A stretch of DNA of 64,000 nucleotides, from positions 372,001 to 436,000 of the forward strand of contig JAFCMP010000546.1 in NCBI GenBank assembly GCA_017506865.1. The letters are read 5' to 3'. Positions 1-64,000 of this stretch are shown piece after piece. The translations under genes and the position numbers were made by a program. Position 1 is the first letter of the stretch. Each line of letters begins with the position of its first letter. This DNA is from Tribonema minus (taxonomy: Eukaryota > Sar > Xanthophyceae > Tribonematales > Tribonemataceae). The notes beneath the pieces were generated by a model, which was given only the letters and a program-made list of their open reading frames with translations, had not been told where the DNA came from and did no database searches.

Positions 1-51
1 CGTTGCGACACTTTCAGACTGTCATACGACATGTAGATTCCTTACAGCTAG

Positions 52-130
52 ATGCCAATCATCTGGGCTTTTTCGCGCCCTGAGCGAGAATTAATAAAAA
101 GTACACAGGTGTGTCGGGATTTGGCTACAA
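52..130. repeat. Dispersed short repeat, copy 1
   Basis: A segment built around CATCTGGGCTTTTTCGCGCC followed by an AT-rich stretch recurs, with variation and in both orientations, near 2846-2890, 4203-4225 (reverse), 44999-45030 (reverse) and 45553-45580 (reverse). Some copies can be read as short peptides containing IWAFSRP, but the reading frames differ in context, so I treat this as a dispersed non-coding element and not a gene. The rest of 1-1092 holds GCA/GCC-rich low-complexity DNA (about 540-800) and no gene I can support. Confidence 0.5.
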
Positions 131-528
131 GGGCATCTTTGACACCTTGTATGCGTATGGCGCCATTGTCATCTACGATTGTTACATGTTGTCTACAATT
201 GGCGCATGGCGCATCCTTGCTCTACAGTAGCTAATGCACGTGGCGGTGCAGTCAGCTATGTAGCATGCTTCAAATTTGTTTTCAAGGGTGATTGTGTGGA
301 GGTTTGCGGACCCCAGCGGGTATGGCCAAACCCTTAAGGCCTAAAAACTATCAGGTCCGGCTGCTCCAGGAACAAACCTCCAGCTTGCGAGTGTGTGCTC
401 CAGGCAGCTGCTTCTGCTCTCGTTGGCAAATGACCCTAATCGCAAAGAGCGAAGCTGGTTTGTAGCAACGATCGAAAGATACCAATTGATGCATGACCCG
501 AGCAAGTTGATGGCGGTTCTTCACGCCG

Positions 529-1024
529 GTGACATGCGCGCTGCAGCGGCAGCAGCAGCAGCAGCGGCTTCCAGCAGCTGCGGCTGCCATGGCAGCTGCA
601 GTCGGAATAGCGGAGGAGGCTGTGCTGGAGATGACGGCACCGGCGCAGGAGGCCACTGCAGCAGAGCTCGCGGAGACATGCACTGCAGCGCAGGGCAGCG
701 ACTTGAGCTGCAGCAGCAGCGGCGGCGAATTTGGAGGGCAATCCTGCACGGGAGCGGATAGCGCTGCCGCAGCAGCAGCAGCGATCTGGCAGGCGCGAGG
801 GGCGCGATGGTTTTACACGCCCGTTGACCCAACTTGAAGGTGAACTTCAAAGGTAACATGATCCTTTTTCACAGGTTCACCAGGATGGACAAGGAACAGG
901 TGCTTCTGGGTGATGGCGCAATGCAATCTGTGCCCCAAATCGGCCTGGTCCCTCAGCAAGTCACTGCACCAAAACTGCAGGCATCGGTAAGACAATCCCT
1001 CTATGCCTTCATGGGTTTGCAATG
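529..1024 (+). other. Possible coding fragment upstream of the FNIP pseudogene
   Basis: An open frame rich in Ala, Gln and Ser (529-837) ends close to a segment with a plausible small intron: a GTAACA donor near 852, a TTTTTCACAG acceptor near 873, and an open frame from about 874 to a GGTAAG donor near 986. These could be 5' exons of the repeat protein at 1093-2071, but the composition is dominated by GCA repeats and no domain is recognisable. I give it low weight. Confidence 0.15.
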
Positions 1025-1092
1025 AAGACGAACACTTGATTGACATCTGAGGCTGTTCGGCTGTTCGCTTTTGTCTCTGCTGCTGCCTGCTA

Positions 1093-2071
1093 TTGATAAG
1101 CAGCTCGCTGCCCTTCTCCCTGCCCCCGTGCTACAGCTGTCACGTGCGCGTGACCGAATGGAGCTGGGACGACATGCCGGGCATTGCCGCCAGCAAAACC
1201 CTGGTCCGAGTAGATTGCGATGATCTCGAGTGGCTGCCGCCAGTTCTTCCCGACTGGAGGTTTTACACCGAGGAGCTCATCTGTCTGTCGACATCATGGG
1301 AGGGCGCTGCCAGCATCCTTGGCGTCTTCGCCGTCAGCCGGCGCCTGCAGCTCGATGCGGGGGGGAACCTGCGGAAATTCCGCCATCATTCGTGTTCCCG
1401 ACGGGCCTCGAGGAGATTTGCGTGGACCATGTGATGGGCTTAGCAGATCTCAGCACAGCGCTGCAGGCGCCATCACTCGTGGTGCCCGAGTGCAATTGCG
1501 TCCCTCAGATAACACCCATCGTGGAGAGTCTTCGCCTCAAGGAGTGTAACTTGGATCGGCCGATTATCATGCCCGTGGGATCGCAGCTGCGCACGGTGAC
1601 AGTGACGGTGTGCCGGGTGATTGACGGCGAGCACTTGAACCACCTATTTGCACGCCTGCCGGCGACCCTTCGCGAGCTGGTAGTCGTAGACGTCGTGGAT
1701 CCCAGCGACTACGGGCGATACGATTTACAAACACAAGACATGCATGTCACCACCTTCAGCATGCCGATAGCAGACGCGCCGCTGCCGGCAGGTCTGCGCA
1801 CGCTCATCATAGGCCTGCCTGAGTTCAACCAGCCTCTGGGCCCCCTTCCGGTGACGCGCTGGAGGTACTGGACTTGAGCAGATCGCCGGTGTTCAATCAG
1901 CCGCTCGGCCCCCTGCCCCCGTCTCTTCTCGAGCTGCGCCTTGGCACCGGCTACCAGCAGGAGTTGGGTCCCCTACCTGCACCCCTAGAGACACTGCACG
2001 TGCCCGGAACATACCGCACCCCTCTGCGCGTCGGCGCTAGGCTTGCTGTCACAATCACATGGTGGCTGTAG
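1093..2071 (+). pseudogene. Frameshifted FNIP/leucine-rich-repeat protein gene
   Basis: The encoded peptide carries repeats of the form FNQPLGPLP...L..L.L, the hallmark of FNIP repeats, an LRR variant that is plentiful in amoebae, some algae and their large DNA viruses. Three repeat cores are visible at about 1830-1850, 1890-1920 and 1950-1980. The reading frame is broken twice. At a run of seven G near 1361-1367 the frame must shift to continue into EPAEIPPSFVFPTGLEEI. Near 1850-1855 it must shift again to restore ALEVLDLSRSPVFNQPL. After about 2040 the repeat pattern stops. The start is unknown. Either this is a decayed gene or both shifts are assembly errors (the G run is a likely error site). 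FNIP proteins are usually presumed protein-binding; nothing more specific can be inferred. Confidence 0.6.
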
Positions 2072-2922
2072 TCCGACATGTCAGCGCGTGTGTGCGTCCA
2101 CGATGTCTGTCTGTAATGCCGTGGTGTTTGCTTATCCCCAGTTCAGGCACACAGATGCCGGTTGCTGCCACAACACAGTGTCACACAGAATTGTCAGCTG
2201 ACTTGGGACTAGCGTTAGGGTTGCGGTTTGAAGACAGCGTGCACTGCGCCAGTCTGGACGGTGGTTGCGCTATGTCTCAGTGCTTGACTGCTTCAGATGT
2301 TAACATCTACTGTCCATGCAATAGGCGCATGTGGTCTGCACGCCCCCTGCGGCAACCTAACAGTTGCGTTAGAACATGGCAGTGAGCTGCAGCTGTGTTC
2401 TCAGGTGTTGTAGATACATTGCACCTTGGCACGTGTACGATACTAGTGCCGTACGGGGTACCGAGATGCATGCGCATTGCATTGTCAACACCTGGATGTA
2501 CGCAGCTGAGGGCGCAATCCTCAGCACCTATGCAAACAACGAATCCGCAGTTGTTTGAAGTGCTGTACTCTTCATACAGTACTCCACAGTTCGATGCTTG
2601 AGCTGCTGTACTCTTGATTCAGTACTTCAACCACGGCACCAAAAGCAGTTAGATGCCAGGTTGCCCCTGGAGATTGCGTTTTCGCCTGACAAGAAGCTGC
2701 GCACTATGCAACAACCTGTTCGAAATCAGCGCGATATGTTGCTTGAGGACATCATTTGTCCATCAATTGAGTGTTGTCATCAATGAGCATTCATGAATTT
2801 GATTGCAAAGTATATGTCGGCTCTGGTAGCAAGCTTGGCATTGTTCATCTGGGTTTTTTTGCGCCTCAAGCGATAGTTTTGTAAAGAAACATCAAAATAC
2901 ATAATAATGCGGTACTTTTTAC
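2072..2922. other. Non-coding stretch, nothing recognised
   Basis: There is no open frame with coding character here. The segment includes a copy of the dispersed repeat near 2846-2890, and a small duplication around 2560-2630 in which 'gctgtactctt...cagtact' occurs twice. Exons downstream of the voltage-sensor gene's last visible exon (2923) would be expected here on the minus strand, and none is seen. Confidence 0.5.
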
Positions 2923-5900
2923 CTCAGCAAGCGCGCCAGCCTCGCAGCGCGCATCACCCTGCCGCCCAGCGACACGAGCGTCGCCAATATCCACAGCACG
3001 TGCTTGAAGTTCAAGGCGTCAATGCCGTCGTCCACAATCTGTGGGGGACAGTGTGCGGTGCGGCGGCAAGGGAAAATGGAAGCGTGAGGTTCGCGCTATT
3101 GCAAGTCCGAACGTCGAATGGCGCGCCTCCGCCCAGCGCATGTGCGCAAGACATGCCTACGTACCTGTGAACGCACATTCAAGTGAAGTGTGCACCATGT
3201 AAACGAGTGCACTCATGTAATGCGGTCATCACTCGACACGCTTTGAACTGTGTGTTTGTGGATTTATTCAACTTGTGAGATGCCAGCAGGGGTGCCTTGC
3301 AGTCAACAGTGCATGTGGTAATCCTTGTGCATGATGCAGTATGCGAAGGCTCTCCAAGTTCCTGCTTCTACAAGCAGATGCTGCATGCAGCTTGCTGCAT
3401 GTCTGCATCAGCAAGTGCAGCCTCTTTTGGTGCATCTGCAGCTCAGTACAAATAAAGAACAAGTACTGCTGCCCCGATGTATGACGCCATGAGTACACTC
3501 TGAGGACACCATGAGTACAACCCGCTCTGTCAGTACGGGCCCGCAAGCCAGTGTTGTCATTTCTGGGCGGGGGTAGCGGGATGGCTATCGGCATGGGAGA
3601 CTTTCTGTGTACCGCTAGGCACTGCTCAGCCCTGTAAGCTGTATGATGCTCTGCGTAGTAGGCGCAATGGTAATGCTCACCATTGTCAGCTTAGGGTTGT
3701 ATGCTGTACCCCAAATGGCAACGCTACACAAGTGGGTTTTCACGTCCTCAGCAAGATTTAATAATTTAAAAGTCCACAAGTGTGGCATGATGTACAGGAG
3801 TACCACAAGCGCAAGTCCCTGAATACACTTTCAAAGAGTGGTCAACATTGTATTATTGATTCTCACTTACAAGGGCGCAAAGAATTCCAGGTGGTAGATG
3901 TCGAACGTACTGCCAGAATGTACATCTATCATGTGAAAACACAATCTCCGCATCAGCGCGCTGCCCATTTAGCATGAGAACTTGTGCTGTTTGGCACGTT
4001 GAGCGTTGCGGCGGCCAGTGCATGCGGGTCATCATGTTGTTTTCTTACAATAATCATAGGTGGCGGTTTCGTTCAGATGTGCTGTACACACACGCGCTGC
4101 GAGCACACGCTGGACACAAGCATATGAGCTGCATAGCTCGAGTTTTTGTAGGGTTTCCGGCTCTCAAGCGGAAGTAAATACATAACTGCTCATCAATTGT
4201 TACTTAGGGCCCAAGAAAGCCCAGATGACGTCAAAGCTTGCCACCAGAGTCTACATGTACCCTTCTGGTGACAGATGTACATTAACGCAGCAAACGAGCT
4301 GCGTGGCATCCCATCGCAGTGTGCCGCACCACTTCTCACGGCGGTACTCTCATGAACTGCAAAAGCATTGCAGCCCATGGGCATTGGTGGAGCATGGCAC
4401 AAGAGGGTGACAGTGCTACGGGCTGGGGCAAGTTGACCACACTCAAACAGCATCAGCACTCGGCACTCACCGGTATCGAGAGCCCGCCCTTGGGCATGAG
4501 CATCCACGGTACCTCCACGCTGAGCGTTGCTGCCGCCAGCGCGTCCAAGTAGAAGTACGCGCTCTTGAAGCCCTGTCGCTCGGTGTCAAACATGGAGTTG
4601 TTGGGGTTTGCCGCAGCCCTGCTCAGCGAGGCTTGCGTGCGGCGAAACGACCATGACCTGGGTGGGGGAGGCGGGAGGCACCAGGTTTGGTTTTGAACAA
4701 GCAATTGCATGGACGTTTAAGGCTGCAGCAAGGAACGCATCACAGGCGGAGAGCCCTTAGGCCGCTGCTTATCGTGTGTGGTCAAGTCGGATTTGAAGCG
4801 CCGCAAGGGCACGCTTGCGCAGGTCCAGGAGACCGCAGCCTGGGCAAACAGTCCTAGGCTTGAACCCTGCCCCAAGAAGATGCCATAACGTTGGCAGACG
4901 CTTGCCAACTTGCCAATTCAGACATCAGTACCTTAACCTCAAGGAGACCACTTGGTCAAACACTTGCTAGTCTTCAACAGTACATCAATTGCAAGTTCAA
5001 TGCACGATCAGGATACACTAACCTCAACATCACCTATCCCCCACTCAGCATCAAAGCTGTGGTCCGAGCAGAAGTGAAGCACATCAGGGCTCCGAACCGA
5101 GTGAGGGCACGGCGAAGCAAAGCAGAGAGGACTTTTGCAGGGCTACTTGGGGAGGCTAGTGTGCTCACAAGCACACAGTATACTGAGTACAGCATGCTGA
5201 ACCGTTGTCACGAAGTGTAATACCATGGTTTGCATCAGCACCTGCCGTCCCGCGGCGCATGTGGTCATTTCTCCCTACCTGACTACTATCTCTCCGACGC
5301 ACACAACAAACGCGGCAGTGAGCAGCGCGTCCACCGCAGCGTCGCAGTCCTTCGGCAGCACCAGCAGCCGCAGCGGATTGGCGATAAGCGCAAGGAGAGT
5401 CACCACCGTCACCAGTGGCATGCCCACTGCCTGCAGGGCGCGCCTGCACTGCCGCCACCGCTGCTGCTGCCGCGTAGCCGCCGCCACCGCCGCTGCAGCA
5501 GCAGCAACGCCAAACACAATTTGATTAACGCTGCTATCGAGCATAATATAGAGGTATGCGACGGATTCGCGACAAGCGCAAGGAGAGTCGCCACCGTCAC
5601 CAGTGGCATGCCCACTGCCTGCAGGGCGCGCCTGCACCGCCGCCACCGCTGCTGACTCCGTGTGGCCGCCGCCACCGCCGCTGCGGCAGCAGCAATGTCA
5701 AGAGCTATGTGAGTGACACTGCTGGTGAGTGCAGTACATCGTCGAATGGAAACAATGATTGGTGAGAATGACGAGTTTGCATCATGGATATCGTCTACAG
5801 CACAACGTCAGTGCTGCTGTCTCGCTCCACATACATTAATAATGTATACGTAATGCAGGGAGGAAGCAATACTTGGCACAATTGATATTTTCAGTGAAGC

Positions 5901-5987
5901 AGAGTAGATGCAATTATTTTCTGCCAGCCCATTGCTAACATCGGTGCTGCTGCCACATGGCCGCCACTGCCGCCGCCGCCGCCGCCT

Positions 5988-6024
<37 letters not shown>

Positions 6025-7120
6025 TGCAGTAGCAGCAGCGCTCAGCACCAAAGAGGTGTGCGGTTGACGGTGCTGCAGCTGATTGGCATAGCACATTTGA
6101 GGGGCCGCCGCACGGGCGGGCAGTGGATGGCTGTGCCGACTGGCGTCATGATGTAGTGAGGGCGGCAAGGTCAACATTTGATTCTGCTATGCTGACATAC
6201 GCATATGCTGCCTGCCGGCCACTGCAATGCGCGGCCGGCGTCAGCGGTGGCGCTGCGCGGCACCCAGTGCCGCCGGTTGCAGCAGCGCAGTCGAGGAACA
6301 GGATGGAGCAGCATATGATGCTGACTGTCATGACCAGCGGCCCTGCTTACAGAGCTGACGGCGAAAGGTTGGCAAATGTCTGTGCAATTGTACTGAGAAG
6401 TACAATGAGGCATGCAGCTGCTCCCTGCAGGCAATGCCTTGCTGCGGCGGCCATGAGACCACCACCGCCGCCTCTGCAGCAGTGCCGCAGAGGTTGAGCA
6501 TCAAAGCACCCTGGCTACGGTCAATGACGCAGGCTGCCGTGATCAAACACACTGCTGACAGAACTAAAATGGGCAGACAAGTGGGAAATGCTGGTGCCGT
6601 CAGGTGCAACCTTAATCCCTGCGATGTACACTACTGGTGCTACTTCTGCCACAGCAATACTGCCACGGTTTTTGCTGCAGTGAGGGTGACTTGATGCTAT
6701 GCTGCATCAGATTACGGAGCAGAAACGATTGACGCAGACGCTGTGTCCCTGCTCTAAAGGCTTGCAATACACTGCTAACATGCTAGTTGACGCGGCATGG
6801 TTCAACAGGCCCCCATACTCTATCATGGCTCAGCTTGGCATTGCGCAATACTGGTGTGAAGTGCATCACACGCGCTGTTGAGTGCCAGCAACGATGGCCG
6901 ACCCTTGGTCATGAAGATGGGCAGATAGGTATTATACACCACACGTACGTACCTGCAGTGCAGCTCAGGGTGGAGGCGTCCTTCGCCACGCGGGGGCTGT
7001 GCGGGCGGTTCCACAGGGCGTCCACTGTGCGCGCCCTGACAGTCCTGCGCGCTTCCCTGGTGAGCCCGTGGGGGATCCCAGGGGGCGCTGCAAGGGGGTG
7101 AGCGTCCAGCTGCTCGCGGT
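2923..7120 (-). CDS. Voltage-sensor-like multi-pass membrane protein (partial; four exons)
   Basis: Four minus-strand exons chain with perfectly matching splice phases: 6953-7120, 5279-5492, 4471-4657, 2923-3038. Exon 5279-5492 encodes two hydrophobic helices (VGMPLVTVVTLLALIANPL and DALLTAAFVVCVGEIVV). Exon 4471-4657 continues with SWSFRRTQ and the helix FYLDALAAATLSVEVPWML, like S2-S3 of ion-transport domains. Exon 2923-3038 ends in an arginine-spaced helix (RVMRAARLARLLR) typical of an S4 voltage sensor. The layout resembles the membrane module of stramenopile cation channels or channel-linked nucleotide cyclases, but no pore or cyclase domain is visible. The last donor (GTAAAAAG at 2917-2922) leads to no exon I can find before the FNIP pseudogene, so the gene is truncated, or its 3' exons are unrecognised. 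The 5' end is also unresolved. Seen: helices, phases, S4 pattern. Inferred: membrane voltage sensing. Confidence 0.55.
5500..5715 (-). repeat. Upstream tandem copy of exon 5279-5492 (5' part)
   Basis: About 140 bp at 5562-5702 repeat 5375-5515 with high identity. The copy includes the pyrimidine/GCAG acceptor and roughly the first 110 nt of the exon (RRALQAVGMPLVTV is still readable), then diverges where the exon would continue. It lies immediately upstream, in the gene's sense, of the real exon. It is one of many partial exon copies in this window. Confidence 0.85.
5955..6030. repeat. GCC trinucleotide microsatellite
   Basis: A nearly pure run of GCC/CCG units at about 5961-6022. It creates long artificial open frames (poly-Ala, poly-Gly, poly-Arg) in several phases, none with supporting context. 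It lies in the intron between exons 6953-7120 and 5279-5492 of the membrane-protein gene. Confidence 0.9.
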
Positions 7121-7179
7121 CTGCAGGCACAAAGAAACAGAGAAACGGATGAAATGAGTTGTATGATGTGGCAGTCTGA

Positions 7180-7490
7180 AGCCCGCTGGGAATGCTATGC
7201 TCGTGTGGGCATTCAGCGGCTCGCGGTCAGAACCCAGGCAGAGGGGGGTGACGCTGAGATTATTATGTGGGTAATACTGTGGTGATGAACATGCAGTGGC
7301 CATACATAATCAGCATGAAGCCCGAGATCATGGTGTATGCGCATGCAAATCATAGTATTGCTAGTGAATGGCATGAGTACTTGAATTAAGGGCCATAATT
7401 CATAGCAGTTGGTGTAGCGCCTTAAGGGAAGCTGTGCACGCTTGGGCATCCAGCGGCTCGCGGTCTGGAGGCACACAGTGGCAGAGAAGG
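7180..7490 (-). repeat. Two upstream copies of the start of exon 6953-7120
   Basis: The start of exon 6953-7120 (acceptor TCTGCAG, then codons reading DREQLDAHPL) is echoed near 7200-7245 (DREPLNAH) and near 7440-7485 (DREPLDAQ). Each sits with a pyrimidine-rich segment on its upstream side in minus-strand sense. The copies diverge after about 45 bp. They fit the window-wide pattern of 5' exon-end copies lying upstream of the true exon. Confidence 0.7.
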
Positions 7491-7579
7491 AGACGGCCCT
7501 TTCAAGGCATGCTGCCGCTGCAGCTGCCGCTGCTGCAGCTACCGCTGTACGCCCCCTGTTGCTGAGGTCTACTGCGGTG

Positions 7580-7707
7580 CATACGTTCATGTTGACTGAT
7601 ACAGCTCTGGCGAGTTTGCCAGACAGAGGAGCTCGTCGCGTGCTGGCCCACGCAACGGCACTTCACGTCTGAGGACAGTGGCTGCGTACCACAGGCCCTG
7701 TGGCAGT
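7580..7707 (-). other. Candidate upstream exon of the membrane-protein gene
   Basis: On the minus strand a GCCACAG acceptor at about 7708 is followed by open sequence. Two frames stay open, and a GTATGC donor near 7590 would give the phase required by the next exon (6953-7120). No domain is recognisable and composition does not decide the frame, so this is only a placeholder. The surrounding 7121-8740 otherwise shows no gene I can support. Confidence 0.2.
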
Positions 7708-8742
7708 ATCAAGAGGGTGGTGAGGTGAGGGCAGGCGATGTGCAAAAAATTCAGCAAGTTTGGGGGCAGTACCGGCAGGGGCAGTAGGCTTGCCCAGCAC
7801 GGTGGGGGCAGTGCCAGGGGGGACAGGCAGTTGGGCTTGCGCACCATGGTGGAAGTGAATAATATGCACATTGCTGGCTCGCTTGACGGTCACTGTCTGA
7901 CTGTACGGTTTTGCAACAGCTGACATGCGCGGTTGCAGTGCACGCCAGCTCAGGATTGCTGGGTCTCGAAAACAACTGGGACTTCAAGGATGATCCTTCA
8001 GCAACTTACGATGGAACTATCTGCAGCATCCAGTGTGCAACAGCACGTGCAGTTTTTTTGTGTACAAACTGACTCTGCACTCTTCTTGACCAGTGAACAG
8101 CGCATCAAGCGCTTCACATCATCTAAGGTTCCAGTTTGCACTCATGTAGCCGCCGCTTGTGTATAGCCGCTTTGGAGCAACTCGAAGTGAGATCAGCGAA
8201 GGCTGACAAAAATCATATTCGATCCAGCCGGCCGAGACTGTGCCTCTTGTGCTTCTGCAATCTGAAGACCCATAAGGATCCCGTATACCGCATTGCAGGA
8301 ATGCACTTGCAAAAGTGCCAAGCATCAGGTCAACTGGGCAACGATGTAAGTTGCAGCTGCCTGGTGGAGCTCGAATCGCTGTTGCTTGCATTTTTTATCG
8401 CAACTGCATGTGTGCATGCAGCTGCCTCAGCTTTGGTGTGTGTCGGACACCTGACTCTCTATTCTGATTATGGCTACTCTGACAGCACATCGCTGCAAAC
8501 GCTGTCCTCACCGTGCTGAACGTAGAGGGGCCAAGTACTGGCCGGGCTTCCATTTGGCGATGGCTCCGCTGTCGCTGTGTCCTCAATGATGGCTCGGCTG
8601 CGTGTGCATGCATTGGCCGCCCCGGCAGAGAGCAGTGAGAATGCGCAATCATTTGCAGAAGAGCCGCGTCACACGTAGTGCGCGTTGTGCCCAGCTTGCA
8701 CGCCATATGCCGCGTCCAGAGCATGCTCGAGGATGTTCGTAC

Positions 8743-8850
8743 CTGAGTGGTAGACCACCAGGGTTGAATACATTCTGAATGGACGGATCAGGCTCGTCAA
8801 TACGCCCACGCTCCACGTTGCTTGCTGTGCGCTTCATGCTCCTCGCCAAG
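8743..8850 (-). other. Candidate isolated exon
   Basis: Minus-strand sequence starting at an ATG near 8837 encodes MKRTASNVERGRIDEPDPS and continues to a strong CTCAG|GTACGA donor at 8742/8743. The charged, non-repetitive composition looks like real coding sequence. It could be an N-terminal cytosolic exon of the membrane-protein gene to its left, but I found no phase-proven link. Confidence 0.3.
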
Positions 8851-9053
8851 TCGCAGCTGCGTGCAAAGGAGGCAAATTGACACAGAGGGAGTTTCAAAGC
8901 GCATTTTCGAGGAACATCGCTGAAAGCAGCAGAAGAAACACAGGCGTACGCCGCTCGAGCACAGGCTTTTGTGCCCTCGGTGGTGACTTCATTTACGTGA
9001 AAAGCGTGACACTCCAACTTCAATGTCAGATCGAGGGAGCTTCCTCCCGGACA

Positions 9054-9488
9054 CTACTTATTAGCTGGAGCCACCATCGACCCCTTCTGTAACACCACGC
9101 GATCCACCGCTTCCAAGCGATGGGCAGCGTGACTGGCCAAACGTGTCTTGCTGCGAGCTATCGTGGAGCGAACCCTGCACGCACGAAGAAGCTGGAAGAG
9201 CACCTGACCAGGTGAAAGGCTCGCCCGTGCGTGATTGAAGTGGTAAAGCGCGAGGCACGTGCCGTATTCGCACGCCTGATCTCTGCAGCTAGGAGGAAAC
9301 AAGGCAATCGCCTCCCCTCCCCTCTGACAGTAAAAAACGGGGCATCCAACTGTATCAAAAGGTATGCTCTGACTTGTCAAGTCCTGATGAGATAGTTGCC
9401 TCACATGCACTCCTCCCTCACGTGTCACCGTCAGGTCGGTAAAAAGTAGACGCACAAGACGTACACCGTGCGGCGCCGCATGCCACAC
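9054..9488 (-). CDS. Hypothetical protein, 144 aa
   Basis: An uninterrupted minus-strand frame of 144 codons from an ATG at 9488, with mixed, non-repetitive composition. I do not recognise the family. The segment LLFTDLTVTREGGVHVRQL loosely recalls the first conserved block of DIRS/Crypton tyrosine recombinases, but the catalytic His and Arg-Tyr blocks are not visible, so I do not assign it. Two overlapping shorter frames on the same strand weaken the case for this frame. It lies next to the inverted repeat at 9578-10014, which would suit a degraded mobile element. Confidence 0.25.
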   Translation of the reverse strand: MWHAAPHGVRLVRLLFTDLTVTREGGVHVRQLSHQDLTSQSIPFDTVGCPVFYCQRGGEAIALFPPSCRDQACEYGTCLALYHFNHARASLSPGQVLFQLLRACRVRSTIARSKTRLASHAAHRLEAVDRVVLQKGSMVAPANK

Positions 9489-9577
9489 CAGGGCACGTTC
9501 CTCTTCACCTTCGAACAGCTCGAGCGCATGGGAACCGTGGTGGTGGAAAGCATCTGAGATTACTGAGGCATGATGTT

Positions 9578-10014
9578 CGATGAAACACGAAGGTGCTGAT
9601 GGTGCGTCCGCTGGTCCGCCACGCTCTCAGCAGAGAACAGAGCGCAGCCCACCGCTTCTTCCACTGACAACAGCTGGGCATGCGGATGATTGCAGAAGGC
9701 CGACTGCGGGGGCAGCACGTCGTGCGCGGGACATTCCTCGCCACGATCAGGCCGTCCAGCAGCTCTACAAGGCAGTCGGCGATGATCACCATGATATTTC
9801 TTTCCCATGGTCTTGAGCCACCGGTTCTGCGGCTTGTAGGATCTTCGGCGCATGACGTGCTGCCCCAGGACCTGCAGTCGGACTTCTGCAGTCATGCGCA
9901 TGCCCAGTGGTTGGCAGTAGAGCAGCGGTGATCCGACCGTGCACTGCAGACATGTTCTCTGCTGAGAGCATGGCAGTCCGGCGGAGTCACCATCAGCACC
10001 TTGGTGTTGCATCG
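9578..10014. repeat. Inverted repeat, arms about 150-170 bp
   Basis: The left arm (9578-9733) and the reverse complement of the right arm (9843-10014) align over most of their length. Both read ...AAGGTGCTGATGGTG..., then GCTCTCAGCAGAGAAC, then CTGGGCATGCG, then GCAGCACGTC, with scattered differences. The spacer is about 110 bp. Neither arm contains a recognisable gene. Such a structure could be a palindromic foldback element or an inverted duplication of a coding fragment. Confidence 0.8.
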
Positions 10015-10292
10015 ACCAATAGCCCTGCAGTAGGGGATCTCAGATGGCTCCCCGCTGTTCGCCACACGCTTGAGCTCATCGGAGGTTGAGGGGGACCTGC
10101 CCTGGCGTGGCATGCGGCGCCGCATGCTGTACGTCTTGTGCGTCTCTGCTTCAAATGTGACAGTGCTCCACGGCCGTCTGCGTCCCGTCTGTGTGCAGGC
10201 CCTTGGAGCAGCCAGTCCACAAATTGCTGCCTCCTCTGGCGCTCTGCTCTGGAGCCATATGCTCTCAGCTCCGTCATTGACGCAGGAAGCAC
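9892..10292 (-). other. Possible coding fragment overlapping the right arm
   Basis: Two overlapping minus-strand frames look locally protein-like: one reads SDELKRVANSGEPSEIPYC into the inverted-repeat arm, the other AERQRRQQFVDWLLQG at about 10180-10240. I recognise no family and could not place convincing splice sites. This may be a remnant of the sequence that was inverted and duplicated. Confidence 0.2.
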
Positions 10293-10299
10293 GTCCCGT

Positions 10300-11143
10300 G
10301 TGTCAAGATCACAGTCGGACTCGGAGTCGGAATTGATGACCGAAATGCCGTTGTCTGCATCAGAGGCGGGCCTCGGGCAGAAGCGGACGCACCTCGCTGC
10401 TAAGCTTAGGGTGACACTGCGCAGGCTGCAGATTACTTGTGCATGCAGAGATGCAGCGGTGGCCCCATTAGGGTGAGGTCTGGACTGCCGGCAGAAATCC
10501 GGGCAGCAGTAGCATTGCGCATTCCGTAGCTGCGTGAACTTGCATATCGGTCAGCTATAGCCAGCCTCGGTGGGGGCAAGTGGCTGCGTCAACTTGAGCT
10601 TGTGACTTGGCAAACTGGTGTTTCAGAGCCTTCTGCTGCCTGCGTATAGCAACATATGGTATCCGCTGGGACTGAGATTTGACATGAGGCATTGCTGCCC
10701 TAGAGAGCAGGGGACACGTCATCAAAATTCACATCCATTGTTGCACGCAGAGCTTTCACAACACTATATACTTCGAAGTATCTTCGTTGGCCAAGCATCT
10801 TGTGAAACACAACATTGGCCGAGCATCTTGTGAAACACATGGAGAACATTCGTAATGTGAGCCACAATCGGCCACAATGGAAGTGCGTGTCAAAAATCAA
10901 TGCCAATGCGTTGTCAGCCCTGCCATATCCGGTTCTGGCACGCTAGCTATATAATCCGGTCATTAAAATGGACATCATCATCATAATACTTTGAAGTAAA
11001 TCATCTACTGTAAATGGCTTCATAATGTGTTTGTGGCAAAGAGATGGACCTGCGGGTCTCAATGCTGATGATTTCATTACACCAGAAACAGCAACAATGC
11101 ATTACCATAAATCCAATAACTGTATAATGCACGCATCGTTCAG
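10300..11143. other. Intergenic stretch downstream of the giant gene
   Basis: No gene is visible. A direct tandem repeat of about 27 bp occurs at 10789-10840 (GAGCATCTTGTGAAACAC and GCCAAGCATCTTGTGAAACAC). The palindrome ACTTCGAAGT occurs near 10763. The AT content rises towards 11100, as expected for the 3' flank and polyadenylation region of the minus-strand gene ending at 11144. Confidence 0.5.
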
Positions 11144-12544
11144 CTACCGCTGCACGGTAGCTGGCACCATGAACACGCGGTTGCCGCGGTCATTGTAAAA
11201 GAACGCCGGTGTATCTGCCGCCGCTGTGGCCGCAGCGGGTACAAGCTGCAGATCACCACCATCTTGAGGTTCGTCTGAACCGCCCGACGACTGTTGAAGT
11301 TGCTCGGGCCTGCCCCACGAGCTTTCCAGCGTCACGGAGTTGAAGAAGTATGGAAGGCCGGATGCGTCGTCGAAGTACTCTTGCCACTCCGGCTCGGTGC
11401 TGACTAGGAGTGCGCATGAACTGGTCGCTTCAAGCTCTTCGCTGAGCGTTGCTGTCGCCTCTTGCGACGTCGCCGTCGTCGTGCACGTCGTCTGCGACAG
11501 TGCGACGGAAGACTCCTCCTTCAGGGGCGGCAGGGGGGCGTGGGGCACGTACTCCGTATGCAGCAGCGCACTGCCGCATTGAGCAACAGCCGGTACGGCA
11601 GCAAAGCCATCAGTAGCGACTGCGCCTTTTGGCTGAGCGGTGCCATCGCTGCCCTGGTCAAATGGCACCGTTTCCGATGATGCCGTAGGGGGCGTTTGCG
11701 CGGCAATGCCCGCCGTGCTGCCACCCGTCGCGTCATTGTGCAGCTGCCCGAGTGTTGCAGCAGCGTCCAGCGAGCCGTCGGCATCATAGCTGCTGTGCAG
11801 TTCTGCTGCTGGCTGTACTGACGACTGAGTGTAGCCCTGATTTACTGCAAGTACTGGAAGTACTGCTGGAAGCGCCGGCGCAGCGTCCGTGCCCAGGAGA
11901 GCAGCCCCTTGAATTGTGGCTTGAACCATACCATCCACCAGCTCTGGCGGCTGCACCTCCAGCACCGCATTGGATTCCGCAAAACTCTGAGCAGACTCGG
12001 CAGTAATAGCACGATCGCAGCTGCCGCTGGTGGCAGTAATGTCTGTGATGGTGGCAGCTGCTGCACCAGCATTGGCACCGCCACCTGCAGCGACGCTCAA
12101 TGCAGCAGCGGAAGCTGCTGCGACGACGTCATTTGCAGCGCCGGTGACGTCAGCGGCGCGAGCGCTGCCATCGCCGCTCATGCCTTTAGGAGCAGAAAAA
12201 GCATATATACTTTCACCAGCGCTGGAGACAGCGCTCGCGACGCCGACATGGCCGCCAGCAGCAGATTCGGCAGCAAGGCTCCGCTGTGCGGCAGCTCGTC
12301 GCTGCGCGCGCGCCGCCTTGCGCTGAGCCTTGGCAGCCGCCGTACCCGCAGCAGCATCGCCTGGCAATGCTGCTGCTGGCGGCGCAGCGGCGGCGGCGGG
12401 CGGCGACGCAGCAGCAGCGGCAGCGGTGCGGTCCGTGCGCCGCTTGCGCGCGATCGCCTTGGCGCGCATGCGCTCGGCTGCGCGGTCGGGCGACGTGAGG
12501 GCGGCGGCGGCGGCAGCGGCGGCGGCGGCGGCGGCGGCGGTGGC
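11144..12544 (-). other. Terminal exon of the giant gene with WW domain
   Basis: This 467-codon exon starts after a GCGCCGCAG acceptor (12545-12546) and ends with a TAG at 11144-11146. It begins with a poly-Ala stretch encoded by GCC repeats, then a basic segment (AERMRAKAIARKRRTDR), then a long low-complexity Ala/Ser/Thr region. Near the end comes a WW domain: W at the start of EWQEYFDDASGLPYFFN and a second aromatic-proline site, SSWGRPEQ. The second Trp-Gly-Arg-Pro matches the usual W..P ending. A degenerate half-WW (FFYNDRGNRVFMVP) follows at the very C-terminus. Confidence 0.8.
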
Positions 12545-15500
12545 CTGCGGCGCAAATCGATGGATGTTGTGAGGTGAACATGAGTTAAAGTTGACAGGGT
12601 GATGGCGATGGTTCAAGCCGTGCTTTGATCAAATGAGGTTGGCTCGCACGCGACAGCCTTGGTCACTGCCTGCGTTGGCGGCCTTGCCGGCGTTGAAGGT
12701 GGCAGCAGAGCTGGCCTGCAGCACAACCTACAGCTGCGCGCTGAACACAGGCGCCGCAGGTCTACCGACAGATGCAGTGCCAAGCCATCGCAGCACAACC
12801 ACGAGCAGCAGACTGCTGCTGCAAGCGCCCCTGAACTCCGTGCAGTAAATACTAAGCTGACCGGTGTTGAGCGCTGTGCACCTGAAAGACGTGCGCATCG
12901 ATGCTCCGCGCCTGGTCCTCGGCGGCGCGCGCGCGCCAGTACTCGTGGGCGCACTGCCGCTGCAGGCGCGCGGCGGCGGCGGCAGCAGCTACGGCAGCGC
13001 CGGGTGCGTGCGCCTCCTGCGTGGCAGCCTGCAGCGCGGCCTCTGCGCGGCGGCGCGTGAGCTCGAGCGCTGACACAACCTGGTGCAGCGGGGGTACAGC
13101 GGAGATTTGTGAAGTGCACGCCGTGTAGCATGCTTAGAGTTAGGGTTAGGGTTGAGTGTCCTAACCCCAATCCTCAGGGCAAGGCTTGCACACATGCCAG
13201 AAACAGGCAAGCCTAAGGGTGAGCAATGTGCGCATCGCGCTAGCAGTCGGCGGCTGCGGCGCCAGGCGCGCCACCCCAGACTGAGTGTGTGGCAGGCTGC
13301 AGATTCACGTCTGCATCATGACATCTGCGCATCTATGCCATTGGGCCCAGTAGAGCAAACCTGACAAGTGCGTGCATGCGCTCCACTTCGACATTGCGCC
13401 AGAGTAGCTCATTGTCGCCATGTCAGTCATCACCATTCGACTCAATGTCAGCATACGGCACAGTTGATGGGCTTAGGGAACCGTCGTGAAATTTGCAGCG
13501 CCGCTTGGGGACTGCATAGGCCGTGAACCACAGAAAAGGAGTGCTACCATTCAATAGCATCAGGGGCATTGCAAAGCTTGATGATGCTTGATGTCCTTGT
13601 ATGATAGGCGATCGATATGCAAAGTCTGGCCGCAACGGACAAAAAAAACAAGAATCTCTCGCCCCCTGCTTCTGCAACTTGGGCATCACAGGCCTTCATG
13701 CTGCCTGAAGTCCATGAATGGTAGGCAATTAACACGCAGTCTTGTCGCACAAGAATAGAAAACAGTACTATCTCTCACCCGCTGCTTCTGCATTTCGGCG
13801 CTCTTGTACGCGAGCTCTTCGGTCGACAGCACCCACGGCGGCGTCTTCCTCCGCGCAGGCTTGACGGGGCCGGTGGTAAGGGATTCATCTGCGGAAGGCG
13901 GATGCACACGGCGTTCTTGCTATATTTCAACAGCGTGTGGCAGCGACAGCAGCAATGCATTGCCAAACACTTGGCACATGGGCACAAGACCGCTGCTGTG
14001 CTATGGAGCGCACATGGTTGGGAGTACTCGTACAAACCCACGAGTGCATCTACAAGCAAGCACACGCTGCAGTACAAAGAGAATGGCAGTTGGCTTTCCT
14101 GGCGCATATCCCCCCCCCCCCCACTGGCATTTGTCAAGAAAAATGGCTCATGGGAGTGTCGCCCTGTACATTTGCAGCTGTTCTCGGCCTGTGCCCTTGC
14201 CTGGTGACATCGGCTCACTGCAGCACCGCACCAGCGACAGCACAATATACGCGATGGACTACCACGTCGGTCTACCGAACTGCACTTCAACATACAGCTC
14301 AAATGTACTTCGAAGTACAGGATTTTTTGGCTCCCCACAAAAGTGCTGCGACTCGGCACTGCCCAGCGTCCCAATCATCAACAATTCCATAATTGCTGAA
14401 TCAGCATCGTTATGTATGCCACTTGTTGCCATCTCTCAGGTGTTGTTCTAACAGCGGCAAAGCGCAGACCACCATGCGCTCTAAGGTAACGATATTTTCC
14501 CACTGTAGGGTCCGCCACTGTACTTTATTTACTTCCGCTTGCGGGGCGGACACCCTGTGACAAAAGCAAACTATGCAACTCATTTACACACATGCTGTGT
14601 CAAGCGCACAACACATGCGCTATCTACACTATCAGACGGTCACTGACTGCCAAGCCAACTGCAGATGGGCTTCCAGGAGGACTTCGTCTGCCCTCAGAAC
14701 CCCCACTACTGTACCAATAGGACTTTTGTGCGCAGCACGTGCATCAAGTCCGTGGTGTGCACAATTGCTGCTGAAGTGCTGCCAATCAGCGCTGAGCCAC
14801 GTCGTAGGGTTAGCTAACCCCAACCATAGGCCGGCAAACACCAGCGGAGGAGAATGCATGGCATTCACTCTACCCCTCCTTGATCCGGCGCGCGCGCGCT
14901 GGCATCATTGCTGAGCCCTGCCGCGGTCTCTTTTGCCGCATGAATATGCATAATAGCAGGGAATAGAAGCATACGTGTTCTATACGACGTGTTGCAAAAT
15001 AGGGTTTCCGCCAGGATAGGGATTTCGCCAGGATAGGGTTTCCGACCCTCAAGCAAAAAAGAAGAAAAGGATGCATTTGGCTCCTGCTGTTTGCCAGTAC
15101 ATAAAAGATGCTCTACGCCTAACCCTAACCCTAACCCTAACCCTAACCCTAACCCTAACCCTAACCCTGCGCGGCGAGGGCAGAAGTCATGCAGCATGCG
15201 TACCTTCCGTTGCCGCCCCCCGCAGCGCGGCGGCACCCGCCGCAACATTGATCTTCGCGCTGACGTCGTGGCTGAGCCCTGCCACCGCCTTCTTCTCAGG
15301 CGCGTCCACGGGCCCGCCGAGCGCTGCTGACAGCCGCTGCTGCTGCTGCTGCAGAGGCGCCGCCGCGCCCACTAACTTTGCGCCCTCCGAGCGCAGCAGC
15401 CGCAGCCGCAAGCCGACGTAGGCGCCGCCGCCGCTGCCGCCGCCGCTGCCGCCGCCGCTGCCGCTGCCGCCGCTGCCGCCGCCGCTGCCGCCGCTGCCGC

Positions 15501-18500
15501 TGCTGCCGGCGGCGCTCACAAGAAGCACTGGCAGGTAGTCCATGGGCAGAGATACTAACGGCACGGCGATGTCGGCTGAGCCGAGGGGGATGTCGAAGGG
15601 GGGCTCTGGGGGGGACGGCGGGGGGGCCGCGCGCAGCGGGCCGAGCGGCAGAGTTGCCCTGTGCGGTGGCAATAGAGCGCAAGTGTTTGAGCGCTGCAGC
15701 ATGAGTGTTGAGATTATCAAAGATGCTTGCATTGAGCAGTGTTGCGGCAATCACGCCCTCGTTGACATTTATGGTGGCATCGATGAAGCGGCGCAGCTTT
15801 CTCGCAATGCGCAACGCCCACCGCCGTCAGGACCGCCAGGAGTGCATGTTCATGTGCTGCTGAAGTTATTGGCTGGGCATCGCAGTGCACTGTTGACGTA
15901 CCCTGATGGCAAACATCGTGTCTTGCAACAACAGAGGTATACAGTGCATCATGATATCGAAGCAGAGCAAACTCTTGCTGCATGCAGTGCAACATGCACA
16001 GTGCACCCGTACACACGCTACGCGACGTCTCTGGTCGGCATTTGACTTAGGTTTGCGAATAGGGCTAGGGCTAGGATTGGGAATAGGGATTGATTGGGAT
16101 TAGGGTTGCCCGCTTACATCTCAATGCTCAATGCTACGCCTCACCAGAGCTGCGGCGCGCTGTCAACGAACTGTGCAGAAGGCTTCCTACCCGCCACACA
16201 GACACACATGCAATGCAGCCCACACACACCTGCACATGTCGCCGCTGACGTCATAATCGTTACCGCCATTGTCACCGCAGAGCAGCTGCGCAGGGGCGGC
16301 AGCAGCAGCAGCAGCAGCGCTCACGCAGACGCCCAGCCGCAGCACCCTGCCTGCGGCGCTGGCGGCGGCGGCGGCGGGCAGGCGCACACGAAACGTCACG
16401 TCGCCGTCGCTCCAGCGCGGCGACGCCATTGGCTGAGCAATGCTGCGTGGCAGCGTCCTGCCGAAGGCCGCGCCGTCTAGCATCAGCATCACCGCCGGCG
16501 CACGCGGCAGCAGCTGCGGCGCGCTGCCGCAGTGGCCGCCGGCGGCGGCAGCGCGAAGGAGAAGCTGCGGAGCGCCGCTGCCGCCGGTGTTGGCATCAGC
16601 GGTCAGCGAGCCCGTCGTAGCGGCGCTGCCGCTGCGGCTGGCGACAACATCGGCACTGCGTGGTGACTGCGCGCTGCCGCAGCCTGCAGGCATAACGACC
16701 TCAGTGCTCAGCCCGTGGGCATCGACCACGGTCGCCTCGAGCCACGGCGCCGCAGGCGGCATGCGCGCGGCGGCGCGCATAGCGGCAGCAGCGCTCAGTC
16801 CCACGCGCCTCGCGGTGAAGTCGACGCTGCACGCCATTACCCTGTGGCCGGTGCCGCTGCTGCCGCCGCGCATGCTGGCGGTGCTGGCAAGGGCGACAGC
16901 GGCGGCGGCACCGGCGGTGCCGGGTTGCGGCGCTGGCTTTGCCGACACCGGAAGCGTTTGCATTGGCTGATGTGGAGGCGTCGGCAGCGCTCCTGCTGCC
17001 GCTGCTGCTGAAACTGCCGCCGCGGCAGCCGCTGCCGGCGCTTCTGCTGCTAACGGTGCTGCCACGGCGATAGCGCCTGCCGCGGCAGTTGCGGATACAC
17101 GTATTGGCGCTGTCGCGATCGCCGCCGACGCTGCTTGTGGCATCGGCAGCAGAACTGGAATGGAGCACGTGGTTGCGGCTTCACTCTCCAGCAGAAGGTC
17201 CTGAAGTGGCTGCCAGGCGGTGCCGAGGGCGTGCTCCTGCAATGTGCGTGCGCGCATGGGGGTCCAGTCAGGTACAATCAGTTAGATCGGATGACCTGTG
17301 TCGGGCTCTCCGTTGAAGTTGCATAGTGTCAATCAAGCCCGTGCACTCTTGTGCTCTCACGGTCTGCAATGGTGTGCCTCTGGTGCACCACAATAGCATC
17401 AAATTTCCTCATGCGTCTTGCTGCAGGGGCTAACAAGCCCCTGTGTTTGAAAAACAAGGTTGGTACGATTTGTTGTCTGGATATACATTTCAAGTGCACA
17501 GTGTGCAGTTCACCGAATGTTATCCCCGTATAGCTGTCCTTGTTGAATGCTTATGTTTGACGTAATCTCACAATGCTGTCTATGCTAGTCTACCAGCTAG
17601 TACTCTGCTACGGCTCAGTTTCTTTGCAAACTTCACTCTCTTCAAGGCCTGTTCCCCTATTAAAACTCACCTGCAGTTCGCAACGCTGCACGCGCTCTCC
17701 GCCAGCATTAGAAGCCACCAAGCCGACACTGCGGATTGTCACCACAAACTGCAGTTCGCGACTGTCAATATCATCACCACAATCACCACCGCCGCCACTG
17801 CCGCCGCCACCATCAGCGGCACCGCGGAAAGCATCCGGGAACGGCAACAGCACCGCGTGGCAGTCGCCGCAATCGACGGCCGCGGCGGCAGAAGCAGCGA
17901 CAGCCTCCGCGGCCGCAGCGCCGCCGCCACCGCCGCCGCCGTCGCCACCGCCGCCGCCGCCGCCGCTGCGCTCCCTGCTGCAGGCTGGCGTAAAGGTGAC
18001 GGCACCTGTGGTAGCATCGCTCAGGCCGCGCCCCAGGGAAATTTCCCGCAGCAGGCGGCCGCGCAGGAAAATGTGTACCGCCGCCGCATAATAGCGGCGG
18101 CGCTGCGCACGCAGCAGCGGCGGCGCTGCTGCCGGCGGCGGCGGCGGCAGCGGCGGCGGCGCGTAGAGGATGAGGCGGTCCAGGGTAATGTCGATGCCGA
18201 CGGGGTGGGGGGTGAGGGACGCGCGCGAGGCGTGCGGGGTCATGGCGGCCATGTCCGCCAGTCTCACCTGCAGAGTTAAAGTAGGGGGGTTGGGGGTTGA
18301 AGTAGGGGGGTGAGCGACGCGCACGGGAGACGTGCGGCGTCATGGCCGCCATGTCCGCCACCCTCACCTGCAGAGTTTAAGTTGAGAAGTTGAAGTTGCA
18401 GTAAGCGGTAGAGGGGACGGAAGTTGATGTAAGGCTCAATGTGTTGTATTCGGGGTGCTGTTAGGCGGCGCGGCCGCCGCCCTCACCTGCAACAATAAAG

Positions 18501-21500
18501 TCAGGATCAGGGCTTCCTGGATGGGGGTAGGGTTGAAGAAGTTCGGAACTAGGGTAGAAGTGAGTGATTTGCAGCGTCTTAGCCGCAATTATGAACCGCC
18601 CGCACCTCACTCAAAGACACTCGACGGGCCTTCAGTGCACATCGGATCGGGGTCTGCGAACATTGGCACCAAACCAATGCGCCACACGTGTTGCTCTACA
18701 AGGCAGCACTCCGCATTCTCCCCCCCCCCTCCCCCCCCCCCCCCAAACCCCGCACTGTGCTCGGTAACATTCGGCAAGCCTACAGGGGGCACCACATTGC
18801 CACACGGTCCGCAACCCTTCGTTGCGGCAATGCGACGCACCTCCAGCTCCACGTAGCAGCGGTCAGCATTGTCTCCCCCCCCCGCGGCGGCATGCGCGGC
18901 GCCCAGCAGCGGTGCGCGCACCCCCCCCCATGCCCCCCGCCCGCACGCCGCGAGCAGGTCGCGCTGGTGCAGCTCGCACGCGCCGACGAGGCGGCGGCGC
19001 TGAGCGCTGCTGCTGCTGCTGCTGCCGCCGCCGCTGCTGCTGCTGCCGCTGCTGCGGACGGCGATGACCAGCGAGCGCGCGCCGGCGGTGCACGCGGCGC
19101 CGCCGCCGCCGACGCGGCGCAGCTTGCCGTCGGCGCCGGCGGTCGCGACGGGAAGCGTGAGGTGGCTGGACGCGCCTGAAGGGGGCGGAGGGGGGGGGGG
19201 GAGGGGGGGGGAGGGGGTCAATGCGTGAGTGCAGGGGTGAATGCTCGTAAAAACGACTTCTGAAGTAATACTTTTTGTTGCTTTGGGGCATAAGAGTATG
19301 TACTTTTGAAATGTTTTCAGCCGCCGCTGGATGCGACGGGCAACAGATATGTACTTTTGAAATGTTTTCAGCCGCCGCTGGATGCGACGGGCAATGTAAG
19401 GTGGCTGAAGTTGCCTGAAGGTCGAGGGGGGGGGAAAGGGGGGGGGGGGGCAATGCGTGAGTGCAGGGGTTGACGTGAGTCAGCGCTGCTCTGTGAGACT
19501 GGTCAGGGGGGCGGGGGACGTGACACGGGGTGCAGCTGAAGGCGGGTGGCACAACGTACGGGGGCATTGCGCGATTGCAGGGGCGAGTGCAAGTTACTAT
19601 TCACAATTGCTTTGAGGCATGCGATCAGGCGGTCTTCAAATGTTTTGAGTCGCCGCTGGTTGCAACGGCAGCGTGACGTGGCTGGACGCGACTGAAGGTT
19701 GGGGGGCAGACCAGGGGTAAACATTATCGTAATATAAAGCGCAACGGCAGCGTGATCTGTGCCGTCCTTTGCAATTGTACTGGTGCTGGCTCTCAATGCT
19801 GCAAATGGTGGCCACAGGGTTGCCTGCTGTTCTCATCAAGGCAGCGGGAGCTGCGCATAGCGAAGGTGTGCATCCTCTCCGAGCAAGAGCCATGATCATC
19901 GTGCGCAGTAGTGTTGAATAGGCTTGGGCTTTGCATGTGGACGAATCCAGCACTAATTGTGATATTGGACTGTGATGGACTCGCTGCGATTTCACATCAT
20001 TGCCGATAGCCGCGGCCGAAGGCATGACACAGCAGCAGCCTAGCCGTAACCCTAGCCCTAGCCCTGTAACCCTCGCTCAAACCTCAGCCTTGACTCTGCC
20101 AGCACACTGCAGGTTTTGAGTCTACGACAGTCGCCACCGCAACAGGGGTTCGGTCTGCCTGCACCAGGCATGACAACAGACATCTGCGCGCTGGCAGCGC
20201 ACACGTATGATAGACAACAGCTCCCGGCGACAGCGGTTCCACATTTCCGTAGCTGCTAGAACCAGCGTGTCTCGCTAGTTGAAGTAGAGTCGATGCGCAC
20301 TGGAGTCGGTGCTCCAGTGTCTTGCGCGCTCTCACCTTCGGCCTGCCGCCCATACACCACGTCGTCGCTCGCACCCGCGTCGTCGGCAGCAGCAGCGCCG
20401 CCGCCGCCGCTGCTGCCGCGCCGCCGCAGCGGTATGCCACCCGCGCACACCTGCTCGCCCCCCCAGAAGGCATCGAAGACAAGGCACGGTGCCGCAGCAC
20501 CGCCGCCGCCGCCGCCGCTACGGCCACCGCCATCGCTGTCGCCGCCGCAAACGCCACACGCGGCGACCACGACCTCGAAGCGCGGCGCTATCGCGGCGGC
20601 GGCGCTGCTGCTGCTGCCGCCGCGCGCGCGCTCCGCGTCGCGCGCCGCCGCCTCCACGCTCCAGCGCGTCACGCGCCGCAGGCTCGCGGTCTCGAGCTCG
20701 CACGACGAGTCCGCCGCGAGGAGGCTTGCGAGCATCGCGTTGCGGTGCGCGTAGCGCTCCGCGCGCAGCGCGGCGGCCGCGACGCACGCGGCGACGTAGT
20801 CGGCGGCGCAGCGGCGGCGGCGCGCGGCGGCGCGCGCGGCGGCGCGGCCGCGCCCCCCCCTGTGCTGGCGCTGCGCACGGCGGCGGCGGCGGTGCGCGGA
20901 GGAATGGGGGAGGGGGGTGATGATGCTCAGCGGATGGTTGCGGTGCGCCGCAGGCGGGGAACAGCGCGGCGGCGCGCAGCGCGTACACGGCGACACGCGC
21001 GGCAGCGCTGCGTGGGCGCGGCGGCATGTGCAGCGAGCAGCGCGGCGGCGCTTGTGCACAGAGCTGCGGCGATGCGGGTCGTGCAGCTCATTACCGTGTT
21101 TCAACAGTGCTCAGCAATGCAGATGGCAGTGCGGTGCGATGCGTCGGCCGCAATGCAAGCAGCCACGTAGTCGGCGGTGCAGGATGCAGCGAGCGCTGCT
21201 GCACGGGGAGTGTAGCATCTCCATGCCCGCACGTCACGTGTGCCATGGCCTGGCAAGGTGCTGCAGTCGGCCCTTGTGTATTGGTAGGTCAGCGCGAGCG
21301 AGGAGCGAGAGATGCCAAGAAACAGCTGTTTTGATGTTCGCTTTGATCATTCGGTCAACGCTTGCAGGCAAACTGCAGCTCTACAACTACAATTGGAGTC
21401 CCAAATAGGGTGCAGCCCCTAGTTGCTGCCAATCAAGCCCTATTAAGCGACAGTATCTCAGCAGCTCAGCTCGCAGCAATGGCCTCAATTGCCATGTGTC

Positions 21501-24500
21501 AAACCAGGCTGTGGTCAGGTGCATGCTGGCATAATTCGGTTACCTGCAATGCCGCTCGCTGCTCTCATATTGCGTGACCGCCAAAAATTCCAACTGCATG
21601 CCACAAAATGCGTTGCTCACAGCAAGCTGACACACAACACTTGTATTTTTGAAGACCCGCCTTGACCTGTTTGAGACGTAGCCGCTGCCGCCGACTGATG
21701 TGTTGAAGTTCCACGACAATCAACATGATGCTTTGCAGCAGCCATGACGCTGTGAGTTGAGTTGCGGCGCGTGCAGATCCCATGTATGCAGTGACCAAAG
21801 CACTGCCAGTTGAGAGTACCAGCCTCACTACCAGCGAAACCCTAGCACTTGCCTTACCCTGACCCTCGCCCTAATCCTGACCCCAACCCTTGCCTTCAGT
21901 TTTACGCTCACTCTAACCCTAACGTGACCCGAACCCCGCTACATAGCAGCACACAGCCAATGAGCACATACCTGCAGCCACAGTGCTACAGCGTGGCACG
22001 CCGCTGCCTCCAATTGCAACGCCGCCGCCCGGGCGCGGCGGCGGCGCTGCAGCACCACGCGCGCTCTGCGGCAGCGCACACGCCCCCTGAACGCCGCCTG
22101 CGTGCCGCCGAACGCAGCCGCTCGTGTAAGAGCGTGTAATGTGCCGCTGGTGGTGGTGGGCACAGCCCACTGTACACCAGCACGCGCACGGCACTATCGC
22201 AGACCGGCGTCGGCGCCGCCGCTGGCCGCGCGCATCGATGCGGGGGCTCTGCCGCACCCGCATTTGTGGCTCATGCATCTGAATCGTGCAACGTCAATAG
22301 GACATGCACTCAACACTCAGAGCCACATAATAAGTGCAGCGGCGTCGCAGGTGTACGTACCTGCCGCGGACTGCCGCCGCCGCCGCCGTCCACGCATATT
22401 GACTGTTGTGCACACGCAAAGAGATGCTCTATCATGAACCTGTGAAACTGCAGCGCAAAACGTCAATGGGACAAGCACACGGCCTTCAGAGCGGCTCCGC
22501 AGGGTACCTGCAGCACGCGCGCGGCCCTATCGCGGACCGCCGCCGCCGCCGCCGACGCCGCCGCCCATGCACATTGTCCGTTGAACACACACGAAGAGAT
22601 GCTCTATAGTGAGACTGCAGCGCAAATTGTCAATCGGACACGCACACATCCTTCGAAACTACACCATCAGTGCAGCGGCGGCGCAGGCACCTGCAGCACG
22701 CGCGCGGCCCTGGCGCGCACCGCCGCCGCCGCCGCCGCCGCCCACGCACAAGCGGCGCTCCGCGGCGGGTGCAGCGCCTCAGCGCGCGCCGCCGCGACGC
22801 CGCGCTCCCCGCAGAGGCACACGGCGACGGCGGCGGCGATGCGCAGGCGCACCTGCGGCCGCAGCAGCGCGCGGTAGTCGCGCGCGCCGGCGGCGGCGGC
22901 GAGGACGTACGCGTGCGCGGAGCGCAGCGCGGCGTAGGGGCGGCGCACGCGGCGCATGCGGTGGCGCGACTGCAGCGCCGTCGCGGCCTTGCGCGCGAGT
23001 GTCAGGACCTGCGTGCGTGCGGCCCGTGCAGCAGCGCGGAAAAGAAAGTTAGGGCTAGGGGCCCGCGGAGGGTGGCATCAAGAGTTGAGAGGAGGGGTCA
23101 GCGTGAGGCTCCGGGATGCTGGGAGGGGCGTGCCAAGAAGCACAAGGACCCTGACTTGGGCAGTGGCACGCGGCGCATGTGGTAGCGCGACTGCAGCGCC
23201 ATCGCCGCCTGACGCGCACGCGCCAGGACCTGCGCGCGCAAGCATCATGTGCCGAGGGCAGCAATAGAGTCAGAGTCAGAGTCAGGGTCAGGGTGCTTGT
23301 GTGTTGGGGTGAAGTTAGCATTGGGATACGGTTGAAATGTATGCAAGGATTCTTGCGTGTGCGCGCCAGGACACTGCGTGTGTGTTACCCATGCAGGGGC
23401 ACGGGGGATGGAGTTAGGGCTAGGGTCACGGTTAGTTGGGGTGGCAGGGGCATCAAGGGTCGGGAGGAGGGGTCAGCGTGAAGCTTCAGGATGCTGGGGG
23501 GGATGCCGAGGAGCACAACTTAAGGGCCCTGACTTGAGCAGCTGCACGTGGCGCTACTGCAGCGCCATCGCCACCCTTCGCGCGCGCGTCACGTTGAGGG
23601 CAGCAGTAGAGTCAGAGTCAGGGATAGGAGGTAATGCTTGGGTCAAGAGCGCGTCAGCGAAATGGCAATGGAGCGCGCCGCGGCTGGTACGCATGCGTTG
23701 ATGCCTGCAGATGAGAGGAGCGCAATGCCGCAGGAGCCATTCACACAAGTCACACGCGCGCTCGCCCGCTCGATCCTCAATCAGCAGACGCGGCAACTGC
23801 TTGATGTATGCACAGCTCATTTGAACCCACAAGAGCCGCTACTTCGAGCGCTGCAACGCTGGGCGTCGCTGCGCACCTGCCACGCCGCGCGCTGCCACCG
23901 CCGCCGCAGGTGCCGCCGCCGCCACGCGCGCGCCACGCGCAGCGCGGCGGCGGCGACCACTTCGAACTCCGCCATGCTGAGCACTGATGACGCGTGCGCG
24001 CGCGCCGCCGGCAGCGCGTGCGCCACGCGCTCGCACCGCCAGCACAGCCGCAGATAGCCATCGCCGCCGCCGCCGCCGCGGCCGTAGGCCGCCGGCACAA
24101 GAGCCCCCCTGGGCGTGGCCAGCAGGGTCTGTTCGGCATCAGCACTCGCGCCGCTGCCGCAGCCGTCGGCGCAGCCGCCGCGGCATGGCGCACTTGCTGC
24201 AGCCGCCGCTGCCGGCCAGAACCGGCTGCACGCGAGGCACACGCAGCGTGCGGCGGCGCGGCGGCAGAGCGCGCAGGGCCCCGCGCGGAGGCGCACGCGC
24301 GCGGCGTGCCCCCTGTGCACGCGCTGAATGTGGAGCGCTGCTGCGGTGCGGCGGCGGTGCGCGGCGAGCTCCCACACGCGCACGTCGGCGGCGCCGAGGA
24401 GGCCCTCGGCGTGGGCGGCGTCCGCGCACGCCTCGCACCTGGTTGAAGTTGAAGTTAGGGCGATGGGTGTGCGTCAGGGTTGTCGGGGCTCGCAGTGATG

Positions 24501-27433
24501 GACGACCTAGGCTTGGGGGTAGGGTGAGGGTGTGTAACGGTTGTTGGGGCTCGCGGTGTTAGACCTAGGTTCGGGGTTAAAGTTAACTGAGGATAGCCCA
24601 GACCTCAGCCCCAGCGCTAGCTAGTGCATGGAATCAACAGACAACATGTGCGCAGCTTTGCACTGATCTATGGCAGTCGCGCACAACACAGCGCCCTTGC
24701 AAGGTGATATGAGAACCACTTTCAACTGCAGTGCCAGCACTGTCCGTGTCACAGTGCACTCACATCTGCAGATCAATCTCGCCAACAAACAACACTGCCA
24801 CGGGCCTCTCGCAAGCACCAAGGACTCTCACTGCACCTTGCAGCTACACTGCTGAGCCCTCCCGCAGGCGCCGCCGCCTCTCACTGTACCGGGGGATTTC
24901 GATACACTGATGAAATGGCAAGGGCCAAGCTGGCGTTAAGGCAAACTCCACAGCTCGCTCACATCTGAAGATTGAGAGCGCCAACGAACAGCACCGCGAC
25001 GCGCCTCTCGCAGGCGCCACACAGCCTCCCCTCCAGCGCCGCAGCGCGCTCCTGCCCCCGCCGCGCAGCAGCGCGCGCCCACCGCTGCAGCGTGCGCGCG
25101 GCGGCGCGGCGGCGCTGCTGCCACCGCCGCTGCGCCTCCGCCGCTGCAGGCCACACATGGGGGATGTAAACATCAGCAGCTGCTCGTCTACTAGTAGTTT
25201 ACAGGCAGCTGGTTCTGCCAAGTGAGGTAATTGCAGCGTGCGCGCGGCAGTGCGCCGGCGCTGCTGCCACCGCTGCTGCTCCTCGGCCGCTGCAGGGTTA
25301 GGGTTAGAGTTAGGGTTAAGGTTAGGATTAGGGCTACGGCTAGGGTTAGGCCTAACCTAACCAACCCTAAACCTAACCTTAAGGTGGCACACGGGGGATG
25401 CGGCCATCAGCATACAGGCAGGTGTTGCTGCTAATTGCAGCAGGGGTGCAAATGAAGAAACTGCGCACAGCCCGGCGGCTGCAGGGACGCATCGATTCAC
25501 CAGACTCTGCAGGTTTTCTGACGATCAGTTCCGTGAGGTCGGTGCGGGCACGACCGTGCATTCGTCAACACACACGCAAAATCAGGGCTGCTGTTGCCCG
25601 GCTTGGCGACCTGCGCAAAACTTGCAAGTGCACAACTTGAAGTATTTAAAGCATGGGGCAGGGGCCCCCCATTCTCCAGCAGCTTAACAGTCGCCTGGGC
25701 TCATCGGCCAGCCCTCCATCGACAAACGCTAGGGGGTACTGTGCCCCTGCTCAGACCCCCCGCCATTGGTCAAGTTCCGTTGATTTACAGAGGATATCTG
25801 AAGCGGAAGCATCAACGAGAACGCTCCCCGGGAACAGGCCGTGCAAAACTCTCTGCCCCTCTCGCCGCCTCCCCAGTAAGCGGCGTCAACCAAACGTATG
25901 CATCAGGACCGGATGGCCAATGGATTTTCAAAGACAAGCATGAGCCTCATTGACGCACACAACAGACCCTGTGTGCAATGCTATGCCCGCCCTCCGCCTT
26001 CCCGGTACACGACACCACTCGCATCCGCGCATCAGGACAGTACAGTGTACTGTACAGTGTACTGCCCAGCGTGGAGCGCGTCACCTGCAGCTGCTTCAGC
26101 GGAGCACTGCTGCTGCCACGCCCGCTCGCGCCGCGCGCGCCGCCGCCCCAGCATCCCCCTGCCCACCCGCGCGATCAGCGCCGCCGCTGCCGCTTGCAGC
26201 GCCGCCGCTGCATGCCGCTCTGCCGCTGCTGCCGCCGCAGCGCTCTCTCTGGCCTCTGTAGCTGCTGCCGCGTCCGCCGTGGGGGGCCACGTCGTTGAGC
26301 GCTGCTGTTCAACAACTTCAACTTGAAGTGCTGAGCGCACTGTGCGACGTGCCGTTCGAAGGGCGGCGACGTGGCGTCGCGCCTGCAGAGCGCGGGCGAT
26401 GCGGTGCTGAGTAGTAAAGTGCAAGGGCGCTGCACTTGGCTGCAAGTGGGTGCCCTTGTTGAAGTGCCTCCCCGATGAGTGCGTTCACAACAGCCCGCTG
26501 CTGACCGCACCGTCCGCCCCAGGGCTCAACACAGGAAACGTTACCTTCGCATTTTGCATCGCGGCGCGTGCCATGATTATTTGCGATGCGCTCTGCAGCG
26601 AAGGTCGCGGTCGCATGCCAAGCGTGCTTCAACTGTGCAGCAGCGCTCAGCGCATTGAAGTTCACCTGGGCGCACCGCCACGCGCCCTGCACCGAAAGCG
26701 CCGCCGCGTGCTGCAGCCGCTGTTGCCGCTGCTCCTGCCGCTCCGTCACCTCCCATGCCTCGACGCGTTTCACAGAGCCCATCGCCTGAGAATAGACGAT
26801 GTGCGGAGAGAACAAGTACATTCATGCGTGTACGCACGGCAACGTTGAGATGCCATGCTGCAAGTTCATGAAAATGGCGAAAACGGTCACTGCAGCGCCA
26901 GGAGGCACGACTCAGCAGCAGCGCCGTCTTGCATGGAGCGCCACAGGTCAATGTTTCTTGTCACGTTGCGATGTCTGCTGTACGCTGACGTCCCCTACAA
27001 CATATGTCACGCAAGTTTTGTACTGTAGCTCCACAAGATGGTGCCTGGTGTAACCTGCTGTTGCCGCCACAGCACGTGTGTCACGCAAGTCCTGCACTGT
27101 ACTTCCGCAACGCAGTGCCAGGTGTCACCTGCTGTTGCCGCCACTTCTGCGCCACGCGTTTCCGCGCCTCCGCGCGCGCCACCCGCAGCGCCACGCGCGC
27201 CGCATGGCAGCGCCACCCCCGCTGCACCGCCGCCGCCGCCGCCGCCGCTGCCGCCGCCGCCACTGCCGCAGCTGCCGCCGCCACTGCCGCCGCCGCCGCT
27301 ACGCTCTCCCTGAGCACTGATGTCGATAGCGTGCGCGCCATGCGCCGTATCACTGCCTCGCGCCTCTGAGCAGCGGTCTGCGCAGCCACCGCCGCCGGTG
27401 CGCCGCACCCCGAAGGGAGCACTGCCGCCGGCT

Positions 27434-27464
<31 letters not shown>

Positions 27465-29379
27465 AGCGGCAGTGCGCGCTCCCCGTTTCGGCGCTGCGCA
27501 GCGCTCAGCACCCGCCGCGCACCGCGGCACGCTTGCGCCAGTCGCGCAGCTAGCGGCAGTGCTCACACTTGAAGTTGAGGCGGCGCCCCGCGCCAGCGCC
27601 GCCGCGTGCTGCTGCGCCAGCCTGGCGGCGTCGCCCGCGTTGCGGTCTGCTTTTCGCTTGCAAGAGGAATGTTCCGCAGCAGCGCGTTCCGCGGCCTGGT
27701 CCTGGGAACGCTGCCGACGCAGCGTGCGCTCGGTGCGCGCACGCCGGCACTGCGAGCGCGCTACGAAGCCGCGTGCAGCGCGTTGAAGCTGCGGGAAAAG
27801 GGCAGTTGGCAGCGGCGTGTTGGTTACTGGAGATGCTGGCAGCTGCCGTGCTCGTGAAGCCTTTCGGCAGACTAAGATACACCCCTTTTATTGGTAGCAG
27901 GCACCTAAGTGATTGTTTGCAGCAGGGAGACGAGTGCCCCTGAAGAATATCAGTATTATATCACCAAAACAAACGAAACACCCAGTTGAAAGGCGTTTCA
28001 TCCACGCCATCGCCCTTTGGTCTCACTCGACTGCACGGTGTACAAAGTGACAACAGTCTCAACACGCGTCGCTTCGCTCGTCTCCGCATTCCTCAGGGGC
28101 TCTACTGTTATGTGTGTGTGTATACATGAACGACGCACACGTGCACGCGTGCCCAGCCCGTTGGCTCACAGAAACTGCCTCAAGGTGCATTTGGCAAGCG
28201 GCAAATCACACGACACCCAATCTGCCGCATGCCATCGCCGTACGGCGCCGCCCTGTGCACAACGTTGAGCTGTAACCTCAAGCTTTAGCTTCACCAACAC
28301 CGCCCAGGCACATCCGCAATGTGCCATGCTCCCTGTGCAATGGCGATCCCGCAGGCTGCACACACGCTTCCAATATGATGGCACTGTCTGACTCGTGGCC
28401 AATGACTGCAGCAGCGGCGACCACGGTTATTGGTGGAAGGCACTTGCGGCTAACCATCCCTTGTCACCTAGAGCTCTATGATCTTTTGATTCGTTTCCAT
28501 GTACATGGACACCAAACAGGCTTCAGCTGAGAACTTCAGCTTTGCCATCACAGCCCCCGCACGCACCTCGACCGCCGCCGCGAAGTGCTCCAAAGCCGCC
28601 TCCGCGCACGCGTGCGCCAACAGCCTCCGCAGCGTGTATGCGCCCCACCGCCTCAGATGGCTCATGTATGCCTGCTGCAACGCTGAGCACTGCAGCTCGC
28701 GCAGCGCCTCAGCGGCCGCCCGCTCCAGCAGCGCGTCAGCGTCCCGCAGCGTGAACCGCTCCGGCAGGGTCACCTGGCGCAGCACCTGAAACTCCAGGGT
28801 CCTCCTGGCGTCGGCGCGCTGCGCGGCTCTGCACAGGCCGCGGTGGCGGTGCTGCCCCAGCTGCAGCAGCCGCGACTGCTCCGCCAGAGACGAGGCGAGG
28901 TCCCAAGTGTGATCCACGCAGCTGCTCTTTGTCGTCGCGCAGAAGATCCTGTACACTCCCGCCGTGCCCCCTGCCCCGCACCCCGCGGTGCCAAGAATGC
29001 AGCTGAAGAGCTTGCCATTGCAGATGTCCTGCAAACCCTCTGTCCGCTGCCTCTTGTGGTTGTGACCTGCGGGGACAGGATTGCCACTGGCGTACTTGCT
29101 GGTTCGCTGCTGTGAGCTGCTCCTGTCAGACGCGTTCGTGGATCCCTTGCGGATAGGTGGAAATAGGCCTGCATCGGTGGAGCTGTGGTTAAGACCTGAT
29201 GCAGACGGCCTGCGTTTCCAGGCATCGCTAGAGGTGTGCTCTCGCTTGTTGGCGACCGCCAGAAGTGCATCCAGCGTGGCCATTCTAGTGTTCGCAGCTG
29301 TGGGCTTTGCGAACACGTTTGGCAGCAGAGAATGTGCTTTGCTGCCCGCTCGACGCTTCGCGCCTGGCTGGTCTCTCAT
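11144..29379 (-). CDS. Giant IQ-motif / zinc-finger / C2-like / WW-domain protein, 17 exons
   Basis: Seventeen minus-strand exons chain with GT-AG boundaries and agreeing phases: 28567-29379, 27567-27749, 27129-27377, 26666-26785, 26085-26406, 24963-25143, 23877-24438, 22691-23008, 21972-22097, 20336-20870, 18841-19175, 17671-18267, 16230-17236, 15204-15658, 13779-13888, 12882-13079, 11144-12544 (7,512 nt, about 2,503 aa). The N-terminus (1-271) is charged and helical. About 330-975 holds eight or more IQ motifs, several spanning exon joins (ARVLQ|AAFRGRVRCRR), plus Cys pairs forming B-box-like zinc sites (LCGAC...MCEAC; CALC...CVCLAC). About 1070-1930 has C2-like beta-rich segments interrupted by Gly/Ala runs. 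About 2421-2452 is a WW domain. Family knowledge: IQ binds calmodulin, C2 membranes or Ca2+, WW proline motifs. Inferred role: calcium-responsive scaffold. The ATG at 29379 lies head-to-head with P0. The true gene could still be split, since no transcript was seen. Confidence 0.75.
13590..13778 (-). repeat. Downstream copies of the 3' end of exon 13779-13888
   Basis: The exon end and donor (CAGAAGCAGCGG|GTGAGAG in sense) plus about 80 bp of intron recur at 13590-13685, where the donor-equivalent reads GGGGGCGAGAG. A fainter third copy lies near 13430-13505. The repeat period is about 115-120 bp. Confidence 0.7.
15119..15168. repeat. Interstitial telomere-type array (CCCTAA)n
   Basis: Eight or so uninterrupted CCCTAA units, the complement of the TTAGGG telomere repeat. 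The array sits inside an intron of the giant gene, only about 35 bp beyond the donor of exon 15204-15658. Because well-formed genes flank it on both sides, this is an internal repeat and not a chromosome end. Confidence 0.95.
15420..15515 (-). repeat. GCC/GCT-type repeat inside an exon
   Basis: A GCC/GCT-rich run in exon 15204-15658 of the giant gene encodes a Gly/Ser linker in the sense frame. It leaves the frame open and appears to be a tolerated insertion in a C2-like segment, comparable with Gly runs in exons 16230-17236, 17671-18267 and 20336-20870. Confidence 0.8.
18268..18500 (-). repeat. Two upstream copies of the start of exon 17671-18267
   Basis: The exon start (CTCTGCAG acceptor, then codons VRLADMAAMTPH) is repeated about 90 bp upstream at 18310-18375 (VRVADMAAMTPH, acceptor intact). 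A weaker copy lies at about 18465-18495 (TTGTTGCAG|GTGAGGGCGG). Each copy has the same downstream open frame for 12-20 codons before diverging. Confidence 0.85.
18640..18840 (-). repeat. Downstream copy of the 3' end of exon 18841-19175, with C/G homopolymers
   Basis: The exon end encodes GGDNADRCYVELE before a GAG|GTGCGT donor. About 110 bp downstream (18660-18730) a copy reads GGENAECCLVEQHV in the same frame, with the donor region altered to GTGTGGCGC. Between them are long poly-C runs (18720-18746) that on the minus strand resemble the poly-G of the exon. Confidence 0.75.
19270..19720 (-). repeat. Upstream copies of the start of exon 18841-19175
   Basis: The exon start reads ASSHLTLPVATA. 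Copies in intron sequence upstream read VASSHVTLPLQPAAT (19640-19700, acceptor TTCAG present) and ATSATLHCPSHPAA (about 19370-19430). A further pure tandem duplication of about 53 bp at 19300-19395 repeats GAAATGTTTTCAGCCGCCGC. Confidence 0.8.
21080..21200 (-). repeat. Degenerate copy of part of exon 20336-20870
   Basis: The segment with CACGTAGTCGGCGGTGCAG at about 21163-21182 and the preceding 60 bp resemble exon sequence at 20730-20815, which contains GACGTAGTCGGCGGCGCAG. It lies upstream of the exon in gene sense and is not in an open frame throughout. Confidence 0.6.
22290..22690 (-). repeat. Two downstream copies of the 3' end of exon 22691-23008
   Basis: The exon end encodes an Ala run then AVRARAARVLQ before GTGCCTG. 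Two tandem copies follow at roughly 22500-22580 (AVRDRAARVLQ then GTACCCTG) and 22345-22400, each with about 100 bp of shared intron sequence (AGAGATGCTCTAT and CAGCGCAAA motifs). The period is about 150-190 bp. Confidence 0.85.
23145..23610 (-). repeat. Upstream copies of the start of exon 22691-23008
   Basis: The exon start is a GCACGCAG acceptor followed by VLTLARKAATALQSRHRMRR, an IQ motif. Copies upstream at 23165-23235 (VLARARQAAMALQSRYHMRR, acceptor GCGCGCAG intact) and 23540-23595 (VARRVAMALQ then a stop) preserve the IQ-coding sequence. The first copy would be a usable acceptor in the same phase. Confidence 0.85.
24745..24815 (-). repeat. Downstream copy of the 3' end of exon 24963-25143
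   Basis: The exon's last 50 bp and its donor (CAGAT|GTGAGC in sense) recur at 24752-24813 as CTGCAGAT|GTGAGTG with scattered substitutions, about 205 bp further along the intron. Confidence 0.8.
25216..25420 (-). repeat. Upstream copy of exon 24963-25143 start, interrupted by telomere-type repeats
   Basis: Sequence at 25232-25295 copies 25086-25145 (exon start plus CTGCAG acceptor). The flanking intron (CACATGGGGGATG, CATCAGCA) recurs at 25386-25412. Between them lies a degenerate (TTAGGG)n / (CCTAAC)n array at 25296-25380 that appears to have been inserted or expanded inside the copy. Confidence 0.8.
27003..27128 (-). repeat. Downstream copy of the 3' end of exon 27129-27377
   Basis: The donor region GGCAACAGCAG|GTGACACC (sense) and about 75 bp of following intron are repeated in tandem, so that a second GGCAACAGCAG|GTTACACC occurs about 79 bp downstream. 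Identity is high apart from a few substitutions. Confidence 0.85.
28378..28500. repeat. Dispersed repeat A, copy 1
   Basis: About 115 bp here match 63283-63403 in the same orientation at roughly 80 percent identity by eye. Shared blocks are GTGGCCAA, GCAGCAGCGGCGA, GGTGGAAGGCACT, CTTGTCACCTAGAGCT and ATCTTTTG..TCGTTTCC. One copy lies in intron 1 of the giant gene and the other in an intron of the FNR-like gene, 35 kb apart, suggesting a small mobile or dispersed element. Confidence 0.8.
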
Positions 29380-29729
29380 TGGTATCTATCTAGGCATACC
29401 ACCACTGTCGGCAACAGCCAGCTGTCCACAGCTCATGATTGTTCGGTTACCACAATGCATTCCATGGCATGAATTTCATGCCTACTTCAAATTAAAAAAA
29501 GTGATCTGCTCTCGCTGTGTGGCTCTAGCTAGCACACCCCGGCAGCGTGACCTAAACAACACCAACCTGTGTGGAGTGGTTAAATAGTTTGAGACTAGAG
29601 CTCATTCTGCCACTACACACTCCGCAAAGTAAGTGCAACGCCTCCCTCCTGCTCTGTACCTCGACGCCAAGTCAAGATTGCCAACTCTCACCAACACCAC
29701 CTTTGCTACTGCTACACCGTCACCGCAGC
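29380..29729. promoter_or_regulatory. Shared 350-bp head-to-head promoter region
   Basis: The giant gene (start codon at 29379, minus) and P0 (start codon at 29730, plus) are transcribed away from each other, so both promoters must lie in this interval or just inside the 5' leaders. No TATA box is convincing. There is a pyrimidine-rich stretch (CACCAACACCACCTTTGCTACTG) just upstream of the P0 ATG and a CACCGCAG that could be a 5'-leader acceptor. Confidence 0.5.
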
Positions 29730-32311
29730 ATGCCTCTGTCCGCTGAGCGTAAGGAATGGTACTTCAAGCGCCTTGAGGAGCTGCTGGGCTCCTACTCCAA
29801 GATCCTGCTGGTGCAGTGCGACAATGTCGGCTCCCGCCAGATGGCCCAGATCAGGCTGGCGCTGCGCGGCCAGGCCGTGGTGCTGCTGGGAAAGAACACC
29901 ATGATCCGCAAGATCCTAACCAACTACATCAAGCAGAACCCTGGTCACCCCTACGAGAACCTGATCCCCCGCGTCAGGTGGGTGCAGCCAGCGCTCTGCA
30001 TCAATGCAGAAGCTACAGCTTGAAGCGAACTCATCCATCATCAATGACTCACATCTTGCGCTATCAATCTTTGTCGCCGACCGCTGGCCATATTGCGTCG
30101 GCTGGCGTGCACTGCAAACAGACCACGCTGCAGCTCCGCCCCAGATGCTTGCTCCGAAAAATCACTGATCGCTACTTCACTTGGCAGCTGCAGCAGCCAG
30201 TCATGCAGAAGCCGCAGCAGAAGACGCTGCATATAGCCTGCTCTCATGCGCCGATGATGTTTGCGACCCTTGCTGGTGCTGCTGCAATCGGCACCAATTT
30301 GGCGACAAAGCCGTCGCCATCTCGTTGGCGTTGATGTCATGAAGCATGTTTCCCGCATGCTGTGATAGTGCATGCGTGTCAGATGCGTCAAACAAGCATA
30401 GGTGTGAGGAGCTGCCATCTGGAGCGGATCGGAGCGGTGGGGATCAAGTAACTATTTTGGAGCCTCGGAATGCTGCACGGCTTGAGAGGGAACACGGACT
30501 ACGGGGGGGGGGGGTGAGGTGCAGAGGGGGTGTTGTGATACAGTAGGCAACGTGATTCAGTCACACTGGTTGCGGCGGGAGGCGCACTGTTGCTGGTAGG
30601 CGATGGACCAAGGGGTGCAGCTGCAGTGCAGTGCAGCTGGATGCGCACTTGACTTGAAGTATGACTTGAAGTATGGTGCGTGCTGTGTGTGCGGTAATGA
30701 GCAAGAAAACGCCGTGATCGCATCGACAGGGCTTGCCTGAAAGTCACGTGCAGTTCAGGTGGCCTGGCTACGTCTGCGAGAGGCTGCTGAGGGACCGCCC
30801 AGCACTTCAAGTACTTGAAGTACGGTGGACTGCACCCGGTGCGTGACCTGTGAACCTTCACACCTCGCTGCTTCTACTTCAACTGCAGGGGCAATGTCGG
30901 TTTCATCTTCACCAACGGCGACAATGGCAAGGCGCGACAGTGATCAAGACGAACAGGGCGCCGCCCCCGCGCGCGACGGCGCCCGCAACATCACGTTCGC
31001 TCCCACCACTTCAACACCTCTAACAGTCCGCTGCGGTGAACCCTTGGCCCGTCTCTGACCTCTTCTCACATGCGTCAACTTCAACTGCAGGGGCAACGTT
31101 GGGTTCATCTTCACCAACGGCGACCTCGGCAAGGTGCGCGAGGTGATTGAGGAGAACAGGGTGCCCGCCCCCGCGCGCGTGGGCGCCGTGGCCCCCGTGG
31201 ACGTGTTCGTGCCCCCCGGCCCTACGGGCTGCGACCCCGGCCAGACGTCCTTCTTCCAGGTCCTGCAGATCCCCACCAAGATTGCCAAGGGCCAGATCGA
31301 GATCACCAACGAGGTGAGCGGCGTTGCAGTACAACTTCGCAAAAGCTGAGGTGTTTTTCGCAACGGGTGTGTGTATGGATGACGTGGGTTTGTTTGATGG
31401 GGGGGAGAGAGCCAGCGAGGTGAGCGGCAGCTGAGGTTTCTGCAACTGGCGTGTAGGGTTGGGGGGTATGGTGCTTGATTAGCACTGACGGTGCACGGAT
31501 CAGTGCATGGAAGAGAGTGGGACACGCAGGCCCTACGGTGGTCCTTTCGCATGGCTAGCGGTGGGTGGGGATATTGCTGATGACATCATGAGGCGATAGT
31601 TGGCTCGCAAACAGGGGGAGCGCACACGGCAACGGCGATGCGCGCATGCCAACATTTCAGGCAGTCATTGCGCTCACTGGCGACACTGAAATTGTTGAAC
31701 ATCCCCCACAATAACGTCATGCGACAAACACAATACAGAAGCTGTGGCCTGGCCTGTACTCTACACCCTTGCTAGCGTTGATCACGCACTCTTGAACCCG
31801 CAACTGCATTTGACCTCTGGAACCCGATCGCCACCGGCACCACAGCGTCCCTACTGCACCTGTGCGCCTTCTCAACCCCCCTTTCCCCTCCCCCCCAACC
31901 CCCCAGGTGCACCTCGTGAAGAAGGGCGACAAGGTCGGCAACTCGGAGGCGGTCCTCCTCACGCGCCTGTCCATCCGCCCCTTCACGTACGGTCTCGTCA
32001 TCGAGCTTGTGTACGACAACGGGTCCATCTTCGAGGCGGCAGTGCTCGACCTGACGGACGACGACCTGCGCGCGCGCTTCGTAGGCGCCGTGCGCAACGT
32101 CGCCGCCGCGTCGCTCGCGCTCGGCTACCCCACGCTCGCCTCGCTGCCGCACTCCATCGCCAACGCCTTCAAGGCGCTGGTGGCGGTCGCCGTGCAGTGC
32201 CCGGGCGTGACGTTCGCGCAGGCGGAGCCGTTCAAGAAGCTGCTGCCGGCGCCCGCGGGCGCAGCGGCGGCAGCGGCGCCCACGGCGGCGGAGGAGGAGG
32301 AGGAGGAGTGA
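29730..32311 (+). CDS. RPP0: 60S acidic ribosomal protein P0 (stalk protein)
   Basis: P0 binds 28S rRNA at the GTPase-associated centre and carries the P1/P2 dimers of the ribosomal stalk. Three exons, 29730-29977, 31091-31313 and 31907-32311, join in phase to 291 aa. Exon 1 encodes the N-terminal L10-type domain ([38 protein letters not shown]). Exon 2 starts [18 protein letters not shown]. Exon 3 has the insertion-domain and stalk segment ([38 protein letters not shown]) and ends in an Ala-rich hinge and six Glu. The near-universal P0 ending, an acidic stretch followed by MGFGLFD, is missing from the open frame. A good donor (GA|GTGAGT) overlaps the stop codon at about 32309, so the real tail may be in an undetected fourth exon. 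The neighbour downstream on the same strand is PP2A-B. Confidence 0.96.
30889..30990 (+). pseudogene. Decayed upstream copy of P0 exon 2
   Basis: An AACTGCAG acceptor at 30888 is followed by GGGCAATGTCGGTTTCATCT, nearly identical to the start of exon 2 at 31091, and the match continues about 90 bp ([11 protein letters not shown]). It then has single-base gaps (AAGGCGCGACAGTGATCAAG against AAGGTGCGCGAGGTGATTGA) that break the frame. The preceding intron sequence (ACTTCAACTGCAGGGGCAA) is shared too. It is a partial exon duplication, not a usable exon. Confidence 0.9.
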
Positions 32312-32945
32312 GTCACCGCTTGAACTTGCCCTTCGCTGGCGGAGGGGAGGTTTTGGCGGGGGACCGGGAGCAGCGCTGCACAGCTGTTGAATGCATGTGT
32401 GCTGAGGGGGGAGGGGAGGGGGCGGCGCCCCAGCGGCTGCCTGAATGAGACACGCGTGATGCGGTTGGAGACGGCGCGCGCCAGTGCGAGTGTTGTAGTC
32501 TTTTTGCGTGCTCCGCGTGCGTGCGTCTGCAAATGATGCTGTGTCACTTTTGCTGCCTTTCTTGGATTTCTAGAGTACCACCCACTTCAACTTCCAATCT
32601 TCAAACCTGTCACTTGGGTGACGAAATTGGAAAGGGTGCAGATCCTGTATCCTGTGTGCTGCAGCGGCCGCGATGATGAAGTGATAGTAGTGATACGCGG
32701 CTTTAACGAGATTGACTTATAACTGACGCTGCTGGTGCATGGACCGGCGACAGTATACCACAAAAAGCTCCGAGTACTCGCCGCAATCACAAGGTGCGCA
32801 AATCACATGCATCTGTGACGACGTGCCAAAGCATGAGCCATAACAGACGACGAGAGGCAGAGGAAAAGCGTGCCGGAGTGGAGCCATCTGCCGTGGCAGT
32901 GCATGAGGAAAGGTGACTTGCGCTGGAAGGGAGAGCAACGCAAAC
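32312..32945. other. P0 to PP2A-B intergenic interval
   Basis: It contains no independent gene. If P0 has a fourth exon it should be here. The only in-phase candidate I see starts after a GTGCTGCAG at 32664 and would encode a short acidic tail ending RGFNEIDL before TAA at 32720-32722. This only faintly resembles GFGLFD and is speculative. The PP2A-B promoter and 5' leader must also lie here. Confidence 0.4.
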
Positions 32946-35900
32946 ATGACAGCTGAGATTTTACCGTCGCCGGCCGTGACTACGAAGTACTTCGGTTGTG
33001 CAGCTGGGATAGGTGCTGCTGCTGCTCCTGCTCCTGCATCTGCCCCGGTGTCCAGCGTTCCCGATGGCCTGGACTTCAAGCTTAGTCAGTGCTTTGGGGA
33101 CTGCTCGTCGGTCGACCAGGTCACGGAAGGTGAGACCGTGTGCATCATGCGCGTACGTAATCGCACGACTGTGTTACCACACTCTGTTATCAGACTGCAC
33201 ATCAGGCATTAGCATATACGTACGATTCGTATCCGCCCTCTGCCAGCCAGCAAGGCCAGCTAATATGAACCGCCGCAGCCAGTCCGGTTGATTGGGAAAA
33301 GAAATGGCAGTTGCTGCTCGTTGTGCACCTATTGTTTGGAGATGGCTGGTGACTGGTGACAAGCGGCATAGTATTAAGAGTGACCATTTGTTACTCTGAC
33401 ACCACATGTACCACCGGAGCTGCTTCAGCACTGCACAATGCAATTTGCGAACCAATCAGGGCGCCCCTTTTTCGGGGGTTGCAGCTCATCACGGGCTTCC
33501 TGTGTTACATGTAGAGACAGATCCACCTGCGCCTGTGATCTTCTGCTTTTCAGAAAGGCACAGGAAACTCCTGTTTCTCCACTACCGCAGCTGCGCAGTG
33601 AACTCTGACTCTATATTAAACCCCGGCACAAGTCCCAAGTAATATATCTGTGCAGCAGCAGGCTGCAAGCACTGCCCCGAAGCCGCGCGCCGTCACCGCA
33701 GAATTGCGGAGCTGACAGTTGAAATTGCCGCATCCACTTCTGGACAGCACAGCTCAGCGACCACACCTGCATGCTGCTGGCTCTCGTTTGCTGACTGGTT
33801 TCGGCGCCTCCGCCGCCCACTGCAGTGGCCAACCCCGCCTACAACTCCTGCTCACTGCGCACACCGATAGCTCAGCGCTGCACCTATACCTGACTTGCTG
33901 ATCACTGCTCCGGACGTGCATTTTACCCAGACTTTAAGCTGTCCACTAGTCTGAACCTAGAGTCCTCCTGTAGCGGGCGAGCAAGTTTTCATTCGCATCG
34001 CCGCTGCGCGCGCTCAGACCGCCCTCACCGCAGCCTCCACCGTCACCCAGATGCTGCAGGTCACCATCTGCTTTTACTTGAAGTTCGCCAAGTATCAAAA
34101 TGATAATCGCTGCCATTGCGGTTACGCAAGGCTTAGTACAGGTCAAGTCGCGTGGGCAGGACAGCCAACTGAGGGCCCTCACCGCTGTGCTCAGCACAGA
34201 AGTCTCTCGGCACCGATTTGCAGCGCCGCCTGCACAGTGCGCCACCGTTGCCCCCCCCGCCCCCCTTCTGTTGCTAATCGATGTCGCCGCATGCCCCGCG
34301 CACGCTGTTGCCGATCGCCGCAGCGGACATACTCACGGCAGTTCAGTTCGATCAGACGGGGGAGTACCTGGCCACGGGCGACCGCGGCGGCCGCATCGTT
34401 GTGTTCCGCCAGAACACGCCTATTAAGAACAAGGTGCGTGACCGCGGTCGTGTTTTGCCAGAACACGCCCTATTAAGAATAAGGTGCGTGACCGCAGCGG
34501 CCGCATCGTCGCGCTCCGTCAGAACACACTTATTAAAAATGAGGTGGTGTGGCCGCAACGTCGTGTTCCGCCAGAACACGCCTATTAAGATAAGGTGCAT
34601 GACCGCAGCGGCCGCATCGTCGGCGTTCCGCCAGAACACGCCTATGAAGTAAATATAGCGCGTGCGCGCGCAGCAGAACGCGCCCAGTGTGAGAGTAAGG
34701 TGCGGTGCTCGCGCACTCCAGCTTGGGTCAGCCTGCGTGCTGCGGCAGCAACAGCTGCTGCGCTGAGCGGTGCACGCAGCCAGCGGTCATGCTGCTTGTG
34801 ACTTGAACTTCATGTAGGACGCTCCCCAGGCCAGCATCAGGTTGCTTTGCGCGCTTCGTGATCACTTGAAGTTGATGCTGATGATGATGATGATGATGAT
34901 GATGAAGCAGCACCAAAATTGAATTCGAAAAGTCCTTGAAACTCAATGTGGGCACACTGTCCTGATCAGCGCCCAGCTTCCCTCGTGCCCATCGCCATTC
35001 CTTGAACTCGATGTCGCGCTGCTTCACGCGCCTTGTGATCACTTGACGTTGAAGATGATGATGATGATGAAGCAGCACCAGGATTCTTTGAACTCGGTGC
35101 AGCACTGTCCAGGCCAGCGCCAGCTTCCCTCACACCCATTGCCATTCCTTGAACCTCATGTCACGCTGTTCCAGGTCACCACCAGCGGCAAGCTGCGCCG
35201 CGCCAGCGACTTCAAGTTCTTCACGGAGTTCCAATCGCACGTCTCCGAGTTCGACTACCTCAAGTCGCTAGAGATAGAGGAGAAGATCAACCAGGTGAGG
35301 GGGGGAGTCACCTCAAATTGAGGTTTGGGCGGCGCTGGATTATTGAAGTTGATGCTGCAAGGGCGAAGAGTGATGGGCTGAGCATCGCCTTACACACTTA
35401 CAACACTTTATGCTTGTTCACCGGGCTCCCTGCCGCTGCTTGCACGCGTGCAGATCAAGTGGTGCCAGCGCGCGGGCCGCTCACTCATGCTGCTGAGCAC
35501 CAACGACAAGACGGTCAAGCTCTGGCGCATCAAGGAGATGCCCAATAGGCGCTTCGTGGAGCCACCGGAAGGGGGCGAGGGGGGGTGGGAGGGGGAGGGG
35601 GGGGATATGGAGGTGGACATTGAGGGGGGTCTGGCACCGGCGGCGCGGCGGAGACGCATCTGCGTGCCGCAGACGGAGACGCAGGTGCGGCAGCGCTCAG
35701 CAAGAGGGCCAGGCCTAGCCTTAAACCCCTAACCCTAACCTAACCTTACCTTAAAAGCCGCGGCAGCGCTCGGCCACACCAGGCCCCCCTAGGGCTGGCC
35801 CTAAACCCCCATTAGAAGCTTGCAGGCCTAACTTCAAGTTTTGGCTCAAAGACGCAGGGTGCGGCAGCGCTCAGCAACTGGGTCAGGCGTAGCCCTAAAC

Positions 35901-38900
35901 CCTTCTTAAGGGCCTTATGGCAGCAGTCAGCCAGGTTAGGGGTAAGGCCTGGCTCTAAGCCTAGCCCTACCCCCCTTAGCCTAGCCCTAAACCCTCATTC
36001 GAAGACGCAGGTGCAGCAGTTCACGACCACGCCAGGGCCAGGCGTAACTCGTGCGCAGGTGCGGCAGCGCTCGGCGACAGGGGCCAGGCCTAGCCCTAAA
36101 CCTCCCTTAACAGCCTCATGGCGACAGGGTCAGGCGTAGCCCTGAACGCCCCTTGGAAGCCTTGGGGCAGCGCTCGGTTACGCTAGGCCCCTAGGCCAAG
36201 CCTGACACCTCTCTTGAAGAAGCTCACAGCTCTAACTTCAAGGCGTGGCCCACAGGCGCAAGGTGCGGCAGCGCTCAGCCGCGTCAGGGTCAGGCTCCAC
36301 TCACATGCTAGCTTTGCGCCGTAACAACGCTAGTCCTGAAGGCGCAGGTCTTCCGGTGCTCAGGCGCGTTAGGGGCAGGCATTGCCTTAGCGAGATTGTA
36401 GACTCTAGCTTGTAAACACACAGGTACAAACCTGACTCCAAACAAGCCTGCAACTGGCATCTTGAGAGCAGTCGATGTGTGACACCACTGCCATGGTGGT
36501 GGGGGCGGCGCAAAAACACATGTGACCGGAGCGGACGTGCCACGCGCAGGTACAGCCGCATGAAGGGTGCGTCACACTTGAAGATGTGCTTTGAAGTTGA
36601 CACCAACAAATGGCGGCGACTTTCGCTTGAAGTCACGCTTGAAGTATTGCGATGACCCACACGATGCTGCGTTACCTAAGGAGGAAAACGGAGGCTAGCC
36701 TGATCAAAATCATCTAATTTCTGCGTCTGTCATCCTGAGGTCAACTTAAAAATGTATCGCCCGACCCCACTGCTGCACGTGCCACCCTGTGTAACGCATT
36801 GAAGTGCACTCCATGCACCATGTAGTTGAAGTTTATCCATGGCGACAGAACACAGTTTATCCATGGTGACAGAACACTGCAGCCGAACACCTCGCTGCAC
36901 CGCTTTCGTGCTGAGCCATCTCAAGACGGCACGTGGTAGGCGCAGTAGCAGCGGGTCCCGTCCCCACACTAAGTTGAGGTTCGTTCGCTGCAGCCGCGTG
37001 CGCACTTCAAGCCAGGGCCGACGGCCTGCGTACTCCAACGCCCCGCCTGTGGAGCGGGTGGGCGGTGACGCTCCTTGACCGAAACCGACGACACATGTTG
37101 AAGTTGAGGAGCAGATTTTGTGTGCTCCCCCCCCACCTGCCCCCCCCCCCCCCCCGGCGGGCACGGCGGCACCAAGATCTGCATGCAGCAGCAGCGACGG
37201 TCGTAGGTTGAAGTCTTTGCTCTTCCCGTGCGCAGGGCACCAAGGTCCCGCTGCAGCCGCGGCGCATGCATCATCACTCCGCCCAGCGGCCAGTCACGAG
37301 TTGAAGTTGACGCCCCTCGCCCCCCCTGGCGCGTGTTGCGGACGCGCACGCGTCACAAGTTGAAGTTGAGACGCCCCCCCCCGCCCTTTTCCCCTCCCCA
37401 ACGCAGGGCACCAAGGTCTGCGCGCAGCCGCGGCGCGTGTTCGCGGACGCGCACGCGTACCACATCAACGCCGTCGACCCCTGCTGCGACGGCGAGCACT
37501 TCCTGAGCGCTGACGACCTGCGCGTGAATCTGTGGAGCCTCGAGACGGCGGGCGCAGCGGCGGCGCGCGGCGGCGGCGGCGGCGGCGGCGCGCACACGGC
37601 CGTGGACCTCAAGCCGCGCAGCATGGAGGAGCTGCGCGAGGTGGTGACGTGCGCCGCGTTCCACCCGCGCGCCGCGCACGTGTTCCTGTACAGCACGTCG
37701 CGCGGCGCGATACGGGTGAGCTGCTGTTTCACACTTGTGGTGTAGGATTACGCAGAGGTAGCGCGTACACCTGTAGCACGCGTAGGGTACGACTTTTTGA
37801 CGCGCGTTTTAGCTCGTACCCGTGGCCACGGAGTAACTCGTACGCGTAACCTGTCGTGTGAGGCAACGAGTGAAACCTGCACTGGTCCACAGCTGATAAC
37901 GCGTGGTACGAGTGAAAATCTCGTACTTCGAAGCACGTGCTTGTTTTCGCGAGCTTCTCGAGAATAAATCCGTTGAAGTTGGGTTGGGCCGAAGTTTGAA
38001 CAAAAGTGGAAGAAGGAGCGTGGGCGTGCGTTGGAACTGCGATTGCGACCAAGCACCGACGAGAGAACGTATCTTCCATATAGCTGACCCCGTAGCGGCT
38101 CGGCTCGGACGCAGTGGCTTCTCATAGCGAGCTTCACCGACTCAAAGCTCAACGCCACGCTGCGCTGGCCGAGAGCTACTGCCAAAGAGATGTGAATGTC
38201 AGTAAGCTGCATTTACATTGTGCTTGCCAGCTACTCAATGCTTTCATATCTAATTCAGTACATTGCACCCGTGTCTCGTGCCCTAGTAGTACGCACGGCT
38301 TTTAAGCCTTAACGAGCCTCAGACGATTCCCCAAAGCAGATTCAAGCGTCTTGTAGTGTGATGCATGAAATAGGACATTGCTGCGAAGAATCTGGTGAAA
38401 GCCATCAAAGACCCATTGAAACAGGCAACACCTGTTCGACCAGCAATAATCTGTCCACAGGTATACGCATACCCGTTGTCTCAGAGCACAGGTTTAACTC
38501 GTACCCGTAGCCGCTCTCACCAGTATATTAATACTCGTACGCGTACTTGTCAAAAATTTTCTCGCGCTACGCGCGACCTGTTTGATAATGGCATACGCGA
38601 CATCTCTGGGATTACGTGCTCCATGTAGATCTGCAGCATGGCTCGCACAGGGGCGACCCGCGCAGGGCGCCGATGCGTCGCCAGCGCGCTCAGCTGTGAT
38701 GTCAACTTCACCTTTGAACTTCAACAGTGGTGACGTGCGCCGCGTTTCCACGCGCGCGCTGCGCAGGTTTTTCTGTGCAGCACATTACGCAGGGCAGTAT
38801 GCCGCCGGCGCGCCTCCAGCGCTGACGTTAACTTGACCTTTGCACTTCAGCGCTGCGAGAAGCCCCCAGGAAGGGGGGGGGGGGGGGGGGATGATGCGCT

Positions 38901-41900
38901 TCACCTGTTGCAGACATTGGACTTGCGAGCTGGCTATGGGCTTATCTGTCGCAGGTACCGGACTTGTGAGCGGCCGCCCCCCTCCCCCCCCCCCCATCGC
39001 GGCGGCCACTGAATCGTTGCAGCGCAGCCGCTTCGTTGCCTCGCATCTGCTGCAGCCTGACCCTCAACCTATCGGCAGCCACACCTTTTGACTCACATGG
39101 GCTCGTCTGTCGCAGGTGTCGGACTTGAGAGCGGGCGCGCGCTGTGACAGGAGCGTGCGCGTCATGGATGAGCCGCCGGACCCTCACACCAAGACCTTCT
39201 TCAGCGACATCGTCGCCTCCATTTCGGACATCAAGGTAAGGGCGTGGCCCTCTGGCGGTATACATAAGCCGCAAAACAGCACACGCGATGGCTATACTTC
39301 GAAGCATATAATCATGTATGTATAGAAGTATACTTCTTCAAGTACTTCGCAGTGTATACATGTATGCATGGCAAGACCTGCTTCAGCGACATTGCCGCCT
39401 CCATTTCGGACATCAAGGTGAGGGCTGCAGTCGCATCAGCCGCAAAACGACAAGCACAATTGCTGCAGTATGTGCGCGCCAGGTTTTGCACACGCGCTGC
39501 AAACGGCATGCGCAAATCGCTGCATCAATGTGTGCATATGTGTAGCGAGACCTTCGTCAGCGACATCGTCGCCTCCATTTCGGACATCAAGGTGAGGGCT
39601 GCAGTTTGCATGAGCCGCAAAACAGTAAACGCAATGGCTATGCTTCGAAGAATTGCACAAAACGCAGCTGACACTCACCTACTGTACTTCTATATTCTGG
39701 GCGTGTCAAGTAGCTGGTATTGGCTTAGTGCCCGCACGATGATGCAGGACTTGTAGGTGTGCAGCGTGTGCAAGGCAGAAGTACAACTTGTCCTTGTACA
39801 GGTGCACACAATCTGTGGCTGGTGGTCTACATTAGTATTGATGTTCATGTGGTACGCACAAACTACGCCCTGCAGGTAGGTTCAGCCCGCTGCGCCCCCT
39901 CCGTATCTTCATACTATGAAGTACAGCACTAGCGTATAGTATAGAGCGCACCTTACCTTACCCACACAAAAGGTTGGTGGAGCACTCGGTGTGCCCGACT
40001 CGCTTCCACCATACACATAAACCCCCCCTCCCCCCCCCCCCCCCCTGCGCCCCGCTGTCGTGTTCAGGTGACGCAGTGCGGCCAGTTTGTGGTGGCGCGC
40101 GACTGAAACAGAGCACTAGTGTGAAGAAAACAGCACACCTTATCCTATCTATGCATACGGTTTGTGGAGAACTCTGGGTGCCTAACGCGCTTCCACCTTC
40201 TGCATACACCCCCCTCCCCGGCGCCCCTTTCGTCTTCAGGTGACGCAGTGCGGCCAGTTTGTGGTGAACTCGGCGTACCTGACCCGCTTCCCACCTTCTG
40301 CATACCCCCCCCCCCTCTCCCCCCCTCCCCCGGTGGCCCCCCTTTCGTGTTCAGGTGACCCAGTGCGGCCAGTTTGTGGTGGCGCGCGACTACCTGACGC
40401 TCAAGCTGTGGGACGCGCGCATGGAGGCGCGGCCCGTCAAGACCATTCCCGTGCACGATCACCTGCGGCCGCGGGTGCGTATGCTGTGCTATGCCAGTGC
40501 TCAGCAGCGACTTAGAAATATAATTGAGAGTTCATTTCTTGAAGTATATGTGCAGGCCATCAGAGTTCTCGTAGCTTGTACTTGTAGTATACAATGTGAA
40601 GTCAAAGTGCTTTGAAACAATGACCATTCCCGTGCACGACCACCTACGGCCGCGGGTGCGTATGTTGGGCCAAGCCAGTGCTCAGCAGTGACTTACATAA
40701 TGAAGAGCAATTTACTCCAGAAGTGCGTGGCCAATCTGTGAGCTAGTAGGTTGTAGTATGCAGTTGAATGCAAAAGATGAGTACTTTGGAACATGCACGA
40801 CCACCTGCGGCCGCAGGTATGTATGCTGGGCCATGCCATTGCTCAGCAGTGGCGACTGTATTATATCATAATTCTGAGTAACTTCTGTTGAAGTATGCTT
40901 GAAGTATGCAGGCAATCTGGATCTCGTAGCTATCAGTACACAACACGAAGTAAAAGTACTTGGTCTGAAGTCAGCACTCAACGCGAAAGCTTACGTCGCA
41001 AACCGTGTTCAAGATGACGGCAAGAGACCTGTGCTGTTGTTCTTAATGACAGGATAATACTTGGTGTCATTCAAATGGGATACTGGATACTTCGAAGTAC
41101 TGCTTGAATCAAAAGAGTCGCCACAGTAGCGGCTGTGTCAGCGCTCGGCTGCATGCGTGACCCAGGCTGTTGGTCCTGCTGGCAGCCGCGAGCTGACGCG
41201 CATCAGCATACGGCGCACTTGCATGCATGCTGGGCTGCGTCAACGTGCCAGCGACGCCAGCAGCCTTGCTGGCAATCGTGAGTTGACTGGCGACGATTTC
41301 AGCCGCAGTTTGGTCTACTCTGATGTATGAAACGTCAACCATGTGCCACCGTACCATTGCGCATTACAAACTTCACAAGTATTTCTGAAACTATATCCAT
41401 AGACGTGCTTTACGCATGCTCGCGCGTGCGCCTGCCGCAGCTGCGTGCGTTTTGCACAAGAACGACCGCACATGCTCACGCAAGCAAATTTGCCTTACTT
41501 GTGCTTCAAACACTTCTTGCAGTATGTAGATCGGTAGGCGTTGCTTCAGTCTTGTGCGTGCATCTGCGCAGCTGTGCGGGCTGCACGATAACAACCGCAA
41601 ATGCTCGGTCACACGAGTGCGCTACACCAATTCTTTTTTTGCTGGCGAACTTCGAGTTGAATGACGACGACGCGCCCAGCTTGCACGTGTCTCGGCAGCT
41701 GTGTGCGCTCTGCGCGAGAACGACTGCGTGTGAAGTGCACGCGACTTCACCACACTCACCCCGCTGGCGCAGTTGAACTTGAAGTTGACCGACGATGATG
41801 CGCCCTGCTTGCGTGCGTCTGTCTCCCTGCAGCTGTGCGACCTGTACGAGAATGACTGCATCTTTGACAAGTTTGAGTGCGCCGTCAGCGGCGACGCGGC

Positions 41901-43317
41901 GACCGTCGTCACGGGTTCGTACGGCAACCTGTGCTCCATGTACAGCCGCGCGGGCAGCGCACAGGCGACGCTAGAAATATCTAAGGTACGTCATGTTGTA
42001 AGAATTGTAAGAATTGTACAAGTAGATGCATCTCTGTAATTCAATGGTATGCGATTATATATATATACATGTCAAGGTGTGTGATGCAAAGGCATGGAGG
42101 CAGACCTATATGCACAACACGGGCTCGTACGGCAACCTGTGCTCCATGTACAGCCGCGCGGGCAGTGCGCAGGCAACGCTAGAAATATCTAAGGTATGTC
42201 GGTACAAGTCTACTTCAACTTTTGCTTCAACATTGTGCAAGATTATGCGCTCTGAAGCATGTACACGACATGAGTGCGTTTGGCAACCTGTGCTCCATGT
42301 ACAGCTGCGCAGGCAGCGCGTAGGACCGCTAGAAATATCGAAGGCATGAGCGAATCTGTGTTTATGAAGGTATGTTGTGTAAATGCACACTGGCTAGCAT
42401 GGCAACCTGTGCTCTATGCAGAGCCACGCGGGCAGCGCGCAGGCAACGCTAAAAAAACCTCAGGAACGTGTGCCTGTGACATACTGTGTGTACGCACGAT
42501 GAAACATTCTAGAACCACAGCAACAGCCCGCGCATCGGTATCTCAACAGCATGCGTGCGTGCCACCCAGCTCCTCTATCGTTACCAGGCAAGTGAAGTAG
42601 GTGTGCGTAAGCATGTGTGCGCGCGTGTATATTGCATTGTGTTGACGCACTTGACGACATGTGTGCTCTGCACTTAGCGAGGAGGTGTTTATGGTCGATT
42701 TCACCTTTCTTACGCCGCCAGCTGCGTCGCTACAGCATGCGTGCCACCACAAGTTGCCCGCAAAACCTGCGCGCGACCACCACACCCACACACACCACAT
42801 CCACACCCATATCCACACCCATACCTTCAGCACTGAACCAGCTGCATAACTTTTCTGGTTGAAGTCTGGTTTTCTTTTGTCGCCTGCATGAACGTCATGT
42901 GCCGGCCGCTGCGCACTTGCAACCTCTGTCGGACCAGACATTAAGGGATGCCCCCCCCCCCCCCCCCCGCGTCCCGCCGTGCCCTCATAACCTCAGCTGC
43001 TGCCACTTGAATTTCACATCACCAAAATCAGCTGACAATTGTGTTACACACGCATTTCGCTGCCTGCTGGTGCTTCGCATGTGTGCCAGGACCCGTCTAA
43101 GCGGTCATCGAGCAAGCGAGCCAAACGGCGCCCCCCGTTGGCCCCGGTCGCAGGCTCCAGCATCCCCCCCCCCTCCGTCCCCCCGCCGCTCGACTTCGAC
43201 AAGAAGATCCTGCACATGTCGTGGCACCCGCGCGAGGACGTCATCGCCGTGGCAGGGCTCAACAAGCTGTACATATACACGGCTCAGCAGCAGCAGCAAC
43301 AGCAGAAACAGCTATAA
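32946..43317 (+). CDS. Protein phosphatase 2A regulatory subunit B55 (PR55)
   Basis: B55 is the WD40-propeller subunit that targets the PP2A A-C core enzyme to phosphoserine/threonine substrates in mitotic exit and signalling. Nine exons join in phase to about 524 aa: 32946-33129, 34324-34433, 35175-35294, 35454-35684, 37407-37715, 39116-39235, 40355-40474, 41833-41985, 43090-43317. Diagnostic segments in order: [20 protein letters not shown], the B55 signature [31 protein letters not shown], the second signature [10 protein letters not shown] with [59 protein letters not shown], and the terminal [13 protein letters not shown]...LNKLYIYT before a Gln-rich tail. Family members are about 450 aa; the excess is Gly/Ala/Glu-rich inserts in exons 1, 4, 5 and 9. 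No domain is missing and no frame is broken. The introns are packed with partial copies of adjoining exons. Confidence 0.94.
34434..34660 (+). repeat. Four tandem copies of the 3' end of PP2A-B exon 2
   Basis: Exon 2 ends with GGCCGCATCGTTGTGTTCCG, then codons for QNTPIKNK and a GTGCGTGACCGC donor. The same unit of about 60 bp recurs four times with decreasing quality, centred at 34465, 34530, 34585 and 34645. Most copies keep CAGAACACGC and TATTAAGA; the second keeps CAGAACACAC and TATTAAAA. The first copy has AAGGTGCGTGACCGC intact as a possible donor. Confidence 0.9.
34875..35170 (+). repeat. GAT microsatellite and tandem duplication in PP2A-B intron 2
   Basis: (GAT)n tracts at about 34878-34905 and 35054-35068 are embedded in a duplicated unit of about 175-180 bp: GTGATCACTTGA.GTTGA.G(GAT)n..AAGCAGCACCA....CCTTGAAC. 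The unit is present at about 34855-35015, at 35033-35150, and in part near 34800. It lies just upstream of exon 3 and ends near that exon's acceptor. Confidence 0.75.
35685..36360 (+). repeat. Array of copies of the PP2A-B exon 4 donor region with CCCTAAA motifs
   Basis: Exon 4 ends GACGCAG|GTGCGGCAGCGCTC. Copies of GACGCAGG.TGCGGCAGCGCTC, or parts of it, recur near 35850, 36000, 36057, 36160, 36255 and 36340, each followed by GGCCAGGC(C/G)TAGCCCTAAACCC-type sequence related to the telomere repeat. The unit is 100-170 bp and degenerate. Confidence 0.8.
37160..37380 (+). repeat. Upstream copies of the start of PP2A-B exon 5
   Basis: Exon 5 begins ACGCAG|GGCACCAAGGTCTG. Copies are seen at 37170 (GGCACCAAGATCTGCATGCA), 37235 (GCGCAGGGCACCAAGGTCCC) and, for the following exon segment, 37327-37352 (GCGTGTTGCGGACGCGCACG). 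Copy 2 has a complete acceptor and the same phase for about 12 codons. Confidence 0.85.
38690..38800 (+). repeat. Downstream copy of the 3' end of PP2A-B exon 5
   Basis: Exon 5 sequence GTGGTGACGTGCGCCGCGTT recurs at 38728 about 1 kb into the intron and the match continues for some 60 bp (CGCGCGC.GCGCA...TTCCTGTACAGCAC). Single-base indels break the frame. Between exon and copy, related segments rich in CTCGTAC(C/G) occur at about 37810-37850 and 38490-38545, so a larger local duplication may have carried this copy away. Confidence 0.75.
38940..39000 (+). repeat. Upstream copy of the start of PP2A-B exon 6
   Basis: Exon 6 begins GTCTGTCGCAG|GTGTCGGACTTGAGAGCGGG. At 38944-38977 the sequence reads ATCTGTCGCAGGTACCGGAC, then TTGTGAGCGGCC. 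The acceptor is intact and the copied exon portion is about 25 bp. A weaker third version lies at 38915-38940. Confidence 0.8.
39372..39591 (+). repeat. Two downstream copies of the 3' end of PP2A-B exon 6
   Basis: Exon 6 ends with codons [15 protein letters not shown] and a GTAAGG donor. Copies at 39372-39417 ([21 protein letters not shown]) and 39547-39591 ([21 protein letters not shown]) keep frame and donor, and about 30 bp of following intron (GCTGCAGT, GCCGCAAAAC). Between parent and copies are two to three amino-acid changes. Spacing is about 180 bp. Confidence 0.9.
40062..40275 (+). repeat. Two upstream copies of the start of PP2A-B exon 7
   Basis: Exon 7 starts TTCAG|GTGACCCAGTGCGGCCAG. 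Copies with the same C-rich tract and acceptor lie at 40068 (codons [12 protein letters not shown] then a stop) and 40240 ([17 protein letters not shown]). Also shared is an upstream segment of about 100 bp with CGCTTCCACC...CATACACC. The three units are spaced about 170 and 115 bp apart. Confidence 0.9.
40610..40860 (+). repeat. Two downstream copies of the 3' end of PP2A-B exon 7
   Basis: The exon end (codons [11 protein letters not shown], donor CGG|GTGCGTATG) recurs at 40620-40654 (TGACCATTCCCGTGCACGAC) and, shorter, at 40793-40815 (CACGACCACCTGCGGCCGCA). Both are followed by the shared intron start GTATGTTGGGCCAAGCCAGT or a variant of it, and by GCTCAGCAG. Confidence 0.9.
41430..41740 (+). 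repeat. Three upstream copies of the start of PP2A-B exon 8
   Basis: Exon 8 starts CTGCAG|CTGTGCGACCTGTACGAG. Acceptor-containing copies occur at 41441 (GCAGCTGCGTGCGTTTTGCA), 41572 (GCAGCTGTGCGGGCTGCACG) and 41699 (GCAGCTGTGTGCGCTCTGCG). The last also shares about 50 bp of the preceding intron (GACGACG..GCGCCC.GCTTGC). Quality improves towards the true exon at 41833. Confidence 0.85.
42104..42193 (+). other. Possible alternative exon: in-frame copy of PP2A-B exon 8 3' half
   Basis: A 90-nt segment bounded by GGAGGCAG (acceptor) and AAG|GTATGT (donor) keeps phase 0 on both sides, like exon 8 itself. It encodes TYMHN and then the same 25 residues as the end of exon 8 ([15 protein letters not shown]...LEISK). 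Over those 25 codons it differs from exon 8 at four sites, all synonymous. It could be spliced in as an extra exon (30 aa) without a frameshift. Alternatively it is simply a very recent copy. Confidence 0.5.
42270..42455 (+). repeat. Two decayed copies of PP2A-B exon 8 3' end
   Basis: Copy 3 (42277-42344) contains GGCAACCTGTGCTCCATGTA and GCTAGAAATATCGAAGGCAT but has an in-frame TAG and a gap. Copy 4 (42399-42452) has GGCAACCTGTGCTCTATGCA and ends CTAAAAAAACCTCAGG with the donor destroyed. Together with exon 8 and the 42104-42193 copy they form a four-member array that decays with distance from the exon. Confidence 0.9.
42775..42830 (+). repeat. CA-rich microsatellite
   Basis: Imperfect (CCACAC)n at about 42778-42828 in PP2A-B intron 8. 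A poly-C tract at 42952-42968 follows, closer to exon 9. Confidence 0.8.
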
Positions 43318-44369
43318 TGCTTGCGCGCTGGGACCGCACGCATGCGCCTCTCGCCATTCCGACGCAGATTGCTGCTGATGTCGACGATGTGCTGAGCGTT
43401 GAGGCTGCGGCAACGACCCTTCCCCCCTAAACACCCCTAGTTGAAGTTGACACTGCCCCCTTGTTTCCGGCGGATTGTGCGTGCACCACACACCGATGCG
43501 CATATGCTGAGCGCCGTCTAATGCGCGCTTCTCGGGCTGCGGCCCAGGCAGCGCCGCGCCGCGCCCCGCGCGTGCGATGGGCAGTTTGCGTTGCGGACGA
43601 CAAGACCTGCGCCGCCCCCCCTGGTGCTTTCATTTCCAGCAGCACAACAACCAAGGGGGTGTTTTAGAGCTGGGTGTGTCGACGATTGGGGATCACGTAG
43701 AGAGGCCTGTTACGGGGGGAGGAAGGCATTGAAATGGGGAGGGGAGGGACGGCAGCACACCCAAATCTCATCGCGGCATGAAAGTGCGTATTAGAAGCGT
43801 TGCGGTCCGTGCACAGCTGTGCAGGCAGCAGCACTGCACACGGCTACCCATGCTGATAACGGCTTCATTCGTGCCGCTGCGGCTGTTGCCACTGCTGCTC
43901 CTACTGCTTGCATGGGCCGTGCGATGGTGCGTGTCAAACGTCGGGTCTTGGCCATGAGGCTGAGCTGCACTGCCCTTTTCGAGGTTGCAGCATTGCACAT
44001 CAATGAAAATGGAGTCATATCTGTAGTGCAACTCCTGTGTTTGTTTGTGGACAGCCGACTCATCTTTGTCAACCTTGATGCTGTACCGGTCAGCTGCAAG
44101 CCTTCCGAAGTCAGAGTGGTAGTGGATGCCCTCGATGTCAAATTGATGTCAAGCAGCTGATGTTGACTCCCAGACCTACATGGCTTCATGCGGCAGCACC
44201 AGTTGCGGGCGAGCCGATAGCAGCAGCAACATTGCTGCAATTAAAAACTGCAACTTCAACCCTCGATGACCGCCGTGAGAGATCCGTGTGACAGGCCTTG
44301 ACACGCTCGCTCAACGTGCGTTTCGATTAAAAGAACAGATTCTCGCGTGACACGCTACGCGCCAAACGC

Positions 44370-44540
44370 ATTTTGACGGGGGCACACCACACCACCACAT
44401 AGCATTGCATCAGCCTGCGTGGAGAGCAGACTTGAAGGTACCACGATGGCGTCAGAAAACCCAGTGTTCACGCTAGCGCCACACATTCTGGCCTTTCTGC
44501 CGCCCTCGCTAATGGTGAGGAGCACGTGTCGCAACCGACC
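44370..44540 (+). pseudogene. Inverted 5' fragment of the ankyrin-repeat gene
   Basis: Plus-strand sequence from about 44372 (GCATCAGCCTGCG) through ACCACGATGGCGTCAGAAAA to GTGAGGAGCACGTGTCGCAA closely matches the reverse complement of 47697-47825, the start of the neighbouring ankyrin gene. It encodes MASENPVFTLAPHILAFLPP and SLMVRSTCR and then diverges (stop soon after). Differences are mostly synonymous or conservative. It is an inverted duplicate of the N-terminal part and lacks all ankyrin repeats. Confidence 0.9.
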
Positions 44541-44989
44541 GAACTGCAACGTTGTACTTCAACCCTGCTGAGGCTTTGTGAACGACAATCATTCGGCTGA
44601 CCTTCACAGAATATGCACCTTTGCAATGCTGATATATATATATTTGAAATCACTCAGGGTGCGAGAAATGCCCTTATGGCTGATGTCAAGGTTGCTCTGG
44701 TGTGACAAAGCGCAAGTGACGATCACTGCAAAACAAAACGCGAAATGGCGCAACCAGATGACTGCAGGGAGTACTGCTCTTCATTCATCTCAGGTGGCAT
44801 GTCGGCCTTCGGTGACCAACAATGACCTTGCTACACATTGTCAAGTCAATGCCAGCAGAAAGCCAACACTATTGTGCCGAATGATGGGATAGAACATGCA
44901 ATTGTAAATTGCCATCTGCACTGAGCTGAGCTAGTGATGGACCATATGGTGGGTGCAGCAGTATGAGCCCAGCTGTACTTTTTCTTTCA

Positions 44990-45140
44990 GTTTCTCACTA
45001 GGGCGCGAAAAAGCCCAGATGCTGGATGCCCAGCGTGCAACCAAAATCAACATGTGTCCTTTGAACACCTTGAAAATGTCTGCAGATGTACTTTTATTAT
45101 ATTCCACTTGTGGCTGTGGAAATGCCATGTTGTAGGTGCG
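44990..45140. repeat. Dispersed repeat B, copy 1
   Basis: It shares with 45545-45660 the ordered blocks GGCGCGAAAA.GCCC, GGATG, CAACA/CAACC, TCTGCAGATGTACT, TTATTATATTCCACTT and TGGCTGTGGAAATGCCATGT. Its left block is the reverse complement of the short repeat at 52-80. No coding capacity. Confidence 0.8.
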
Positions 45141-45544
45141 CCTTGTTCTCACTCTTGGATGTAGCATGCAAAGCTTGCACGCCACACCCCGCCCCCCACA
45201 TCACCCCCAACAAAGCACCCGCAAGCGACTGTCCCCCACATACTAGCAGGGATACCAAACAAAGCTACAAGACTCTCCCCCCACAGACAGACCCGTCTTA
45301 GGGCCACCCAGCTCCACGCAGACTCCATCTCAAAGTTTTCATGCAGGCCAAGGTCACCATAATGGGCCCTGAACTGGAGATTGTGGCTATCTACGTGAAC
45401 CCCGATATCATAAAGATAAGCAGAGGGAGTCACTGGGCGCCAGGCGCTGACGCTAGAAAGAAAGGCTATATAACTAAGCAAAGCATCGCCTCCTTGATGA
45501 GCGGGACGGTGGTTCACCGGGCCTCCCATGTACTTTGATTAATT

Positions 45545-45660
45545 TCGCTTCGCAAGGGGCGCGAAAAGCCCTCTCTTTGGATGTGCACTCAATGCAACAT
45601 TCCTTCTGCAGATGTACTATTATTATATTCCACTTATGGCTGTGGAAATGCCATGTACTT
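45545..45660. repeat. Dispersed repeat B, copy 2
   Basis: Second copy, same orientation, about 550 bp from copy 1. The right half (TTATTATATTCCACTTATGG) is nearly identical to copy 1. The left half is more diverged and shorter. Confidence 0.8.
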
Positions 45661-46622
45661 GTCATCAATTCTCGCTTGGGACGCACTACGCCCATATGAA
45701 CAATGACATAACGCTTGCTACAATCAATAAGGCCTTGTAAGGTGTAAGGTGTGCATGCATGTCAAGTCACAAAAGTACAGAATGGTCCCAGCACGCTGGT
45801 ATTGCGTACAACCAACATCATGATAGCGTGCAGCCAACATAGCCATACGGCGTCCAGGATGTGCTGTCAACAATTTCCACGCTTTTGGAGAACAAATCCA
45901 GTTCAGTGCAGTGCTTGCTTTGTATGGGAGCCTTTACGCTGTGCTTCTACAAGCTGCAGGGTCAACTCCAGTCGCACCAGATATCAGAGGCCAAACATGC
46001 ATGGCTCATAATCAAACGTCTACTTAGATATGAGAGCTCGAGCAAGAAGCAGCAAGATGCGTTCACAAGCAGGTGCATTCACAGCCGATGCAATTGCTGC
46101 TGCTGCCAGTGGCGAGGGGCACATGTCCCTCGGAGCAACAACAAAAAAAGCGTCAAAAACGTGCGTCCTGGAAGACCATCATGATGGTGGGCATCGGTGA
46201 GAGTGCGTGAAATTACTGATGTACGCATACTCAAGCTAAGTTACAACATGTACACGCACAGTGTCTCTGGAGCACCTCCAGGTCGGCATCAAACCTGAAA
46301 TTGCGCCCAGCAAGTGCCTGCCGAGCACTCATACTTACAGAGCAACCGCTGCTGCCGCTGGCACCTGGCTTGCTTTCGAGCTGTCTTTGTCTTTCGACCG
46401 TTGGCTACGACATGTACGCCATAGCACCTGTGCCCCTCCCGCTTGGCTGACTTGTGTCAGATAACACATGTATATAGCCTACACCGTCCCCTCTCCCGCT
46501 GCTCCACCATTCAACTAAACCCTGATGCGCCAGCCTCACCTGACATCATGACCTGCCGCCAGCGGCTGTGACGGACTCCCCCGAGGCCGTAGCTTGGTCA
46601 CTCCTCATGCTGCTGTACCATG

Positions 46623-47960
46623 TCATCCTGCGGCTCCCTCGAGCTGCTGCTCCATAACGATGTCGTCCTGCGGGTCCTGCGGGCACCCGTTGGCCAGTGC
46701 CCAGTGCAGCACGTGGCGGTGCTGGTAGTACTCGGCGGCGATGCACGTCCGCCTGTCCCAGCGGCAGCCGTTGGCGCGCAGCCACTGCAGCACCTCCAGG
46801 TGCCCGCAAGAGGCAGCCGCGCAGCATATGTTGGCTTGCAGCGGGCACCCGTTGGCGTGCGCCCACTGCAGCAGCCCTAGGTGCCCGCCCTCTGCGGCGT
46901 TGTGGGACGTGTGCTCGTCCCACGGGCAGCCATTGGCGCGCGCCCACTGCAGCACCTGCAGCTTCCCGCCGCTTGCCGCGCTCGAGCAGGTCGCCGCGTT
47001 CAGGGGACACCCGTTGGCGTGCAGCCACTGCACTACGTGCAGGTGCCCGCCAAATGCAGCAGAATTGAATATGGCTTGGGCGTTCCATGGGCACCCTTGG
47101 GCTCGTGCCCACTGCAGCAGCTCGAGGTGCCCGTGCTGCGCAGCAGAGGAGCATGTCCACCTGTCCCAGGGGCAGCCGCTGGCGCGGAGCCACTGCAGCA
47201 GCGCGATGCTGCCGTGCTGTGCCGCACCACTACATGTCCACTCGTCCCAGGGGCAGCCGCTGGCATGCAGCCACCCCAGGATCTCTTGGTTCCCCCGCCT
47301 GGCAGCTTCAGCACAGGCTCGCTGGTCCCACGGGCACCCGTTGGCTCGTGCCCACTGCAGTAGCTCCCAGTGACCGCCGCGCGCAGCCGCGGTGCACGTT
47401 TGCTCGCTCCACGGGCACCCGTTCTCTCTCAGCCACCGCAGTACGTGCAGGTGGCCCCCGCAGGCAGCCCACTCGGCGTGGTCCTCGCGCAACGGCAACT
47501 CGTTCGCGGCGCACACAAAGCGCAATCCAGGGAGATCGCCGGCGATTGCGCATAACCGCTGCGCCGAGTACGGGTCCAAGCCGCTTTCAAGCACCCATTT
47601 AACGAGGTCCGCGCTGCCTACAGCATCCGCTGCCCAGGTCAGGTGCCTGCACCATGCCTCGTGGACTTGCTCAGCCGTGCTGCGAAACTTGCGACACGTG
47701 CTCCTCACCATGAGCGAGGGCGGCAGGAAGGCCAGGATGTGCGGCGCAACCGTGAAGACTGGATTTTTTGAAGCCATCGTGGCACCTCTGAGGCTGCTTC
47801 GAGGGGGCGCTAAAGCTGATGCAGGATCCAACGCTGTTGAGGTTCTCTCCGTCGAAGTGCGAGTTGCTCCTGTTGCCGTGTCAAGCCCTTTCTTGAGCGT
47901 GTCGATCAAGTGGTCAAACTGGTCTGTCCAAGACGGTCCATCACCCTTCTCTGCCTTCAT
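46623..47960 (-). CDS. Ankyrin-repeat protein with F-box-like N-terminus, 445 aa
   Basis: A single uninterrupted frame. Residues 1-62 are polar and likely disordered. Residues 63-95 (NPVFTVAPHILAFLPPSLMV, then RSTCRKFRS) resemble a short F-box. From about residue 110 to 430 there are ten or so ankyrin units of roughly 30-33 aa with the pattern AA..GHLEVLQW(L/A)(R/H)ANGCPWD. This ankyrin type is expanded in brown-algal and oomycete genomes. Ankyrin arrays are protein-binding; with an F-box the protein could recruit substrates to an SCF ubiquitin ligase, but that is inference and the F-box call is weak. An in-frame ATG at residue 62 (47777) is the start shared with the inverted fragment at 44370-44540, so translation may begin there. 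The 5' end is only 96 bp from the divergently transcribed TraB gene. It ends at a stop codon at 46623. Confidence 0.92.
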   Translation of the reverse strand: MKAEKGDGPSWTDQFDHLIDTLKKGLDTATGATRTSTERTSTALDPASALAPPRSSLRGATMASKNPVFTVAPHILAFLPPSLMVRSTCRKFRSTAEQVHEAWCRHLTWAADAVGSADLVKWVLESGLDPYSAQRLCAIAGDLPGLRFVCAANELPLREDHAEWAACGGHLHVLRWLRENGCPWSEQTCTAAARGGHWELLQWARANGCPWDQRACAEAARRGNQEILGWLHASGCPWDEWTCSGAAQHGSIALLQWLRASGCPWDRWTCSSAAQHGHLELLQWARAQGCPWNAQAIFNSAAFGGHLHVVQWLHANGCPLNAATCSSAASGGKLQVLQWARANGCPWDEHTSHNAAEGGHLGLLQWAHANGCPLQANICCAAASCGHLEVLQWLRANGCRWDRRTCIAAEYYQHRHVLHWALANGCPQDPQDDIVMEQQLEGAAG

Positions 47961-48056
47961 TCTTGCGTGTCACACCTTGAGGCTCAACTTCAATTGCGGA
48001 TGAGGGTATGTATGTAGGGCTACGCGCCACGATGTTGAAGTGTGTGTACACGCAGG
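47961..48056. promoter_or_regulatory. 96-bp divergent promoter region (ankyrin / TraB)
   Basis: The two start codons, 47960 (minus) and 48057 (plus), are 96 bp apart, so this interval must carry both 5' leaders unless one gene starts at an internal ATG. It contains CTTCAATTGCGGATGAGG and a GTTGAAG motif. No TATA box is seen. Confidence 0.55.
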
Positions 48057-51000
48057 ATGGCGGGGTGGAGTGGAGGCGAGGCGGCGGGATCAGTGGCGCG
48101 GGCGCTGCGGTTATATACGGGCGCGGCGGCAATATATGGAGCGTGCGCATTCCACGCACCATCGCCATTGCCACTTCATGCTACAGCATCGAAGCGAGCA
48201 TTGTACAGCATCAAAGACGCATCCACAGCTGCGGCCGCGCCAGCGATCCGACCAGTTAATTCGCTGCGGCCGGCCACTCCGCTTTCATCCATACCCGAAT
48301 GTTGCCTGGTGCTGCGGGACGCAGAAACATCGTCAGACCTGTACATCCTGGGATGTTTACATGTGAGCTGGCAAGCGTAGTATACAGGATGGCAGATCTC
48401 ACAGCAGGCTCAAATTGTGATCCATGTTTTCTTTGTCTCTATCAGAGCGTTGATTTTCCGCGTTGCTTGAATAGATCTGAAGTTGCGTCATGAGCAATGT
48501 CTGCTTCACAGTTGCTGTCAAGAGGCATGGTGTGCCTTGCACTCGGCATCGGGGGGCTGCCTTATTATCGACACTGCACCTCGCTTGCTCCACATCATAG
48601 CTGCAGTGTGTTACTCCTCGAAACGCCCTTGTGTAGTCATGCTTGTGCAGCTGTGAGTGCAGGCTCGCTTCATCAGGCACCTGGGACTGACACAGCGTCG
48701 ATGCACTTTTATCATGCAGGGCTCTCCAACGAGCAGCAGGGACGTGGAGAATGTGATCAATGAGTCCTCGCCGGGCGCGGTGGTGCTGGAACTGTGCGAA
48801 AGCCGCTTCAAGGCGCTGAGCCGGGAGCTCGCTGCAGAGGTGACGTGCCTTCTTCAATTTATCATGGCGCTGCCTCACAGCTTTTCTTTCAAGAACTATG
48901 TCAGTAGAAGGATCCAGATCAAGGCTCAACTGAGAGAGAAGCTGTGCGAGCCCACTGCTGATGACAGCATCAGACAGCCTCGCTGCGTGGCGCATGTTGC
49001 GGGAGTGTCAGGGCGCTTTCGTCACAGGCAGTGGGGGACGCATGAAAGCGACCAGCGTCATCGATTAGCGCAGGCGGGGCATGAATGTGCGCATTAAGTT
49101 GTTTTAGCCGTGGCGGCCCCTGAATCTGACTTGCCCACAGCACTGGTCGCCGTGACTGCGGCCGAGTCTGACGTGCCCACAGCACTGGTATCGGTTCGGC
49201 TTCCAGCAGTAGGCACGCGTGGTGCATCCTGATGATGTACACGCACTCCTAGCGCACAACTCATGGCGTTGGACGACCAGCAGCATAGAACATCGTTGCC
49301 GACTTGCATAGCTGCACCAACTTTGATACTATGGCGCGCGTCATGCCAAGCATGCTTCCAGGCGAGGAACTTCATGCTGCGGCGTGCAGATTTGAAGCAT
49401 ATAATGAAGTAGCGTGCCAGCCGTTACAACCCCCAGGCGTGGTTGTTAAATTTATGCACACCTGAACCGCCCTATCTCATGCACATGTGAAACACCCCAT
49501 CTCAGTGCACACTAACGCGCTGTGTGTACGTACCGTCATGCAACATTGGCGTCTCGAGCGTTGAGTCTCAGTGACTCAGCTGCTGCAACGACGCTCAACA
49601 TCAGCAGCACTGATCTATGTACTGACTTTGCAGTGCTGCTTCAGCGGCCTGGTGGCTTTGCTTACACAGGCTTGCTTACACATATCGATACCAGCAGCTG
49701 ATTCTTCCTATACTTGACCTGATCGCGATGTTGTGATGGCACACCGCAGCACACCCACGACACAGTGGCCCTCGCACCGCACCTCACCTTTGACTACACA
49801 TGCCACGGGCAGTCGACCACCGCCACCACAATCAGAATCTATGCAAACAACTCACACCTCCTTTCTGACCTCTTTTTGTTCCGCGCTGGACGCTCCAGCA
49901 GAGCGTCAAGGAGGAGACGGAGGTGGAGCGGATACACGCGGTTCTGGGGGGTTGGGTTAGGGGGCTCAAGAGCACGCAGCAGAAGAAGGGCCTGCTCCAG
50001 GCGCTCACAGCAGGTCAGCCTGAGCCGGTTGCGCTGCGTTGTTGTTGCGGAGCGATCCGGGCCTGGTGTGCATGTGTTGTGTGCCTGTTTGCCAGCGATG
50101 GCGCGAGGGAGCACGGTGCTTCTGAGCTCTTGTAACTGCCTAGCGTGTCCACTGTCGTGATGTGAAGAATGCTGTGTCGGTGAGCTTTTGTGGCCGGAGA
50201 GTCTGCAGACGCGTTTTTCAAAGGCTTTCAAAGGCTTTCCTTGAAAGCATGTCCGCCGCTTTCACATACCTGTTCTACGCGTGCATCTAGTGTCAAATCA
50301 TGTACTTCTAGGTATGTTCAAATCGAGTTGCCCTCGTTTTGTGCATGTGCATCAGGAGCGTCGCTTGTTGAAGCATGGCGGCGCACTGACAAATGTTTGC
50401 CATGCATGAAAAGGTGTGCACGTCACAACACGTACTTTGACGTCAGCTTGAGGTGCAGATCGTATCAGGAGGCTGGGGACGCGCGATTTGTGCCTGATGT
50501 CTCAATGGAGGTCCTATTGGCGCGGCGCTGGGCTCAATGTGACCATGAGCACCTGCTATGGACCACTACCGTCTGTTTGAGTAAGGCTTGAAGTTCAAGC
50601 CTTACATACTTGAAGTTCAATGTGAATTTGAAGTTTGGCACCAGAAGCGGAGGGGGACTGAAGTTGTTTAGTAGCACCTGTGGCAGACGCATGCATGGCT
50701 GCCGCTGGCTCCCGGCGACTGTTGCCAGACCTGAGATCAGTAATGTAACATTCGTGAGCCAGTCAGGGCGTGCCAGTTCAGGACTGCTGTCGTCTACTGC
50801 TCAATCTTGAAGTGTTTCCACGCAGATTCAGCACGAAACTCTTTGTTTGTGCTGCTGGCGTCCGGCTTATCCACCTGCTCGCCTCGATGGCACACCTGGT
50901 TGCGTTTTGCTGTGCCTGCACCGACTGACACCATGCAACTTCAATGAAGAAGTTTGAAGTTGAAGGATTTTACGTTGTGGCCACAAGCACCGCTGGCGCG

Positions 51001-53803
51001 CTGCGCCTTTCCTCAGACCTCCAACTGAACCCGGTGCCCGCTCTGCCCGCGCGCGCAGGGACAGGCTTATTGTATTTGCTGTGCCTATGCACCATTCCAC
51101 TTCAATGCTGAAGTTTTGAGTTGAAGTAGGAACACTGTTGCCACGCGCACCGCGACATGCTGGGCCCTTTCTCAGAATTTCAACTAAACCCCGGCTCCGC
51201 TTTGCCTGTGCGCGCAGGCCTCGTAAGCAGCGGGTACCTGTGGCAAAAGCTCAACAACTTTGACCCCGGGTGCGAGTTCAAGACGGTAAGCGCACGGCTC
51301 TTACGGCTCGTGTGTTGTTATTGAAGTCGCATTTTTGGTATTGTATGCCAGCTGCAGGTTGAAGACAGCAAGTTGTGCGTCAAGTTTTGGACCTTCTCTG
51401 GTGTGCTTCACTATAGGTACCTTTGACTCCTGTGACTCCATCTGCGATTTGACGACAACTCCTGGGCCAAGCTTTGGACCTTCAGTCACGTGCTTTGGTC
51501 CCAGGTCACAGCGGACCATGAGTTCTCAAGTTCGAATGCGTAGTCTATACTCAGTGTGCCCTTTCGGTCGATTCCCCCATGAGCCCATGCACGAGGGTGC
51601 TGCGGTTCTATTGTGCCTGCTCCAGGGGCACTTGGGGTGCCACTGCAGCGTGCACTGCTCGTCGCGATTGTGCCTGGCGTCACACATTCACGACTCTGGC
51701 CCTGACTCTGATGGTGAAACTTGAGAGTTTATAACACTTTCGCGTGTGGTTTTATCGGTGTATTGGACATGTCTGGCCACGGTGGAGCGCCGGAATCGCC
51801 TTTCACCACTGCCAGGGGCATACGCAGGGATGATGCAGGCTCAAACGCGGCACGCCATGCTTTCAGAGTCACTGCCTGCTTGTGCCACCGCCATTCTGGC
51901 TTGACGTCTGCTGCCCTCAGCAGGTGCCGCCCGACGCGCACAGACTTCAATTGAATGAACATTGCCATTGGCAACAGCGGCAGCAACAAGTGGTCACGTC
52001 GATCTCAACATTGTTTCAACATACCGAGTCCCCGCGGCACAAGTATGCGCAGAAGTTGAACATACACGCATGTGCAGCAAATTGAAGTTGGAGCATGAGG
52101 CACGTGCTGCCCTCTGCTTGCGTGCGCATGGTCTTATCAACGAAGAGGTGTTGACCACTGCCACCAGTCATCGCCTTGGTGCCGTCTGTCCTGCTGCTGA
52201 TAATGCCGCTGACAACATTCACAGGGTGCAGAATCAACCAGTCTGCTGACGCTGCCAAGCCTCAACACCCACTCCTTCCTTACCTTCACGTCAACACTGT
52301 GCGCCAGAGGTGTTGATACGCCATGGATGCATCTTTGTCGAACTGCTGCTTGAGTGGGGAGTTGATGGGCTATTCTGACGCTGCAAAGGCGACGGCGCCG
52401 GCAGCAGGGACAACAACAAGTTGCCATGCTGATTGCCATTCCATTCAGCATATCTGCACATCAGCAGTTCAATACATGACAAAAGAAACATGTTTACAAA
52501 CTCAGCCCAATGTTCACTATATTCTATGCGCAGCACATGGTCCCATGAGGCACACGGCACTGTCCGCTTTCGTGCGCTCGCTTGGCCCACCAAAGAAAAG
52601 AACCCGTCGATTACTGCAACCAGACACTAATGAGGCGCCTCTCGACGTGCGCCACAGGCGATGGCGCTGTCCAACGCGCGCGGCATAGACATCGTGCTGG
52701 GTGATAGGGACATCAATGAGACATTGGGACGTCTCAACGGCAAAAACAAGCAGGGCAAGAGGGCCCCCAAGCTGCAGGTGCGTCGCGCATTGTCCGCTGA
52801 GGGTACTGCTGCTTCTGCAAAGGTTACGTGTCTACTTTGAAGCATGCGCATGTGTTCATATGTGCTCGCAAGCACAAGCAGGTGGAGGCGAGTCACGCAA
52901 TGTCCGCTGAGGGTGCTGCTGCTGCTGCGCAGTTTACACGTACACTCCAATAGCATACATGCACATGATGAAGTTACATGTTTCCATGCATCATTTGTTG
53001 CATTCTTAACAAGTTATACGTGTTCAGGCGGTATGTACTGATGAGCGCTGCTGCTACAAAACAACATCATAAGGGTGCACCGCGGAGTTCACGCTTTGAG
53101 GTTTACGTTGTTTGAGTTCTGTGTAGCGGGCGCTCCCGACAGACACAACTCCAAAACGCGTCGACACCTCAGGCAGCCTGCCGCTTGATGAAACACTGAT
53201 AGCCAGTGGTACTTGCGAACACACATTTTGCAGCACGTTCATGTTCAGCCGAGATTCCCGGCGGCAACCGGATTTACTTCAACTTGAATTTATCCAGCAC
53301 ACCCACTTCCCGCGCTCGCTGTGTCGTCTGCCACTGCAGCCGAATGCGCCGCCGCCGCCGCCGCTGCTGAAGGCCAAGAAGCGCTGGAGTGTGGACCGCA
53401 GCTTGGCATGTGAGTTCAAGTTGAAGTACATAAGTTCAAGTTGAAGTGAAGAGGTTCAAGCTGGAGGTCGCCGCATCACTGACTGCAGAGCAATTTTGTT
53501 AGAACAACATGAGAGATCATGACTGGAGCGAACGGTATGCACGTGTGGCGTGTGTGCTGGCAACAAAGGCCGCGACGCGCTCTAGCCTGAACCACCGGTC
53601 GGCGGTGCGAGTGCGCTACATAGTTCAAGTTGAACTGAAGTCTATTTTTCGCCACTTGCTGCTTAGCGGTATGTCCACACCTGACATGCCTAGTCGCGCG
53701 TCCACCACGCGCTGCGGACACCTCACTTGTACACCTCCATGTTGTTGCGTACTTCAAAGTATACTTGAAGTGTCCACATGCACAAAGGGACACATGACGT
53801 GCG

Positions 53804-53835
<32 letters not shown>

Positions 53836-56400
53836 GCGCATTTACGGCAGTCGTGCGGGGCCTCGGTCGTGATCCTCACACATTAGCCGTCAGGACATGC
53901 CTAAATATTTCCAAAAATTGCGCTTTGGAGTACACGCAGTGCATCTGAACCACGCGCTGCTGCCTCCTTTGCCTCGCATCTACGGCAGACGTGCGCGGCC
54001 TCGGTCGTGATGCGCGTGTGCTGCGGCTCGCTGTCGCCGGCGAGAGCGGCCAGCAGTGGCCTGCAGCACTCAACGTGCCGCGCTGCATCTTTTGGCGCGG
54101 CGACGTGCTCAAGGACCTGTTCGGTAAGCGGTTTTATTGTCAGGATTAAGGGTTAGAGGTACTGCTAGGGTTAGATTTCAAGTAAAGTTTAAAAGTTGTT
54201 GCCAGCAGTGGCCCGCAGCGCTCAACATGCCGCACCGCATCTTCTGGCGCGGCAACGCTTTAAGGAACTCTTTGTGAAGGTTAGGGCCAGGTGAGGCTCA
54301 AGCTTGAGATGAGGATAAGGGGTGATCGACGGCGCAGTTTGACTGACGTGATTTGCGTGTGGGTCTTGGCTGCTCTATGGTGGGGAGCATGCCGTTGACC
54401 TCAAACCTCAATGAGGACCTCATTTGGTGAGCGCGCATGCGTGACGGCCTACGCATGACGCGGCATTGTCTGCGGCACTGCCCTTGTCGAACGTCACGCG
54501 CTCTGTTTGGTGCCACAATCTCTTTGCTACGTGTTGATGTACCAATTTTGTTTTTTTTGTCATGTTCGTTCGCGTGCCCCTGTCCTTCCAGCGCGACAAC
54601 CACATGTTGAAGTACTTTGTGAAGTTTATGTGCTAACCCTAACCCTAACCCTACTCTCCAGCGCCCGTCTCACAGCCCTGTTGCGGCGCGTTCGCGTCTG
54701 CCCTTCTCCGCAACAAGGGGCCATTTGTCAAACCACTGCTGCTTCTCCAATCCCCTCATGGCGTCACCCCCCTCACCCTCAACCCCCCCCCCCTCCCCCA
54801 CCCTCGAACCCCGATGCGCGCCGCCAGGTCTGCTGGTGCCGCTCGCCATCACTCTTTACATGTATGTATACATAACCAGCTGCAGGTCCTCCTTCACCTC
54901 CTGCATGACGGCATATATACATACATATAACCACCTATAGCCTTTCCTTCAGCTCCCTCACGACGCCACCCCCTCACCCCCCCCGCCCCCCATCACCAAC
55001 ACCCTGCCCCGGCAGGCCTACTAGCGCCGCTAACCGCAGGCATCTACGTCATGGCCGGCGCCTTTGAAATGGGGGTAGGGGGCGCCATTGCGGCGGCGCA
55101 CGCCATATCCGGCGACGCCTCGGAGGCAGCGGCGGCAGCGGCGGCGGATGCTGCGGCGGCAGCGGGCGGCGCGGGGGGGGTGGCGCCGTGGCTGCTAGAG
55201 GAGGCGGGGAACGTGACGGTGGTGGCGGTGGCGTCGCTCGTCATGCTGCGCTTCTTCCGCCTGGTGATACACGAGCGCGACGTGTACCTCGCACGCGCCA
55301 TACAGGTGCGCGCTGCTGTCTCATTGTCAGGGAACGCGGACGCTGCCCATGTCGCGACACGCGCAACGTGGCGCGGCGCGCGTCAACGTGGCGATGATTG
55401 GCGTGCGGCCATTTCAGACATTTGTTGCGCAGTAGCAGAGACGGCACGTAGTCTCAGCGCGTGCACGCATGAGTAGTCGCGTAGTGTAGCGGGGTTTCAA
55501 TGTGCGCTGGCGATTGCGATGGTGGTGGCGGTGGCGTCGCTCGTCATGCTGCGCTTCTTCCGTCTGGTGATACACGAGCGCGATGTGTATCTGGCGCGCG
55601 CCATACAGGTGCGTGTTTGCGATACGGTATGTACTGTGTGTACCGGTCTGTGTCTGGGTGTAAGCGCACAGACGCAGCGGGGTGCCGGACCTGACGTGGC
55701 GCCCGTGGCCGCCGTGTGTGCATGCATGATCGTAGCAGTGGAGTGTAGCAGGGTACAAGTGTGCGCTGGCGATTGCTGTGGTTGTGGCGGTGGCGTCGCT
55801 CGTCATGCTGTGCTTCTTCCGCCTGGTGATACACAAGCGGGATGTGTACTTGGCGCGCGCCGTACAGGTGCGCGTTTGCGATACGGTATGCACTGTTCTG
55901 TGTCCTGGTTTAAGCACGCATGCGCAGCAGGGTGCCGGACCTGAGCTGGTGTTGTGGCCACGGTGGTGTGTGCATGCATGATCGTACCAGTGTATGGTAG
56001 CAGGGTACAAGTGTGCGCTGGCATTTGCGGTAGTCGTGGCAGTCTCATTGCTCGTCATGCTGCGCTCCTTCTGCCTGGTGGTACACGAGCGAGACGTGTA
56101 CCTCGCACGCGCCATACAGGTATGTCCCCCTCTGCCATAATGTGTCCGATATGTCGGCACCTGTTGCACTAACGCATGACCGGTCACAATCTTCAAGACT
56201 GTACGTACATTTGTTCTGCACCGTTGTAACGAGTGCAGATGCCACAAGTCTAACCGGTGTTTTGGGGCTGCACTGTTGCGCGTGCGCAGGAGGCAGCGCG
56301 CGCGCACCCCGGGGAGCCCGTTGTGGCAGTGCTCGGCCTGCTGCACTGCAACGGCGTCGCGCAGCTCCTGCGCAGCGGCAGGGACCTCACAAACATGTGA
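48057..56400 (+). CDS. TraB/PrgY-family membrane protein
   Basis: Nine exons join in phase to about 458 aa: 48057-48362, 48720-48839, 49899-50013, 51218-51285, 52658-52777, 53298-53409, 53989-54123, 55016-55305, 56290-56400. TraB-domain hallmarks in order: YILGCLH|GSPTSSRDVENVI, GAVVLELCESRFKALS, GIDIVLGDRDINETL, GLLAPLTAGIYVMAGAFEMG, a C-terminal hydrophobic segment followed by HERDVYLARAIQ, and VVAVLGLLHCNGVAQLL. Family members occur in bacteria, where PrgY reduces pheromone activity, and in organelle or ER membranes of eukaryotes; the biochemical activity is not settled. The N-terminus has a mildly hydrophobic stretch ending YGACA|FHAP, like the heterokont signal/transit cleavage motif, which suggests plastid import (inference). 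The first ATG in the frame is 48057. Intron 8 carries three extra copies of the exon 8 end. Confidence 0.9.
50895..51217 (+). repeat. Tandem duplication of the acceptor region of TraB exon 4
   Basis: A unit of about 155 bp occurs at about 50905-51058 and again at 51060-51217: TTGCTGTGCCTGCACC...CACTTCAATG..GAAGTTTGAAGTTGAAG...GTTG(T)GGCCAC..GCACCGC...TTTC(C)TCAGA..TTCAACT.AACCCCGG...GCGCGCAGG. Both end in a GCGCGCAG acceptor. The first is followed by GGACAGGCTT, the second by the true exon. Confidence 0.85.
52795..52960 (+). repeat. Duplication at the donor of TraB exon 5
   Basis: The segment GCAGGTGCGTCGCGCATTGT, with CCGCTGAGGGTACTGCTGCT, is repeated about 100 bp downstream as GCAGGTGGAGGCGAGTCACG and CCGCTGAGGGTGCTGCTGCT. 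Both are followed by T(T)(A)CACGT. The copy retains GCAGGTGGAG, a weak donor. Confidence 0.75.
53805..53880 (+). repeat. Upstream copy of the start of TraB exon 7, behind a poly-C tract
   Basis: A 26-bp poly-C run (53809-53834) leads into TTTACGGCAG|TCGTGCGGGGCCTCGGTCGT, matching the exon 7 start at 53980-54010 (TCTACGGCAG|ACGTGCGCGGCCTCGGTCGT). The copied exon portion is about 25 bp. Confidence 0.85.
54190..54265 (+). repeat. Downstream copy of the 3' end of TraB exon 7
   Basis: CAGCAGTGGCCCGCAGCGCT and CATCTTCTGGCGCGGCAACG copy the exon end (54048-54123) with several substitutions and a frame break. The donor region GTTCGGTAAG has become CTTTGTGAAGGTTAG. Confidence 0.9.
54810..54865 (+). 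repeat. Upstream copy of the start of TraB exon 8
   Basis: GCCGCCAG|GTCTGCTGGTGCCGCTCGCC parallels the true start CCGGCAG|GCCTACTAGCGCCGCTAACC at 55016. It encodes GLLVPLAITLYM in the same phase for about 12 codons. A second C-rich tract of the same kind precedes each. Confidence 0.8.
55493..56119 (+). repeat. Three copies of the TraB exon 8 3' end as potential alternative exons
   Basis: Units at 55493-55608, 55752-55867 and 56004-56119 are each exactly 116 nt. They encode a short lead (for example YKCALAIAV), the hydrophobic segment and HERDVYLARAIQ (with changes in later copies), and end at a GTGCGT, GTGCGC or GTATGT donor. Units 2 and 3 follow an intact GTAGCAG acceptor; unit 1 has GTAGCGG instead. 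With a 2-nt start and phase-0 end they have exactly the splice phases of exon 8. Unit 1 differs from exon 8 over 29 codons only by five synonymous changes. They may be mutually exclusive or alternative exons supplying the last membrane helix. Confidence 0.65.
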
Positions 56401-58478
56401 GCGGACCATTGCAGCTCACCGGTGCAGTGCGCAGTGTGACCTGCTTGCATTCCAGCAGCAGCGGCGGCAGCAGCAGCAGCGGCGGCAGTAGCAGCAGTGG
56501 CGGCGGCAGCAGCAGCAGCAGCGGCGGCGGCGGCAGCACCTGAGCAAGGATGCCGGGTTGCGCTGCTGCGGCGGCGCACCGCGCAACGGCGCGGAGAGCG
56601 CCCGTCTCCTCTCTCGTAACACAGCAGATTTACTCTCAAGTGTGCACGCGATTGGTTGAATACAACGCTGAGCGTTCATCGCAGCAGCAGCAGTAGCAGC
56701 AGCGCGCCGTGCTGTGGCAGCTGCCATCGAGATGCGCGCATGCGGTTTCACTTTCGAGGGGTGGAGGGGGCGGGGACATATCATTCAAGTATTAGTTAGT
56801 GGGGGGGGCGCGGGCTCGGCCACTACATGTAAACAGATTGGCTGCGCCGCACGCAACAGACAGTACGTACGTAGCTACCTTCGACAGGCCGCGCCGATTT
56901 GAACGGCCGCCGCTTAGCTGTGCGGCAACCGTCTCACAAGTTAATACACCACACACGAAACGCCTGCGCATTTCAAGTGCGTGCTTGGCCATCCGTTCAA
57001 GTGCGTGCTTGGCCATCCTGGTCGGGGTGTTGCACGCCAACATGATGACTTTGTGCGGTCCCATTAGGGCTGAGTATTGAGTATTAGTATTAGTTATTGC
57101 ATGGCAACTGTTTGCGTGACACACTTATACGTGTGCAAATTTGAATCGTTACTTGTCATGCTTTTTCGGAAACACTATTGCAATGCAGGTACCTCGCCAT
57201 GTCAGCTATGTCATGGCACAGTTTGTGCCATTGCCTCAAGCGCTTGCTCGTCTGTGATGTGAGGGCAATGACATCACGTCTTTGGCCTGCATTTGAATCG
57301 TTGAAAACGTGTCCAACAGCACTCTAGGTTGGCACATTCAAACCTCTTTTTTCAACCCCAACCCTAACCCATCTCCAACTTGATTGCCACGCAGGAGTTA
57401 CATGGCAGATGAGGCAATCAGCAACTGGCAGGTGCAGTTCCGCTACATGCATGCACCAACTCCCTTTTCTCACAGTTGTGTGCTCTCTCATGAAAGAGCA
57501 TCATGCATACGGCTGACATCGTGGACTCGCGCAGCCCCACAGCCGCAGCCTCATTGCTGAGATTTCTGCTCACGCGCAGTGCATGCGGGGAACTGACACG
57601 CAGTGTCAGATGAGTCCGACGCAGTTCATTGCTGTTGCATGACGCAACTTACTGCATGACACATGCGGTTGGGGGGGGAAAGAGGGGGCAGCTCGAGTCA
57701 ATGGCCATGACGAGAGTCGATACTGTGCCGTGCTTGTGACGAAAACCCAAACTGAAAGAACAAGCATGACCGTGCAGTGCGCGAAGAGAGAAGACAGAGA
57801 CAGCAGTCAATGACTGGCAACAAAGTGTATGTATACAACCCACTTGGCACAGGGGGAAGGGGATCATGAGTACTGAGGGGAAGGGGAAATCTGAGGAGCA
57901 AGCTCGCACCACTATTTGTCTCAGGCGGGGCTACAACAAGCGTACGGGACATTGGGAAACCTTATGTGCCAGCGGGACCAAACCAAATTCGGACCTGGAA
58001 CAGAAAACCTTGTCATCGTGTTGCTGCCGTTGATCAGGCTATCATGCCATGGTGCCCTCGTACTAGGGTTACAGGTGGAGCTGCACAACCACCGTCAAGC
58101 TGGCAATGGTAGCAGCAACCTACGCTCTGAAGGAAGCGCCGGAGCATGACGGCCCACCAACCCTGAGATGAAGCGTGATGCGCACAGCCGCTCGCTGCGC
58201 AGCAGCAGAACGCCGCCAAAAGAACGAGTGCCGTAGACTGCTCGGCGGCACGCGCTGCCACTCCCGCCTCCACACCGCAATTGCTCACGCGCACACCCAT
58301 GTGTAACCAGCTTGCGGCGACCGTTGCTATTGCTAAGAGGCGGCCGCCACCACCGGTAGCCGCTTTCTCACAGACGCTGAACGGCGAAGAAAAACTCCCG
58401 AGCGCTGCCATCGCGTAGGCATGTCGGTATGTGTGCCTGGCGGGGGCCCTCCCGCGTGCGCGCTCGTTCATCTGTTGC
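56401..58478. other. Intergenic region between convergent TraB and FNR-like genes
   Basis: No gene is supported. It begins with a (GCAGCAGCGGCGGCA)n microsatellite at about 56455-56540, then mostly unique sequence. A 21-bp tandem duplication (TCAAGTGCGTGCTTGGCCAT) lies near 56974-57018, and a telomere-like CCAACCCTAACCC at 57357-57370. Minus-strand frames at 57649-57952 and 58034-58471 lack domain or splice support. Confidence 0.5.
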
Positions 58479-60300
58479 TCAGTCTAGGAAGCGGAGGATG
58501 GACTCCGGGATCTCGAGCTCCCTCAGGTGCCCCTGCGTGACAGAGTGCAGCGTTGGCGCGGTTTCAATTAGAACTCATGATTGCAGTGAGGGAGAAGGTG
58601 CACGACGGTGCTGTTTGATTGCCTCAGGAAGTGCTTGGGAAGCACTTTCCTCTCCAAACGTGCTTGGACGGACGTGCAGCACGGCCGTCACATCTAAACG
58701 CACATCCTCTTCATACCATACACGCCACCCACGAGTGCTTCTCCAACAAAGCATCAGCAGCAGTAGCAATACCCACCTCAATCTGCGACTACGAGTCCAA
58801 GTTGGTGGGCACGCCACTCGGATCAAACACCCCCAACAGAGCATCGACGCTTCAAAAAGTTCAGTACGTGCCACCCCTTACAAACAAGTTACCGCCTAGA
58901 AATAGAAATTTCTGTTGGTCACTACCATAGTACTTGACAAATTGCGCTGTGCTTCCTTTTCTTGCAACACGAACTTCAATCAATTCTCTCTCATCAGCAG
59001 CAGCGATCAAACGCAACCTGCTGCGCGCGCGCACCTCGATCATGTCCACGAACCCCGGCGGGCCGCTGATGATGACGTGCGAGTTGCCGGCGTGCGCGAC
59101 GCGCGGCGGCGCGCGCGCCGCGTCCGCCTCGCTCAGCAGCAGCCCCGCCAGCAGCGGCGCCAGCTGCGCGCGCAGCGCCGCCACCGTGAGCTTGCCCTCC
59201 ACCATCTGGTTGCGCGCGCCGTCGAACGCGTCTGCCGCCGCCGCGGCGCCACCCTCGCTCGCAAAGCGCATCGACTGCAGCAGCTGCAGCGGCGGCGGCG
59301 GCGTCGCGCTGCCGCTGTTGTCGCCGCTGCCGCCGCCGCCGCCGGTGTGGCGCGGCGGCTCCGCCGACTCTGTGACGCGCCCGAAGAGCTTGCGCGCGTT
59401 GCCGCTGCCGCCGGAGACGGAGACCCTGGCGGTGTCGGTCGTGGTCTCGGCTGCGTGCGGGCGAAGCGAGGGAGGGTCGAGAATGCAATGTCACAGTCAC
59501 ACTCTGCTGGTGCGCTGCCCGCAAGCAGTATCCGACGTGGCGCATGGTCGCAGGCGATGGCGGTGCGCGCGTGCGCGGTTTTTGTGCGCTGCGGCGGTGG
59601 TCACTGCTGAAGACAATGGCGGTGTGCGCCGCTGCCTCTGATTCGCGTGCAGCGTCTGCAGTGGCCCTGATGCAGAGTTGCGTTCACGGGCTGCCATGTG
59701 TTACTGCAGGGCAGCTGCTTCAAGACAAAGGCGAGATTGAACTGGGCAAACTCAGCAATACGTCATGCAAGCACACCTTCGTATGTGGCAGCGAGATTGC
59801 TGCTGCCGCTAACACTGCCAACGCGCCGCGGCGTTAGATGAGCGCCACCGCATGCCCATACTTGCCAGTTCGCGCATGCGCTGAAGCACTAGGCAAGCAA
59901 GCTATGTAGCACGGTTTGCTCCACCTGCCTGCGCGAAGGGGAGCCACCGCCCTCGCAGCGCTCAACAACATCAACGAGGACCATTCTGCGTCACCATTTC
60001 GGTGCGGCGCGCAGCGCTGGCGACAGGCCGGGACACGTCTACCGCATCAACACAGCTAACAACGGACACATTATTCAAAGCGAATTGAGTCGCTTGCGAC
60101 TAGTCGCATCACATCAAAACACTCACCGCCATCGTCGCCGTCGACGATGTTGACAGAGCCGCCGCGGTGTGCTGCGGCGCGCTGCGCCACCGGCGGCGGC
60201 GCGTGCGCCTCAAACCCGCTGACCACGTACGCAAACTTCCGCCACAGCTTCTTGGGGTTGCTCAGCGGGGGCTTGCCGTTCGCGTCCACCGCCGCCGCAG

Positions 60301-60341
<41 letters not shown>

Positions 60342-63300
60342 GCCTCGACGTCGTCGTGCACCGCCGCGGCGCCCGCCGCCGGCGTCAGCATCTCGACGTT
60401 GCTGTTGCGGCGCGAGTCGCCGGCAGCGCCGCGCAGAGGCTCCGTGGAGTCGGTGCTGCCGCGGCGGCCGACGCTGCTGCCGCGGCGGCCTAGGAACAGC
60501 GACCCGCGGCGCTGGCGCGACAGGGACCGGGCCTCGCCGCCGCCGCCGCCGCCGGCGCCGGCGGCAGCGGCACGCTGCTGCTGCTCGGCGATGGTGGCCG
60601 TGTCCGCGGCGGCAGCAGTAGTGGGGCCTGCGAGCGCGCTTAGGATGCCGTAGCGTCGCGCCTTGCGGTGCTGCAGGAAGTAGTCGTGGCGCCGGCCGCC
60701 TGGCGAGGGCTCGCCCGAGTCAATGTTGAAGTGCGTCGAGTAGTTGGTGTAGTAGAAGTTGGCCCTGGGGGGGGGCACAGGGGTCGGCGGGGGGAGGTTA
60801 TGCGGGTGTGAGAATTGAAGATGAGCTTGGGCCCGTTCTGTTCGCGCACTGACAGGTTGTTGCCGTGTGAAATAACATGGTGCTAGATACCGGTCGCGGC
60901 TAGCAGCAGCAATGCTGAAGCGCCTATTGAATCAATGAAGCTTGGCTAGTTGGGTTTGGCGTAGCGGTTGGGGGCACGACCCGAACGAACGCGAGATTGA
61001 TATTACGCAAAGGTGCGGTGCTGTATTCTCACCGACCCCTGATAAATGATAAAAGACCCTAACTTACGGACTAGGCTGGGGTTTTGGGTCAAGTCAAAGA
61101 GAGGGCCAGCTAGACTGCTGCGCTGACGCTCACCTGGACTCCTTGTTGGCGGAGACGAGGAGGTCCGAGCTGTACGCGAGCTCCTGCAGGCTGGGCAGGC
61201 AGAACGCGTCCGTGTCGCTGCGCGTCTGCCACAGCAGCGCCAGCGTGAGCGCCGGCACCAGCTCGGTGTCCTCCTTCTGCACATGGTAATGCAGCAGGTG
61301 AGAATCTGTTAGAATCACAAGTGCGGTAGGGGTAGGTACAAGTATTAGACAGCATTGGCATCACTAAGCATAGCATGTCTGCCACAGCAGCGCCAGCGTC
61401 AGCGCGGGCACGAGCTCGGTGTCCTCCTTCTGCGCGCGCGATGCGAGGTGACGCAGCAGGTGAGGACCCGCGATGGCTGTCGCACAGCGCACGCATTGGT
61501 TCAGCGTGCACCTTATGCAATGCCTCGTATCGCATGTCAAGTGAACTGAGGGTATGTATGGGTATCAGAACGCGTCCGTGTCGCTGCGCGTCTGCCACAG
61601 CAGCGCCAGCGTCAGCACCGCCACGAGTTCGGTGTCCTCCGTGATGCAACAGGTGAGAATGCATTAGAATCACGAGTGAGCTGGGGGACTGGTGTAGGTA
61701 TTAGGCAGAGCTGGGGTCACCAAGCAATGCGCGTCTGCCACAGCAGCGCCAGCGCCAGCGCCGGTACGAGCTCGCTGTTGTCCCTCTGCGCACTGGGTGC
61801 AAGTCGTTTGCATGGCGACAGCACTGCGTGTAACAAGAGAGCTCAGGGTGGGCGTAGGTATCGGAAGACGTTGCGCTGCACAACTGCTGAGCACTGCCCA
61901 GCGATAGCGCCTCTGGCACAGGTGCCAGCGCATCCTCCTGTGTCCTGAAAGTGTGAAAGACTGTCAAGAGAAGACTCACACGCTCAGGATCGGCATCATG
62001 CGCACGCTAATACATACAGCACGCTCGCCATTAACCCTAGCCCTAACCCTACTATGACAACTCGTGCAGCTCCACGCCTTGTTTGATGCTAAGCAGCTTC
62101 AACGCAGGGTCGATGATCACAGAAGCCGGCCATATGTAGTGCGCCCGCAACCACCATTCAGTGCGATGAGCTGTGAACCAGATTTCGTGTGCGCACGTAA
62201 GGTATCACGCGTTCGTTCTCAGCGGCGCTCCGCAGCAGTAGTCACGACTACGCCCGCTGCTCACGAGTCTGCGGTATGGGGCGTCTCACTCCTGCCATCC
62301 TCTCTTCTGCAACACTGCAAGTAAGACAATATCTGTGCGCGCGCACTCGCCTGCGTGCCGTCTTGGTCGGACGCCTGAACGCAATCCTGCTGTCAATCTC
62401 TCTTCTACAACAATGCAAATAAGATCATACGATCTGAATGGCACGCACCTGCGTGCCGTCTTGGCCGGCCTTGACGGAATCCTGCGGCGCTGACATGCCA
62501 GATCTCTTTTGACGCGCGCCGCCGGGATCGGCGCCCACGGCAGCTGTCTTCATCTCCTGAGAGTCGACAATGGCAGAGAGAGATCATGGCACCCTTCAAT
62601 TGACGGTTTGCTTAACAGAGGCACCGCAATGGCGGAGAGAGGTCATGGTACCCTTCAGACGACGCTTTGCTTTGAAGTTAGAACAAAGGCATCACAATCG
62701 CGGAGAGATACCATGGTGCCCTTCAGATGACGGTTCGCTTGACAGCGGCTTTTCAGACAACGGTTTGCTGAACACAGGAATCAAATTGGCCACGACCCAT
62801 GCTACTGGCCTACCACGCTTGCGCTGCCGCTGCTTCAAATGGACTAGGACCTACGCTACTGGCCTACCACGCTTGCGCTGACGCTGCTTCATTGTCGTAG
62901 ACAAGCAGGAAAGCCACTGCAACAACGATGAATGCGCTGCAACAGTGTCGCCGTGTCCTACGTCTGCTACTGCGTACGTCTGCCACTATCGCCCATTCAT
63001 CTAATCCTGATTGACGATGGCGGAGGATAACCGTAAAGCTCTGTGGGAAACGACGGCTTTCGCAGTGCAGCACAGACGGTTAGGGTTGGGGCTAGGTGCC
63101 AGCGGCCGCAAGGGGTCGAATTGGCATGGGCCCGTGCTTCCGACATACCGTCCAGGAGAGTCACCACACCGACACATGCATCAGCGGCGATGCGCTGCAA
63201 CGGTATCACCGCGTCCTACGTCTGCTACCGCGAAAGTCCGTGCAGAGGCCCAGATGGGGTGTTGGATCACGTGATTGCTATTCGACATGTTTGACCCGTG

Positions 63301-64000
63301 GCCAACTGCCGCAGCAGCGGCGATCACGTTACTGGTGGAAGGCACTGGCGGCCGACCACACCTTGTCACCTAGAGCTGCACAATCTTTTGTATCGTTTCC
63401 GGTCAATGGTCATACCTCTATCGACTCTTATAAGCGTTATTCATGAATGAACAAGCTGCCAATGTGCATGTTCAGCACTAACCTCTAGGGGCGGCGCCCA
63501 CAGCTCGTTCATGGCAGTCTTGCTAAGCAAACTGTAGTTGACTCATTCATAGTTGATCAGCTGCTTGCCATGCACTAACTATATTTTTGTTGACTTGCTT
63601 ATGAAATCAAATGATTCACAGACAAGCTGCCATGGGCATGCTGAGCGCTGACCTCGAGGGGCGGCGCCCAAAGCTTGTTAATGGCAGTCTTGCACATGCA
63701 CTGAGGCTAGCTTTCATACAGAGGCACAATAGAGGCGTCGACGCATGACTGCTATCCACTAAAATATTTATGTCGACATGTTCATCATATTTCTCAATGA
63801 AATGTCATGTGCATGCTGAGTCCTGACCTCGAGGGACGGCGATGACAGCTCGTTCATGTCGTTCATCGCGGTCTTGGGTATCACGTGATCGCTCTATCAA
63901 CAGTTATACCTCTGTTGACTCCTATCATTAAAAAGTTATTCCTGGATGTACAAGCTGTCGTGTGCACGCTGAGCGCTGACCTCGAGGGGCGGCGCCGACA
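58479..64000 (-). CDS. FNR/ferric-reductase-type oxidoreductase, C-terminal part (gene runs off the right edge)
   Basis: Minus-strand exons 62449-62556, 61134-61276, 60127-60764, 59035-59450 and 58479-58532 join in phase (about 452 codons). An upstream exon ending APPLE|GTCAGC touches the right edge. Key segments fit the NAD(P)-binding half of ferredoxin-reductase-like flavoproteins: a strand-helix unit (LALLWQTRSDTDAFCLPSL), a later strand FYYTNYST, and the terminal motif HVIISGPPGFVDMIE followed by LRELEIPESILRFLD, which parallels the usual CGPP-hydrophobic ... elgvp..i ending of FNR, ferric reductase and NADPH oxidase enzymes. The CGPP cysteine is a Ser here. Between these lies a Gly/Ala/Ser-rich insert of about 250 aa. 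The FAD-binding and any heme/membrane domains would be off-window. Family call moderate; substrate unknown. Confidence 0.55.
60300..60345 (-). repeat. GCC microsatellite inside an exon
   Basis: A (CCG)n tract in exon 60127-60764 encodes a poly-Gly run in the sense frame of the FNR-like gene. A shorter one lies at 60537-60560. Both fall inside the low-complexity insert and keep the frame open. Confidence 0.9.
61365..61800 (-). repeat. Three upstream copies of the start of exon 61134-61276
   Basis: The exon starts at a CATGTGCAG acceptor with codons KEDTELVPALTLALLWQTR. Copies upstream in gene sense are at 61375-61432 (TELVPALTLALLWQT, acceptor region altered), 61570-61645 (EDTELVAVLTLALLWQTRSD) and 61730-61795 (ELVPALALALLWQT). 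Spacing is about 160-190 bp. Shared intron sequence (GTAGGTA, CAAGTATTAG, CACTAAGCA) accompanies each copy. Confidence 0.9.
62025..62055. repeat. Short telomere-like stretch
   Basis: TTAACCCTAGCCCTAACCCT at 62032-62051, in the intron of the FNR-like gene. Similar short stretches occur at 13137-13154, 16055-16105, 20045-20072, 21843-21930, 35725-35750 and 54632-54650. Confidence 0.8.
62270..62448 (-). repeat. Downstream copies of the 3' end of exon 62449-62556
   Basis: The exon end and donor (in + orientation CACCTGCGTGCCGTCTTGGC) recur at 62348-62375 as CGCCTGCGTGCCGTCTTGGT followed by CGGACGCCTGAACGCAATCC. The intron block CT.TCTTCT(G/A)CAACA.TGCAA(G/A)TAAGA occurs at 62300-62328 and 62398-62425, marking a period of about 100 bp. 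Confidence 0.8.
62560..62895 (-). repeat. Short tandem duplications upstream of exon 62449-62556
   Basis: A unit of about 65-70 bp (GGAGAGA..TCATGG(T/C)(A/G)CCCTTCA and GACG.TT.GCTT) occurs three times at 62570-62755. A 57-bp unit (CTACTGGCCTACCACGCTTG) occurs twice at 62800-62890. Both look like local tandem duplications inside an intron. Confidence 0.85.
63283..63403. repeat. Dispersed repeat A, copy 2
   Basis: Matches 28378-28500 in order and orientation (CCCGTGGCCAACTGC, GTGGAAGGCACT, CTTGTCACCTAGAGCT, ATCTTTTG). See copy 1. It lies in an intron of the FNR-like gene. Confidence 0.8.
63478..64000 (-). repeat. Tandem array of an exon 3' end plus donor at the right edge
   Basis: Four units of about 150-175 bp, anchored near 63482, 63655, 63829 and 63981, each contain in + orientation (A)CCTCGAGGGGCGGCGCC followed by AGCTCGTTCATGGCAGTCTT or a variant. 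In minus sense these read KTAMNELWAPPLE or KTAINKLWAPPLE then a GTCAGCGCTCAGCATG donor. The unit at the window edge is probably the true exon and the other three its downstream copies. Confidence 0.85.

Follow-up and report, generated by a model that had tools for sequence, protein, structure and literature searches.

Sequence or exon stuttering was described on the dot chromosomes of chicken by Hron et al. 2026 (published February 2026, PMC12954441). According to that report, 190 of the 236 affected introns lie on dot chromosomes, copies number up to 44, intron length is polymorphic between individuals, and the copied source lies within one base of the exon border in more than 90% of cases. 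Intron stuttering in GC-rich genes of a rodent, the gerbil, is mentioned in the same source as data not shown. A 2016 study (PMC4974935) describes one tandem duplication across an intron–exon boundary that made a new intron. In C. elegans, loss of HELQ-1 gives rise to tandem duplications by polymerase-theta end joining (Kamp et al. 2021, PMC8654963), and G4-induced breaks are studied in the same work.

Tribonema minus is read here, by analogy, as a convergent case of this recently described exon stuttering, in a yellow-green alga (Xanthophyceae). As reported for chicken, a lateral part of the exon together with its donor or acceptor is found in imperfect tandem through the adjacent intron, the exon itself stays intact, and the copies are strictly local; purely intronic repeats also occur in both. 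The exon parts copied are 20–187 bp long in chicken (PMC12954441) and 21–135 bp here, and the setting is GC-rich in chicken, with a GC content of 0.59 in the window (i.e., the whole 64,000-nt stretch analyzed). Unlike the reported chicken cases, which are mostly confined to dot chromosomes and reach 44 copies, those of the alga lie on many contigs with at most eight matches per exon side, and the neutrality of the copies was tested via polarised codon positions in Tribonema. Boundary-crossing duplication is common to the 2016 case as described and to Tribonema, in which existing introns grow. Local tandem duplications are shared with the C. elegans HELQ-1 case, although there, as reported, they are not tied to exon edges. 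The sequence-only reading knew of no published genome with boundary-anchored partial copies as pervasive as these; in the literature searched this stands for algae, but the phenomenon as such was reported from chicken in 2026.

In a self-BLAST of the window (E ≤ 1e-6), 57 repeat pairs are on the same strand and 3 on opposite strands. Of those at most 2 kb apart, 55 are same-strand and two are opposite-strand, both self-palindromes. Exon starts are copied upstream and exon ends downstream, confirming that exon-edge copies in introns are real. The best-resolved gene is that for PP2A-B, whose model has seven introns fixed by sequence, while the start of exon 1 is not fixed; exon numbers follow this model. 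The exons are open and in phase, and the 9.5 kb of this gene contain 25 same-strand and no opposite-strand pairs (BLAST, E ≤ 1e-4). BLAST detects donor copies for exons 1, 3, 5, 6, and 7, and acceptor copies for exons 4, 5, and 6. A stricter 45-nt scan misses one donor and one acceptor, leaving four of five and two of three, respectively. The features, all on the plus strand, are as follows.

34320–34433, plus: exon 1 (donor after 34433), matching P0001 residues 25–71
34380–34664, plus: partial tandem copies of the exon 1 3′ end and donor, periods ~50 and ~110 (self-BLAST)
35454–35684, plus: exon 3 (gene model)
35677–36279, plus: exon 3 end (last few nt), donor, and intron start copied, period ~173–201 (BLAST)
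37215–37439, plus: exon 4 start and acceptor with upstream copy (exon 4, 37407–37715; BLAST)
38727–38783, plus: 57-nt partial copy of the exon 4 end (source 37641–37696), 1086 nt (1.09 kb) away (self-BLAST)
38936–39138, plus: exon 5 start and acceptor with upstream copy (exon 5, 39116–39235; BLAST)
39190–39653, plus: exon 5 end and donor with two downstream copies at ~182 and ~356 nt (BLAST)
39917–40391, plus: exon 6 start, poly-C, and acceptor with upstream copies (exon 6, 40355–40474; BLAST)
40441–40931, plus: exon 6 end and donor with two downstream copies (BLAST)
41439–41740, plus: exon 7 start, three degenerate upstream copies, spacing ~130 (exon 7, 41833–41985; by eye only)
41907–42469, plus: exon 7 end and donor with three downstream copies; GT is missing from the copied donor in the outer two (BLAST)

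The exon 7 start copies, which are degenerate, have no BLAST match and were seen by eye alone. An inserted 855-bp dispersed repeat (~37754–38609) separates exon 4 from the copy of its end, and the spacing without it would be ~230. When copies of the exon 4 end and the exon 6 start, present in both genes, were compared between the window gene and its paralogue on contig C511, 7/7 resembled the exon of their own gene more than that of the paralogue. Therefore, these PP2A-B copies either postdate the divergence of the two genes or were homogenised within each.

At the other places named by the sequence-only reading (P0, TraB-like, giant, FNR-like, and channel-like), same-strand pairs likewise occur; giant, channel-like, FNR-like, and TraB-like are candidate labels for regions with confirmed repeats and candidate exon models. 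The P0 gene is placed by a PF00466 match at window positions 29742–29936, and the reading frame of its exon 2 is supported.

30869–31187, plus: ribosomal protein P0 exon 2 start with one upstream copy, 83% (30869–30983 and 31071–31187)
55215–56121, plus: TraB-like candidate gene, ~90 nt of exon end and donor in four units, spacings 303, 262, and 253
61200–61792, minus: FNR-like candidate, exon start of a minus-strand gene in four units (same-strand pairs)
5374–5723, no strand assigned: channel-like candidate exon, same-strand tandem pair of 162 nt, 87.7%
22363–23591, no strand assigned: giant-gene region (candidate exon models), overlapping same-strand tandem pairs
25086–25296, no strand assigned: giant-gene region (candidate exon models), same-strand pair of 65 nt, 90.8%, period 146
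27005–27144, no strand assigned: giant-gene region (candidate exon models), tandem pair, period 74, 81% (self-comparison)

Further same-strand pairs lie at 62.3–62.5 kb and 7.1–7.5 kb (FNR-like and channel-like candidate regions, respectively) and, in the giant-gene region, at 13.56–13.79 kb (weak, 71%) and 18.2–19.7 kb; some weak opposite-strand and low-complexity matches also occur between 17.4 and 19.7 kb. A Pfam scan of whole frames (stops read as X) returned one weak WD40 match, ankyrin repeats, and little else because the exons are short, and one such frame had no match among solved structures.

The pattern extends to many loci beyond the window. Edge copies accompany 18 of 41 chaperonin (CCT/Cpn60) exons, with 50 matches that are all same-strand (0/50 opposite), are 75–100% identical to the exon, and number at most eight per exon side. 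All 22 upstream matches start no more than 16 nt from the point at which the exon match starts, and 26 of 28 downstream matches finish within 25 nt of its end. When the PP2A-B and chaperonin gene regions are pooled, 118 pairs are same-strand and none opposite-strand; none of the 118 covers a whole exon or joins two exons, which distinguishes the pattern from tandem exon duplication with its whole-exon copies. Ten arbitrary 3-kb stretches gave 65 same-strand pairs and one opposite-strand pair, with pairs in eight of the ten, one of these being a satellite. Local pairs or copies are thus spread over many contigs, which carry no chromosome assignment; concentration on a special chromosome class is taken to characterise the avian case and not the process. 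However, their presence "in all genes" was overstated. In the 45-nt edge scan, copies were absent from all five introns of an HSP70 gene, both introns of a CCT gene on contig C235, and the sole intron of a Cpn60 gene on contig C511. Among kinases, 2 of 29 exons have copies and 27 do not, many kinase matches stopping short of the exon border; a trans control gave 17 matches in the flanks of other loci, 11 of them opposite-strand, which probably represent related kinases.

A version of the stuttering screen of Hron et al. 2026, with their shuffled-background bit score of 42.1 as the cut-off, was applied to 37 introns. Thirty matches exceed this score, all of them same-strand and proximal (none distal), in 14 of the 37 introns. 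Below the cut-off there are 12 more proximal same-strand matches and four on the opposite strand (one proximal and three distal), and one shuffled run gave no match of 20 nt or more. The match source lies within one base of the exon border in 21/30 and within 10 bases in 24/30, some borders here being approximate.

The copies form imperfect tandem blocks with spacings of 50–710 (median 153, IQR 118–180, n = 58), and the duplicated units are mostly 75–210 bp. Splice dinucleotides persist in 22/36 (GT) and 15/22 (AG) copies, with some boundaries approximate. The intron flank of the copy is related to its source above the random 95% level in 41/58, while 17/58 are not above it. Introns with edge copies are longer (median 940, n = 17) than those without (median 341, n = 20; p = 0.0002). 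A decay of similarity with distance is a tendency only: of 16 arrays, 11 have a nearest copy that resembles the exon better than the farthest does, 4 show the reverse, and 1 is a tie.

The copies drift neutrally, and the exons remain under coding constraint. Changes can be polarised in 15 arrays that have at least two copies; there, copy-private changes at codon positions 1/2/3 number 42/38/50 (p = 0.39), whereas exon-private changes number 2/0/9 (p = 0.002). Differences common to some copies, which are not polarised, number 4/3/16, and single-copy arrays, which cannot be polarised, have mismatches of 18/12/40 at 237/236/238 sites. An unpolarised count of 76/59/162 (p = 3e-14) had suggested coding constraint on the copies, which the polarised changes did not bear out: after polarising, the third-position excess sits on the exon side and in the shared differences, and not in copy-private changes. 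Indels in the exon-derived copies stand at 19 to 297 substitutions, a ratio comparable to those of ordinary introns (0.08) and flanks (0.06), and 18 of the 19 indels are not multiples of three.

The favored explanation, with a probability of roughly 80%, is that frequent short tandem duplication in the noncoding DNA of Tribonema minus, sometimes spanning splice sites, yields the exon-edge copies. Such duplications, mostly of 75–210 bp and with a median spacing of 153, would arise often in this DNA. A duplication across a splice site would leave the exon with one intact edge and the intron with an incomplete exon copy that carries a splice site of its own; further rounds would build arrays and lengthen the intron. 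Subsequently, the copies would decay neutrally and the exon would be held by coding constraint, with possible unequal exchange between the two. The trigger would most likely be template switching during replication or repair, or end joining, in DNA rich in GC and poly-C. The repeated tandem duplication across exon–intron boundaries proposed earlier is well supported by the single strand, regular spacing, related flanks, and neutral decay. The polarity proposed with it is observed but is no separate rule, because duplication across an acceptor leaves the copy upstream of the intact exon, and duplication across a donor leaves it downstream. Of note, a uniform neutral duplication model does not account for everything: the edge excess described below, the diverged intron parts, the flanks at random level, and the many genes without copies stand against the favored explanation.

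That selection keeps the copies, as alternative exons or as decoy splice sites for splicing regulation, is improbable. The splice dinucleotides kept in many of them speak for such a role, but copy-private changes are independent of codon position, GT is absent from the outer copies of PP2A-B exon 7, and nearly all copy indels would shift the frame. Since the polarised substitutions in the copies are neutral, the copies in bulk are not selected alternative exons, and the idea that they seed such exons finds no support for the bulk. An assembly artefact, in which pieces of reads were misjoined around exon edges, is very improbable: most copies are not identical to the exon or to one another (75–100% identity to the exon in the chaperonins), they carry private substitutions, and many unrelated loci are affected. 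Introner-like mobile elements or retro-inserted pieces of transcripts are just as hard to credit. One PP2A-B intron does contain a dispersed repeat; however, every match above the cut-off lies in the intron adjacent to its exon and none in the other introns of the gene, and, among the matches within genes and the genome matches scored, the exon-edge copies do not present the same element at many unrelated loci, as introners do. When the genome was searched with the PP2A-B region and 40 of 143 candidates were scored, there were at least 51 non-self matches; all of them lay within the dispersed repeat, and none of the matches listed fell in exon-edge arrays. The copies contain intron sequence, and therefore mature mRNA is not their source.

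Copying biased toward exon edges, by exon-templated re-copying, exon–copy conversion, or a transcription- or splicing-linked process instead of duplication at random positions, is possible, though the odds are below even. Of 66 pairs in complete introns, 45 touch an exon, whereas this fraction does not exceed 0.61 in any of 144 simulated sets. Sub-windows with copies number 18/66 at edges and 114/1010 in the interior (199/1149 when those overlapping edge copies are kept), whereas simulated copies usually fall more often in the interior than at the edge. These simulations support an excess at exon edges relative to intron interiors, but it is an over-representation relative to a simple neutral model with a uniform rate and random sequence. 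Intron parts are also more diverged than simulated at a given exon identity (mean identity 0.69 vs 0.82–0.83 at exon identity ≥ 0.95, n = 11). In the acceptor array on contig C135, the exon parts are nearly identical and most intron parts differ strongly. The gap between exon-part and intron-part divergence as such was considered as a sign of non-neutrality and set aside, as the simulations reproduce much of it, although not all. The resemblance of the PP2A-B copies to the exon of their own gene would likewise fit edge-biased copying. In contrast, most intron flanks are related to their source and those of the donor array on contig C5 are very similar, the simulation behind the excess is simple, and the copy-private changes resemble ordinary neutral drift. 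A more specific version, in which a junction-biased process would re-copy exon ends more often than random, with exchange keeping the exon part alike, independently in birds and a stramenopile alga, is rather unlikely.

The introns of an alga, on many contigs, are shaped by a process that was reported in 2026 from the dot chromosomes of birds, with a mention of gerbil genes. Its occurrence there favors a general mutational mechanism, plausibly tied to GC-rich DNA, over an oddity of birds. The mechanism is testable in a filamentous alga that can be grown and resequenced, and such copying may explain intron length differences within one gene family. Gene predictors may call intronic partial exons with plausible splice sites as exons.

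An association of C/G runs with edge arrays is suggestive only. Runs of at least 8 occur in 9/17 introns with copies and 1/20 without (p = 0.002), but longer introns have more runs. For donors with a run of at least 7 within 70 nt, an array is present at 1/2 edges, compared with 11/35 without a run (p = 1); for acceptors, the corresponding values are 4/8 and 4/29 (p = 0.049). The median intron GC is 0.546 with copies and 0.504 without (p = 0.049).

The partial exon copies in the introns of the Tribonema minus window, each carrying its splice site (edge copies), are confirmed, and their extent is unusual; their directionality is ordinary, and the copies are neutral. A bias toward exon edges is possible. 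The sequence-only reading had placed such copies in "all six multi-exon genes", with exon starts copied upstream and exon ends downstream. Their existence and direction held up: self-BLAST of the whole window yields 57 same-strand vs 3 opposite-strand pairs, and same-strand pairs occur at every place named, including the giant, channel-like, FNR-like, and TraB-like regions, whose names and exon models are those of that reading. The ribosomal protein P0 gene begins near window position 29742; its exon 2 has one end, the start, copied upstream. In PP2A-B, for which seven introns are fixed by sequence, BLAST places copies at five donors and three acceptors; degenerate copies upstream of exon 7 were read by eye. 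One copy and the element next to it are as follows:

PP2A-B exon 4 end: copy 1086 nt off, past an 855-bp dispersed repeat
Window ~37754-38609: the 855-bp dispersed repeat, inside a PP2A-B intron

If the repeat is subtracted, the spacing of this copy is ~230. Elsewhere in the genome, the repeat has at least 28 further copies of at least 740 bases, at 69-91% identity.

Edge copies are also present outside the window, which occupies C543:372001-436000 in an assembly of 158 Mb and 554 contigs. A genome search for the TCP1/Cpn60 family gave 56 exon-level matches, 4 of which are exon-edge copies themselves and 11 of which are incompletely covered; 18 of the remaining 41 exons have flanking copies, amounting to 50 matches, all on the same strand (50/50). 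All 22 upstream matches copy the exon start, and 26 of 28 downstream matches extend to the exon end, the other two lying within the last 40% of an exon match on contig C51. In the PP2A-B and chaperonin gene regions, all 118 pairs are same-strand and none is opposite-strand: 33 span a donor, 22 span an acceptor, 11 are exon-only on one side, none is exon-exon, and 52 are intronic on both sides, part of these being copy vs copy or possibly near unplaced exons. Across 37 complete introns, copies occur at 19 of 74 boundaries; with the window gene excluded, 11 of 30 introns have them. In ten 3-kb stretches chosen arbitrarily, 65 pairs are same-strand and 1 is opposite-strand; eight of the stretches have pairs, one of the eight being a satellite. 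The satellite at C112:300001-303000 is a tandem array with a period of ~400 bp and 95-97% identity.

Some genes have few or no copies. An HSP70 gene has none in 5 introns, and self-comparison of its inverted partner yields a single 27-nt palindrome and nothing else. The two genes (C522:954300-958200 and 981300-985200) lie ~24 kb apart; their exons are nearly identical, introns 1-3 are jointly ~69% identical, and the fifth intron is identical, a pattern suggestive of conversion or of strong codon constraint. Copies of any kind accompany 2 of 29 kinase exons, a lower bound, many matches stopping short of the exon border. Among the chaperonins, three genes are poor in copies or free of them (the two genes on C235 with 1 edge copy across 7 introns, and C279:41-47 kb with 1 across 7), and a chaperonin intron on C511 has no copies.

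The direction of the copies can be derived from geometry. Duplication across an acceptor would produce two intron-end/exon-start units; because only the downstream unit leads into a whole exon, the copy comes to lie upstream. Duplication across a donor would give the mirror image, with the copy downstream. Therefore, no special mechanism is needed for the rule. Repeated tandem duplication across exon-intron boundaries, as the sequence-only reading had proposed, is the best-supported origin on the basis of strand, spacing, and related intron flanks. Neighboring copies have a median spacing of 153 (IQR 118-180), and in 41 of 58 copies the adjoining intron sequence shows relatedness beyond the random 95% level. 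When the search starts from the intron sequence, settings unchanged, 20 copies at 12 boundaries are recovered; median intron length is 940 with copies vs 341 without. On this best-supported reading, tandem duplications arise locally, their breakpoints falling within exon edges and introns, recur at one place, and are followed by neutral decay of the copies. The trigger is more conjectural. Poly-C tracts lie ahead of several acceptors and of their copies, and C/G runs are associated with copies, an association confounded by intron length. In Caenorhabditis elegans, HELQ-1 loss has been linked to tandem duplications that depend on end joining by polymerase theta (PMC8654963).

Differences between exons and copies fall mainly at third codon positions (76/59/162 at positions 1/2/3). 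When changes are polarized in arrays with two or more copies, copy-private changes are distributed 42/38/50 (p=0.39), exon-private changes 2/0/9 (p=0.002), and the remaining, shared differences 4/3/16. The copies drift like noncoding DNA, and the exons go on evolving under coding constraint. Indels in copies number 19 to 297 substitutions, as rare as in ordinary introns (ratios elsewhere of 0.08 in introns and 0.06 in flanks).

The protein from the joined PP2A-B exons best matches a protein (66%) of T. minus, a member of the Xanthophyceae in the PX clade; the ranks that follow include Phaeothamnion, Chrysoparadoxa, and brown algae. As contig C511 encodes that protein exon by exon (97-99% across the four longest matches), the two genes are paralogues. 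Three upstream copies of the C511 exon 6 start agree on one leucine codon; in the exon itself, a synonymous codon now stands at that place. All seven compared copies from both genes, including two of these three, are closer to their own gene's exon than to the paralogue's; thus, they have arisen after gene divergence or been homogenized inside each gene.

A possible preference for edges was assessed against a neutral simulation in which tandem duplications arise uniformly along the sequence and decay and deletion are included, subjected to identical detection. Pairs touching an exon make up 45 of 66, compared with simulated means of 0.38-0.54 and a maximum of 0.61 (144 sets). Copies occur in 18/66 edge windows vs 114/1010 interior windows, a ratio of 2.4, and simulated ratios are 0.27-1.01 (90 sets, treated alike); the observed interior rate is 199/1149 when windows overlapping edge copies are retained. 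The observed match rate is 0.23 at the edge and drops to 0.10 by 20-50 nt into the intron, a span over which simulated rates are roughly level, and the intron parts of copies are diverged beyond simulation at equal exon-part identity. Thus, either edges are preferred or introns change faster than the model allows, a result held with moderate confidence given a simple model and a sample of 37 introns, 7 of which belong to the window gene that gave rise to the analysis.

Hron et al. 2026 (PMC12954441) describe sequence or exon stuttering on chicken dot chromosomes, with GC-rich gerbil genes mentioned alongside; the anatomy described there is the same as that of the T. minus copies. A version of their screen (blastn-short, matches of at least 20 nt, their bit score of 42.1) returned 30 matches of 21-135 in length in 14 of 37 introns, all proximal and same-strand (30/30), 21 of them within one base of the exon border. 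One shuffled run gave no match of 20 nt. The literature searched, with subscription papers mostly outside it, contained no account of such copies in algae, and nothing on these names in any other organism. With T. minus, the kind reported in 2026 extends to a lineage very distant from chicken.

Other repeats of the window are as follows:

Window 9448-10145: 698-bp near-palindromic inverted repeat, 70% self-inverse
Window 15118-15168: interstitial telomere-like repeat, (CCTAAC)8.5
Window 25294-25350: interstitial telomere-like repeat, (AGGGTT)9.5
Window 28385-28498 and 63288-63400: direct repeat of 114 bp with 82% identity, its units separated by 35 kb
Window 46.7-47.2 kb, minus strand: ankyrin-repeat frame overlapping tandem self-matches

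As expected, the self-matches in the ankyrin frame fit protein repeats, not intron copies. Elsewhere in the assembly, contigs C90, C179, C467, and C359 have long near-identical segments (95-99.8%), which are probably haplotigs or segmental duplications.
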